A DNA stretch of 64,000 nt, from assembly GCA_029582155.1 (NCBI GenBank), contig CM055898.1, positions 26,481,245 through 26,545,244 on the forward strand. The letters run 5' to 3'. The notes beneath the pieces are model-generated. The model was not told the origin of the DNA and did no database searches. It saw nothing but the letters and a program-made list of their open reading frames with translations. The stretch's first letter is position 1, and each line of letters begins with the position of its first letter. Of the stretch, positions 1 through 64,000 are shown in pieces. A program made the translations under genes and the position numbers. This DNA is from Panopea generosa (lineage: Eukaryota > Mollusca > Bivalvia > Adapedonta > Hiatellidae).

Positions 1-1543
1 AAGGTAAGTTTTACTAACCTGACACCTGTGTACAAAGAGTGTATGTGTGCCAACGTAAGTTTCACTCACCTGTTAACTGTGTATGTGTGTCAAGGTAAGC
101 TTTACTAACCTTCAAGGTAAGCTTTACTAACCTGACACCTGTGTATGAAGAGTGTATGTGTGTCAAGGTAAGTTTTACTAACCTGACACATGTGTATGAA
201 GAGTGTATGTGTGTCAAGGTAAGTTTCACTCACCTGACACCTGTGTATGAAGAGTGTATGTGTGCCAAGGTAAGTTTCACTCACCTGGTACCTTTTTATG
301 AAGAGTGTATGTGTGTCAAGGTAAGTTTCACTCACCTGACACCTTTGTATGTGTGTCACAGTAAGTTTCACTCACCTGGTACCTGTTTATGAAGAGTGTA
401 TGTGTGTCAAGGTAAGTTTCACTCACCTGACACCTGTGTATGAAGAGTGTATGTGTGTCAAGGTAAGTTTTACTAACCTGACACCTGTGTATGGAGAGTG
501 TATGTATGTCAAGGTAAGTTTTACTAACCTGGCACCTGTGTATGAAGAGTATATGTGTGTCAAGGTAAGTTTTACAAAGCTTACACCTGTGTATGAAGAG
601 TGTATGTGTGCCAAGGTAATTTTCACTCACCTGTTAACTGTGTATGTGTGTCAAGGTAAGCTTTACTAACCTTCAAGGTAAGCTTTACTAACCTGACACC
701 TGTGTATGAAGAGTGTATGTGTGTCAAGGTAAGCTTTACTAACCTGACACCTGTGTATGAAGAGTGTATGTGTGTCAAGGTAAGCTTAACTAACCTGACA
801 CCTGTGTATGAAGAGTGTATGTGTGTCGAGGTAAGTTTTACTAACCTGACACCTGTGTATGAAGAGTGTATGTGTGCCAAGGTAAGTTTCACTCACCTGT
901 TAACTGTGTATGTGTGTCAAGGTAAGCTTTACTAACCTTCAAGGTAAGCTTTACTAACCTGACACCTGTGTATGAAGAGTGTATGCGTGTCAAGGTAAGT
1001 TTTACTAACCTGACACCTGTGTATGAAGAGTGTATGTGTGTCAATGTAAGCTTAACTAACCTGACACCTGTGTATGAAGATAGTATGTGTGTCAAGGTAA
1101 GTTTTACTAACCTGACACCTGTGTATGAAGAGTGTATGTGTGTCAAGGTAAGTTTCACTCACCTGACACCTGTGTATGAAGAGTGTATGTGTACCAAGGT
1201 AAGTTTCACTCACCTGACACCTGTGTATGAAGAGTGTATGTGTGTCAAGGTAAGTTTCACTCACCTGACACCTGTGTATGAAGAGTGTATGTGTGTCAAG
1301 GTAAGTTTCACTCACCTGACACCTGTGTATGAAGAGTGTATGTGTACCAAGGTAAGTTTCACTCACCTGACAACTGTGTATGTGTGTCCAGGTAAGTTTC
1401 ACTCACCTGACACCTGTGTATGTGTGTCAAGGTAAGTTTTACTCACCTGGTAACTGTTTATGAAGAGTGTATGTTTGTCAAGTTAAGTTTCACTCACCTG
1501 ACACCTGTGTATGTGTGTCACAGTAAGTTAAACTCACCTGATA
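1..1543 (+). repeat. 51-bp tandem satellite, block 1
   Basis: About 30 head-to-tail units of 51 bp, cut by the left window edge. Each unit carries CAAGGTAAGT, then TTTTACTAACC or TTTCACTCACC, then CTGTGTATGAAGAGTGTATG. Because 51 is divisible by 3, several frames stay open on both strands and give a 17-residue repeat; I regard these as artefacts. Shortened units (near 85-120, 640-680 and 905-945) recur at about 270 bp, so there is some higher-order structure. CAAG|GTAAGT is a perfect splice-donor consensus and TACTAAC matches the strongest branch-point consensus. Confidence 0.95.
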
Positions 1544-1624
1544 CCGATTGATTTTGAGTAAAGGAAAGAACTGAGTGTACTCCAAATATTTTGATCATTG
1601 ATATTAATGTATTTCTCTTTCAAG

Positions 1625-1675
1625 ACTGATGGTTCTGGTTTACACAGCCAGATAGCTCCAGATGCCTTTGATCAG
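1625..1675 (+). CDS. Putative upstream exon of the OTU-domain gene
   Basis: A 51-bp open exon (17 codons) lies between an acceptor (CTTTCAAG) and a donor (CAG|GTATAA). It ends in phase 0, matching the phase at which the next exon begins at 1943, so the two join without a stop. No domain is visible in 17 residues. Further upstream exons, if any, would lie inside or beyond the satellite. The splice signals and phase fit support the call, but the piece is short enough for chance. Confidence 0.4.
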
Positions 1676-1942
1676 GTATAACAACAAAAGAAAGATAATA
1701 CAAATACTAGTAATACTGAAATATTCAAATAGTAATTAATAGTTATTGAAGTATATTTTACTAAAGAATACTTTTATAATTAAGTTTTGGAAATTAAATA
1801 TTTTCTGCACATCAAAATTGATATTGATTTGTGAAATACTATACTAACTTCGGTGATATATTTTTTCACAAATACAAGCATGTGTCTGTGAACATACTAT
1901 TTTGTAGTTAATGGTAATGGTAGAAAACAACTTTTGTTTCAG

Positions 1943-2599
1943 ATTAACAGTTTCAGCATGCAATGTGTAGACACATGTAGTAGAGCTCTTGTACCTCTTG
2001 ATGTATTTAATCAGGATGAATATATTCGTAATTTTGGTTTAATTAGGCGGCATGTGTATGGAGATGGCAATTGTATTTTTAGAGCTGTTAGTTTCGGGTT
2101 ATTTGGTCATGAAAGTAGTTATTCCGAGTTACGGCAAATTGCAGTGTCTTGTATTAAGGAACATGAAGATGATTTCAATGATTTCTTTATCCAAGGATCA
2201 ATGAGTTACGATTTAAACGGGTTATCTTTAGATGGTGTATATGCTGGATTTGAGTGTATAGTCGCTTTAAGTAGGCATTTCAGGTGTAATATTTTTGTTA
2301 CACAAGGTGTTAATGATAATATTGTTGTTAATACTATCACTTCTGATGAACAAAACAGTTACATATCAACAGCTCCTATTCATATTTTGTATACAACCAG
2401 TGTAGGAGGTCATTATGATATTGCAATTGATGATGTCACTGGATCCACATTTCCTTACCAGAATGTAGCAAATGAATTACTTAATTGTGGTAATACTTCT
2501 GTTGTAGATGATTTAAAAATTACTTCTTTCAACGAGAGTATAATAACTTCAGATCCATCAGTAGCATTTGATAACATTGGTAGTAGCAGTCTGCAGTAG
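1943..2599 (+). CDS. OTU-family cysteine protease domain exon
   Basis: The open frame runs from the acceptor TTTTGTTTCAG at 1942; the first ATG is at 1958. Counting from that ATG, GDGNC places the OTU catalytic Asp36 and Cys39, followed by FRAV, and GGHYDIA supplies the catalytic His152. Order and spacing fit the OTU fold of deubiquitinating proteases. The protein continues about 45 acidic residues past the His and stops at 2597-2599, unless a short intron at 2580 is removed, in which case it joins the zinc-finger exon in frame. The transposase piece downstream suggests the protease belongs to a mobile element rather than to host ubiquitin metabolism. The domain call is strong; whether the protein is functional is unknown. 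Confidence 0.8.
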   Translation: MNSFSMQCVDTCSRALVPLDVFNQDEYIRNFGLIRRHVYGDGNCIFRAVSFGLFGHESSYSELRQIAVSCIKEHEDDFNDFFIQGSMSYDLNGLSLDGVYAGFECIVALSRHFRCNIFVTQGVNDNIVVNTITSDEQNSYISTAPIHILYTTSVGGHYDIAIDDVTGSTFPYQNVANELLNCGNTSVVDDLKITSFNESIITSDPSVAFDNIGSSSLQ

Positions 2600-2634
2600 C
2601 TTTACTAATCACGTTTACATAAACCCACCATAAG
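2580..2634 (+). other. Putative 55-nt mini-intron
   Basis: It starts GTAGTA, ends ATAAG, and holds a branch-like TTTACTAAT. Removing it joins ATT-G to GT-AAA-GAC, skips the TAG at 2597 and the TAA at 2632, and brings the OTU and zinc-finger frames together. Without splicing the two are separate frames. Confidence 0.4.
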
Positions 2635-3287
2635 GTAAAGACTGTTGTCTTGTTGGAACTGTTTGTAGTCATTGCAATATGTATTTCTCTTCAAAGAAAA
2701 GTTTGAAAAGACATAGTCGTAAATGCCGTTCTAGTCCATTAGACAAAAAGGAAAAACCATTGACTTCAATTCCTTGCAGTGTACCATCTTGTTCTGAAAA
2801 GTTTAGAACAGTAGATAAAATGGCTGAACACCTTAAGACTATTCATGGAACTGAAATGGCAATACAAACATTTAATTTTAAAACTGAACAGGAATTTATG
2901 TGTTGGAAATCCAATGAGGAATGTACAAATAATGTGTTTTTTAAGTGCTTAGCTACGAAAAAGGTCTGTGGTAAAGTATACAAGAACTTTATATGTTATC
3001 CTGGTGGTTCAAAACTTAGTGAAAATAGTAATAACATTAAGAATGCTGTTTTAAGTAATAAACGTGCACGTAAAGGCTCAGCAACAATAGGCAAGATCTG
3101 CCCATCAAGAATGAATGTAATAGTGCAAAGTTCTGAGGTTGTTTCTGTGAAGTACATACAGACTCATTTTCGTGCAACTGGTTTAAATCAAACTCGTTTC
3201 CTTCCTATCCCAGAATCTGTAAGGAATCAGATTAAGTCACGTTTATCCATGGTACAAAATATTAGTAGTCAACATCAGTGCATTTAA
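2635..3287 (+). CDS. C2HC zinc finger plus MULE-type N-terminal region
   Basis: The frame is open from 2635. CSHC, then F, L, H and RKC after the usual spacing form a C2HC finger at 2666-2728. A second finger follows, CSVPSC then HLKTIH (C2H2). After it comes a region with FNFKTEQEF, a cysteine-bearing stretch and KICPSRM, like the DNA-binding and linker parts that precede the catalytic domain in Mutator-like transposases. The stop at 3285-3287 is followed by a +2 frame carrying the transposase start, so a frameshift lies near 3265-3285. The finger call is good; the MULE assignment rests mainly on the next segment. Confidence 0.6.
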
Positions 3288-3505
3288 GAGTTCAAAGTCT
3301 GCAGTCACTCCCCAATAATCCTGTGCTGTTATATAAGCAGCAACACACACAATCTAATTCTATCCAACTTAGGAAAGAAGATTTCATGTTGGTTCTGAGG
3401 ATCAAAGAACAGGCTATAGAATTTAAACATTATGCCCCTGATGTTATATGTATAGATTCTACTCATGGCACAATAAACACAATAGAAAAACTTACTCCTA
3501 AGTAA
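3278..3505 (+). pseudogene. Start of MULE-type DDE transposase domain, truncated
   Basis: About 75 codons in a frame shifted relative to the zinc-finger exon. LRKEDFMLVLR and then APDVICIDSTHGT resemble the beginning of the MULE catalytic domain, where the Asp of CIDSTHGT would be the first D of the DDE triad. Similarity fades after THGT and the frame closes at 3503-3505. The remaining D and E motifs are absent, and satellite starts 70 bp later. The transposase is therefore broken, by deletion or by satellite invasion. Confidence 0.6.
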
Positions 3506-3576
3506 AAAATCTCATCAAACAAGAAAATAGAAAAACAACTCAGTTTCAAGGCAACACAGAAGAAAAAAGGAGTTTA

Positions 3577-4010
3577 TGTGTATCGGGGTAAGATTCCCTC
3601 TCCTCGTACCAATGTATAAGAGTGTATGTGTGTCAGGGTAAGATTCCCTCTCCTCATACCAATGTATGAGAAGTGTATGTGTGTCAAGGTAAGATTCTCT
3701 CCTCTCAAACCCATGTATGAGGAGTGAATGTATGTCAAGGTAAGTTTCTCTCTCCTCATACCTATGTACAAGGAATATATGTGTGTCAAGGTAAGTTTCC
3801 CTCTCATCATACCAATATATGATGAGTGTATGTGTGTCAAAGTAAGTCTCCCTCTCCTTGTACCTATGTATGAGGAGTGTATGTGTGTTGGGGTAAGATT
3901 CTCTCTCTTCATACCTATGTACAAGGAGTGTATGTGTGTCAAGGTAAGTTTACTTCTCTTACCTATGTACCTCTTCATACCTGTATGTGTATGTGTGTCG
4001 CTGTAAAAAG
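3577..4010 (+). repeat. 51-bp tandem satellite, block 2 (diverged)
   Basis: About 8.5 units with the same 51-bp period and the same GTGTCAAGGTAAG core as block 1. The middle of the unit differs: a pyrimidine-rich TTTCTCTCTCCTC replaces the TACTAAC region, followed by CATACCTATGTA. Each unit thus holds a donor consensus and a polypyrimidine run. The two blocks flank the OTU/zinc-finger/MULE gene. Confidence 0.9.
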
Positions 4011-5384
4011 AGTGTAAAATTATTGAAAAAAAGTTTTCCAATTGTCGGTTTATTCAAGTTTGCTTAATGGCGACGATTTAATTTTACAAAATTGATAATT
4101 AAAAGCAAACATTTTTAAAGCTTGAATTACTGTAAGACTTAAAAATAAAACAGGAATTTGAACTATCATAACTAATGTACAGTGTAAGTTTAATGCAGCT
4201 TCAAAATGCATCCTTATAGTACAATGAAGTACATCTGTCTTTAAGATGGAAGATGTTGGTTCAATCCCGACTAAGGATATCTGTTGGAGGCTTCATACTA
4301 CGTATTGTACATCAGTTTTGAATTTATGAAATGAAGATAGTGAAAAATGCTTATATTAGTAAATAAGTTTGTGTTTATTTCAGGAATGGTAGCATAATTT
4401 TGAGTTTGATCCAGTGATGCAAAACAGGCTAGATTAATGTCTGAAGTTCGAACTAGACTAGAGAATGTTTTTCATCTTTCAATGAAAACTCAAAATTGTA
4501 TAATTTACAATATATTTTCAAATTATTTAAGATGAAAGAATAACTATGATGATGTTTTTTTTATATTAAAGTATCTAGCAACCAATTTAATGTCATTGTT
4601 TGAATAGTGACTTTGTTCCAAGCCCTGTTGAATAAGCACAGTTGTGCACATCTTTATGGCTACCTAGGCTACAGTAAGCATCCCATGAAATGTAATATGT
4701 CCTACAAGCTAAAAGCAAAGCAACATCATGGTACCAATGAAATGCAAACTGGTACTTTAAGCACTACCCAAATTCAATTGATTTTCATAAAGAAACGAAA
4801 TGCAGTTTCTATTGTTTCAACATTGCACATCATTAACACATAATGCACGATTTTCTATATATCAGATGTCCACTCTCTTTGCTAAATGACCATAAAATAT
4901 GTTACTAATTATATTTTTGGCCTGCTGTACGTGAACCTTTGACAGTGTCATATATCAAAAGTTCAAACTAATTAGTATCTCCAAATCTTAAATAACTAAA
5001 TGCTTGTACTTATAGCATGCCATACACACCAGTATTATTTTGGGTTTAAGTTTTACATTATTAAAAAAATAGAATACAATAATTAAGAATTGAAGTGAAG
5101 TGACTGACAATAACACACTTTATTTATAGTTGACATACAGACTGAATGATTGTATGCAAGTATTTCTATATTCTTTATTTTCATTTCAATTTGCATTACT
5201 GAATGGAAACTAAATAGGGTTTAAAAAGTTAATAAGTTAAACTTTGCTTAATGATTGTCTTATTTGTATAAATAAGCCATATTTCATACCAAATATTTTA
5301 ACCAAAGTCCACATCATTGCACAATTGAAAGCCTTTATTATATATCATTATGAAAAAGTAACAGAAGTCTATCAATTTGTCCAA
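4011..5384. other. AT-rich gene-free stretch with one tRNA-like relic
   Basis: No convincing exon. Near 4215-4290 there is a box-B-like GGTTCAATCCC preceded by a degenerate head, probably an old tRNA-derived SINE. The open frame at 4607-4843 has no domain or splice support. Confidence 0.4.
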
Positions 5385-5465
5385 GGTCAGACTTGAACTG
5401 ACATCTCACTCCTTGGAGGAGTTTGTACTTTCTTGTACTACAAAGACTTTCTCACTGATAGACTT
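5385..5465 (-). mobile_element. tRNA-derived SINE relic
   Basis: On the minus strand there is a box-B-like CAGTTCAAGTCTGACC with about 50 nt of tRNA-like sequence upstream, including an arm with complementary halves (GAAAGTAC/GTACTTTC). No tail is recognisable. Confidence 0.35.
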
Positions 5466-5851
5466 CCTGTGTAAAGATAAGAAAGTATTACCTCTTTTCT
5501 GTATTTACAATTTCTACAATAAAAACCACGATTAATATTGATACACAGAAGTTACAGAACAATATTTAATGTTTTAAACCACTCTTTAATAAGTATAAAT
5601 AGAAACAATCACTGTCATTTTTTTCTCGAAGAGTAAACGTTTGTTGAGACTGCAGTATACTGTTATAGATCTGTTTGTGGGTGGGGTGCATTTTAATGCG
5701 GTGTATTATTTTGATGTTTTTGCTTTTAAACTCTTATAATGGCAGTTCCATATACATGTTTGTATGTGTTTGTGTGTAAGGGAGGATGGGGTAACATTTT
5801 TTGTAATGAAGGTATATAAGTTATCGTTTTACATTGTTATAGGGGATTTAT

Positions 5852-5872
5852 CACCGGCGCAGAGCGCCGGTG
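5852..5872. repeat. Perfect GC-rich hairpin
   Basis: CACCGGCGC and GCGCCGGTG are perfect 9-bp arms around an AGA loop, in AT-rich surroundings. A further TCACCGG follows 5 bp later. No run of T follows, so it is not an obvious terminator. Function unknown. Confidence 0.8.
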
Positions 5873-6886
5873 AAAATCACCGGAACGGCATTGTACACGC
5901 GTCCGTTAAATTACAAGTGATGCTTATTTATTTTTTGTATTTCCGGTTTATGCACTGGTGTGTCAAGGACTGTAACCCGTACAACTGAAATGGTTGGTTC
6001 TCACGGTTAGTAAAAAATGGTGCAGGACGGCAACCAAAATATGAATTACAGGAGTTAGCTCCCTTGACAAAAAAAGTGCACGTTTGGCTAAACCAAATAA
6101 CTTACTCTTTCCATACTTCAAAAAGTAGTCCGATAAGTATATGAAGAAATGTTACGGTAATACGCATTATTACTTTACATACACGATGTTTTTTTATGAT
6201 TTAACAATATATATGTATATACAAGTCATGTATACTTATTGAAAGTAATTGATAAATAACAGTTTCGAATCTGCCATCCGAACAACATGACTCCAGCTGA
6301 AGGACGCCAGCCAACATATTGTTGTCTAGGATCTTAATACAATTATACGTAGATAAGGCTGATACACTTGTTATTTTCCCCGCTACGATAGGTGTAGTTT
6401 TTAATCAGTTATTGTCGATGCACGGTCTTGGAAGTATTGCCACTTACAAATAATGCTTCGTGGACAAGTAGTTTTCGTTACAGATCGTGACACCGTGACA
6501 GTTGTGTTGACATATCTGTATGAGACGTAATTAACACCGACAAAAAATGATGTCTTTAGTCAGTCAGTCTATGATTGTTTACACTCGCAGCTTTACTCAA
6601 GGTATTTTGTCGTCTACATATACAATGTTAATTTTTGGAAGTATAAGAACCAATACTGTATTTATAACATGACTTGCCTTGTTCAAGTTGTTGTTTCAAA
6701 TAATTTTCTCTGCTAAAATTGATAAGGTAGTCTAGTTGTTAGCAGGGGTATTTTTATATTTGTTAGTATGGGGTAAATCATGTCGCCGTTGTAAGGATAC
6801 ATTATTGCTTCAGGATCCAGGGGTCTCCAGTTTCATTCCCGGTTGGGTTTCATCACAGTGCCTTATTCGGGTAAGTAAATGAAAGT
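5873..6886. other. Gene-free stretch
   Basis: I see no supported exon. At about 6787-6870 there is a weak tRNA-like segment with a CAGTTTCATTCCCGG box-B relic. Confidence 0.35.
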
Positions 6887-7220
6887 GTAGTGAATGTACA
6901 TAGGTCACTTACAACATGTTAAGCTAACTATTATAGCGTCGTTGTTGAAGTGCACTGACTGTATTGGAAGTACAGGGTTTAGTACTCAGATGGGTGACCG
7001 CTGTCACTTTAATGGCGTCGAGCCTGTGTCTGCACAATCTCTCTTTCCTTGGGATGGGACTCGCTATAGCCAGGAAGTGGCCACAGGCTGTGCAGCTGAG
7101 GGCTTATAAGCCCTAAAGGTTAAAGAGGGGAGGACTGTAGTGAATGTATATAGGTCACTTACAACAGCCTTACTGTTAAGCTAGCTTTTGTAGCGACATG
7201 GTTGAAGTGCACTGACTGTA
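6887..7220 (+). mobile_element. 5S-rRNA-like SINE or composite retroposon
   Basis: AGTACTCAGATGGGTGACCG (6980-6999) closely matches the box-C end of eukaryotic 5S rRNA, and the preceding GGAAGTACAGGG resembles its box-A region with a deletion. This core is bracketed by two diverged direct copies, near 6887-6964 and 7137-7221, sharing TAGTGAATGTA, TAGGTCACTTACAACA and TTGAAGTGCACTGACTGTA. A poly-C run follows. The most likely reading is a 5S-derived (SINE3-like) element, not a functional 5S gene, because the full 120-nt gene is not present. Confidence 0.5.
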
Positions 7221-7224
7221 ACTA

Positions 7225-7248
7225 CCCCCCCCCCCCCCCCCCCCCCCC
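7225..7248 (+). repeat. Homopolymer C24
   Basis: 24 consecutive C directly after the second flanking copy of the 5S-like element, followed closely by an A-rich run. It could be the simple-repeat tail of the retroposon. Confidence 0.95.
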
Positions 7249-7489
7249 ATCCCCAATAAAAAAAAATTGTTGTTCATTCAATATATTCTAGGTCTTTGCC
7301 TACAAGTCCTTTCTCTCAGAGTCTGTCCATATCTTTTAAAAGGATTTTCAGATTGGATGCAAATTAATAAAGTCCCCTACCTACCTACCCACCTCCTATC
7401 TGGTATGGGTTGGAAATGGCAAACAAACAATTTTTTAAGGGTGATCTTAGTTATCACATATTCAGATAATATAATGTACACTTGGTTTG

Positions 7490-7585
7490 TGGTGTCGGGG
7501 TACATCTCTATAGTGTAAGCTAGCACACTTTTCTGTTTGAAAAGAGCTCCAGGTTCAAGTCCTGGTGGGGATCTTGACACCCTTA
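7490..7585 (+). mobile_element. tRNA-derived SINE head
   Basis: ATAGTGTAAGCTAGCAC resembles box A and CCAGGTTCAAGTCCTGG is a near-perfect box B with paired T-arm. It lacks a clean tRNA acceptor stem, so I call it a SINE head. An open frame covering it on the minus strand reads through this tRNA-like sequence and is not a gene. Confidence 0.5.
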
Positions 7586-8399
7586 CGAAGTTGTACAAAC
7601 TAAAAACTCCATTATATTTGTCAAAATTTAAATAAAAGTGTAATAGATGGTGTAAATACAATGTCAACCTTTCTTTACCAAGACTGTACACATGAGTGCC
7701 CATAGCCAATTGTCATAGGTAATAATTGTATAGATAAGACAATACAATTGGTATGGGCTTAAAGCTATATGATGCTAATAGAATGGGGCAACTAGAACTA
7801 TTACCTGAATACATATAGACAGCCAGGTTGGACTCAAAACCAGTCTCAAAATGTTACAATCATGTAGTAATGAAAGTAAGTAAAACAGAAGAGAGGAAGC
7901 TAACAGAGAAATACCACAAGTTCTGTTTGTTTACAATAACTGAGACATATACATTAAATCACTGACAATATACTGATTCAACCGAATTTGAAAAAATAAG
8001 TATTACTGTATACCACTTAAAAAGACTGTTACACTGATATATAATTAATGAAACACATAAAAAATATTTGGTTGCAATTTATTCCCTAAACAAAAATAGA
8101 TTTGACACAAAAATAGCACCTCTGCACAAGTAAGTCCATTTGTATCCCGTTATATACCTTTGGTAACTGAGGTTACTTGCTATATGTCTTTGGTATCCTA
8201 GAAAAAAAACATTTATGCTAAATAATTTTTCACATTGTAGTTCAAATTAGAAATATAAATAAATGTCTCTATCCCTGGTTACCCGTTATCCTTCTTTGTC
8301 TTTTGGCACTCTAGATTACTACAGCAAATATATATCATCAAAATTTAAGAATTACTAAAAAACATGTCTTTATTTCTGGTTACTTGGTTATCCTTCTTT
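7586..8399. other. Gene-free AT-rich stretch
   Basis: No exon seen. A local direct repeat (CTGGTTAC...GTTATCCTTCTTTG) occurs at 8275-8299 and 8376-8400, immediately left of SINE A. Confidence 0.4.
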
Positions 8400-8613
8400 G
8401 TGCGGAACGTGTGGTCCAGTGGTACAGCACCAAACCCATGATCAGAGGGTCGTGGGTTCAATCCTCCACCATGGCTATGTGTGGTGTCCTTGAGCAAGAC
8501 ACATTCCTGCATATGCTTAATACTGGTTCTAACAAGGAAGTCTTTGAGCGTGATTTGTCTAAGATGTAAGAACTTGTGTGATACAATCGAAGTAAAAATA
8601 GATAAGTTTAAAC
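8400..8613 (+). mobile_element. SINE A, full copy, about 214 bp
   Basis: The head carries box A (GTGGTCCAGTGG) and box B (GGGTTCAATCC) at tRNA spacing. The body has TGTCCTTGAGCAAGACAC and TACTGGTTCTAAC, and the tail AAGTAAAAATAGATAAGTTTAAAC. A second copy in the opposite orientation at 11273-11475 matches head, body and tail, which fixes the element length. The flanks TTATCCTTCTTTG and CCTTCCTTATCTTTG are possible diverged target duplications. Confidence 0.75.
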
Positions 8614-9129
8614 AAATCCTTCCTTATCTTTGGTAACTGATGGTTACGACAGCAAATGTTCAACATCCAAGCAAGGACCTACATAGATTTTATATAGTTC
8701 TTTGAGCGGACTTGCACATGGACTTACAAACAGACTTACATATTTTGGCCATATATGAAACGCTAAAAATGCTATATTTTCTATTAAACTTTATGGCAAT
8801 TTATTATTTTGATAGTTATAAATCATATCCTGACACACTGATATTAAATAATCTACATATACAGTGACTGAAATTGATAAATCCCCTTTTAGGCAGTGCC
8901 TTATTTCATATTACTCATAAAAACCTAAAAATAACAAACTCCCACTGGTAAAACCAAATTTTAAAGTCACATTATTATGATATTTACAGAATTCTGGTCG
9001 AAAAACACCTACCAATCAATGTCTAAATGTTATTTCTCCTTCACAATATAGAAAAATATACTGTATATTCGTTAAGAGAATATCATTTTTCCTTCACAAT
9101 GCAGAAAAATGTAATATAAACAGATAAAC
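8614..9129. other. Gene-free AT-rich stretch
   Basis: No exon, RNA gene or repeat could be supported here. Confidence 0.4.
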
Positions 9130-9246
9130 GTCAAGAAGGTTCAATACTCTCCAAAAATGGAGGTTTGAGTTTTTCATATTCGCAGGAGAGATATTGCGAA
9201 TATGAAAAAATATTGATCGTGCGCAGTGACAGGGGAACCTTCTTGA
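9130..9246. mobile_element. Small nested foldback element
   Basis: Outer arms TCAAGAAGGTTC (from 9131) and GAACCTTCTTGA (to 9246) are inverted. Inside, 9170-9184 and 9195-9209 form perfect 15-bp arms (TTTTTCATATTCGCA) around a 10-nt loop. Two concentric inverted repeats in about 117 bp suggest a tiny MITE or foldback remnant. Confidence 0.5.
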
Positions 9247-9261
9247 TAAATAGCCTCTACC

Positions 9262-9502
9262 TTTGCGATAGTATGCGGTAGTATTGGGTAGTATGTCAAT
9301 CGTGAAACATCGGGTATTTCCTTATCCTCCGTAGAATACACTATTGTGTAGCATAAAGGCCGAGGTGATCAGATTGGGTAGTATGTGAATCCGGGTGGTT
9401 TCGCCCTTTTTTTTGTTCGCCCATGAGTTGTTTCGCCCTATTTCTGGTTTTCACTGGGTGGTTTCGCTCTATTTATATTTCGCATAGGGTGGGTTCGCCC
9501 TT
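9262..9502 (+). repeat. Short-motif cluster: GTATTGGGTAG and GGTTTCGCCC
   Basis: GCGATAGTATGCGGTAGTAT then TGGGTAGTATG at 9265-9295 recurs at 48870-48905. From 9393 to 9502 the motif TTTCGCCC or TTCGCCC occurs five times, three of them preceded by GGGTGG. The clustering is directly visible; its meaning is unknown. Confidence 0.55.
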
Positions 9503-9738
9503 ATTTTTATGTTCCCGAATTTTATGTAAGTGGAACTGTAAAATGGTATAGTGGAATGAATAGTACAACTAGAAAATATATAGTCATGGAATTTATTCAC
9601 ACTTATATAAAAAAAAAATGACAATGTATCGTTAAAATAAGGTTTATATACAAAAACGTACAATTAATATACAAAAGACCGATGTATTTGGGAAATATAT
9701 ATAGTTTTTGTGGTTCCCAAAAGTAGCCCAAATTTACA

Positions 9739-10103
9739 TCTTTAATTGCCATTTTTAACAGTTTTGACTAAAACTAATTAGTAAGTAAAACATCTATTGT
9801 CAAATCTCCTTGAAAAAAGTCCGCCATTTTAATTATCTGTTGATGGATAATTGGTATTAATTGGTATCAATTACTTCTTTACGATAAACTATTTGTTTGT
9901 CTTTAATTGCCATTTTTAACAGTTTTGACTAAAACTAATTAGTTGTCTGTGAAATAAACATCAATTAACTAATTAGATAACTAATTACTACGTATTTTTT
10001 ACACCATTTTATAAAAAATAGTATAGGGCGAATAGTATAGATGTTTTCTGTGAAATAAACATCAAAAGACTTATTAGAAAACTAATTACTACATATTTTT
10101 TAT
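9739..10103 (+). repeat. Local AT-rich direct repeats
   Basis: CTTTAATTGCCATTTTTAAC and the 23 bases after it occur at 9740 and again at 9901. TGTGAAATAAACATCAA plus an ACTAATTACTAC segment occur at 9949 and about 100 bp later. A degenerate short-period repeat or the remains of an AT-rich element. Confidence 0.6.
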
Positions 10104-10270
10104 AAAAACTATTACGCCCCAACTATTAAGCCATAGTTGGTTTTGTTATTCTGGTCAAACTCTTAAAGTTTACTATATGCCGTATGGTGGTTAATTCATG
10201 GATAAAGTGTCCATATACGTTGACGCCAGCATTTATCCTGGTCTATGTAAGTGAAATTTATTTATTCGCA

Positions 10271-10612
10271 TCATGTAGACGGTCGCATGTAGACACTCCT
10301 TAAATGGCATATTATTATTTGCACCACGTTGGGCGGGCGATATTTTATGCAATCATGTTTTATACATAATATCAGTAAGCTTACAACACCTCTTGAAAGA
10401 AGATTTCTGCTTTTAAAAGCCACTAACTTCCAGTGGCCTTTCAATTCTTCCTGCTGTATATAGTAATTTAACTCTTCTTCACTTTTAAAAAAAATTGGAT
10501 CCGGCTGGGTAGCTGAAGGCATAGAGGTATAATAGCAGCTCATTTTTTGAACCATAGCCTCAAACGTTAGGGAAAGCCTAGATTCAATCTGTGATCGGGC
10601 CAAAGGCTGCAA
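10271..10612 (-). pseudogene. Possible N-terminal exon of a transposon-type protein
   Basis: An open frame of 113 codons. FFKSEEELNYYIQQEE, then GHWKLVAFKSRNL, resembles the short FAR1/MULE-like N-terminal domains of invertebrate transposon proteins. A potential donor (AGAG|GTGTTG) lies after SRG, and the residues beyond it look non-coding. This is recognition by style only, with no catalytic motif, so the family is tentative. It is head-to-head with a similar frame at 10765. Confidence 0.3.
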
Positions 10613-10764
10613 TCCCCGAAAGGTACCATTTCACGTCATTGATTTTTGCCGTGTTTATCCAGGCGCTTGCACACATTTTCGAAGCATTTGATTTACGAAG
10701 ATTATTGTTAGAGGGAAGTTGGGGGAAGCTTTAATTTCGCGGGAAATGCGCTAATCATGGTAGC

Positions 10765-10905
10765 ATGATGCCCCTCCTGCAATTCGGTAATGTTCAAGAA
10801 GCATACGAAGCACTGAGAGAATTTGAAGTAAAAACAAAATTTTCAATGTGTAAAGCCACAAAAAACTTTGGATCAAATGGTAGAAATGTGTTTATTTGTT
10901 CAGGC
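10765..10905 (+). pseudogene. Possible exon, similar style to the opposing frame
   Basis: The first part of an 83-codon frame reads NVQEAYEALREFEVKTKFS then ATKNFGSNG. It can be laid against the opposing exon (acidic helix, then a basic strand ending in a Gly-rich turn). The rest of the frame (from about 10905) looks non-coding. The starts of the two frames are about 150 bp apart, which could be a shared promoter or a palindromic duplication. Low confidence. Confidence 0.25.
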
Positions 10906-11016
10906 TATATCTCTCATAAAGAGACTAGGCCTTGGCCTTTTTTATGGTTATTGTACATATCGTATGTGCGATTGAATATTTCTTATCATGCATGTATAAC
11001 AACAATAAACATATAA

Positions 11017-11236
11017 ATATCGATTTATATGTATACTTGATGGGAATGTGTTAATTCTCCTTAATATGAGGACATATTTTCATTATGTAAGTCTACCTCT
11101 CGTGAATATATTTAAAAAAAAGAACTGGTAAAAGGTCGATCTGTCAGACCTTCACGTTTGTACCAGTTGGAAACCATAGTAACTAGTAATTCTATGTAAC
11201 TTGAGCTAACATGACAGAATGCAAAGATTTCTGAAA
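11017..11236. other. Gene-free spacer
   Basis: I see no feature between the putative exon and the SINE cluster. Confidence 0.4.
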
Positions 11237-11713
11237 TAGATTGATTGATTGATTATTTAGGGTCATTTTTAGTTTAAACTTATTTATTTTACTTCAATTG
11301 TGAAACAAGTTATTACAACTTCGGCAAATCAAAGTCTTCCTGGTTAGAACCAGTACTTAGCATATGTGGAAAAGAGTCTTGCTCATGGACACCACACATA
11401 GCCGTGGCGGAGGATCGAACCCACGACCCTCCGATCATGGGTTCGGTGCTCTACCACTGAACCACGCGCTTCACTTAAGGGTCATTTTATGCCATCAAGG
11501 GCTAACAGACGATCATTTAACCTAACCACTGTTTCCTGGGATCCTGAAAGGTTAACCTGTACTTGAGCACACCCAATCTCCGCAAGAAACTGAAAACTCC
11601 CCACTTCAATCAGTGGTGAGAGACGAATGATAATGAGACATAATGTCATATATCAATCATCATGGAGACTGCTGCCGGGTAGGGATTCGAACTCAAGACC
11701 CCTGGATTGATAG
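11237..11713 (-). mobile_element. SINE B, 5'-truncated and interrupted by SINE A
   Basis: Read on the minus strand, the tRNA-like box B (GAGTTCGAATCC) lies near 11690, the body includes CTTTCAGGATCCCAGGAAA, and the tail is a GATGCCATAAAATGACCCT segment ending in (AATC)n. The tail is split: its last part lies at 11237-11270 and the rest at 11477-11713, with SINE A between. AGGGTCATTTT is repeated at both junctions. The box-A half of the head is missing. Confidence 0.75.
11273..11475 (-). mobile_element. SINE A nested in SINE B
   Basis: A complete minus-strand copy: box A GTGGTTCAGTGG, box B GGGTTCGATCC, body GTCCATGAGCAAGACTC and tail AAATAAATAAGTTTAAAC. It is flanked by AGGGTCATTTT on both sides, an 11-bp target duplication of the SINE B tail. 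The insertion is therefore younger than the SINE B copy. Confidence 0.8.
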
Positions 11714-13583
11714 TAAGACTTTTCTGAAATAAAGCATTTAATATATTAATTAACAATTACAAATTCTATATTTATTTAATTTGAATCGTAGTTTAATATG
11801 TTTGATATGTACTTTAGTTTTATTTAGTAATTTGTCCGTCTTTGCGCATTTGGGTAGATTCTAAAATTTATCGTCTGCGTTGCAGTCCTCTAATCATGAT
11901 GGAACCATGTGTGCAAACATTTTATAAGTAACCATCCTGTGATAATATATGTTTTGAAAATTCTTGATGATAAGGACCCATGAATGAAAAGCTTTTCATT
12001 ATTTCAATTCACAACCAGAACATCAGCGGCACCACATTTTTTTAGGAGACCTCTGCTGGTATCTAGAGAAGAAAAAAAAGAAAGTAGGGTATGGATATGG
12101 CGAGTTCAGTGAAAAAGTAAGCAGTATTAATGGTGATCTCATGATTAAAGAGTTTGTCAATATTATTCATGATCTCTTCACTACACTTATTCCGTTAAGT
12201 TTTAAATGAATATGCAGTTATATTGCTTCTGTAAAAATGGCATGTCGTACAGCATTTTGTTCAGTAAAGGATTTACAAATTGGAAGGAAGGTCATTGTTC
12301 ATAGTAGGGATTGAACTAGCAAGCATCCACATGCTAGACAAACTCTCTAATTACTAATATCCTTGTGTATTCAACAGGTTCAAGACATACTTAAAAATTA
12401 AATTTATTTCGTTTCTATATATTCAAAAAATAAAATCAGTAATTATATGAAGAAAATGCATGCGTTTCTGTTGAGGGTACTTTCTGTTTGGACAATTTCA
12501 GTGAGTGGTGTCCTAGTCCTAAGTACCAAGCCTAGTTGTGCATATTGTCCGCATGTTGCGTGAGAATAATTTTTCAATGAGTTATGGCCCTTTGAATTTT
12601 TTTCAGACATTATTTTTTGTGGTCGCTTTTTCTCGGCAATCATTGGCTGGAATTCAATGACACTTCACAAAAGTGATTGGTCACTCTAATGGGTTCACTG
12701 TGTCAAAGCAAGCAACAAAAGGGTGCAATAACTGTGTCAATATCAGTGATATTTCTAGTTACACTTAAAATTGGAAAGTAAAGAAAATATGAATGATTGG
12801 TCACTAAAATTTATTTAATTATTAGCAAACACAACTTGGTTATATATTAATATATGATTATCAGAGTTTAACCAAAAAAATACAAGGAGCCATTATATAT
12901 TTAAACGTATCATTTAAATATCAAGCTTAATATCTGTTTTTATCTAAGACATGCACATTCCTCAAGATATTATGTACATTCTTTCATTTTCTCACATAGC
13001 CGACCCTACTCTGGAGGCATTGTAACCACAATAAAGAATTTACCCCCGACATGCACACTTCAAAAATGTTTCGAAAACTCTTCAAGGTATGTATCACACA
13101 TGACAATCTTTGTTTAATACATATTTTTAATACAATATTTTGTACAACACATACAGCACGTGATTGGTTCAATTCAACACATTCCAGACAATAAATGTGT
13201 TTTGTTTATGCCTGGTGCACAGATATGTACTTGTTTGCAGTGTTATTAATAAAATATACTGTTAAAAATAATGTTTCAAGTATAAAGGAGTTTTAAATGT
13301 TTGTTCTTTAAATAAAATACAGTATTATACCATTTCATTATAATCATTTCATATACTTTCATTGCTTTTTATATGAAACTGACACTGATGTACGATGATA
13401 AATATAGCTGAGTGCAGTCCATACTCACATGGCTCTTTTCAATTTATTTCATTAACACGTTTGATGTGTTTAATACAATACATACTGGGAAACAATACTG
13501 GAAGAAAGCCATTATGAATTACCTATTGAAGAAATGCTTCTTCTTTTTTTTAAATTGTATGTTATTCTCTCTCTTTCTTTCAG
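11714..13583. other. Gene-free stretch with weak signals
   Basis: At 12300-12362 a minus-strand tRNA-like segment holds GCTAGTTCAATCCC. At about 12046-12115 a short open stretch lies between TTTTTTTAG and AAAAA|GTAAGC and could be an exon, but it does not join in phase to the exon at 13584. Other open frames here have no support. Confidence 0.3.
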
Positions 13584-13746
13584 CATGGTGGTGCATTATA
13601 TTTTTGACGTTCTAACAAAAGAAGGATTATTGTATTTATTTTTACAAAAGCACAAAACCTTATACCAGGAAGCTGACGAATCATTGACATTGTCAGAAAT
13701 CAATTTTGGAAGAAAAAAACAACCTGTTAACGCGAAGTTCTACTAG
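13584..13746 (+). CDS. Candidate terminal exon, unknown protein
   Basis: A strong acceptor (CTCTCTCTTTCTTTCAG) is followed by one base and a 53-codon frame starting ATG at 13585 and ending TAG at 13744. The peptide is hydrophobic at first (VVHYIFDVL), then charged, and ends with FGRKKQPVNAKFY. AATAAA at 13888, followed by an A-rich run, could be its poly(A) signal. I do not recognise the family and found no phase-compatible upstream exon, so it may be a chance frame or an isolated exon. Confidence 0.3.
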
Positions 13747-14974
13747 AGAGGAAATATGCTTACTTGGGCTAGATGCCTAGGCTGGATTTCTCGCTTAAAA
13801 TGAACATATTTTGTAAAGTTTTAAATGAGTCCGGTAACTTGATCTCATTTTGATTATAGTTTGATCTGTTTTATAGGTGTACATGCAATAAAAAAAAAAA
13901 AATTCTTAGAAAAAGTCTGAATGACGATGTGAAGGTTAAGCAGTACTAAAGCGAGTCTATTTTTAGAATGGGGATCTGTTGTAAGTTTACCACTCTAATT
14001 TTATTATCAATTCAGTCACTATCTCATTAACAAATAGACAAAAGAATTATTTAATAGAAGAATAGTAGATAAAGTATCTCATTAATATGTACCATGTGAT
14101 TCTAAGAATAGAATCACTTTTGATCTATGCAGAGGAGAAGGAATCCTCCGAATGGATGTCTTGTTCAATTTATCATGTTTGTCATGTTCATTATGGAGGT
14201 TAAATTACCAACCTCTGTGTGGTTCCAGGGAGCCATATGAGGGACAGCAAGCATAGGATCACTGTGGCTCTTGCATGTTGTAGGAAGAGACAATATGAGT
14301 TATACAATTATATATTTAATGGAATTCTACAGTTCTGCAGGTATCAAAGTTCTAGATTCATTCTGCATATTCATTCATGTCCGGTATGTAAATTTGCCAT
14401 GCACAATTAGATTTGATTAATATTGCTACAAATGATCAACATGACATGACGATGTGTCACGCGCGAGTCCCACTCTTGTACCTCTAAAACTTGGCCACAA
14501 CGTTTGTATATGCATAAATATATGTTCAAGTTTACACCTTGCTAAATATCTTTTGTAAAAAGTTGTTTTGTTGTTTATTATAAAATCCAAACTTGTCATC
14601 CATACAGTTGTCCAAGCAGTAAGAATGTTTTGGAGAAAAACATTTTTCAGAATTCGATTTATATCATTACAGTTAATTTCACATTCGAACATAAGATTAA
14701 GCAGTTTTATATCATATAAAACACTAAAGGGATAATGTAAAAGTATACATTAAGCAGCTTTACTTGCTTCATATTTCCTTCAATGTTGACTGCGAACTTT
14801 GCATAAATCATGAAAACATATATTGCTGTATTGTTAATGAGTACTAATGCAACTGAAATAAATAAGAGTTGAAACAATTGTATTTTTTATGGTTATTTTA
14901 TGTCGTGCTTCAAAAACGATTTCCTCCTAATAGTTGTCATGGGACATTAAAACATGTCGGCTGCACATTGTAAA
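13747..14974. other. Gene-free stretch
   Basis: Apart from the AATAAA at 13888 I see no supported feature before the 73-bp satellite. Confidence 0.4.
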
Positions 14975-17900
14975 CTGATATATAAATATACAGTGCTTTC
15001 TGCATTGTAAGGTCCATTTACTGGTGCAATCTGTCATTGGCACTTACCTGATATAGAAAGATATAGTGCTTTCTGCATTGTTAGGTCCATTTACTGGTGC
15101 AATCCGCCATTGGACCACACCTGATATATAAATATACAGTGCTTTCTGCAAGTATATACAGTACTTTCTGCATTGTAAGGTCCATTTACTGGTGCAATCC
15201 GCCATTGGATCACACCTAATATATAAATATACAGTGCTTTCTGCATTGTAAGGTCCATTTACTGGTGCAATCTGTCACTGGACTACACCTGATATATAAA
15301 TATACAGTACTTTCTGCATTGTTAAGTCCATTTACTGGTGCAATCCGACATTGACCCTCACCTGATATATAAATATACAGTGTTTTCTGCATTGTAAGGT
15401 CCATTTTCTGGTGCAATCCACCATTGGACCACACCTGATATATAAATATACACTGCTTTTTGCATTGTAAGGTCCATTTACTGGTGCAATCCGCCATTTG
15501 ACCACACCTGATATAGAAATATACAGTACTTTCTGCATTGTTAGGTACATTTACTGGTGCAACCCGACATTGGCCCTCACCTGATATAGAAATTTACAGT
15601 TCTTTCTGCATTGTTAGGTCCATTTACTGGTGCAACCCGCCATTGGACCACACTTGATATATAAATATACAGTGTTTCTGCATTGTAAGGTCCATTTACT
15701 GGTGCAATCCGCCATTGGACCACACCTGATATATAAATATACAGTGCTTTCTGCATTGTTAGGTCCATTTACTGGTGCAATCCGCCATTGGACCACACCT
15801 GATATATAAATATACAGTGCTTTCTGCAAGTATATACAGTGCTTTCTGCATTGTAAGGTTCATTTACTGGTGTAATCTGTCATTGGCCCTTACCTGATAT
15901 AGAAAGATATAGTGCTTTCTGCATTGTTAGGTCCATTTACTGGTGCAATCCGCCATTGGACCACACCTGATATATAAATATACAGCGCTTTCTGCAAGTA
16001 TATACAGTACTTTCTGCATTGTAAGGTCCATTTACTGGTGCAATCCGCCATTGGATCACACCTGATATATAAATATACAGTGTTTTCTGCATTGTAAGGT
16101 CCATTTACTGGTGCAATCTGTCATTGGACTACACCTGATATAGAAATATACAGTACTTTCGGCATTGTTAAGTCCATTTACTGGTGCAATCCGACATTGG
16201 CCTTCACCTGATATATAAATATACAGTGTTTTCTGCATTGTAAGGTCCATTTTCTGGTGCAATCCGCCATTGGACCACACCTGATATATAAATATACACT
16301 GCTTTCTGCATTGTAAGGTCCATTTACTGGTGCAATCCGCCATTTGACCACACCTGATATAGAAATATACAGTACTTTCTGCATTGTTAGGTACATTTAC
16401 TGGTGCAATCCGACATTGGCCCTCACCTGATATAGAAATTTACAGTACTTTCTGCATTGTTAGGTCCATTTACTGGTGCAACCCGCCATTGGACCATACC
16501 TGATATATAAATATACAGTGCTTTCTGAACTGTTGGGTCCATTTACTGGTGCAATCCGCCATTTGACCACACCTGATATATAAATATACAGTGCTTTCTG
16601 CATTGTAAGGTCCATTTTCTGGTGCAATCCGCCATTGGATCACACCTGATATATAAATATACAGTGATTTCTGCATTGTAAGGTCCATTTACTGGTGCAA
16701 TCTGTCATTGGACTACACCTGATATAGAAATATACAGTACTTTCGGCATTGTTAAGTCCATTTACTGGTGCAATCCGACATTGGCCTTCACCTGATATAT
16801 AAATATACAGTGTTTTCTGCATTGTAAGGTCCATTTTCTGGTGCAATCCGCCATTGGACCACACCTGATATATAAATATACACTGCTTTCTGCATTGTTA
16901 GGTCCATTTACTGGTGCAATCCGCCATTGGACCACACCTGATATATAAATATACAGTGCTTTCTGCAAGTATATACAGTACTTTCTGCATTGTCAGGTCC
17001 ATTTACTGGTGCAATCCGCCATTGGATCACACCTGATATATAAATATACAGTGTTTCTGCATTGTAAGGTCCATTTACTGGTGCAATCTGTCATTGGACT
17101 ACACCTGATATAGAAATATACAGTACTTTCGGCATTGTTAAGTCCATTTACTGGTGCAATCCGACATTGGCCTTCACCTGATATATAAATATACAGTGTT
17201 TTCTGCATTGTAAGGTCCATTTTCTGGTGCAATCCGCCATTGGACCACACCTGATATATAAATATACACTGCTTTCTGCATTGTAAGGTCCATTTACTGG
17301 TGCAATCCGCCATTTGACCACACCTGATATAGAAATATACAGTACTTTCTGCATTGTTAGGTACATTTACTGGTGCAATCCGACATTGGCCCTCACCTGA
17401 TATAGAAATTTACAGTACTTTCTGCATTGTTAGGTCCATTTACTGGTGCAACCCGCCATTGGACCACACCTGATATATAAATATACAGTGCTTTCTGAAC
17501 TGTTGGGTCCATTTACTGGTGCAATCCGCCATTTGACCACACCTGATATATAAATATACAGTGCTTTCTGCATTGTAAGGTCCATTTTCTGGTGCAATCC
17601 GCCATTGGATCACACCTGATATATAAATATACAGTGATTTCTGCATTGTAAGGTCCATTTACTGGTGCAATCTGTCATTGGACTACACCTGATATAGAAA
17701 TATACAGTACTTTCTGCATTGTTAAGTCCATAAATGGTGCAATCCGACATTGGCCCTCACCTGATATATAAATATACAGTGTTTTCTGCATTGTAAGGTC
17801 CATTTTCTGGTGCAATTCGCCATTGGACCACACCTGATATATAAATATACACTGTTTTCTGCAATGTAAGGTCCATTTACTGGTGCAATCCGCCATTGGA

Positions 17901-19475
17901 CCACACCTGATATAGAAATATACAGTACTTTCTGCATTGTTAGATAAATTTACTGGTGCAATCTGCCATTGGACCACACTTGATATAGAAATATTCAGTG
18001 CTTCTGCATTGTTAAGTCCATTTACTGGTGCAATCCGCCATTGGACCACACCTGATATAGAAATATACAGTGCTTTCTGCATTGTAAGGTCCATTTACTG
18101 GTGAAATCCGCCATTGGATCACACCTGATATAGAAAGATACAGTGCTTTCTGCATTGTAAGGTCCATTTACTGGTGCAATCCGCCATTGGCCCTTACCTG
18201 ATATATAAATAAACAGTGCTTTCTGCATTGTTAGGTCCATTTACTGGTGCACTCCGCCATTGGACCACACCTGATATAGAAAGATACAGTACTTTCTGCA
18301 GTGTTAGATAAATTTACTGGTGCAATTCGCCATTGGACCACACCTGATATATAAATATACAGTGTTTCTGCATTGTTATGTACCTTTACTTGTGCAATCC
18401 GCCATTGAAACACACCTGATATATAAATATACAGTACTTTCTGCATTGTTAGGTCCATTTACTGGTGCAATCCGACATTGGCCCTCACCTGATATAGAAA
18501 TATACAGTACTTTCTGCATTGTAAGGTCCATTTACTGGTGCAATCTGGCATTGGACCACACCTGATATATAAATATACAGTGCTTTCTTCAAGTATATAC
18601 AGTACTTTCTGCATTGTAAGGTCCATTTACTGGTGCAATCCGCCATTGGACCACATCTGATATATAAATATACAGTACTTTCTGCATTGTTAGGTCCATT
18701 GACTGGTGCAATCCGACATTGGCCCTCACCTGATATAGAAATTTACAGTACTCTCTGCATTGTTAGGTCCATTTACTGGTGCAACCCGCCATTGGTCCAC
18801 ACCTGATATAGAAATATACAGTGTTTTATGCATTGTTGGGTCCATTTATTGGTGCAATCCGCCATTGGACCACACCTGATATATAAATACATGTATACAG
18901 TGCTTTCTCCATTGTTAGGTACCTTTACTGGTGCAATCCGCCGTTGGACCACACCTGATATATAAATATACAGTGCTTTCTGCATTGTTAGGTACATTTA
19001 CTGATGCAATCTGCCATTGGACCACACATGATATATAAATATACAGTGCTTTCTGCATTGTAAGGTCCATTTGCTGGTGCCATCTGCCATTGGACCACAC
19101 ATGATATATAAATATACAGTACTTTCTGCATTGTTAGGTCCATTTACTGGTGCAATCTGTCATTGGCCCTCACCTGATATAGAAATATTCAGTACTTTCT
19201 GCATTGTTAGGTCCATTTACTGGTGCAATCCGGCATTGGACCACACCTGATATATAAATATACAGTGCTTTCTGCAAGTATTTACAGTACTTTCTGCATT
19301 GTAAGGTCCATTTACTGGTGCAATCCGCCATTGAACCACACGTGATATATAAATATACAGTACTTTCTGCATTGTTAGGTCCATTTACCGGTGCAATCCT
19401 ACATTGGCCCTCACCTGATATAGAAAAAAAGACACACAGTACTTTCTGCATTGTTAGTTCCATTTCTGGTGCAAT
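14975..19475 (+). repeat. 73-bp tandem satellite
   Basis: About 60 units of 73 bp. Landmarks in order are CTGATATATAAATATACAGT, GCTTTCTGCATTGT, AGGTCCATTTACTGGTGCAA, and TCCGCCATTGGACCACAC. Some units carry an extra 22-24-bp partial piece (AAGTATATACAGT...), which marks longer repeats: stretches starting near 15332 recur 846 bp later and then 970 bp later. The short minus-strand frames in it are by-products. A short AT run follows at 19480-19496. Confidence 0.97.
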
Positions 19476-20097
19476 AGATATATATATATATATATCAATG
19501 ATATCAAATATACGTAAAAACGCACTTGTGTGGTACATGCCCTTGGACCTAGCTACGACCCTGAATTGGTGGTACGCCTTTTTTTCGAGACCTATTTTGT
19601 TAAAAAAAATATTGTATTAACACTAATAAAGGCATTCCATGCGCTTTGTTATTCATCCATAAAACATAATTGTGTCATGGTTGATATTTCACGTTTCCGA
19701 TCTCGGATTTCCCCCTAAAGATCCTCTTTGAATACTCTCTATCAACAAGGAGCTTCCAAGGCGGTTACGATATTCTGATTAAGCAGAACGCAACAATCAA
19801 TGACGTATGCGATCCGAGCGTACGGGCCCTATTGAGGTTTGCATTTAGCTCACAAGTCGGATTGCATCTAGCATTACCCCATCTGTTGAAATTTTAACTG
19901 GGGACCAGTTTGTAATTGTTCTGCGTGCTCTTCAATTGGAGGTACAGAAAACATACAATTATATAGTCACGATCATTACATTTGCTTACATTTGAATTAA
20001 AAGCAAATACTATGCCGAATACCGGTACGAAAAAATGCAAGAAAGACAGGAAAACAAAAGTAAGATAACATGTTTTTAAGTTTATAAACGATGAATC
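19476..20097. other. Spacer between two satellites
   Basis: An AT dinucleotide run at 19480-19496, then non-repetitive sequence without a supported gene. Confidence 0.45.
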
Positions 20098-21120
20098 AAA
20101 TATTCGAAAAAGAGATATCACATAGTTGAAACTAATAAGTGATATCATTTATTCAAGTAGTTGATATCAGTTATTCATTTCAGATAGTTGATATCACTTA
20201 TTCATTTAAAAAAGGTGATATCACTTATTCAAATGTGTGATAAGAACAATATGTGATTTTACTCATTTAATTGTTTCAAATAGGTGATATCACCTATGCA
20301 AAAAGGTTGATATAACTTATAAATTATACCAATTATTTTTTAAATGATCAGGTGATATCACATATTTAATAAGTGATATCATATAATTTCCTATTTGAAA
20401 CTAATGTATGGGGTGCCGTTTTACTATCTAACTTCAATGAGTGATATCATTCATTTGAATAGGTGATGTCATTCATTCGTATAGGTGATATCACTCACTT
20501 GAATAAGTGATATCACTTATTTGAATAGGTGATATCACTTATTCAAATGAGTGATATCACCTATTCAAATAAGTGATATTTAATAAGGGATATCATCTAA
20601 TTTGTTTCAAATAGGTGATATGACTTATTCAATTAAGTGATATCACTTATTCGAACAGTTGATATCACTTATTCGAGTGAGTGATATCACCTATTTGAAT
20701 GAGTGATATCACCTATTCGAATTAGTGATATTTAATAAGTGATGTCATCTAATTTCCTATTTGAAACTAATGTATGGGGTGCTGTTCTACTATTTTACCT
20801 CGATAAGTGGTATCACTCAATTGAATAGATGATATCACTCATTCAAATAAGTGATATCACTTATTTGATTGAGTGATATCACCTTATCGAAATTAATAAG
20901 TGATATCACTTATTCATATGAGTAATTTTACCTATTCAAGTGATATTACTTATGAGAGTAAGTGATATCACTTATTCGTTTCATATAGGTTATATGACTT
21001 ATTCGATAAAGTGATATCACTCAGTTGAATAGATGATATCACTAATTTGAATAGGTGATATCACTTATTCGATTGAGTGATATTATCTATTAAAATTATT
21101 TATATCACCTATTCGAATAA

Positions 21121-21455
21121 GTGATATTTTATAAGGGATATCATCTTATTTCCTATTTGAGTGAAATCACCTTTTCAACTAAGTGATACCTATTATTCGA
21201 ATAGGTGATATCACTTAATCGAATGAGTGATATCATCTATTAAAATTATTTATATCACCTATTCGAATAAGTGATATTTTATAAGGGATATCATCTTATT
21301 TCCTATTTGAGTGAAATCACCTTTTCAACTAAGTGATACCTATTATTCGAATAGGTGATATCACTTAATCGAATGAGTGATATCATCTATTAAAATTATT
21401 TATATCACCTATTCGAATAAGTGATATTTTATAAGGGATATCATCTTATTTCCTA
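21121..21455. repeat. 150-bp near-identical triplication in the palindromic field
   Basis: GTGATATTTTATAAGGGATA starts at 21121, 21271 and 21421, exactly 150 bp apart. The first two 150-bp blocks look identical by eye and the third is partial. This is recent local amplification on top of the 22-bp palindromic units. Confidence 0.85.
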
Positions 21456-22773
21456 TTTGAAACTAATATATGGGGTGCCGTTTTACTATTTAACCTCGAT
21501 AAGTGGTATCACTCAATTGAATAGATGATATCAATCATTTGAATAAGTCATGTCACTTATTGGATTGAGTGATATCACCTATTCGAAAATAATAAGTGAT
21601 ATCACTTTTTCGAATTGGTGATATCACCTATTCCAGTAAGTGATATCAATTATTCGAGTAAATGATATCACTAATTTGTTTCAAATAAGTTATATGACAT
21701 ATTCGATTAATTGTTCTATTCAATTGAATGAAATCACCTTTTCAAATGAGTGATATCACTTATTTGAATAGGTGATACCGCTTATTTGAATAGATGATAT
21801 CAACTATTCAAATTAGTGATATCACCTATTCGCATAAGCGATATTTAAAAAGGGATATCATGTAATTTCCTATTTGAAACTGATGTGTGGGGTGCGGTTT
21901 TATTATTCAACCTCGATAAGTGGTATCACTTATTCGAATAGGTGATATCACTCATTTGAAAAGATGATATAACTCAATCGAATATCACTTATACAAACAA
22001 GTGATATTACCTATTCGAGTAAGTGATATCACTTATTCGAGTAAGTTATATCACTAATTCGTTTCAAATAGGTAAAGTGACATCACTCAACCGAATAGAT
22101 GATATCACTTATTCAAATAAGTGATTACACTTATTCGATTGAGTGATATCTATTCAATTGAGTGATATCACTTATTTGAATAGGTGATATCACTTAATCG
22201 AAAGAGTGATATCACCTATTCGAATAAGTGATATTCAATAAGGGATATCATCTAATTTCCTATGGATTGCCGTTTTACTATTTAAACTCGATAAGTGGTA
22301 TCACTCAACTGAATAGAATAGATTTGAAATAAATTAGTGATATCACTTTTTCGAATGAGTGATATCACTAATTCGTTTCAAATAGGTGATATGCCTTATT
22401 TGATTAAATGATATCACTCAATTGAATAGATGATATCAATCATTCGAATAAGTGATATCACTTATTCCATTGATTGATATCACCTATTTGAATGATTGAT
22501 ATCGCCTATTCCAAACAAATCAGTGATATAACTTATTCGAATAGGTGATATTGCTTATTTGATTTATCAAGCAAGAAAAAACAGACGGATCCCTGCTTAA
22601 ATGATTCAGCCGATATATGTGATCCAGCATTGGATATATGATACTCAGCCGCAAAAATGGTAAAACGGCACCCCATTCTAATGATGATATTACTTATTCG
22701 AATTGTTGGTATCACTTATTTTTTTAAATAGGTGGTAAGCCTATAACTTATTCCAACTTATTCCAATACTTAA

Positions 22774-23060
22774 GCTGGGTGCGGTTATCTCAGTTGGTTA
22801 TGCATCTGACGATCAATCCAAGGGTCGTGAGTTCGAATCCCCGCCCGGCAACAGTCTCCATGGTGATTTATACACAACATTGTGTCTGATTATCATTTGT
22901 CTTTCACCACGTATTCAAGTGGGAAGGTTATCAGTTACTTGCAGAGATGGTGTGTGCTCGAGTACTGGTTAACCTTTCAGGATCCCAGGAAATAGTGGTT
23001 AGGTTAGCCCTTGATGCCATAAAATGACGCTAAATTTTCAATCAATCAATTCAATCAATT
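22774..23060 (+). mobile_element. SINE B, full-length copy
   Basis: The most complete SINE B. The head has box A (TTATCTCAGTTGGTTATGC) and box B (GAGTTCGAATCC) with a paired acceptor-like end (GCTGGGTGCGG). The body has GTTAACCTTTCAGGATCCCA. The tail has GATGCCATAAAATGACGCTA and then (CAAT)n. It is inserted in the palindromic field and gives the reference for the minus-strand copies at 11237 and 49301. Confidence 0.85.
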
Positions 23061-23617
23061 AGATAATTAATATCACATATTTGAATAAATAATATAATCT
23101 ATTTGAAATAAATGAATGAGTGATATCAACTATTTGGATAAGTGATATCACTCATTTTTCTAAAAGGTGATTATCACTTATTAAAAATGGGTGATGATTA
23201 AAATAATCATTTATTTGAATAAGTGATATCATTTATACGGTTAAAAAGTAAAATGGTACCTCACATGTATCACCTATTTGAATAATTAATATCACTAATT
23301 CATTGATTTAGGTTATATCACTTATTTGAATAGGTGATATCAGTTATTATGGTTTAATAGTAAAATTATACCCAATAGTTATCACCTTTTGAATAAGTGA
23401 TATCACTTATTCATTGATTTAGGTTACATTTCTTATTCATTTATGTGATATCAGTTGTTTTAAAAAAGGTTATATCACCTATTCGAATATGTCATATAAT
23501 TTTTAAAATAGGTGATATCACTTATTTCAATAGGTGACATCACCTATTTGATTGGGATACATTAAAATATTTCTCACCAGGATATAAATATATTAATGGA
23601 ATTAAAATGTTATTTTG

Positions 23618-24350
23618 TTAGTCTCAGTACTAACAAACTGTTGGAGGCTGATAGAGGTCATACTATGGATACTACTTAGCCTCAGTACTAATGAACTGTT
23701 AAAGGCTGATAGAGGCAATACAATGGATACTACTTAGCCTCAGTACTAATGAACTGTTAGAAGCTGATAGAGGCCATATTGTGGATACTACTTAGTCTCA
23801 GTACTAATGGACTGTTAGAGGCTGATAGAGGCCATATACTGGAAACTACTTAGTCTCAGTAAAAATGAACTGTTAGAGGCTGATAGAGGCCATATTATGA
23901 ATACTACTTAGCCTCAGTACTTATAGACTGTTAGAGGCTGAAAGAGGTCATATTATGGATACTGCTTAGCCTTAGTACTAATGAACTGTTAGAGGCTGAT
24001 AGAGGCCATATTATGTATACTGCTTAGACTCAGTACTTATAGACTGTTAGAGACTGATAAACGCCATATTATGGATACTACTTAGCCTCAGTACTAATGA
24101 AATGTTAGAGGCTGATAGAGGCCATATTATGGATACTGCTTAGCCTCAGTACTTATAGACTGTTAGAGGCTGATAGAGGCCATATTATGGATACTGCTTA
24201 GCCTCAGTACTAATGAAATGTTAGAGGCTGATAGAGGCCATATTATGGATACTGCTTAGCCTCAGTACTAATGAAATGTTAGAGGCTGATAGAGGCCATG
24301 CTATGGATACTTCTTAGCCTCAGTACTAACAAACCGTTAGAGGCTGATAG
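23618..24350 (-). repeat. 58-bp satellite, short inverted block
   Basis: About 12.6 units of 58 bp reading TTAGCCTCAGTACTAATGAA, CTGTTAGAGGCTGATAGAGG, CCATATTATGGATACTAC on the plus strand. This is the reverse complement of the large array at 42778-47596, so the block is assigned to the minus strand by that orientation. Confidence 0.95.
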
Positions 24351-24499
24351 TAGTTAATACAGATCATTCTGTTTACATAATGGCATCAATTACATTCATT
24401 AACAGTTATATTAATAAGATGCTGTTTATTACAAGAAATTGTATGTTATGATTATGTTGTTCATATCATTTTACACATAACTGTTATTTTTTAATTAAG

Positions 24500-24571
24500 G
24501 TCAAGCCATTGCCAACATGGAAAAGAAATGCCAAATATATGAAGAAACATCTGAATAGACTGGCTAAAATG
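24500..24571 (+). CDS. Exon-like segment upstream of the Ulp1 pseudogene
   Basis: A 24-codon open segment between TTTTTAATTAAG and ATG|GTTTGT encoding a very basic peptide (TWKRNAKYMKKHLNRLAKM). It ends in phase 0. The frame of the next exon that looks like Ulp1 would need a two-base carry-over, so membership in that gene is uncertain. Confidence 0.3.
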
Positions 24572-25011
24572 GTTTGTAACTAATATTTACTAATCATATA
24601 TGTCAGTGTTTAATCATTCAATGAAAACATTGCTCTGTCCGTTTTCATTTTGTACGTCTGGAAAGAAATGGAGAACAAGCATATTGTTGAATATATCACA
24701 AGTTTTGTATAATTATAATGGTTATAATTGCAATATGGATTAATTAATGATAACCTTTTATTTTCCCTTGTCCTTGTCATACATGTCATTTTTAAATGAT
24801 TGACTTGATTATTGAATTGATGAAAATTAACATTCATTGTTCATCTTGTGCAATAACACTAACTTTGTAATTGTTGATCAGATTTTAATAACAGATGGTA
24901 TATCTCTATAGTGAGATAATTAATTAATTATGAATATAAGTTTATTTTCATAAAAAAACCTTTCAGCTAGTGATATCAAGTCAACATTTATTTTTTGTTT
25001 CCTTTAAACAG

Positions 25012-25087
25012 ATATCATGTAATTCAGCAATGCCAAGGGCCCCACCAATGGCTTTCATCTACCTTCATGGAGTATTTAAAGCTACAG
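25012..25087 (+). pseudogene. Ulp1/C48-like protease, exon a
   Basis: Splice signals TTTCCTTTAAACAG and CTACAG|GTATTA bound 76 bp. The Ulp1-like frame (after one base) reads QCQGPHQWLSSTFMEYLKLQ, in the style of the N-terminal region of Ulp1 domains ahead of the GHIYVLPS segment. It ends in phase 0 and joins exon b. A second frame is also open across it, so the reading frame is inferred from the family pattern. Confidence 0.45.
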
Positions 25088-25804
25088 GTATTATTATATC
25101 AATAAGACCGTTTAATATAAAGACATGCTTAACATAGTTTTTATAAAAACACAATGCATGCATGACCAAATTCTAGCGTTAAGAAAATGAAAAAAATCAG
25201 GAATTTTATATGCTTTTCTTTGTATGAAAAACAATTAATACATACAAATCTCATTAAGTAAGAGAATCTCTATAAATGTTTTTAAAACCTTCTTTGTTTC
25301 TTCTTGAGTAATATAAAAAACTACATTTGCATGGAGTCGGTGTTGCATTGTTAGTATATTAGACCCAGGGTAGGAGAATCTTACGATTGCTTCTTCCATA
25401 GCAAATGTGTTGTCCTTGAATAAGTCAGTCTGTATATGGTCAAAATTTAATGTTATTTTTGCTTATGTTACAAAAAGTATATATTTTTATGTCCATGGTG
25501 TTGATGACCAGGAAGGCATATAGCTTTTGAACTGTAATGAAACTTGGTATACATCATCACCATCGTCTGAACACTTGCATATTGTCTAACTTTTCCGGCC
25601 AGATTATTATGTAAGGAGTTATGCCTCTGTATAGTGTAATTGTATTCCTCAATGGGTAGTCATGTATTATAAACGCATTAAATGTTATTTATTTGTATTT
25701 CAATTCTTCAGTACAATTTTATCTGAACTAAACCTACTGGTAGTATAAAAACATTATAATATTCCATAAGGGTTGTAAATTTGTATTTTATGTTTCAACA
25801 TAAG

Positions 25805-25933
25805 GTGTTATATGCCTTTCTAAGGTGCCTAATGGTGGAGAGGAACACAGCTGGAGAAGGTCACATTTATGTGCTGCCATCTATCTGGCATCATTGTGGG
25901 AGGCTGGTTGTTCTGATGCTTGGTTATACTGAA
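25805..25933 (+). pseudogene. Ulp1/C48-like protease, exon b
   Basis: 43 codons from the acceptor CAACATAAG. VERNTAGEGHIYVLPSIW is typical of the strand preceding the catalytic core of Ulp1-like proteases in mobile elements. The donor GAA|GTGTAA is weak, and a TAA follows if it is not used. The last 15 codons may be out of frame through a one-base change, as an alternative frame there reads WEAGCSDAWLY. Confidence 0.55.
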
Positions 25934-26301
25934 GTGTAAGTATTATTATACTCGATCAAACTGATTGCGTTTTGCTGTAAGTATCTTCCTACAACAGGTC
26001 AGCAAGTCTGATTCAAAATATGGAAAGACTGGTTTCAATAACTGGATCAGAAGAGTAGTTGATGGTCATCATTTTAAAGAAAAGTAAAGGATTGGTTAAC
26101 CAGGTTTCATAATGAACCTAGACTTGGCGTGATGTGTCTGTTTACTTATTTTTTCATTGTTATGGTAAAACTCATAAATTGTAATCATATAATATTTTTT
26201 ATTAAATTTTGTTGAATGCTTACCTTTATTTTGTTTTGACAAATCATGACATTGTGTACAATGCGTTTTACTTTGTATTTTTATTCTTGTTACATTATCA
26301 G

Positions 26302-26453
26302 GTAAAGATATCCATGTACAATTGGGTTTTCCTACCTGTGAATGTCAATGGAAACCACTGAGTGCTGCTTGCTGCAGTCGTCAACAAAAAAAAACGTCAT
26401 CATTCTGGACTCAATGTCCTCAAAACCGAACAGGGTGCTGATTGAAAATGGAG
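26302..26453 (+). pseudogene. Ulp1/C48-like protease, exon c (catalytic His and Asp)
   Basis: The acceptor ATTATCAG and donor GGAG|GTATGA bound 152 bp. The frame reads NWVFLPVNVNGNH, then a TGA exactly where the family has Trp, then VLLAAVVN. After a one-base slip in an A9 run comes VIILDSMS. NH supplies the catalytic His and LDSM the catalytic Asp of C48 proteases. One nonsense change and one homopolymer frameshift make this exon non-functional as written. Confidence 0.75.
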
Positions 26454-26699
26454 GTATGAATTATATGCAGATGAATAATATTTCAGCAGCTGTTTGCTTT
26501 TAGTAAGTATATGTTGGTTGATTCTAATTAAAAGCACATATAGCCGACTTGTGTTTAACATTAAGTAAATTGCTTTACAGAATGCAATTTTGTCATGTAC
26601 CTTTTTAAGAAGTTAGCAATCTGAATGTTTATGTTTTTTTATGAAGTCATATTTACAAACAAAATGATTCTTTATTTTGGTAATATTTATCAACTTAAG

Positions 26700-26814
26700 G
26701 AGATTTATGAAAATAAGGGCTGATGCTACCGGTGAGTCCCTGGACTGGTTTATTGGGTCACATACCAGCAGCAAGCAGAAAGACGGGTCAAGCTGTGGAT
26801 CTTTTGTACTCCTT
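26700..26814 (+). pseudogene. Ulp1/C48-like protease, exon d (catalytic Gln and Cys)
   Basis: From the acceptor CAACTTAAG the frame, after one base, leads to KQKDGSSCGSFVLL, the oxyanion Gln and nucleophile Cys signature of Ulp1-like proteases. The donor CTT|GTAGAT lies in phase, and splicing to 27555 avoids the TAA at 26825. Together with exon c this completes the His-Asp-Gln-Cys set in the correct order, the strongest evidence for the family. Confidence 0.75.
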
Positions 26815-27554
26815 GTAGATTGTTAAATCATGTCTCCCAGTATCAACTGCATTAAAGCTGTCATTATTTCATTTATTATAAATTTGGTAATAATCAATAA
26901 ATAGTTAATGTTAATTAACATATTAATATAAGGCAGATTGAAATTTAGCTTACTCAAATATCACTGAGCATCAAGCTTGATTTGTAAGAAATTGTTTCAC
27001 ATTCGCTGTAAAAATTATTATTTTAACAAACAGAAGCAGTTTTACCAATGTTGACTGTATGTTTATTGTTTATATGTCGCCATATAAACTTGCACAGGGT
27101 TTGCTTGGAATTGTTGTTTTCAACATAGCTTGACAAGTTGAAGCGAAACTTGCTGTAGATATATGGATCATTATGTATTGTCTTCCAGATGTTTCAGCAT
27201 ATACGTCATGTAATCATATAAGCATCACGCTGTTAATATATTTTGAGGTCCATTTGGCACCAGATGGGCTGTTGCTTAAATGAATTGCTTTTTATTTTCA
27301 TTAGACTTTACATTGTAATGCATCATTAAAGTCATTTAAAATATAATTGCAAAGCAGGTAAGGTAAATTAATTGAATGTTTGAAATTTTATAAGAAACAG
27401 TAAATGAGGTTTTAAATTTGCAACCAGTAAGAACATAATTATACTTAATATAATAACTACCAAATAAAACCATGTTTTAAAGAATCAGATTACATGCATT
27501 GTAATGTCTACTATACTTACTTAAGTAAATGGCTTATTTTAATATTTTTTCTAG

Positions 27555-27830
27555 AATGCAATGGCCTTAATGCATGGGTGTGACTTAAAAGGATTGACCA
27601 AACAAGACGGCATCAGCATGCGAAGTTATGTTGTTTACACACTTCTGCGTCATGCCACTGAACCACTGTCCCAGAAGACTATTTGAAGGCTGGTGAAGTC
27701 AGGTCACAAAAAGTCCTGGATTTGTTGTGGAAACTGCGAAAGATGAATCCACTTCACATGTGCTGGGATAACGCAGGTCCCAAAGAAAGATTTTATATGC
27801 ACTGTGTGCCACGTATAGTATTTTTGAACT
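27555..27830 (+). pseudogene. Ulp1/C48-like protease, last exon
   Basis: The acceptor ATTTTTTCTAG joins in phase to exon d and continues NAMALMHGCDLKGLTKQDG then MRSYVVYTLLRHA, matching the C-terminal helices of Ulp1 domains. A frameshift follows near 27660; in the next frame coding continues with EDYLKAGEVRSQKVLDLLWK and a short Cys/His-containing tail up to about 27820. The frame fades into SINE B tail and 60-bp satellite. The gene's true 3' end has been lost. Confidence 0.65.
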
Positions 27831-27861
27831 TTTCCTTTATACATTTGTATTGTTGAATTTA

Positions 27862-27891
27862 TTTGATTTTATGTCATCAAGGGCTAACAGA
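27862..27891 (-). mobile_element. SINE B tail fragment at satellite edge
   Basis: TTTTATGTCATCAAGGGCTA and the next 8 bases match the SINE B tail on the minus strand (compare 11485-11515). The 60-bp satellite begins at the next base. Confidence 0.6.
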
Positions 27892-30800
27892 TGTATACCA
27901 TAACAGTTGTGTTCACTGAGGGTGACAGTGGTATGTAAGTTTGACATAATATGTATACCATAACAGTTGTAAGTTTGACATAATATGTATACTGTAATAG
28001 TTGTGTTCACTGAGGGTGACAGTGGTATGTAAGTTTGACATAATATGTTTACTGTAATAGTTGTGTTCACTGAGGGTGACAGTGGTATGTAAGTTTGACA
28101 TAATATGTATACCATAACAGTTGTGTTCACTATGGGTGACAGTGGTATGTAAGTTTGACATAATATGTATACTGTAATAGTTGTGTTCACTGAGGGTGAC
28201 AGTGGTATGTAGGTTTGACATAATATGTATACCATAACAGTTGTGTTCACTGTGGGCGACAGTGGTATGTAAGTTTGGCATAATATGTATACTGTAATAG
28301 TTGTGTTCACTGAGGGTGACAGTGGTATGTAGGTTTGACATAATATGTATACCATAACAGTTGTGTTCACTGTGGGCGACAGTGGTATGTTAGTTTGGCA
28401 TAATATGTATACTGTAATAGTTGTGTTCACTGAGGGTGACAGTGGTATGTAAATTTGACATAATATGTATACCATAACAGTTGTGTTCACTGAGGGTGAC
28501 AGTGGTATGTAGGTTTGACATAATATGTATACCATAATAGTTGTGTTCACTGAGGGTGACAGTGGTATGTAAGTTCGACATAATATGTATACTGTAATAG
28601 TTATGTTCACTGAGGGTGACAGTGGTATGTAAGTTTGACATAATATGTATACCATAATAGTTGTGTTCACTGAGGGTGACAGTGGTATGTAAGTTTGACA
28701 TAATATGTATTACATAATAGTTGTGTTCTCTGAGGGTGACTGTGGTGTGTAAGTTTGACATAATATGTATATTGTAATAGTTGTGTTCACTGAGGGTGAC
28801 AGTGGTATGTAAGTTTGACATAATATGTATACCGTAATAGTTGTGTTCACTGAGGGTGACAGTGGTATGTAGGTTTGGCATAATATGTATACCGTAATAG
28901 TTGTGTTCACTGAGGGTGACAGTGGTATGTTAGTTTGACATAATATGTATACTGTAATAGTTGTGTTCACTGAGGGTGACAGTGGTATGTAAGTTTGACA
29001 TAATATGTATACTGTAATAGTTGTGTTCACTGAGTGTGACAGTGATATGTAGGTTTGACATAATATGTATACTGTAATAGTTGTGTTCACTGAGGGTGAC
29101 AGTGGTATGTAAGTTTGACACAATATGTATACCATAATAGTTGTGTTCACTGAGGGTGACAGTGGTATGTAAGTTTGACATAATATGTATACCATAATAG
29201 TTGTGTTCACTGAGGGTGACAGTGGTATGTAAGTTTGACATAATATGTATTACATAATAGTTGTGTTCTCTGAGGGTGACTGTGGTGTGTAAGTTTGACA
29301 TAATATGTATATTGTAATAGTTGTGTTCACTGAGGGTGACAGTGGTATGTAAGTTTGACATAATATGTATACCGTAATAGTTGTGTTCACTGAGGGTGAC
29401 AGTGGTATGTAGGTTTGACATAATATGTATACCGTAATAGTTGTGTTCACTGAGGGTGACAGTGGTATGTTAGTTTGACATAATATGTATACTGTAATAG
29501 TTGTGTTCACTGAGGGTGACAGTGGTATGTAAGTTTGACATAATATGTATACTGTAATAGTTGTGTTCACTGAGTGTGACAGTGATATGTAGGTTTGGCA
29601 TAATATGTATACTGTAATAGTTGTGTTCACTGAGGGTGACAGTGGTATGTAAGTTTGACACAATATGTATACCATAATAGTTGTGTTCACTGAGGGTGAC
29701 AGTGGTATGTAAGTTTGACATAATATGTATACCATAATAGTTGTGTTCACTGTGGGTGACTGTGGTATGTAAGTTTGACATAATATGTATACTGTAATAG
29801 TTGTGTTCACTGAGGGTGACAGTGGTATGTAAGTTTGACATAATATGTATACCATAATAGTTGTGTTCACTGAGGGTGACTGTGGTATGTAAGTTTGACA
29901 TAATATGTATACTGTAATAGTTGTGTTCACTGAGGGTGACAGTGGTATGTAAGTTTGACATAATATGTATACCATAACAGTTGTAAGTTTGACATAATAT
30001 GTTTACTGTAATAGTTGTGTTCACTGAGGGTGACAGTGGTATGTATGTTTGACATAATATGTATACCATAACAGTTGTGTTCACTGTGGGTGACAGTGGT
30101 GTGTAAGTTTGGCATAATATGTATACTGTAATCGTTGTGTTCACTGAGAGTGACAGTGGTATGTAGGTTTGGCATAATATGTATACTGTAATAGTTGTGT
30201 TCACTGAGGGTGACAGTGGTATGTAGGTTTGACATAATATGTATACCATAACAGTTGTATTCACTGTGGGTGACAGTGGTATGTAAGTTTGGCATAATAT
30301 GTATACTGTAATAGTTGTGTTCACTGAGGGTGACAGTGGTATGTAAATTTGACATAATATGTATACCCTAACAGTTGTGTTCACTGAGGGTGACAGTGGT
30401 ATGTAAGTTTGACATAATATGTATACCATAATAGTTGTGTTCACTGAGGGTGACAGTGGTGTGTAAGTTTGACATAATATGTATACTGTAATAGTTGTGT
30501 TCACTGAGGGTGACAGTGGTATGTAAGTTTGACATAATATGTATACCATAATAGTTGTGTTCACTGAGGGTGACAGTGGTATGTAAGTTTGACATAATAT
30601 GTATTACATAATAGTTGTGTTCACTGAGGGTGACTGTGGTGTGTAAGTTTGACATAATATGTATATTGTAATAGTTGTGTTCACTGAGGGTGACAGTGGT
30701 ATGTAAGTTTGACATAATATGTATACCGTAATAGTTGTGTTCACTGAGGGTGACAGTGGTATGTAGGTTTGGCATAATATGTATACCGTAATAGTTGTGT

Positions 30801-33097
30801 TCACTGAGGGTGACAGTGGTATGTAGGTTTGACATAATATGTATACCATAACAGTTGTGTTCACTGTGGGTGACAGTGGTGTGTAAGTTTGGCATAATAT
30901 GTATACTGTAATAGTTGTGTTCACTGAGGGTGACAGTGGTATGTAAATTTGACATAATATGTATACCATAACAGTTGTGTTCACTGAGGGTGACAGTGGT
31001 ATGTAAGTTTGACATAATATGTATACCATAATAGTTGTGTTCACTGAGGGTGACAGTGGTATGTAAGTTTGACATAATATGTATACTGTAATAGTTGTGT
31101 TCACTGAGGGTGACAGTGGTATGTAAGTTTGACATACTATGTATTACATAATAGTTGTGTTCACTGAGGGTGACTGTGGTGTGTAAGTTTGACATAATAT
31201 GTATATTGTAATAGTTGTGTTCACTGAGGGTGACAGTGGTATGTAAGTTTGACATAATATGTATACCGTAATAGTTGTGTTCACTGAGGGTGACAGTGGT
31301 ATGTTAGTTTGACATAATATGTATACTGTAATAGTTGTGTTCACTGAGGTTGACAGTGGTATGTAAGTTTGACATAATATGTATACTGTAATAGTTGTGT
31401 TCACTGAGTGTGACAGTGATATGTAGGTTTGGCATAATATGTATACTGTAATAGTTGTGTTCACTGAGGGTGACAGTGGTATGTAAGTTTGACACAATAT
31501 GTATACCATAATAGTTGTGTTCACTGAGGGTGACAGTGGTATGTAAGTTTGACATAATATGTATACCATAATAGTTGTGTTCACTGTGGGTGACTGTGGT
31601 ATGTAAGTTTGACATATAATATGTATACCATAATAGTTGTGTTCACTGTGGGTGACAGTGGTATGTAAGTTTGACATAATATGTATACTGTAATAGTTGT
31701 GTTCACTGAGGGTGACAGTGGTATGTAAGTTTGACATAATATGTATACCATAATAGTTGTGTTCACTGTGGGTGACTGTGGTATGTAACTTTGACATAAT
31801 ATGTATACTGTAATAGTTGTGTTCACTGAGGGTGACAGTGGTATGTAAGTTTGACATAATATGTATACCATAACAGTTGTAAGTTTGACATAATATGTTT
31901 ACTGTAATAGTTGTGTTCACTGAGGGTGACAGTGGTATGTATGTTTGACATAATATGTATACCATAACAGTTGTGTTCACTGTGGGTGACAGTGGTTTGT
32001 AAGTTTGACATAATATGTATACTGTAATAGTTGTGTTCACTGAGAGTGACAGTGGTATGTAGGTTTGACATAATATGTATACCATAACAGTTATGTTCAC
32101 TGTGGGTGACAGTGGTATGTAAGTTTGGCATAATATGTATACTATAATCGTTGTGTTCACTGAGGGTGACAGTGGTATGTAGGTTTGGCATTATATGTAT
32201 ACTGTAATAGTTATGTTCACTGAGGGTGACAGTGGTATGTAAGTTTGACATAATATGTATACCATTACAGTTGTGTTCACTGAGGGTGACAGTGGTATGT
32301 AGGATTGGCATAATAATTACACTGTAATAGTTGTGTTCACTGAGGGTGACAGTAGTATGTAAGTTTGACATAATATGTATACTGTAATAGTTGTGTTCAC
32401 TGAGGGTGACAGTGGTATGTTAGTTTGACATAATATGTATACCATAACTGTTGTGTTCACTGAGGGTGACAGTAGTATGTAAGTTTGACATAATATGTAT
32501 ACTGTAATAGTTGTGTTCACTGCGGGTGACAGTGGTATGTAAGTTTGACATAATATGTATACCATAATAGTTGTAAGTTTGATATACTATGTTTACTGTA
32601 ATAGTTGTGTTCACTGAGGGTGACAGTGGTATGTATGTTTGACATAATATGTATACCATAACAGTTGTGTTCACTGTGGGTGACAGTGGTATGTAAGTTT
32701 GACACAAAATGTATACTGTAATAGTTGTGTTCACTGAGGGTGACAGTGGTATGTAGGTTTGACATAATATGTATACCATAACAGTTGTGTTCACTGTGGG
32801 TGACAGTGGTATGTAAGTTTGGCATAATATGTATACTGTAATCGTTGTGTTCACTGAGGGTGACAGTGGTATGTAGGTTTGGCATAATATGTATACTGTA
32901 ATAGTTGTGTTCACTGAGGGTGACAGTGGTATGTAGGTTTGACATAATATGTATACCATAACAGTTGTGTTCACTGAGGGTGACAGTGGTATGTAAGTTT
33001 GACATAATATTTATAACATAATAGTTGTGTTCACTGAGGGTGACAGTTGTTTGTAGGATTGGCATAATATGTATACTGTAATAGTTGTGTTCACTGA
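27892..33097 (+). repeat. 60-bp tandem satellite
   Basis: About 87 units of 60 bp. Landmarks are TTTGACATAATATGTATA, CCATAACAGTTGTGTTC, ACTGAGGGTGACAGTGG and TATGTAAG. Because 60 is divisible by 3 and two minus-strand frames lack stops, frames up to 364 codons arise with a 20-residue period; I do not call them genes. Units 28681-29220 and 29221-29760 form a nearly identical 540-bp pair (9 units each). A truncated unit recurs near 27970, 29980, 31875 and 32570. Confidence 0.98.
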
Positions 33098-33867
33098 AAG
33101 CAGCAGCGATTTGTTTAAATTATTTTTGTAAGCTTAAATAAATTTCAACATCAAATATAACACTATTTATGTTTCATTCATGATTTAAAATTAAATAATT
33201 GAAATATTCATGCTCCATACAGCTTATATGAAATTTCTTTGGACCAATAGGAAATCACTTACAGTATAAATAATCAAAGTGTGTGGCAATGGAATACAGT
33301 ATCATTTTATATTATGTATAAGTTGTAATATGTATTATTAAAATACTAGTTATACTCGTACTAATGATTGAAATGCTTGATTATTTAATTACAACTTTCA
33401 TGATTACTATTTGATTGTTTGTGAAGTGAAAATAATTATAATATACCATAAAAGCTACGGCAAATAAGGATGGTCGTGATATTATGTTTATCATGGAAAT
33501 TGCTTTCAATATTCAATGTTTATACAGCAATACAAGCAATATTTATGTAAGTAATTTATAACTGTGTTGTTTATTCTTATACATCCTATACATTATGAAC
33601 AAAGTTAATAAATCCCAAGTCTGCCTTTCCCTACTGGGTGTTCTAGCTGTTTCGTTATCATTTCCAACTTATTTGAAATCATTAAACTGTAATAAAACTA
33701 TTAAGTTATCCATCCATGCAAGATGAAATTATTCATTTGACAATGTGTTAAAATAACACTTAAGCACCACCGCTGATCATACACAAAACTGATCTACATG
33801 TGAAAATAGTTAAGAATCAACCTTATACAGTATATTTTTTAATGACGATTATCCACACATCAGATAT
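33098..33867. other. AT-rich spacer between satellites
   Basis: No exon, RNA gene or repeat could be supported. Confidence 0.5.
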
Positions 33868-36800
33868 GCTGATCAGTTCCATATTGTGGCTCACATCAGC
33901 CCCAATAGATATAAAACATACATCAAGTCTTCATAGTTCCGTAGTATGACTAACTTCAGCATCATTAGTTAAAGGCCATAAATGTTGATCAGTTCCATAT
34001 TGTGGCTCACATTGTGTATCGTTACTGAGACTGGTTAAAAATCATACTCTGTGTTATATACAGATATTCAATAGAGCCTCCGTAATGAGGATAAGTTGTA
34101 CGTATATTGTGGACCATGTCAGCCTCTAACTGTGTATCGTTACTGATATTGGTTATAACTCCGACTCTGTGTTATACAGATATTCCATAGAGCCTCCGTA
34201 ATGAGGCTAAGTTAGACCCATATTGTGGACCATGTTAGCCTCTAACTTTGTATCGTTACTGAGACTGGTTATAACTCGAAATCTGTGTTATACAGATATA
34301 TTCCTTAGAGCCTCCGTATTGAGGCTAAGTTGGATCCATATTGTGGACCATGTTAGCCTCCAACAGTGTATTGTTACTGAGACTGGTTAAAAGTCATACT
34401 CTGTGGTATACAGATATTCCATAGAGCTTCCGTAATGAGGCTAAGTTGGACCCATATTATGGACCATGTCAGCCTCTAACTGTGTACCGTTACTGATACT
34501 GGTTATAACTCCGACTCTGTGTTATACAGATATTCCGTAAAACCTCCGTATTGAGAGTAAGTTGGACCCATATTGTGGACCGTGTCAGCCTCTAACAGAG
34601 TATCGTTACTGAGACTGGTTAAAAGTCATACTCTGTGTTATACAGATATGTCATAGAGCCTGCGTAATGAGGCTAAGTTGGACCCATATTGTGGACCATG
34701 TTAGCCTCTAACAGTGTATCGTTACTGAGACTGGTTATAAATCCGACTCTGTGTTATACAGATATTCCATAGAGCCTGCTTAATGAGGCTAAGTTGGGCC
34801 CATATTGTGGACCATGTCAGCCTCTAGCTGGGTATCGTTATTGATATTGGTTATAACTCGAACTCTCTGTTATACAGATATTCCATAGAGCCTCCGTAAT
34901 GAGGCTAAGTTGGACCCATATTGCGGACCATGTTGGCCTCTAACTTTGTATCGTTACTGAGACTGGTTATAACTCGAACTCTGTGTTATACAGATATTCC
35001 ATCAAACTTCCGTATCGAGGCTAAGTTGGACCCATATTGCGGACCATGCAAGCCTCCAACAGTGTATCGTTACTGAGACTGGTTATAACTTGAACTCTGT
35101 GTTATACAGATATATTCCATGGAGCCTCCGTATTGAGGCTAAGTTGGACCCATATTGTGGACCGTGTCAGCCTCTAACAGTGTATCGTTACTGAGACTGG
35201 TTATAACTCGAACTCTGTGTTATACAGATATTCCATAGAGCCTCCGTATTGAGGCTAAGTTGGACCCATATTGCGGACCGTGTCAGCCTCCAACAGTGTA
35301 TCGTTACTGAGACTGGTTATAACTCCGACTCTGTGTTATACAGATATTCCATAGAGCCTGCGTAATGAGGCTAAGTTGGGCCCATATTGTGGACCATGTC
35401 AGCCTCTAGCTGTGTATCGTTACTGATATTGGTTATAACTCGAACTCTGTGTTATGCAGATGTTCCATAGAGCCTCCGTAATGAGGCTAAGTTGGATCCA
35501 TATTGTGGACCATGTTAGCCTCTAACTTTGTATCGTTACTGATACTGGTTATAACTCGAACTCTGTGTTATACAGATATTCCGTAGAACCTCCGTATTGA
35601 GGCTAAGTTGGACCCATATTGTGGACCGGGTCAGCCTTTAACAGTGTATCGTTACTGAGACTGGTTATAACTCGAACTCTGTGTTATACAGATATTCCAT
35701 AGAGCCTCCGTATTGAGGCTAAGTTGGACCCATATTGTGGACCATGTTAGCCTCCAACAGTGTATCGTTACTGAGACTGGTTAAAAGTCATACTCTGTGT
35801 TATACAGATATTCCATAGAACCTGCGTAATGAGGGTAAGTTGGACCCATATTGTGGACCATATTAGCCTCTAACAGTGTATCGTTACTGAGACTGGTTAT
35901 AACTCCAACTCTGTGTTATACAGATATTCCATAGAGCCTGCATAAATAGGCTAAGTTGGGCCCATATTGTGGACCATGTCAGCCTCTAGCTGTGTATCGT
36001 TACTGATATTGGTTATAACTCGAACTCTGTGTTATACAGCTATGCCATAGAGCCTCTGTAATGAGGCTAAGTTGGATCCATATTGTGGACCATGTTAGCC
36101 TCTAACTTTGTATCGTTACTGAGACTGGTTATAACTCGAACTCTGTGTTATACAGATATTCCATAGAACTTCCGTATTGAGGCTAAGTTGGACCCATATT
36201 GTGGACCATGTTAGCCTCTAACTGTGTATCGTTACTGAGACTGGTTATAACTTGAACTCTGTGTTATACAGATTTATTCCATAGAGCCTCCGTATTGAGG
36301 CTAAGTTGGACCCATATTGTGGACCATGTTAGCCTCCAACAGTGTATCGTGACTGAGACTGGTTATAAGTCATACTCTGTGTTATATAGATATTCCCTAG
36401 AGCTTCCGTAATGAGGCTAAGTTGGACCCATATTGTGGACCATCTCAGCCTCTAACTGTGTATCGTTACTGATACTGGTTTTAACTCCGACTCTGTGTTA
36501 TACAGATATTCCGTAGAACCTCCGTGTTGAGGCTAAGTTGGACCCATATTGTGGACCGTGTCAGCCTCTAACAGTGTATCGTTACTGAGACTGGTTATAA
36601 CTCGTACTCTATGTTATAGAGATATTCCATAGAGCCTCCGTATTGAGGTTAAGTTGGACCCATATTGTGGACCATGTTAGCCTCCAACCGTGTATCGTTA
36701 CTGAGACTGGTTAAAAGTCAAACTCTGTGTTATACAGATATTCCATAGAGCCTCCGTAATGAGGCTAAGTTGGATCCATATTGTGGACCATGTTAGCCTC

Positions 36801-38130
36801 TAACAGTGTATCGTTACTGAGACTGGCTATAACTCGTACTCTGTGTTATACAGATATGCCATAGAGCCTGCGTAATGAGGCTAAGTTGGACCCATATTGT
36901 GGACCATGTTAGCCTCTAACTGTGTATCGTTACTGAGACTGGTTATAGCTCGAACTCTGTGTTATACAGATATTCCATAGAGCCTCCGTAACGAGGCAGT
37001 AAGTTGGACCCATATGGTGGACCATGTTAGCCTCTAACAGTGTATCGTTACTGAGACTGGTTATAACTCCAACTCTGAATTATACAGATATTCCATAGAG
37101 CCTGCGTAATGAGGCTAAGTTGGACCCATATTGTGGACCACGTTAGCCTCCAACAGTGTATCGTTACTGAGACTGGTTAAAAGTCATAATCTGTGTTATA
37201 CGGATATGCCCTAGAGCCTGCGTAATGAGGCTAAGTTGGACCCATATTGTGGACCATGTCAGCCTTTAGCATTGTATCGATACTGATATTGGTTATAATT
37301 CGAACTCTGTGTTATACAGATATTCCATAGAGCCTCCGTAATGAGGCTAAGTTGGACCCATATTGTGGACCATGTTAGCCTCTAACTGTGTATCGTTACT
37401 GAGACTGGTTATAACTCGAACTCTGTGTTATACAGATATTCCATAGAACTTCCGTATTGAGGCTAAGTTGTACCCATATTGTGGACCATGTTAGCCTCTA
37501 ACAGTGTATCTTACTGAGACTGGTTATAACTTGAACTCTGTGTTATACAGATATATTCCATAGAGCCTCCGTATTGAGGCTAAGTTGGACCCATATTGTG
37601 GACCATGTTAGCCTCCAACAGTGTATCGTTACTGAGACTGGTTAAAAGTCATACTCTGTGTTATACAGATATTCCATAAAGCCTCCGTAATGAGGCTAAG
37701 TTGGACCCATATTGTGGACCATGTTAGCCTCTAACTGTGTATCGTTACTGATACTGGTTATAACTCAGACTCTGCGTTATACAGATATTCCGTAGAACCT
37801 CCGTATTGAGGCTAAGTTGGACCCATATTGTGGACCGTGTCAGTCTCTGTGTATCGTTACTGAGACTGGTTATAACTCGAACTGTTATACAGATATTCCA
37901 TAGAACCTCCGTAATGAGGCTAAGTTGGACCCATATTGTGGACCATGTTAGCCTCTAACTGTGTAACGTTACTGAGACAGGTTTAAACTCATATTTTGTG
38001 TTTTACAGATATTCCATAGAGACTCCGTAATAAGGCGAAGTTATTCCCATATTGTGGACAATGCCGTCCTCTAACTGTGTATCGTTACTGAGACTGGTTA
38101 TAACTCGAACTCCGTGTTATATAGTTATTC
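33868..38130 (+). repeat. 116-bp tandem satellite
   Basis: About 36 units, mostly 116 bp (118 where GATATATTCC replaces GATATTCC). Landmarks are GTTGGACCCATATTGTGGAC, CATGTTAGCCTCTAACAGTG, TATCGTTACTGAGACTGG, ACTCTGTGTTATACAGATA and CCGTAATGAGGCTAA. The first units are strongly diverged. One half of the unit aligns to the 58-bp satellite, and 116 is twice 58. Confidence 0.97.
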
Positions 38131-38734
38131 TATTGATCCAACATAATAACTTAAGTACTGGTCGATTTCCAGTGCATGGCAAATGGACACAAAACATGTT
38201 AGTGGTACAGAGAATAAATAACACCAATCAATGATAACTTGTTTGATTTTAAAGACTCCTTTTTATTAAGTAATATACATGTTGTTATATAGCTCATTTG
38301 ACAAAATGTTAAACAAAACATAAAACCATATATAATATAATTAATATTAAAGAAACAACCATGTGATATTTGACTAATAGTTAATTTATGTTTACATTTA
38401 TCAAGCAATATACAGTGTAGCAATGTTATATAACAGCATCCAAATTAATTATGCAATGCAGCTATAACTAGTGGAAATAAGAGTGCTGTATATTGTATTC
38501 TGGCATATCCACTTGCGGATTTTGATCAGAAAACGAAATTTCCTGTAGTGGAATGTTGTGATTGAGCTGCTCATTAGCGTATAACGGATCTGATTTTGTG
38601 CTTTTCGATAGATGTTCATGAATTTTACATTGATTGTTATGATCGTCACCCGTCTAACTGACCACTCTTAATTCTTAACATCCATTTTGTTTAATATGCC
38701 TATATTTGCCATCATATTATGGACAACTCCTTAA
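38131..38734. other. Gene-free stretch
   Basis: No supported exon. The short open frames on either strand have no splice or domain support. Confidence 0.4.
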
Positions 38735-39064
38735 ATGAATTATATTCCATTACTCAGAACAAAACATTCCACTTGCAGAATATTTTGACCATTTCAGTCT
38801 TTATCAGCTTTGTATTGAGTCATCCATGCATAGAATTACGTGACATAGGACGATCACATGATAAAAGGAGAGCATTATACACTGAAGGTAACTCCAGTCC
38901 CTCATCCTGGTTGAGTGACACCTCTCCTTGTATCACATGATCATCCTATGTCACGCGATATTATGCATGAATGATCTAGCACAAAGCGAATCCATGACTA
39001 TGTGATACGGTCGAAATATTCTGCAAGTCAAATGTTTTGTTCTGAGTATTGGAATATAATTCAT
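38735..39064. mobile_element. 330-bp foldback (MITE-like) element
   Basis: Long imperfect inverted arms of about 145 bp. ATGAATTATATTCC opens the element and its reverse complement closes it. CTCAGAACAAAACATT, TTGCAGAATATTT and GTGACATAGGA also pair between the arms. The middle is about 40 bp. No target duplication is obvious. Its right end lies 56 bp from the stop codon of the KDZ-type transposase. Confidence 0.8.
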
Positions 39065-39119
39065 CGAAGATGTTAAATCCAGAGCAAGAAACCAAACTAT
39101 ATTGTTATATACAACTTAT

Positions 39120-39379
39120 TTACCGTAACTTGGAATATACAGAAGACGGACGCTTAAACATGGACATGTATTTAATTGGCAGATCTGGCTTGAGAAACGA
39201 CAAGGAAACCGTACTCCGAAACCACAAAAATAATTTTAAATGGTTGGTGAAGTTATCTACATTCATGTACGACAGCATTGACTTGAACTTTTTAAGAGTT
39301 GAGTTTCTCTGTTCTGCAACCTGCGTATTTAGGTCCTTGTATTGCATATACATATTTAGGTTATACCCCAAATGACAGC
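39120..39379 (-). CDS. KDZ-type transposase, last exon
   Basis: The minus-strand acceptor CATTTCTTTTTCAG is followed by an open exon to TAA at 39120. Motifs are GCHLGYN, LNTQVAEQRNSTLKKFKS, SYMNVDNF and LFLWF. In Kyakuja-Dileera-Zisupton transposases this pattern directly follows the DRFHW-NH segment, and the Glu of AEQ is the likely third acidic residue. The exon joins the one at 40003 in phase (GTC-G plus GC). This is the C-terminus, about 86 codons, with no internal stop. Confidence 0.8.
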
Positions 39380-40002
39380 CTGAAAAAGAAATGACATTAA
39401 AAACATTTAACACATCTTTAACTTTAAAGAAAAGCCAAATATTTACCCTAATCTGAAGAAATTTTTTTGAAATATTGTCCCCATTTCTAGAATGAAAAAC
39501 TGTTCACGACTTCCTAAAATTCATACTAAATTTGTTATTTAACTGATTTGATGTTATTACTCACAAACGGAAATAATCAGTAAAATTTCAATTATAGAAT
39601 ATCAATCTTAAAAAGTTAACTTTATCACAAAAGAAAATGAGCTCATGTGACTGTAATCATTATTATATTAGTGGTAATAAAACATTATATACAAACATTA
39701 CAGCTGATACTACCACTTACACTAGTACAGCCATATCATCATAAATAGTATTCAAGGTATTAAGAAGATACTTCACATTGCTATGTGTTTAATTGTTTAA
39801 TTGCTAAATGCTGACAATAAAAATAATCTATATTGCGAAAAATTATGCCTTAGAAAAGAAGTGTGTAACCAGTGATGATATAGTTTTTATAAAAATCACT
39901 ACCAGTTCAAGATGAAAAAAGAAAGATTAATACTTAAAAAGTAAAGAGAGAAGGACAAATGGATTCTTAACTAAACACAAATTATGTATACTTCGCACTT
40001 AC

Positions 40003-40125
40003 CGACATGGTTGCACCAATGGAATCTGTCCACAACAAACCATGTGTCTCTAAAAAAGACCAGATCTCTATTCAACGCAAAATTGTGCAGATTGCAAGCA
40101 TTGTGATACACAACAAGTTTTGGTG
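40003..40125 (-). CDS. KDZ-type transposase, central exon
   Basis: Acceptor AATAATTTTCAG, donor GTCG|GTAAGT, 123 bp, no stop. It encodes KLVVYHNACNLHNFALNRD and then FVVDRFHWCNH, the central signature of KDZ transposases (the usual start is YDNAC, so Asp is replaced by His in YHNAC). If that Asp is catalytic, the enzyme is dead even where the frame is intact. Confidence 0.85.
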
Positions 40126-40614
40126 CTGAAAATTATTAAATTTTAAATTTGATTACCTTTTAATCATATAAAAATTTAAAAAAATCATCTGAGTAGGTGG
40201 TTTTACATTAATTTTCATGAAATGCTTTTAACAAATGAGGTTCTTATTGAAGGCAAAAAATTGTCAATAATAGTTCTCTTATGCATAAAATATAATGGTT
40301 ACAATGTCAAAAATAAAGAATAAGCTACACAACAGTTTACAGTAACCCTTATACTTTTACATTAAATTTCTTGGTTGAATATATTTTATTTTATGATGCT
40401 TAGAACATTGTTTATACAAACTACAAAATGAAAAGGGATCAGATTAAACACACTTATTAAGTTCATTAATCTTCTTATAAGCTTTTAGATAATGTAACTT
40501 GCTTATACAGAAAATAAAAAAGTGCAAATTTTTTAAGAAGATAGTTAAGTTTTTTTTGTATGAATCTGTTAGCCAACAAACTTATCATATGTATCTAAAA
40601 CCAAATAGCATTAC

Positions 40615-40692
40615 CGGTATGGAATCTTGTCCTGAGTATTGAGAAAGGGACATTTGGCGACTCTTCCATTAACTGGAACCCATAGCAAATCC
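40615..40692 (-). CDS. KDZ-type transposase, exon before the signature
   Basis: A 78-bp exon between TTTTTATTTCAG and ACCG|GTAATG. It reads ICYGFQLMEESPNVPFSILR and then TRFHT, which in this family lies immediately upstream of the APKLVVYDNAC region. Phases match on both sides. In related proteins I expect extra residues near ESPN, so a few codons may be missing. Confidence 0.75.
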
Positions 40693-40884
40693 CTGAAATA
40701 AAAATTACAATAAACAAGGTTAAGATGACCATTACATGCTTAACACAAACACTTTCAGAAGTCATACTATTCATGTAAGTATTTGTAAATAACAATTTTT
40801 CGGCTGTACATTTCTAAGACTTCCATTCTGCAGTTAAAACCTTTTATCTAGTTTTATAAAAAAGAAAGTTATGTATTAAACCGG

Positions 40885-41185
40885 TACCTAACATATGAAC
40901 AAGAGCTGTCAGAAGACAACAAAGCTCGCCTCTGGGTGTCTTAAGTCCAAAAAGGGCCATAAGTGTGGCAAAATGCAACCCAGAGTTATGGTTCTTGTCT
41001 GTGTGTGTTCCATTGATGATGGTGAACACACATGTGATGGTTCATTCACATCCAATGAGTGGTTGCATAGATATCTGAAACTTGTATGCAAAAATTTAAC
41101 CTGGGTATCTACAGACGACGACAACACCGGGGTCATGACAATAGCTCTCCTTGGACTTGACGAGTTAAAAAGTGAACCAAAATAA
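40885..41185 (+). mobile_element. Dispersed bivalve-type repeat inside the KDZ intron
   Basis: It begins CAAGAGCTGTCAGAAGACAA and includes GGGCCATAAGTGTGGCAAAA, CAGAGTTATGGTTCTTGTCT and a GACGACGACAAC run before the end. From memory this arrangement is a very common dispersed repeat in bivalve genomes. Frames of about 96 codons exist on both strands but reflect the repeat. Confidence 0.55.
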
Positions 41186-41717
41186 TTAATTTCAAATTTA
41201 AACATTTAATGAGCATGTTTATGCCTTTGTTGAAAAAATAACAACAGAAGTAAGCAAAGAATAGTATACTCAGCAGAAATAAAAAAGTACCACTTATTCT
41301 ATTACCAGGACTCTTTTCATATGTACTATAGTTAATCAATTGTTGATTCAGTAATTAACATCCTCATAGCTTGATTATGTTAACAATATTTAACTGTGAC
41401 ATGGTAAAAATAACAACATTCATTGAATTTCTTATTTGATTATCAACACTATCACCATGCATATTAAGGTATTGAATAATATGCAAAGAAGATTATCATG
41501 TACGTGCAAACAGTGATCCTGCCTACCCGTTGCCTTACATACAAGCGAACTGAAACTGATCAGTTGCATCAACAGTGCATTAGTACTCAATCAATAAAGA
41601 AGTTGATACAGAGCTCTTAAAAATTAAAAGAACTAATACATTTTTGAGGTGTTGACCTATTATTTATTTTTAATAAATATATAAACATGATGAAAAATTA
41701 AAAGAATTGCTTCATAC

Positions 41718-41955
41718 CTTCAATAAACCACTATTAACATCAAAATCTTGAACCATAAATGCAAGAAAATTGTCATCTACAGGAACAACTGTTTTATGCT
41801 GACATAGACAAAGTTTGTAGAAATCAACATCTTCAGATTGGCTTGAAGTGACAGTCATTGAAGATTGATTTTCAACAAATGTTTGGGTTGACCAACTAGA
41901 ATCTGTTTTTTCTTCAGTACAGATTTTTTTGGTTGTTGACGGTTTTCTTGCAATA
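41718..41955 (-). CDS. Probable N-terminal exon of the KDZ-type gene
   Basis: The acceptor TTTATTTATCGCAG and donor AAG|GTATGA bound 238 bp with an open frame. A Ser/Thr/Lys-rich, probably disordered first half is followed by YKLCLCQHKTVVPV, which suggests a Cys/His zinc site. It ends in phase 0, while the 40692 exon needs a one-base carry-over, so at least one exon between them is missing or unrecognised. Assignment to the same gene is by position and strand. Confidence 0.5.
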
Positions 41956-42777
41956 CTGCGATAAATAAAAAAAATATTGCAATTTGTATGCATAGTTTGC
42001 TCATCAGATTCCGAATACTGTATTTTATGTAATTTGATATGGCCACATTATCATCATAAGATGGATTCATAGACTCTATTTTTAAAATGACCAACATAAA
42101 CTAACTGTTGACAAGATAAGAAAAGATACAATTAGGATATGGTGTACGAGACAATTTTGAAACAGTTGCTCTAAAACAGGTTGTTTTACCATTTAATGTC
42201 ATTAAAAGCTATATTCAATTATTTTGATAACTGTAAGGAATGTAGGGGCATGGTCCTCCCCGACCCTCTCACCACTAGGACGGGGAGACTAAATTTGTTC
42301 ACACAAATGGGTGGCTGAAAAAATTTAATGTACAAAATTATCCAGAAATACAGTTGCTTTATAGACTATTTAGGTTAATTTATTTTTTCAATACCAATAC
42401 ATTTTTTAAAAAAAGAAGACTTTTCTTAAATAATAATTATTGTAAAGTACAGTAATTCAATGAATTTTAAAAATCATAAAATAGATTTGATATTTTATGA
42501 CCATTTCTTACTTGCCATTGCTTAATTATACCACAATCACTTCACAATAAAGGAATTTGAATACTAACAGACCTGAAAAAGAAGTAATAGATATATGTGT
42601 ACAATATACTGACAGATAACTAATACTGATCATCACTACTTAATGGCAATACTACCCAAAATATAAGACATTATGACAATCAAATCAAATTAACATGACC
42701 AATATAACATGCAAAACATTTACAGCAAGTGGAATATTTGTAAAATATCCATACAATCTAATGCATTACCAAAATTG
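41956..42777. other. Gene-free stretch before the 58-bp array
   Basis: AT-rich, with no supported exon. A GC-rich island (CCCCGACCCTCTC) near 42260 stands alone. Confidence 0.4.
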
Positions 42778-45700
42778 CTGAGGCTAACTATTACAAATAT
42801 TATGGACCAGTCTATAACAGTTCATTGGTACTAAGGCTTAGAAGTATCCACAGTAAGGCATCTACCAGCCTATAACAGTTCATTACTACTCAGGCTAAGA
42901 AGTATCCATAATATGGCCTCTATCAGTTCATTAGTACTGGACTAAGTAGTATCCATAATATGGCCTCTATCAGCCTAAAACAGTTCATTAGTACTGAGAC
43001 TAAGTAGTATCCATAGTACAGACTCTATCAGTTTCTAACAGTTCATTAGTACTGAGGCTAACTAGTATCCATACTATATCCTCTATCAGCCTGTAACAGT
43101 TTGTTAGTACTGAGGCTAAATAGTATCCATACTATGGCCTCTATCAGCCTCTAAGAGTTTGTTAGTATTAAAGCTAAGAAGTGTTCATAGTATGGCCTCT
43201 ATCAGCCTCACACAGTTTGTTAGTACTGAGGATAAGCAGTATCAATAGTATAGCCTCTAACAATTCATTAGTTCTGAGGCTTAGTAGTATCCATAATATG
43301 GCCTCTATCAGCCTCTAACAGTTCATTAGGACTGAGGCTAAGTAGTATCCATAGTATGACCTCTATCAGACTCTAAAAGTTGTGGTACAGAGGCTAAGTA
43401 GTATCCATAGTATAGCCTCTAACAGTTCATTAGTACTGAGGCTAAATAGTATCCATAATATGGCCACTACCAGTTTCTGACAGTTCATTAGTACTGAGAC
43501 TAAGTAGTATCCATAATATGGCCTCTATTAGCCTCTAACAGAACATTAGTACTGAGGCTAAGTAGTATCCAAAGTATACCCTCAAACAGTTTATTAGTTC
43601 TGAGACTAATTAGTATCCATAGTATGGACTCTATAAGCCTCTAACAATTCCTTAATACTGAGGCTAACTACTATCCATAATATGGCCTTTACCAGCCTCT
43701 AACAGTCCATTAGTACTGAGGTTAATTAGTATCAATAATATGGCCTCTTTCAGCCTCAAACAGTCCATTAGTACTGAGGCTAAGAAGTATCCATAATATG
43801 GCCTCTATCAGTCCATTAGTACTGAGGCTAAGTAGTATCCATACTATAACCTCTAACAGCCTCTAACAGTCCATTAGTACTGAGGGTAAGTAGTATCCAT
43901 AGTATAGCCTCTATCAGCCTCAAACAGTTCATTAGTTCTGAGACTAAGTAGTATCCATAGTATGGACTCTATGAGCCTCAAACAGTAAATTAGTACTGAG
44001 GCTAAGTAGTATCTATAGTATGGCATCGATCAGCCTCTAATAGTCCAGTTGTACTGAGACTAAGTAGTATCCATAATAAAGCCTCTAACAGTTCGTTAGT
44101 ACTGAGGCTAAGTAGTATCCATAATATGGCCTCTATCAGCCTCTAACAGTCCAGTAGTACTGTGGCTAAGTAGATCCATAATAAAACCTCTATCAGCCTC
44201 TAACAGTTTGTAAATACTGAGGCTAAGTAGTATCTATAGTATGGCCTCTATCAACCTCTAACAGTTCATTAGTTCTGAGACTAAGTAGTATCAATAGTAT
44301 GGACTATATCAGCCTCTTACAGTTAATTCATACAGAATCTAAGTTGTATCCATAATATGGCCTCTATCAGTTCATTAGTACTGAGGCTAAGTAGTTTCCA
44401 TAGTATGGCCTCTATCAGCCTCTAAAAGTTTATTAGCACTGAGACTAAGTAGTATCCATAATACGGCCTTTATCAGCCTCTAACAGTTTATTTGCACTGA
44501 GACTAAGTAGTTTCCATAATATGGCCTCTATCAGCCTCTTACAGTCAATTAGTACTGAGACTAAGTAGTATCCATAATATGGCCTCTATCAGCCTCTTAC
44601 AGTCAATTAGTACTGAGACTAAGTAGTATCCATAATATGGCCTCTATCAGCCTTTAATAGTTCATTAGTTTTGAGGCTAAGTAGTATCCATAATATGGCC
44701 TTCATCAAATTCTAACAGTTTATTAGCACTGAGACTAAGTAGTATCCATAATATGGCCTCTATCAGTCTCTTACAGTCAATTAGTACTGAGACTTAGTAG
44801 CATCCATAATATGGCCTCTATCAGCCTCTTACAGTCAATTAGTATTGAGACTAAGTAGTATCCATAATATGGCCTTTATCAGCCTCTAATAGTTCATTAA
44901 TACTGAGGCTAAGTAGTATCCATAATATGGCCTTTATCAGCCTCTAACAGTTAATAAGTACTGAGGCTAAATAGTATCTATAGTATGGCATCTATCAGCC
45001 TCTAACAATCCAGTTGTACTGAGGCTAAGTAGTATCAATAATATGGACTCTATAAGCCTCTAACAGTTTGTAAGTACTGAGGCTAAGTAGTATCCATAGT
45101 ATGGCCTCTATCAGCCTCTAACAGTACATTAGTACTGAGGCTAAGTAGTATTTATAGTATTGTATCTATCAGTCTCTTAGAGTCCAGTTGTACTGAGGCA
45201 AAGTAGTATCAATAATAAAGCCTCTATCAGCCTCTAACAGTTCGTAAGTACTGAGGCTAAGTAGTATCCATAGTATGGCCTCTATCAACCTCTTACAGTT
45301 CATTAGTACTGAGACTAAGTAGTTTCAATATTATGGACTCTATCAGCCTCTTACAGTTCATTCGTACTGAGGCTAAGTTGTATCCATAATATTGCCTCTA
45401 TCAGTTCATTAGTACTGAGGCTAAGTAGTATCCATAGTTTGGCCTCTATCAGCTCCAAACAGTCTATTAGTACTGAAGCTAATTAGTATCCATAATATGG
45501 CATCTATCAGTTCATTAGTACTGAGATTAAGTAGTATCCATAACATGGCTTCTATCAGTTCATTTGTACTGAGGCTAAGTAGTATCCATAGTATGGCATC
45601 TATCAGCCTAAAACAGTCCATTAATACTGAGGCTAAGTAGTATGCATAATATGGCCTCTATCAGACTCAAACAGGCCATTAGTATGGGGGCTAAGAAGTA

Positions 45701-47596
45701 TTCACAATATGGCCTCCATCAGTTCATTAAGTACTGAGGCTAAGTAGTATCCATAATATGGCCTCTATTAGTCTCTAACAGTTCATTAGTACTGAGACTA
45801 AGTAGTATCAATAATATTGCCTCTATCAGTCTCAAACAGTTTATTAGCACTGCGACTAAGTAGTATCCATGATATGGCCTCTATCAGCCTCTAATAGTTC
45901 ATTAGTACTGAGGCTAAGTAGTATCCATAATATGGCCTTGATCAGCCTCTAATAGTTCATTAATACTGAGGCTAAGTAGTATCCATAATATTGTCTTCAT
46001 CAGCCTCTAACAGTTCATTAGTACTGAGACTTAGTAGTATCCATAATATGGCCTCTATCAGTTCATTAGAACTGAGGCTAAGTAGTATCCATAACATGGC
46101 CTCTATCAGCCTCTAATATCCATTAGTACTGAGGCTAACTAGTATCCATAGTATGGCCTCTATCAGCCTCAAATAGTCCATTAGTTCTGAGGCTAAGAAG
46201 TATCCATAATATGGCCTCTATCAGTTCATTAGAATTGAGGCTAAGTAGTATCCATAACATGGCCTCTATCAGCCTAAAAAAGTCCATTAGTACTGAGGCT
46301 AACTAGTATCCATAGTATGGCCTCTATCAGCCTCAAATAGTCCATTAGTTCTGAGGCTAAGTAGTATCCATAATATGGCCTTTATCAGCCTCTAACAGTC
46401 CATTAGTATTGAGGCTAAGTAGTATCCATAATATGGTCTCTATCAGCCTCAAACAGTCCATACGTACTGAGGCTAAGTAGTATCCATAATATGGCCTCCA
46501 TCAGCCTCTAACAGTCCATTAGTACTGAGGCTAAGTAGTATCCATAATATAACCTCTATCAGCCTCTAACAGTCCATTAGCACTGAAACTAAGTGGTATC
46601 CATAATATGGCCTCTATCAGCCTCTTACAATTAACTAGTACTGAAACTAAGTAGTATCCATAATATGGCCTCTATCAGCCTCTAAAAGTTCATTAGTACT
46701 GAGACTAAGTAGTATCCATAATATGGCCTCTATCATCCTCTATCAGTTCATTAAACCTGAAGCTTAGCAGTATCCATAACATGGCCTCTATCAGCCTCAA
46801 ATAGTCCATTAGTACTGAGGCTAACTAGTATCCATAGTATGGCCTCTATCAACCTTAAATAGTCCATTAGTACTGAGGCTAACTAGTATCCATAACATGA
46901 CCTCTATCAACCTCAAAAAATCCATTAGTTCTGAGGCTAAGTAGTATCCATAATATGGCCTCTATCACTTCATTAGAACTAAGGCTAAGTAGTATCCATA
47001 ACATGGCCTCTATCAGCCTCAAATAGTCCATTAGTACCGAGACTAACTAATATCTATAGTATGGCCTCTATCAGCCTCAAATAGTCCATTGGTTCTGAGG
47101 CTAAGTAGTATCCATAATATGGCCTCTATCAGTTCATTAGAACTGAGGCTAAGTAGTATCCATAACATGGCCTCTATCAGCCTCAAATAGTCCATTAGTA
47201 CTGAGGCTAATTAGTATTCATAGTATGGCCTCTATCAACCTCAATTAGTCCATTAGTTCTGAGGCTAAGTAGTATCCATAATATGGCGTCTAACAGTTCA
47301 TTAGTAGTGAGGCTATATAGTGTAACGGGTATGGCCTCTATCAGCCTCTAACAGTTCATTGGTATTGAGGCTATATAGTGTAATCGATATAGCCTCTATC
47401 AGCCTCTAAAAGTTCATTAGTACCGAGTCTAAGTAGTATCCATGGTATGGCCTTTATCAGCCTCAAATAGACCATTAGTTCTGAGGCTAAGTAGTATCCA
47501 TAATATGGCCTCTATCAGCCTCTAAGAGTTCATTAGTACCAAGTCTAAGTAATACCCATAATATGGCCTATTAGCTGATTAGTAATTAGGCTAATA
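42778..47596 (+). repeat. 58-bp tandem satellite, main array
   Basis: About 83 units of 58 bp. Landmarks are GTAGTATCCATAATATGGCC, TCTATCAGCCTCTAACAGTT and CATTAGTACTGAGGCTAA. Some units drop about 12 bp (CTATCAGTTCATTAG variants). Three-unit higher-order groups of about 160 bp, marked by TTCATTAGAACTGAGG, recur near 46065, 46225, 46965 and 47127. The short block at 23618-24350 is the same family inverted. Confidence 0.97.
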
Positions 47597-48326
47597 GAAC
47601 TTTACGTTTGTATTGTTTTATAATAAAATTCATTATTAACAGTGAAGAAACATTTAATACGTTTTGTTGTAGAAATAACCTCATTCCTGCATTGCTCCAT
47701 CTGTCATAAACGTTGATGATCAGTGTTGTCCGAGCGCCTGTTTTAGATGAAAAAATAAAGACCGCTCCCTTCATTTTATATTTTATTACAAAAACCTATT
47801 GTATTTAAACTTATATAGTTGTTTCATTTTAATAGTTGTGAAAAAGTATTTAATAACAATATATATTTATATTTCATTATCATTTGCATAAGAATTCAGG
47901 TTAAAAACCGCAGAGGCTAAGATTGAGGCTAAGGCCCGTTTTCCGGGCTGCTACAATACCTGAGGCATATCAGCCGCCATTTTCTCTCTTATTATTATCT
48001 CCAACATTAAAGAGCGAGAGGCGTGGTTTCTCAAAGTAGGCGGCATCTAACAACCTGTCTCTAGTAGTCAACTTAGATTCGTAGTCAACAAATAATCCTG
48101 GCCCAATATGCCACATTTTTTATTAAAGGGAGACAACTCTTACGATTTTTTCCTAGGTACGGTATAAGACCCGGTAACCGGGGACCATTGTCGAAGTAGA
48201 CGAATGCCGGATTATAGTTACGGAAAAATGACGTAGATCGCATAATTTATGTTTTTTGCACTTTTGTCCAACCGGGGACGAACCCGGTTGACAGGTGTGT
48301 ATTCATACGAATGTCCCCGGTTGACA

Positions 48327-48372
<46 letters not shown>

Positions 48373-48867
48373 TCATGTAAATTGAATTAGAAAGGCGGGA
48401 ATCATAATAATTAATGAAATCAAATATGAAATTATAAGAACGCACGCACCCATCGGTTATCAATAAGAATTTTCGTTCAAGCCATAATAAATCAATTGCT
48501 AGTTTATAATCCTGCACCCTAATTTTCATGCCGCCCCGACCCATTTTATTTTCATAAAAAAAAAACATTTTAAAAAAATAAAAAAAATATATAAAATTTT
48601 GCCAATATAAAAGAATATGATTTCATTGCAAACAAAAAGGTTGTTTTTTTTGGAAAAATTCCCCGGGTATATATCGCTTTTAATACAAAATACAGGAGAT
48701 ACATCTATATATTTATAGCCTTCTTCATCCCATCCTTATTTATACTATTCATGCGAAAATTATTTTTTAAAGCTTAATTATCGTTACTTTGGAACACAAA
48801 TGTCATGCGATATGAATCAACGCACATTGAGTGATTATCACTGATAAGTATTGTAGTTATAGCTAGT
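47597..48867. other. Spacer with hairpins and a microsatellite
   Basis: GCCCGTTTTCCGGGC at about 47936 is a small hairpin. Perfect 11-bp arms CAACCGGGGAC (48269-48279) and GTCCCCGGTTG (48313-48323) face each other. A (CA)n microsatellite occupies 48328-48370. The frame over it is a repeat artefact. Confidence 0.7.
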
Positions 48868-48869
48868 TT

Positions 48870-48935
48870 GCGATAGTATGTGGTTGTATTGGGTAGTATT
48901 GGGTAGTATTGGGTAGTACTGGGTAGCATTGGGTA
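48870..48935 (+). repeat. 10-bp TATTGGGTAG repeat
   Basis: Five adjacent copies of TATTGGGTAG or one-base variants, preceded by GCGATAGTATGTGGTTG. The same lead-in sequence occurs at 9265, so this is a dispersed family with local expansion here. Confidence 0.75.
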
Positions 48936-48954
48936 AATCGTGCCGCCGCGGGCA

Positions 48955-49165
48955 CCTGTAATAAGCGTGTCCCTCCGTTAAGCGGCCATTTTATTTCCCC
49001 CCGATGAAAATCAATATATAATTGACCTGTATTAAGCGTGAACTTGTCTAACGCGGCCAATGGCCGCCTAAATTCGTCCATTTTCACTCAAAATCCTTGT
49101 ATAAGCGTGCATTTTTGGCTAGTTTGATAGGGAGATAAGGGAGATAAAAATAAATAATTTAGGAC
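48955..49165 (+). repeat. About 70-bp degenerate repeat with TAAGCGTG and CGGCC
   Basis: TGTAATAAGCGTG (48958), TGTATTAAGCGTG (49028) and TGTATAAGCGTG (49098) are evenly spaced by about 70 bp. The first two are followed by AGCGGCC or CGCGGCC. CGGCCGCTTATA at 49164-49175 echoes the motif inverted. Confidence 0.5.
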
Positions 49166-49300
49166 GGCCGCTTATATCATGGAATTGTTTACCGATTTTA
49201 TACAAAATGTGCTTTGTTGCATTGAACTTCTTCGTTTAAGATTTGAGCTTTTTAATATACCATCATTTCTAATCAGTCCAGAGTATATTAGTTTTATATG

Positions 49301-49541
49301 ATTGATTGTTTAGCGTCATTTTTTATGCCATCGAGGTCCAACAGACGATCATTTAACCTAACCTCTATTTCCAGGACTCCTGAAAGGTGCACGAATACTG
49401 GTGTACAGTCCATTTTCACAAGTAACTTTTCCGCTTGAATCAGTTGTGACAGATGAAGATAATAAGACACAATGTCGTATATCAGATTTGCTAGCCCTTG
49501 AATAGGCAGTCAGACGCGCTACCTACTGAACTAATCGAACA
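49301..49541 (-). mobile_element. SINE B, copy with internal head deletion
   Basis: Minus strand: head GTTCAGTAGGTAGCGCGTCT, body CCTTTCAGGAGTCCTGGAAA, and tail GGCATAAAAAATGACGCTAA then CAATCAATCA. The box-B region is replaced or deleted. Directly adjacent, 49542-49580 repeats an internal SINE B piece (CATCGAGGTCTAACGGACGA), so this copy probably landed next to or inside another SINE B. Confidence 0.75.
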
Positions 49542-49580
49542 TCCATCGAGGTCTAACGGACGATCAGTTTAACCTGTTTC

Positions 49581-50443
49581 AATGCTAAGCTTAAGAGTCT
49601 TAATATAATTAAGTTCAAAATTACTATTTTTTTATGTCCATAACTATCTGGATATGCTAGTGTGTTATAAGTAGCCATTAAAAAAAAATGATATGATCAG
49701 TAACTTATATTTGATTATTATTTTACTTGCGGACATTTTAAGCATATATATATATTTAAGTCAGAACAGAATATGATGAGGGTGGTTGTTTCGTATAAAT
49801 TAAAACATATTTTCAAAGACGTTTTGTTACAAATACAGCGGTTAGTTAATGATGTTGACTTGCTGGCGTGAACGTTACTGCAGATAGTTGTCTACTGTTA
49901 TGATGGAACATTTGACGTTTTTTGGAAAACACAACTCCTCAACCACTCAAAATATTATATTCTGTATTAACAGAAAGGGATTGATTGTAACTTTGTCTGG
50001 TAAATTTTCTTATTTAATTTAATTTTTTTTTATGTTTTAAAGATATTTTTATGATCAGTGTCTCATTTTTAGTCCATACTTAAAGTAAGGAAAATGAAAA
50101 AACTTCTTTAAATATAGGGTTTTTACGTTGTTTTTACTTGTACTTTTTTGTACAAAAACATTCTTAAAAAACTGTTTCGTTTCAACCCCGTAATACTTAG
50201 AAGAAAAACTAATACATAATATATAAATTTTCAGTCTTATATATTGGAATGATGTTAGTCTGTCGGTCATTCTGTAAAAAGTCGCTGTTTGAAGGATACA
50301 TATTATGTTTAAATAGAGATCTCATCAATATTACAATACAAAACAATTAAGGAATTGGCGAGGAATAATAAAGTAAGAGAATATGAGACAAGGAGAATAT
50401 AACTATGAGTAATATGAGACTGAGAATAAAACAAAAAACTTAC
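49581..50443. other. Gene-free AT-rich stretch
   Basis: No supported feature. Confidence 0.4.
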
Positions 50444-50647
50444 CTAGACAGCGCATCTCTGGCATTGTAATCCAATCCATGGAAGGCACAATTCTTACAC
50501 ACAAAATTAAGATATTTTGCAGACCATGATTTTAAACCAATTTTCAAGTTGCAACTGCCTGCATGTACCCAGTTTAAACATTAAGAACAATGAATGATTT
50601 TTATCCGTGCATTCTTTTGCACAAATTGCACATGGGAATTCCCCCAT
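50444..50647 (-). pseudogene. Decayed PHD-like zinc-finger exon
   Basis: An ATG at 50647 opens MGEFPCAICAKECTDKNHSL. After a frameshift near 50590 the minus strand continues LNWVHAGSCNLK and, further on, NFVCKNCAFHG, ending at the donor CTAG|GTAAGT. CxxC, then WVHxxxC, then CxxC with the expected gaps is a PHD-like treble-cleft pattern seen at the N-terminus of many bivalve transposon-associated proteins. One or more small deletions removed the Cys pair before WVH. The function of the parent protein is unknown. Confidence 0.55.
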
Positions 50648-51030
50648 GATGACGAACTAAAGACTGACATTTTAATTCGAAAAAGTCCCATATTTTATAC
50701 TTTTGTGCATAATTACTTAAACAGTTCGTGTTAATAACAAAACAAACACGTGTGAAAATATAATATATATATTTCTTTAATCAAACCTAAGACTAACGAA
50801 GGTGTTAATTCATGGGACTTACTTACATAATTAACATAATCATAATTGGTATTGATTAAACACATTAAACGAAACGCCGTAATCTTCCTTTGAAAACGGC
50901 ATCCTTTTATATTCTTCTAAAGATTAAGAAATTACGATGATTGGTTATTGATTGCTTTATTCCAATCGCTTAATTTACATATGAATTGAAATATTACTCG
51001 TTTCTTAGCTGGTCTCATCCTTTGTAAAAA
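50648..51030. other. Spacer; right part homologous to 61105-61192
   Basis: 50938-51025 contains GATTGGTTATTGATTG, TTACATATGAATTGA and TTTCTTAGCTGGTCTC, which recur in the same order at 61105-61192. This marks a repeat family into which, or beside which, the LINE landed. Confidence 0.55.
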
Positions 51031-51039
51031 ATAAAACCT

Positions 51040-52613
51040 TTAACCCTGGCTAATATCCCACTGGTGGCCTTTCTTCCCAGTGGTGGACCTTCAATAGCCG
51101 GGGTGATCCACAATATACCCTTGCGGGTCGACCTTGGGGACCTCCGATCCCACCTTCAACCTAAACCAAGGAAAGATGGTGGGGTTTGTGAGGTCCTAAA
51201 GGCCGCCAGTCTGGGGCGGTGAAACTTACATTCACGGGCAGATCTCTGCCGTTGTCGGTCACAGTGGCTGGCACTCCCACTTATTGGGACGTGGAGGAGT
51301 ATTCCCCGCCCCCGATTCGGTGCTACACCTGCCAGGCATTTTGCAAAAATGAGGTCAGGTGCGCTAGGTGTTCAGAACACCATAATATTCGTGAGTGCCG
51401 GTATTCCGGAATACCGCGTTGTGCTAACTGTGGGGATGGCCACACTACCCGGTTCAGGGGCTGCCCGTCCTACATTACAGCGGCTAAAGTCTCTAGTTTG
51501 GCTTATAGGGACGGGATCCCCTGGGATGTGGCGGTGAAGAGAAATAATCGGGTCACCGCCACTACACCCCCACAGAGTCACACCGGGGGGGCCCATACCG
51601 GCGCTCAACAAAAATTAGAAACCAAAAATTCAGTTACATCTTCAAAGTTAAAGGGGGAAGTGGCCGCGGACTCTAAAATCCTAATAAATAATGGGGGCAA
51701 TAGCAGCTCAGGGGTTATCTCACGACCAAAAAGAGAGGAACAGGGCCATAAAAACCCAGTTGTTAACACAAGTAACCAGGGGAAGGATAAATTACCCTCC
51801 CCCGGGGCTCAGAGAACCCAAGGACCTCTGACTCCCGTAATCCAGGTAAAGAATTCCTCTCATATACCCTCTGAGACAATTAACACAAAAGAAACAAACT
51901 CAAAATTTAACCGGACTCCAACAGGTCATCTCGTTAGAACTTTTATAAAAACCAATGGAGAACGGGATTTCTTTAGATTTAGTAAAGGGGGGGATTCAAC
52001 TACTAGTTCACAGTCAGACACTTCAGACTGTGTTATAATCAGTCCCACTACTGTTAGTATAAAAACAGTGGGTACAGTAGGATTAACAGATACAGAGCCA
52101 GTGGCTAACTCCCCGTCTACTAAAATCAAAACAGAAAGGGGTTTCATAACCCCTATAAATTCACCTAAACTTGTTACATCGACCCCCAGTACACTTCCTG
52201 ACTCCTCTCTAGGAGACTGTGACAACTTGTCCCGAACTCATGTTTCGGAGTCATCTTGTAGTGACTGCAGCGACTTAAATGTCACTGGAGAGGAGTCCTT
52301 GGTATCTATTCACTCCAGTTTCTATCACTCCGACAGGGACAGCAATACGGATGGTGTTTCATCACACTCATTGCTGGAATCTGTGTCCATTGCTGACCTT
52401 GTTGGAGGTATAGATCCAGGAGTGATAAGTCAACCAATTAAAGTAACCACACTGGCAGATAGAAGCCAACAAACATCCCCATTTCAAAAACAACATTCAG
52501 AATCGACTTCAAAAATAAATTCCACAATACAAGTTATAAATAATTCGGACAATTTTACAATAGATTTGGATAGTATTGTGGAAATAACAAAAGAATTAAT
52601 CTTAAATAAATAA
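51040..52613 (+). pseudogene. LINE ORF1 (gag-like, CCHC zinc knuckles)
   Basis: From the GTG at 51219 a 464-codon frame is open. VKLTFTGRSLP and VEEYSPPPIRCYTCQ match the region leading into the knuckles. CARCSEHHNIREC (C48, C51, H55, C60) and CANCGDGHTTRFRGC (C68, C71, H75, C82) are two zinc knuckles, and a first one at C35/C38 is degenerate. The remaining 370 residues are Ser/Thr-rich and low complexity. Upstream, 51040-51218 continues the family pattern (GVIHNIPLRVDLGDL) in another frame, so a frameshift lies near 51218 and the true start is lost. ORF1 proteins bind the element RNA in cytoplasmic particles. Confidence 0.8.
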
Positions 52614-52861
52614 AAAATAACAGGAAATAAACTAACAAATTATCTCAAACGAGAATATATTTATAAACTAAAAAAAATAACAATAGAAAAAGCCAGTGTG
52701 GTTCAAAGTACAGTGGGGGTCGATGAAAACATTCAAGAAAATTTAAAATGCGCACCTGCCTCAAATATGGCAACAAAATTACCCGTGCTGGCAGGGATTC
52801 TGAGGCAGGCCAAAACACCAAAAAAAAATCCTGTCTCAGTCTCCAAGACACAAGATACTGA
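52614..52861 (+). other. ORF1-ORF2 spacer of the LINE
   Basis: A 250-bp A-rich spacer between the ORF1 stop and the first open codons of the endonuclease frame. No in-frame ATG is evident just before the conserved ISFNVQG motif, so the ORF2 start is unclear. Confidence 0.5.
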
Positions 52862-54343
52862 TTGGTCGTAATCGTCGCAACACCAAACTACATTTTCAAT
52901 AGGGACCTGCCTGTGATCTCTTTTAATGTTCAGGGACTGACCCCTCTTAAGCACACAGAGATTAAAGTTTTCTTGGATTTAAATCCACATATTGATATAC
53001 TCTGTGTGCAAGAATCAAAGTTACCACCAAATAAAGAGAGGAATGTCCCTGGATATCATGCAGAATATAGTTTTTACAAAAATGCCCAAAACAATGTTTG
53101 TAGAGGGCTTATTACATATTTTAAAGATACTATCAATTTTGAGGAGATTAGAGTAGACGACCCCAAAGATAATATGGGGAACTTCAAGATTGAAATTCAG
53201 TTATTTAGAGTTTATCTAGGGGTGTTCCCCTTCATACTTATCAATTTATACTCTAGGGGGTGCGACCTTGATTCTTTGGAATACATAAGTTCATCTATAA
53301 ATGCTGAAGATGGACTTAGGGACTGTATTATAACTGGAGATTTTAATGCTCACCACCCATTATGGGGATCTCCATTTGAGGACCGTCAGGGGAGGGATAT
53401 TTTGGAATGGGCGGGGAGAAATGACAAAGTTCTACTCAATGACGGTTCCTTCACGAGAGTAGACCTGGGCTCAGGAAAGGGCTCCTGCATTGATCTAACA
53501 TTCACCAGTCCCAAATTTTCAGCTAGTTCTAATTGGCAGGTACATGGGGATAATATGGGATCAGACCACTACCCAATCTGCGTAACAATAAATTCTCAAC
53601 ACCACAAAGTTATAGAAAATTCTAAAGAAGAAAGATTCAAATTTGAAAAAGCATACTGGGATTTATTCAAAAAACTTTGCAGGGAGATAACCCTAGATGA
53701 CGTCTACTCTAATGATATCAAAATTTTTAATAACAATCTTACAGAAAGGTTCCTGTTGGTAGCAAAAAAATGTATACCTGTCTCTGACTCTGGCAAAAAG
53801 ACAAGAAAAAATGTCCCGTGGTGGGGTTCTTCCTGTATCGATGCTGTTAAAGGGCGTAAACGAGCATTAAATAAACTAAAACAGCACCCTTGTCTCGGAA
53901 ACTTATATGACTACAAGGAGGCTGAAAGAGAAGCAAAATTTGTCATCTTAAATGCTAAAAAGCAAAACTGGGAAGAATTCTGCGAATCATGTATACATAA
54001 AAACGCAAACTCAAAGGAATTTTGGACCAAAATTCGCAGAATTAAAGGAAATTCACAACGCCCTATTCCACTACTTAGAAATAAGACAGCTTTAGCAGTC
54101 AGATCAGTAGAAAAAGCCAACTTCTTAGTTGAACACTACTCTAAAGCTGCCAGTGATTCAAACGTCAACGATGAAACACTAAATTATCAAAATAAATTTG
54201 AATCACTGTATAAAAACTACCTAAAAAACCCAGAAATAAACAGGTCACCACTTAATAATGGCTTCTCAATTTTTGAACTAAGATCAGTAATTGATAGCAG
54301 GAAGAATTCAGCTTCGGGACAAAATATCTTACCACATGTTTAA
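52862..54343 (+). pseudogene. LINE ORF2, APE-type endonuclease and linker
   Basis: A 493-codon open frame with the APE endonuclease order: SFNVQG (Asn22), CVQESKL (Glu51), INLYSRG, IITGDFNAHHPLWGS (Asp160, Asn162, His164), CIDLTFTS (Asp211) and GSDHYPI (Asp235, His236). All listed catalytic positions are present, so the domain looks recent. After the domain comes a Lys-rich linker leading to the RT. The frame ends at 54343, where the RT frame overlaps from 54291, so one frameshift lies in this interval. The enzyme nicks target DNA to prime reverse transcription. Confidence 0.85.
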
Positions 54344-55412
54344 ACACATGCCAAATTCAGCCTTGTATCTGTGGTTAAGATTATATAACAAAGTGTGGAA
54401 TGATGGTGTCTACCCCATAGCTTTGAAGCAGGCTTGTGTTATTCCCCTATTAAAACAAGGGAAAAACCCAAATGAAGCACAGTCTTACAGACCAATTAGC
54501 CTGACCTCCCATCCAGGTAAATTAATGGAGGGGATGGTCAAGGCACGTTTAGAACATCTGCTTGAATAAAAAAATATAATTAATCCCTTTCAATCTGGAT
54601 TTAGAAAGGGCAGGAGCACTTTGGATTAGCTCATTAGACTACAACATGATGTAAATACAGCAAAAAATAGGGGACACTCAGTCCTAGCATTTTTTCTAGA
54701 CCTTCAAGCAGCTTTTGATCTAACCTGGCATGCAGGCGTACTTTATAAATTGAAAGAACATGGAATAATAGGAAACTGCTACCAATATCTGAGGAACTTT
54801 CTCGAGGGACGCAAAATTCAAGTTAAGGTGGGGGATACCCTGTCAGACATGGAAAAGTTACACAGGGGAACCCCCCAAGGGGCCATTTTATCCCCTCTTC
54901 TATTCTCTCTTTTGATCAATGATCTCTCTGACACACTAGAGGGGACAGGGATGGTTACCAGCCAATTTGCTGATGATTCAGGCACATGGCTAGGGGGGGG
55001 GGGGGTCAACTTAAATCTGTTACAAACAAGAGCTCAAACAGGACTTGACCTAATCTGGGGATGGGCAAAAGAATGGGGTTTTAAAATTAGTCAAACTAAA
55101 ACAGTGGGAAATATATTTGGCAACTCAAAACAGCACAGCTTGGACGTAAATTTAGGCGGCACACCGATCATATTTAAAAAAATAGTAAAATTTTTAGGCA
55201 TGCTTTTAGATAGGAAACTAAATTTTCACAGTCATATAAAAGACATCATGATCAGGTGCGAGAAAGACTTAAATTTGATGAGAATGTTAAGAGGAACAGA
55301 CTTTGGCACTAATAAAAATAGCCTCTTACTTCTGTATAAGTCTCTCATAAGTCCAAAAATAGATTATGGGGCTCAAATCTATTCATGTGCACCACCTTCA
55401 ATATTAATATAA
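54291..55412 (+). pseudogene. LINE ORF2, reverse transcriptase domain
   Basis: SYRPISLTS, FQSGFRKGRST, FFLDLQAAFD, LHRGTPQGAILSPLLF, QFADDS (catalytic FADD near 54965) and KFLGMLLD appear in RT order. Stops interrupt it at 54567 (TAA), 54627 (TAG) and 55410 (TAA), all in the same frame as the flanking motifs, so they are point changes. A run of eleven G near 54991-55001 sits two codons after the FADD box and is a likely slippage site, though the frame continues across it. Confidence 0.88.
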
Positions 55413-55670
55413 CTAGATATCATCCAGAATAAGGCCCTTAAGATAGCCCTCAGAGCACTACGTTCCACAGAAAGTTATTTGCTAGAGGCAGAGGCAGGCG
55501 TTACCCCATTATGGTTGCGGCGACAAAACCAATCAGTTAAATACTGGGCCAGGGCTCAAACCCGAAAAGAAGGAAACCCTGTGAACAAACTCTTCGGGAC
55601 CGGATACCATATCAAGTCTTAATATCTTAAAAATCATATAGCCATGCCATTTGGGGCTTATACCTAGGCC
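55413..55670 (+). pseudogene. LINE ORF2, RT thumb to RNase H connection
   Basis: The frame continues with ALKIALRALRSTESYLLEAE and TPLWLRRQNQ, as in the thumb/connection of RNase H-bearing LINEs, between stops at 55410, 55620 and 55665. Confidence 0.7.
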
Positions 55671-56290
55671 TTGATAGAGGAGTACGGTCTCAGGGAGGTT
55701 AGTGTAGCAGACTTCAGGCCCAAACCAGATCCGCCCTGGGTTCTTAAAAATCCTGATATTAGGTTAACCCTCTCAGCCGAGTTCAATAAAAGTGACTTGC
55801 CAGCACTTATAAGATCCATTACGGCAAACCACATTGACCGGCACTATGCTGACCACACTCAAATTTATACAGATGTTAGTAAAAATCCCGATGACGGGAA
55901 AGTTGCAGCTGCTTATGTCATTCCATCTCCTCAGATACAGTATTCTGAGAGTCTCAGCAACAATTTGTCAATTTACACAGCTGAACTAGTCGCAATAAAA
56001 AAAGCAATGTGCTGGATCATAGAAAATAAATCAACTAAATCTGCTATATTTTCGGATTCACTTTCAGCTTTAACTTCACTCAAAAATAATAATAGCAGAT
56101 CAAGGCCTGACCTTTTGGCAGACATATATAAACAATATAACCAGTGCCTTGAATTAGGATTACAAGTTACTATAGAATAGTGTCCAGCACATGTAGACAT
56201 ATCAGGAAATGAAGAAGCAGATAGGGCGGCTAAGGAGGGCCTTGAAAACAATACTATTTCCAATTCAGTCCCCCTTGCACCAAACGGAGG
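55671..56290 (+). pseudogene. LINE ORF2, RNase H domain
   Basis: IYTDVSKN (first Asp; usual YTDGS), IYTAELVAIKKA (Glu), SAIFSDSLSAL (Asp), and CPAHVDISGNEEADRAAKEG (last Asp) give the four-acid set. A TAG at 56178 stands where the family has the Trp before CPAHV, a TGG-to-TAG change. Coding then shifts frame between about 56200 and 56290. Confidence 0.85.
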
Positions 56291-56709
56291 TCTATTCCTT
56301 AACAAGGAAATGGTCCACTTTTATTTCTAAAAAAACATTTAAACAAACATTTCGCAGGACCTCGGTTAATTTCAGACGACCAACAAATTACTCTAATAAT
56401 AAGAGAATTGATAAATGCATTACTCGTCTGAGATTGGGTGTAAATCTCCTCCCAGGAAATAGGGGACAATATATAATTAATAAAGGGAGAGATTGCACCC
56501 GGTGCAAGGAAAAATTTACCACTGAACATTTTCTGCTACACTGCCCGATTCACAGGGTCCCCCGATCAAATTTAAGGACTGCACTTGCTGGAAATAAGTT
56601 AGATTTCGACATTAATAATATTTTGAACCCCAGCAAGGCAGTCCGGGCCTCAGTCTATAAAGCCTTGGAATGTTATATTCTAGACTGTCAGATGTCTGAC
56701 AAAATATAG
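56209..56709 (+). pseudogene. LINE ORF2, C-terminal zinc finger
   Basis: In a new frame, RLRLGVNLLPGNRGQYI is followed by CTRCKEKFTTEHFLLHC, the C-x2-C...H-x4-C finger that follows RNase H in these LINEs, then about 50 residues to the stop at 56707-56709. This is the natural end of ORF2. The first codons of this frame overlap RNase H and are not part of the protein. Confidence 0.75.
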
Positions 56710-57046
56710 ACTTAAAGTCCAGGCCCTAATTTCATCAGTTATCCCTGAAAATACCACCCAGGGTCAGCAAAAATGTTTTATAGTAATTTGATTGGGATTT
56801 CCAGTATGGTTTGATTTACTTGTTGTAGTGATTGGTCCTTCTAAGTACAAAAAGTATCAGTTTCTAGTGGGAGGTGGGGTGAGACCACAATGCAGTCCAC
56901 AAAAATGTTGTGTGGCCTGGGGTGTGGACTCATGCCACCTCCCACAGCTGAGCCATGCTTACCCAGAGAGAATTGTCATGTTAAAATATCAAATATGTAT
57001 TTAAATAATTTTGTCAGGCTAACTTTCAGTCTGATTGAATTATAAA
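56710..57046 (+). other. LINE 3' region
   Basis: Probable 3' UTR. GTGGGAGGTGGGG and CCACCTCCCAC (56937) could pair as a stem near the end. No clear poly(A) or simple-repeat tail, so the exact end is not fixed. Confidence 0.4.
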
Positions 57047-57520
57047 TTGATTGGCATGAGAGTGATTTTATTTTTATGCCACTTTAAATTAACTTAAAAA
57101 GGAAATTGTACATAGGATTTATAACATTCACAACAAATATTCATTATATTATCAAGGGACCTGGCCCGGCACCCCAGCACGGGTGATGAAATAAATTTAC
57201 AGGGCCCCACAATTCAGTGGAATACTATTATTAGCAATATTAATTAGGCCTGGGCCTGTTAGTCCCAAGCGGCTAATAAGCTCTATTCTAAATGCAACAA
57301 TATATTATTTTTACTATAAATGTTGTATATAATGTACAAAACTTTTAATAATCTGTTGTTTATTTTATAACCCTAATCTGGGCCGTTTTGTACTTAGGAA
57401 ACAGGATTATAATCATTATTTTTAGTAACTTATTTTAAATATGTACCATTATTTTAATAAAATATTGTTGCACTTAGAAAACAGCTTTTTATCTACACCA
57501 CATGAACATCATATAGCCTG

Positions 57521-58190
57521 TTGTTGTTAAGTGTTTCTTTACCCTCGCACTTAGCTCAAGGCTTTTTGGCGAGCAGGATAAGTAGATTACGATGCCAGTG
57601 GACAGCATTGGCAGGTTCGCTACTCCTCCCGGTGTTGCACCACTGGCTGGATAAGATGATTATTCTCTAGGTTGGTTCTTGGCGATGTGATGTTCAATCT
57701 TCCATGCTTGATCCAGTTGTTAAGATCTGTTGTCGAGTTTAGGGTTGCTGATGACTGGGTCAATCTCAACCCGCTGAGCTTGAAGCATTGCATTAAAGCG
57801 ATTTGAGACCGAAGCTGTCAAACAGACGAGTAGCCCGACGATGAAGATTCCGGAAAATTGTAGTAGATAAGTTGATTAAAGATGATTCTGGAAGATTCTA
57901 GTAGATAAGTTGATTAGAGATGATTCTTGAAGTCCTTTTTTTAGCTAAGTTGATTCTGATGATATGGAGGTTCCCGTCTAAAGATGTTTCTTGGAGATGT
58001 AGTACTATTGTCGCATGCTGATTCTTGTTGATTATTTAAAACGACCCTTTTTAACACCACGTTAAAAGCATAAAAACGATGATACGTTAAAAATCCCTCC
58101 ATGTAAACGTGGAGGGACCGTGACCCACTTAGAAGGCTGGAGCTTGCCCAGGAGACGTCCGTCCTGCTCGACAGCCGCTTGAAGAGTGTG
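57521..58190 (-). mobile_element. Element X inserted in Y, with 11-bp target duplication
   Basis: 670 bp absent from the other copy of Y and flanked by CATATAGCCTG at 57510-57520 and 58191-58201. On the minus strand it begins CACACTCTTCAAGCGGCTGT and ends GTGCGAGGGTAAAGAAACAC then TTAACAACAA. The same family in plus orientation starts at 63520. There is no TIR; an A-rich end and an 11-bp duplication would suit a retroposon. A minus-strand frame (57941-58216) shares LTYHRFY and FNV with the other copy. Confidence 0.75.
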
Positions 58191-58394
58191 CATATAGCCT
58201 GTGTAATTCCAACCAAGATTCACTGGTCATCAAGTGCAGTCTTTTGTTTACATCTCCTCCGGGTCAACATTCCATTGAAGGTCAAACGCCGCCGATTTCA
58301 ATCACGGACCTAATATTGAACAGTTCTATTTTTAGTTCACAGTTTTATGTCCTGAGCTTAAAGCCGAAAAGGGATTGAAATCTGGCCAATCGGA

Positions 58395-58520
58395 ATGAGC
58401 GTTTCATTCCAGATCAAACCACTCAGCGACCGGCTTTTATTGGGGCCTTTGGCCCTACTGATGTTGATCTGGGGAAGAGATGTATTATTAAATATGAACA
58501 TGAACGCTTTATATCTAGTA
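58395..58520 (+). CDS. Short frame conserved in both Y copies
   Basis: The ATG at 58395 opens a frame whose first 42 codons are also open at 63394. The peptide includes GPLALLMLIWGRDVLL, hydrophobic and membrane-like. By eye, the base differences between copies in the last 25 codons are all silent, while the first 17 carry several replacements. A CCAAT box precedes the ATG. It could be the start of a lost element protein; no family recognised. Confidence 0.35.
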
Positions 58521-59966
58521 ATGGATGTGTATTATACACATTTTAGCGTTTTTTGCATGTTTATATTAATTTATAATGATTATAATTTTAATAATCATTA
58601 AAATAGTAACGTATATCATGTTGATTACGGGACTTTATGGCAACTCCGTATTCACTACACAGCATTGAGTACGGTTCTAGGGAATATCATGGTTAGGAAA
58701 TGCCATGATACTCATTATTGAATTACACAAGACTACTTTATAAATATATAGTGACCAACTTCTACTAATCAGTTCTCAGCAGATCTGATCTGAGGGGATA
58801 TCGGATTTTTTAAGATATTTTTTAATTATGGCGCTTTTTAGGTACGAGCAATCGGCCGGGTGCTTCTTTACAAACATCACAATTTAATAACAATTTTTAA
58901 CATGCTTTTAGTCCATTGTGTACCACTATCTGATACATCATGGGAGATTAGCGGTGGTTGGTCACATTTTAATAATGTGGTGTACTAATAAAATATTGCA
59001 AGGCTGACGAACACATTTTAATAACTTCATTATTCATTATTCATTATTTGCGTAGCTCAAGCTATGATATAACGGTACCTGCCGCTATATTATTAAAAAA
59101 AATAATTGTTGAACACTTTTAGAAGTTATTACAACTCTCTAGTGTACCATACAAATATACAATTTAAAGTATATAAATAACAATGTACGTGTGTACAGGG
59201 TTATATGGTTCACCACTAACAGTAAATACTACTGTATAATGGTTTTAGGGAATGTCAATCGATGTTATTAGTATCATAGGCATTCAATATAGAGCTATGC
59301 AAGACGATCAACTGAAAATAGACTAATATATGAAATATCATTTACTTAAATATTAATACCTGTGTAGCCATATTCTTTTAGGTCACATACCATACCAGCA
59401 ACAAAATAATATTGTTGCCTGTTTTACGGCATACTTTAGTTTGTTGATATTTTTATATTGACAATTACTGTCTGTATGTGGTATATACGGTTGCTAACGG
59501 TACTGTCATACAAATAAAATATTACCATAGCAACTGAGCACAATTAGTGTGCACAGATATACAGTCAGCGGGAATCATTTCTGTTGAGGGTTCAAGTTGG
59601 GTCGGACGCTTATGATATCTCAAGCAAATTTATTTGCGCTATAAGCAAAAGTGTCTGGCCTAACATATAGGTTTTACATATAGTAAAGAACCATAATAAC
59701 GCTCGTACACTTGGTACTTATATTTTAACTCATATTTTGGCTGCACAAGGTAGAGTAGAATGCCTGGAGTCTTAATAATTAAACGTTAGCATTTGGTTGT
59801 TGAAGAAGGTCATATAAAGTCTGCATCAATATAAGCAAATAAAAATATTCAATTAAACAACCGGTTAAATAAAAATAGGAGTGTCTGTATTTATAAAACA
59901 ATAAATGTTTAAACTCCATGGTGGGTAATCATCGTTTATCGCCGTCATCTTCATCATCATCATTAG

Positions 59967-60046
59967 TTTTAAATAATCATCTTATCTTTTAAATAATCAC
60001 CTTATTTTTTAAGTAATCATCTTGTTTTTTAAATAATCATCTTATC
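59967..60046 (+). repeat. Four-copy 20-bp repeat
   Basis: Four copies of TTTTAAATAATCATCTTATC with small changes, at 59967, 59987, 60007 and 60027. Confidence 0.85.
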
Positions 60047-60095
60047 CGGCTCGCCAAAATGACTTAGTTCAAAGTGCGAGGGTAAATAAATACTT
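60035..60095 (+). mobile_element. Element X 3'-end fragment
   Basis: ATCATCTTATCCGGCTCGCC, then TTAGTTCAAAGTGCGAGGGT and AAATAAATACTTA match the 3' end of element X. It is plus-oriented and lies inside the inverted-end element, directly after the 20-bp repeat. Confidence 0.6.
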
Positions 60096-60556
60096 ATACA
60101 TACTCATCCTTTGTATCTTGTAAAATATGTACTATTAGGTAAACAGTTATTTGAATATAATATTTCAACGAACAGTGTGACACGGTGCTATTTTGCACAG
60201 TATCGGCTGAATACAGTATATTTATTAGCATATCGCATTTTTAAAAACATGACCTTTCACTGTTAATCGATCCATTTTGCTTCAATATTGATACAGAATG
60301 GTTTAAAAGTTAAACTATGTATATTAGGGCACCCGGCACCTCGCACATAACTTAAAAGCGCCAATAGTAAAAAAAATATTTAAAAAAATCGAATGTCATC
60401 TCAGATCAGATCTGAAATGAACTGATTAACAATAACTGGTAACAGATATTTAAGGATAAACAAATAGTCTTGTGTAACACTATGTTGAATACCAGGATGT
60501 TAGATATCCATGATATTCACTACAACTGCTCTCAGTAGTGTGTATTGAGTGTGATA

Positions 60557-61844
60557 AACCATATAATACCATATTGAAATGTAGCCTATATAACTACTAT
60601 CAGCTTAGTAAAAAAAAGCTCAGATTTTATAATACTAGTTGTATAGCCATTTTTCATTAAAACTTTTTTTGGTGAATATGACTTTGTTTGTACACATCTT
60701 ACATATATACGAGCTCCATATACGAACTCGTATATGCATGTTTGTTTCAAATTATCAATTATATTATTATAATAATAATTTTTTATTTTTGGAATTTTCA
60801 ATTCGTGAAGTATAACAATATATTTATACAAATTCAGTTTAAAATTAATATAAAATGATATGATATTAATGTTTTAGTGTGTCTTAAATGTCGGAATAAA
60901 TGTGGTGTTTTATTGCACATTTTGCATGATTTCATTTTGAAGGACTTATAACTATATAATTTTTTTTGTTTTAATGTAACTTTTGTGTTATATGAATTAA
61001 AATATTAAATTAATAAAATTTGTTCTAATAATTACACCAAGGGTTACCCAATATGTCATTTCTGGGGATTAACTGACAAAATCAACATAGCATAGCAATT
61101 CAGTTGATCCAGATTGGTTAAATTGGTTTATTACATTCATTTACATATGAATTGAGTTGTCATTCTTTTCTTAGCTGGTCTCTTCCTCTGTTGGTTCACA
61201 TAATATCCGTAGAAGCAGCAGTGTCTGCTGTTTCGCTGTTTCATTATAGGGCCTACGCAAAACATATATTAAATATGTATACATATGGGAGAGATAATAA
61301 ATTAATTAATACACCCAAACAATACTGAATATATTATAACAGTTTCACCAGAGACATTTAAACTGTTATTAAGTTACTGGTTTCACAAGTGGGGTTTCTT
61401 TATTATCTTCCGTATCATATTAGCATACACAATTCTAAATTTTACATCATTGTATTAAACCTCTTTAAAAAATTTCAATATAAACACTATTAAAATTAGT
61501 GTCGATAGCTATCACTGTTTTCGTCTGTTAATTTTCGGTATTTAGTATTCAGTATGAGAAACAAGTAAAAATATCGCCCAATACACTATTTACTAAACAT
61601 AGCTGACACATATAAATAAGTTGCCTAATAAAGCAAAATATCAACATCATATGTCATAATTTGGCATATCGAAATACTCAAATATAACGTGTTATCGTAC
61701 TATTAGTGTTTCTGAAATAACAAAGAAAACTGATTAAATTGCAACAACTTTAATGTACACGTGGTACACGTGAATATTTAGCGTCATAGTTATGCCATCG
61801 ATGTATTTCTTATGGAAAAGCATTTCTCACATCGCGCGAATCGA
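60557..61844. other. Gene-free AT-rich stretch
   Basis: No supported exon. 61105-61192 is homologous to 50938-51025. A SINE B tail-like AGCGTCATAGTTATGCCATC lies near 61780. ATAACGTGTTATC at 61686 anticipates the 185-bp repeat to its right. Confidence 0.45.
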
Positions 61845-62240
61845 TGCACCGATTTTATATAAAATGTTCAAAAACTTACTTTTCCTACATTTTTCCAATA
61901 AATAAACATATTTTACTTTTGAAATGATCAAAGATATTTAATAGAGACAAAACATTTATTGAATATAACGTGTTATCACGCTATTTGATCTACATTTCGG
62001 TAACTGTGAAGTACATTTCGGTAAATCGTTGCACCGATTTTATATAAAATGTTCAAAAACATACTTTTCCTACATTTTTCAAATAAATAAACACATTTCA
62101 ATTTTGAAATGATCAAATATATGTAATAGAAACAAATCATTTATTAAATATAACGTGTTATCACGCTATTTGATCTACATTTCGGTAACTGTGAAGTACA
62201 TTTCGGTAAATTACCGAAATATGCTACATTTCGGTAAGCG
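61845..62240 (+). repeat. 185-bp tandem duplication ending in a hairpin
   Basis: TGCACCGATTTTATATAAAA starts at 61845 and again at 62030, and the copies run through AACGTGTTATCACGCTATTT and ACATTTCGGTAACTGTGAAG. The second copy ends with TTACCGAAAT and ATTTCGGTAA, perfect 10-bp arms around a 7-nt loop near 62211-62240. ACATTTCGGTAA occurs five times in all. Confidence 0.8.
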
Positions 62241-62686
62241 GAGTGACCGGAAAAACATATACGTGAAATATTAAACAGATAAGTAACTTTTATTTGGTTA
62301 TTCGTTAGGCTGTATTTAATTTCAAATCGGACAAATAAGAGTCAATTAAGGAGACATACAATTTAATAAACTGTTGTTTGCGTATAATAATTTAGGGAAG
62401 CGGCATCAATTATCGTTTTACCGCTTAGATCATTGATTTTACAAAAACAAAGTAATTCGAGTATACAAGTGCGATCGACAGAGAAGATTAATTGTTGTTT
62501 GTTTGGTCATCAATTAAAGTGGTAAAAGGTAATAATAAAGTTCTGTGTTTTTAGCGAGAATGGGTCGTATTGTCATGCGTTAATCTCCTTGTTTGTTACG
62601 TGCATTGTATTGGTTTCGGCCAATTGTTTCGAAATTCGATATGGTGAAAATCTTTAAGTGCGTGTCTGATTTTAATTCTTACCATT
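62241..62686. other. Gene-free spacer
   Basis: No supported feature. Confidence 0.4.
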
Positions 62687-63519
62687 TTGATTGGTATGGG
62701 AATGAATTTATTTTCATGCCACTTTAAAATAACCTCTGTTAAAAAGGAAATTGTACATGGTACTTATAACATACACAACAAATATATGCCGACCCTGGGG
62801 AATAATATTCATTATATTATCAAGGTACCTGGCCCGGTACCCCAGCACGGGTGATGAAATAAATTTACAGGGCCCCAAAATTTAGTGGAATACTATTATT
62901 AGCAATATTAATTTGGCCTGGGCCTGTTAGTCCGAAGCGGCTAATTAGCTCTATCCCAAGTGCAACAATATATTATTTTTTACTATCAATGCTGTATATA
63001 ATGTACAAATCTTTTAATAATCTGTTGTTTATTTTATAACCCTAATCTGGGCCGTTTTTGTACTTAGGAAACAGGATTATAATCGTTATTTTTAGTAACT
63101 TATTTTAAATATGTACTATTATTATAATAAAATATTGTTGCACCTAGAAAACAGCTTTTTATCCTACACCACATGAACATCATATAGCCTGTGTAATTTC
63201 AACCAAGATTCACTGGTCATCAAGTGTAATCTTTTGTTTACATTTTCCCCAGGTCAACATTCCATTAAAGGTCAAACGCCGCCGATTGGCTGGATTTCAA
63301 TCATGGACCTAATAGTGAACAGTTCTATTTTTACTCCTCAGTTTTATGTCCTGAGCTTAAAGCCGAAAACGGATTGAAATCTGACCAATCGGAATGAGCG
63401 TCTCATTCCCGATCGAACCATTTAGCGACCGGCTTTCGTTAGGGCCTTTGGCCCTACTGATGTTGATCTGGGGAAGAGATGTACTATTAAATATGAACAT
63501 GAACGCTCTATACCTAGTA
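62687..63519 (+). mobile_element. Repeated element Y, copy 2 (uninterrupted)
   Basis: It matches copy 1 from TTGATTGGTATGGG to CTAGTA. It has a 20-bp piece near 62784-62803 that copy 1 lacks, and no element X at the CATATAGCCTG site, which confirms X as an insertion in copy 1. Confidence 0.8.
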
Positions 63520-64000
63520 CACTTCATAAGCGACTGCCGAGACGGAAGGACGTATCTTCGCTCCAGTCTTCAAAGTGGGTCAACTTCGTATATTTGTAGG
63601 GTACACAAAAGAAGTAATGGTTTTTTCAACCGTGTAAGCGGCGGATGTCTCTGCATTAGATGATTGGTGGAGACATCTATTTTAACATATCATCGATTTT
63701 ATGTTTTTAACGTGGCCCTAGACAGGATCGTTTTGATGTCAACAATAACCAGCGGTACAACATACAGCATAATGGCAACACCTACACAGGGACTTCAGCT
63801 CCACAACGGGAACCTTAATCAACAGCCTTCAAGACTAAAACATCTTCAACAACTAAACAACTAGACAGCTTCAACAACTTGACAACTATTACAAACCTTC
63901 ATCTTCACCAATCGACTGCGACCAGAATCGACCTATTGACATAATCGTCTTATCCAGCCAGAGGTGGAGCACTGGGAGAAGTAGCGACTCTGCCGATGCT
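63520..64000 (+). mobile_element. Element X, second copy, cut by window end
   Basis: It starts CACTTCATAAGCGACTGCCG immediately after the end of Y and continues with TCCAGTCTTCAAAGTGGGTC, ATCATCGATTTTATG and, at the window edge, TCTTATCCAGCCAG and AGTAGCGACTCTGCCGATGC, all collinear with the reverse complement of 57521-58190. The frame at 63394 runs from Y into X without a stop, ending at 63663. Confidence 0.75.

Follow-up and report, generated by a model that had tools for sequence, protein, structure and literature searches.

In the parts of the accounts cited here, Zisupton carries terminal inverted repeats (TIRs) and target site duplications, which are 8 bp long in Zisupton and in a Dileera family (PMC12730594), and Zisupton is multi-exonic (PMC9297572). 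Dada is summarized as having 6–7-bp duplications and sequence-specific targeting (PMC3706591), and the repeated subterminal motifs of CACTA/Spm elements are described, in the cited portion, as sites for a TNPA-like or transposase protein (PMC4219821). Tandem repeats within mobile elements are also on record, as far as the cited extracts go: the Tetris foldback element of Drosophila virilis contains satellite-resembling tandem repeats inside its inverted ends (PMC4079207), and in the Pacific oyster satellite-like arrays have spread within DNA transposons, the Cg_HINE Helentrons (PMC7492417).

The locus described here lies in a 64,000-nucleotide stretch of Panopea generosa DNA (the window), in which positions 10524–47962 form one giant TIR DNA transposon with all the satellite arrays inside. 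The giant element resembles Zisupton and the KDZ (Kyakuja-Dileera-Zisupton) superfamily in its TIRs, its predicted multi-exon transposase gene and, probably, a PF18758-like domain, and differs from them in its 7-bp, not 8-bp, duplications, in its size of ~28 kb once a nested insert is subtracted, in its four tandem arrays, and in having a second gene that ends in a PHD finger and a target motif at a fixed distance. Sequence comparison leans toward placing it as a variant of the KDZ superfamily, a variant because the duplication on record for Zisupton and for one Dileera family measures 8 bp and the one found here 7 bp. In a second KDZ family of the same genome, each of the two copies inspected carried two tandem arrays. 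The 6–7-bp size in the published description of Dada accommodates the 7 bp of the giant element; however, Dada targets snRNA and tRNA genes, whereas the giant element has an ATGGCG motif as its target and a transposase resembling that of KDZ. Repeated subterminal motifs are common to the giant element and CACTA/Spm, but the CACTA/EnSpm elements, as outlined, have CACTA ends and 3-bp duplications, whereas the giant element has the ends GAGGTAT...ATACCTG, 7-bp duplications and kilobase tandem arrays. Tetris likewise holds satellite-like tandem repeats within its inverted ends; it is, by the summary available, apparently nonautonomous and a source of long satellite-like arrays, whereas the 60-bp arrays of the giant element, among the matches listed, stay with the element. 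Arrays spreading as parts of DNA transposons are reported for Cg_HINE as well, but Helitrons and Helentrons belong to another class, without TIRs or target duplication. A limited literature search, covering titles and abstract openings, found no description of such an element or such targeting, and neither KDZ nor Zisupton is mentioned in PMC10294476, on bivalve transposons, or in PMC6431247, on giant transposons.

Organization of the giant element

The features of the window copy are as follows (strand in parentheses, where assigned).

10517..10523, left copy of the 7-bp target site duplication, AGGCATA (flank reading)
10524..10570 (+), left terminus with the TIR, starting GAGGTATAATAGCAGC (same terminus recognized in 26 of 33 loci)
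10571..19881, ~9.3-kb repeat element with 73-bp arrays, unrelated to the giant element and nested in it, splitting the left end (comparison with other copies)
19882..23617 (+), left subterminal region, 22-bp palindromic array with core GTGATATCAC (TRF; also in other copies)
23618..24350 (−), array A, 58-bp unit in the orientation opposite to array D (TRF)
24351..27860 (+), region L, decayed gene of several exons with a PHD finger at its end (ORF pieces; copies at 95–98% and older)
27702..27815 (+), PHD finger of gene L (Pfam PF00628, E 1.1e-5, 25.8 bits, cut-off 24)
27968..33097 (+), array B, 60-bp unit, 85 monomers in the window (TRF)
33098..34012, spacer M between arrays B and C (95–98% identity in other copies)
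34013..38130 (+), array C, 116-bp unit made up of two diverged 58-bp units (TRF and alignment)
38131..42807 (−), region R, decayed multi-exon gene (frames; copies at 96–98% and older)
39120..39379 (−), predicted last KDZ-like transposase exon, GCHLGYNLN...LNTQVAEQRNSTLKKFK... (splice signals)
40003..40125 (−), predicted KDZ-like transposase exon, PKLVVYxNACNLHNF...FHWCNHV (splice signals)
42808..47569 (+), array D, 58-bp unit, 85 monomers in the window (TRF)
47570..47962 (+), right terminal region with GAGGCTAAG twice in its TIR, end ...GCTGCTACAATACCTG (match ends and flank reading)
47963..47969, right copy of the 7-bp target site duplication, AGGCATA (flank reading)
47974..47983 (−), YY1-like/ATGGCGG motif at the target, CCGCCATTTT, its CCAT ending 18 bp from the element end

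The giant element was found repeatedly across the 1.47-Gb host genome, the young copies being 95–98% identical, and the order of modules was constant among copies, i.e., inverted 58-bp array, gene L, 60-bp array, 116-bp array, gene R, and 58-bp array. This order of arrays, together with the unique spacers that separate them, recurred on many chromosomes, between common termini with target duplications. With so many copies of identical module order, the arrays are not side-by-side satellites but constant components of one giant DNA transposon with TIRs and 7-bp target duplications, which presumably transposes by cut-and-paste. The TIRs are imperfect (left GAGGTATAATAGCAGC versus right CAGGTATTGTAGCAGC), and at the right terminus 18 of the 43 matches listed stop at query position 403–404. 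On the left, AACGTTAG runs straight into CC|TCTGTTG in other copies, and the window sequence picks up again at 19882. This position, an apparent common boundary, was rejected as the left end since other copies continue past it, the end of the window copy being at 10524, beyond the nested element. A Helitron reading of the TC...CTG end was rejected in view of the TIRs and the 7-bp duplications.

The first-pass annotation had recorded three large arrays; the arrays are real as detected by TRF, but they number four, the first 58-bp array (A) being the reverse complement of the last (D), with a consensus identical over seven copies. Array size varied several-fold among otherwise very similar copies, with 3 to 85 of the 60-bp monomers and 36 to 74 of the 116-bp monomers across seven copies. 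By-eye comparison showed that every locus with a 60-bp array, among the 150 matches listed out of 236, also carries region L. A 3.8-kb 58-bp array at C3:75.24 Mb had no region L match and none among the R matches listed, and could be a free array or a deletion derivative. No degenerate monomers turned up beyond the arrays in a profile HMM search, where every E value exceeded 0.9.

Relationship of the 58-, 60- and 116-bp units

It had been suggested at first pass that one monomer lay behind all three arrays, with the 116-bp unit as its dimer. Shuffle tests and profile HMMs bore this out for the 58- and 116-bp units, which are homologous, and left the link to the 60-bp unit suggestive only. None of 400 dinucleotide shuffles reached the observed alignment of 58 with 116, and the HMM matches were reciprocal (best E about 2e-5 and 1e-4). 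A single ungapped phase gave 68 of 116 matches, against 43 for the next best phase, and self-comparison of the 116-bp unit at a shift of 58 gave 48 of 116, the sole shift above 45 among shifts 40 to 76. The match is uneven along the unit (16, 10, 20, and 22 of 29 in successive quarters). By these alignments, the 116-bp unit consists of two diverged 58-bp monomers in phase, and the dimerization proposed in the first-pass annotation is supported.

With dinucleotide shuffles, comparison of the 58- and 60-bp units gave 5/400 using the array D consensus and 12/400 using that of array A; mononucleotide shuffles gave 13/200 and 7/200, and column-block permutations 3/300, 3/300, and 5/300. In a one-strand test, two consensus variants gave 9/1000 and 8/1000 and a third gave 0/1000; this third variant was taken from one divergent copy (C5), and its AACAGTT base is a bare majority (8 versus 6 monomers). 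No HMM match between these two units was found in the corresponding orientation, and the 60-bp unit matched the 116-bp unit at chance level (130/400 shuffles, and 357/1000, 862/1000, and 208/1000 in the one-strand test). The strings that had been listed as shared, CATAATATG, AACAGTT, ACTGAGG, and AGTAGTAT, are all present in the 58-bp unit; however, the usual form in the 60-bp unit is AATAGTT (65 of 84 window monomers, AACAGTT occurring in only 14 of 84), and the 116-bp consensus across the unit junction is GCCTCTAACTGT, not GCCTCTAACAGT. These comparisons are suggestive only of a descent of the 60-bp unit from the 58-bp monomer.

Genes L and R

Region L encodes a PHD finger, which in the window copy is interrupted by an in-frame TGA at 27744–27746; the Pfam search of this copy was run with X in place of the stop. 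One further piece of gene L has what we take to be an Ulp1-like look, with no Pfam match.

In region R, the two predicted exons join in frame across GT-AG signals; exons upstream of them were looked for in the frames and none was resolved. The equivalent of exon 40003..40125 in another copy matched PF18758, the only Pfam family for this exon, with an E value of 0.027, below the curated cut-off, and the joined window exons had no Pfam match. Among 13 genome matches to PF18758 that were scored, none was inside the giant element and two were over the cut-off, including L067. Along 94 aa, the two joined exons aligned with genes that PF18758 had picked out in this genome (28 residues identical, 52.8 bits), and with L067 at 27 of 94 identical residues (50.4 bits). 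Ten ORF pieces of region R matched no Pfam family, apart from a chance match (0.16) of a plus-strand frame to a baculovirus capsid model, and a PDB sequence search gave chance-level matches only. On balance, region R is predicted to encode the C-terminus of a KDZ-like transposase.

A motif common to the 58-bp arrays and the terminal repeat

Both 58-bp arrays share TGAGGCTAAG with the right TIR and are mirror-inverted at the two element ends. The terminal 60 bp and the 58-bp unit have a 10-mer in common, which was equaled in 7 of 2000 dinucleotide shuffles, and in 60 of 2000 when the whole 393-bp right end was compared. The left end shared an 8-mer at most (224/2000), and gapped alignment of the TIR with the 58-bp unit was not significant (472/2000). 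Within the window, exact GAGGCTAAG occurred in arrays A, C, and D and in the right end only. The TIR-shared motif showed no constraint peak in the 58-bp unit (conservation 0.913 versus 0.910 for the remainder); in the 116-bp unit it was more conserved than the remainder (0.978 versus 0.943). The mirror inversion together with TGAGGCTAAG in the right TIR would fit subterminal transposase-binding arrays. The 58-bp arrays, each between an end and the neighboring gene, would then be subterminal arrays of the right-TIR motif that grow and shrink through unequal exchange or slippage, and the internal 116-bp, perhaps also the 60-bp, arrays may be offshoots located between convergent genes. That the 58-bp arrays offer multiple putative binding sites for a DNA-binding protein of the element is a reasonable candidate function, with a chance somewhat short of even.

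Target site duplications and a motif at a fixed distance

Of the 14 copies read on both sides, 10 had exact 7-bp target duplications (9 of 13 without one duplicate) and two, C18:468 and C2:157, had none. An 8-bp duplication was rejected on flank comparison. The pair C6:5731/C6:5478, with flanks 2.5 Mb apart and in opposite orientation, was excluded from this count. Right flanks were read at 30 loci, tolerating up to 5 mismatches in the end; 2 had no recognizable end and 6 were removed as duplicates (C9 and C7, counted with the window, C5:8592, C6:5534, C6:6342, and C13:36304), leaving 22. Left flanks were read at 33 loci, and 20 were kept after removal of 5 without an end, 2 unreliable matches, and 6 duplicates; of the seven that failed, two (C5:58661 and C6:54806) are stretches of guessed placement. 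The window and C9 copies lie in related sites (86% identity in the left flank, 95% in the right) and were counted as one, independent insertion and duplication being indistinguishable there.

In 15 of the 22 non-duplicate right flanks, the CCAT of a YY1-like AANATGGCGG motif ends exactly 18 bp from the right end, and at any other offset within 40 bases CCAT was seen once. Insertions thus prefer one spacing, the 7-bp duplication plus 11 bp, from CCGCCAT/ATGGCGG. Exact CCAT at 18 was missing where the flank has CCGT (C4:6016) or CCTT with a degenerate end (C1:4634), where there is no matching duplication (C18:4683) or no motif (C7:1538), and where the copy adjoins another copy (C13:36179) or another element end (C2:1574); at C2:9054, the motif is on the left flank instead of the right. 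The target flanks otherwise differ, the ATGGCG motif being their common feature. In the second KDZ family, CCAT at offset 18 was absent from both right flanks. In the window, the frame of the motif ATG runs on into a minus-strand ORF (10271–10630). Across the joined target sites, this frame was open in 6 of 10 non-duplicate cases over the 11–18 codons available, which is about chance, and the joined site of C2:9051 reads ATGGCGTAA.

Alternative explanations

The results taken jointly make it probable that this is a KDZ-like giant TIR transposon with arrays as modules, subterminal arrays of the right-TIR motif and motif-spaced insertion. It is scarcely credible that an ancestral monomer was amplified in place into three local satellites with no transposon: the homology of the 58- and 116-bp units, and perhaps of the 60-bp unit (0/1000 in one of three variants), would suit such amplification, but ordered arrays and spacers lie on many chromosomes between common termini with duplications, and the 60-bp arrays among the matches listed share their loci with region L. 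Independent satellites were rejected for the common termini, the module order and the 7-bp duplications. Membership in another superfamily with 6–7-bp duplications and target specificity is improbable; the 7-bp duplications and single fixed spacing do resemble Dada as described in the cited part of PMC3706591, but the two-exon, 94-aa match is to KDZ genes of the same genome, and PF18758, though weak, is the sole Pfam family for the exon.

The role of the arrays is more evenly balanced. There is close to an even chance that they have no part in transposition, being tolerated slippage products or promoter or spacer sequence of the genes that hitch-hikes in the giant transposon; the size differences between very similar copies, the even conservation of the 58-bp unit and the internal position of the 116- and 60-bp arrays are as expected of this, whereas the mirror symmetry of arrays A and D, their single consensus and the 10-mer in common with the right TIR argue for a role. 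The spacing could also reflect promoter or nucleosome architecture at gene starts, e.g., through a PHD finger reading histone marks, rather than a DNA motif. The PHD finger of gene L and the entry of the ATG frame into an ORF in the window point that way, but a base-exact spacing with a single CCAT elsewhere in 40 bases, joined frames open at about chance frequency and the reading of the C2:9051 site make this unlikely. In the motif-spaced transposon reading, ATGGCGG may be read by the element itself or by a host YY1-like factor. Our tentative proposal, with the chances rather against it in its full form, is that a KDZ-type element inserts at a base-exact distance from the YY1-like AANATGGCGG via a host factor or its own motif reader, that the satellites are amplified transposase-binding sites born in the TIR, and that the evolution of arrays and TIR is coupled.

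Significance

Apparent satellites here become testable parts of a mobile element, and the element illustrates how repeat families of different periods arise and travel together. Beyond the question of the arrays, the most surprising result is the combination of 7-bp duplications with CCAT at offset 18; the fixed ATGGCG spacing, if it is borne out, would make target choice unusually strict by the standards of eukaryotic DNA transposons.

Organization of the Repeated Element

The four satellite arrays are modules of a giant transposon, probably of the Kyakuja-Dileera-Zisupton (KDZ) type, bounded by terminal inverted repeats (TIRs). The window spans C5:26481245-26545244. The features of the transposon, in window positions, are as follows (arrays from TRF).

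10271-10523, minus strand: ORF adjoining the left end, MPSATQPDPIFFKSEEELNYY...
10524: left end
10571-19881: nested separate element with 73-bp arrays
23618-24350: array A, 58-bp unit, reverse complement of array D
24351-27860: region L
27968-33097: array B, 60-bp unit
34013-38130: array C, 116-bp unit
38130-42800: region R
40125-40003 and 39379-39120, minus strand: two predicted exons of region R, joined in frame with consensus splice signals
42808-47569: array D, 58-bp unit
47962: right end
47963-47983: right flank with the target motif

A search of the genome (1.47 Gb in 39 contigs) showed that region L recurs in copies at 95-98% and ~82-94% identity and region R in copies at 96-98%, with older ones at ~84-93%. 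Six further copies were fetched; among the matches listed, which covered C4 in part and all but the sixth copy, C13, the order A-L-60-M-116-R-D (M, the spacer between arrays B and C) was found on contigs C28, C9, C6, and C3, and from L onward on C4. By eye, among the matches listed, 60-bp arrays sit at loci carrying region L. Taken over seven copies, the consensus sequences of arrays A and D were identical to each other. In a count over seven copies, monomers numbered 3 to 85 (60-bp), 36 to 74 (116-bp), and 97 to 141 (58-bp; lower bounds, as some fetched stretches stop within a 58-bp array).

The right end, where 18 of the 43 matches listed stop (query 403-404), was recognizable in 28 of 30 loci read, up to 5 mismatches being allowed, and the left end, GAGGTATAATAGCAGC..., in 26 of 33. 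In the window the left end lies as far out as 10524 because a separate element has inserted at 10571-19881. An exact 7-bp duplication was present in 10 of the 14 copies with both flanks; of the other four, C18:350 matches at 6/7 positions, the duplication of C9 is shifted by one base, and C18:468 and C2:157 have no target duplication.

Several further repeats were observed. The nested element, unrelated to the giant one, also contains 95/168-bp composite tandem repeats, and its right boundary near 19879 was found again at other loci. A 22-bp palindromic array with core GTGATATCAC (20436-23551) occupies the left side of the giant element, as in other copies. About 330 bp of region R (38735-39064) are 74% identical to their reverse complement. 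At C13:36154-36205 kb and 36278-36331 kb, a tail-to-tail pair of copies was noted, and this inverted pair as a whole appears to be duplicated ~125 kb away. A 3.8-kb 58-bp array at C3:75243974-75247822, with no L or R matches among the matches listed, may be a free-standing satellite or have arisen from the element by deletion. Elsewhere in the window, 51-bp tandem repeats sharing the core GTGTATGTGTGTCAAGGTAAG lie left of the giant element (112-1545 and 3568-3992), and 51219-56709 holds long ORFs, LINE-like by eye (zinc-knuckle, endonuclease, reverse transcriptase, RNase H).

Relationship Among the Array Units

The first-pass annotation derived all three units from one monomer, with dimerization behind the 116-bp unit. 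Alignment of the 58- and 116-bp consensus sequences scored 66, above the highest of 400 dinucleotide shuffles (47, both strands). Their column profiles scored 44.7 against a maximum of 28.7 among 360 permutations, and the HMM of each detected the array of the other (best E ~2e-5 and 1e-4). Aligned ungapped to two head-to-tail 58-bp units, the 116-bp unit matched at 68/116 positions in a single phase, the runner-up reaching 43; by quarter, matches were 16, 10, 20, and 22 of 29 each. Given these shuffle, profile, HMM, and phase results, the most fitting interpretation of the 116-bp unit is a 58-bp dimer with one half strongly diverged, and the proposed dimerization is supported.

For the 60-bp unit, common descent is possible, the link being suggestive. 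Its score with the 58-bp unit was reached by 5/400 and 12/400 dinucleotide and 13/200 and 7/200 mononucleotide shuffles, by 3/300, 3/300, and 5/300 column-profile permutations, and, on one strand with three consensus variants, by 9/1000, 8/1000, and 0/1000. Three results count against the link. HMM search between the two gave no match in the right orientation. The 60 versus 116 profile score was higher on the reverse strand (20.2) than on the forward (15.3). Five divergent copies lack the TAAGT part of the 58/60 match in their consensus, having GCAGGT or GTAGGT instead. The motif strings first reported were present with two corrections: the 60-bp unit reads AATAGTT in 65/84 window monomers and AACAGTT in 14/84, and the string given for the 116-bp unit reads GCCTCTAACTGT.

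Genes of Regions L and R

The joined region R exon product aligned with genes of the same genome found with the Pfam probe PF18758, sharing 28 of 94 aligned residues (52.8 bits). Introns in the predicted gene structures fit a eukaryotic host. This probe gave 13 genome matches, two above cut-off, of which one (locus L067) shares 27/94 residues with the product; none of the 13 falls inside the giant element. The first exon of another copy matched PF18758 as its sole Pfam family, below cut-off (E 0.027), and the joined window exons gave no Pfam match. Weighing the 94-residue and sub-cut-off exon matches against the null searches, the predicted transposase of region R is likely KDZ. At its end, region L encodes a PHD finger that scores over the Pfam cut-off; the window copy of this finger is interrupted by a stop codon. 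Exon positions suggest that the two genes point toward each other, with the 60- and 116-bp arrays between them, and that each starts beside a 58-bp array.

Another KDZ gene was found at C10:59.78 Mb and C8:4.11 Mb (loci L108-L111), in the following fetched stretches.

C10:59774000-59793000: second KDZ family
C8:4100000-4118000: second KDZ family

These are alike over >14 kb at 96-98%, and both are flanked by arrays, of 38-bp units on one side and of 162-166-bp units on the other. The two loci hint that KDZ elements of this genome may commonly carry tandem arrays; plain segmental duplication is the alternative explanation for their likeness.

Possible Role of the Arrays and Target-Site Choice

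The right TIR contains GAGGCTAAG twice, and the left TIR contains TAGCCTC and TTAGCCTC. Exact copies of the 9-mer within the 64-kb window are confined to arrays A (8), C (28), and D (34) and the right end (2), their orientation in A and D matching the nearer element end. A 10-mer common to the terminal 60 bp and the 58-bp unit was equaled in 7/2000 dinucleotide and 2/2000 mononucleotide shuffles. This pattern fits the subterminal binding arrays described for CACTA elements (PMC4219821). Against a binding role, the TIR motif has no special conservation within the 58-bp unit, gapped alignment of TIR and unit was not significant (472/2000 shuffles), and the whole 393-bp right end and the left end gave 60/2000 and 224/2000. 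That the 58-bp arrays might serve as subterminal binding arrays is a tentative reading, with the balance slightly against it.

The right flanks examined, those of the window and of L024, L025, L037, L040, L044, and L048 among them, numbered 22 once duplicates were dropped. In 15 of these, the distance between the element end and the end of CCAT was exactly 18 bp; CCAT ended at another offset in the first 40 bases once. ATGGCG started exactly 18 bp from the end in 3 of 20 left flanks and nowhere else within 40 bases. One of these three copies, C2:9051, is clean and has a duplication; the right ends of the remaining two are rearranged. Read outward, the target motif is AANATGGCGG, which resembles both the YY1 motif and an initiator methionine context. 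In the window, the reading frame from the motif runs on into the minus-strand ORF at 10271-10523, which, joined with the right flank, begins MAADMPSATQ. Among 10 non-duplicate joined sites with 11-18 codons available, six were open (window, C3, C6:526, C5:864, C6:553, C5:603) and four were not (C21, C16, C18:350, C2:905), about chance level, so the open frames do not show the ATG to be a start codon. The spacing itself is shown, with insertions favoring a fixed distance from a YY1-like ATGGCG motif, and this target-site rule is the aspect most worth following.
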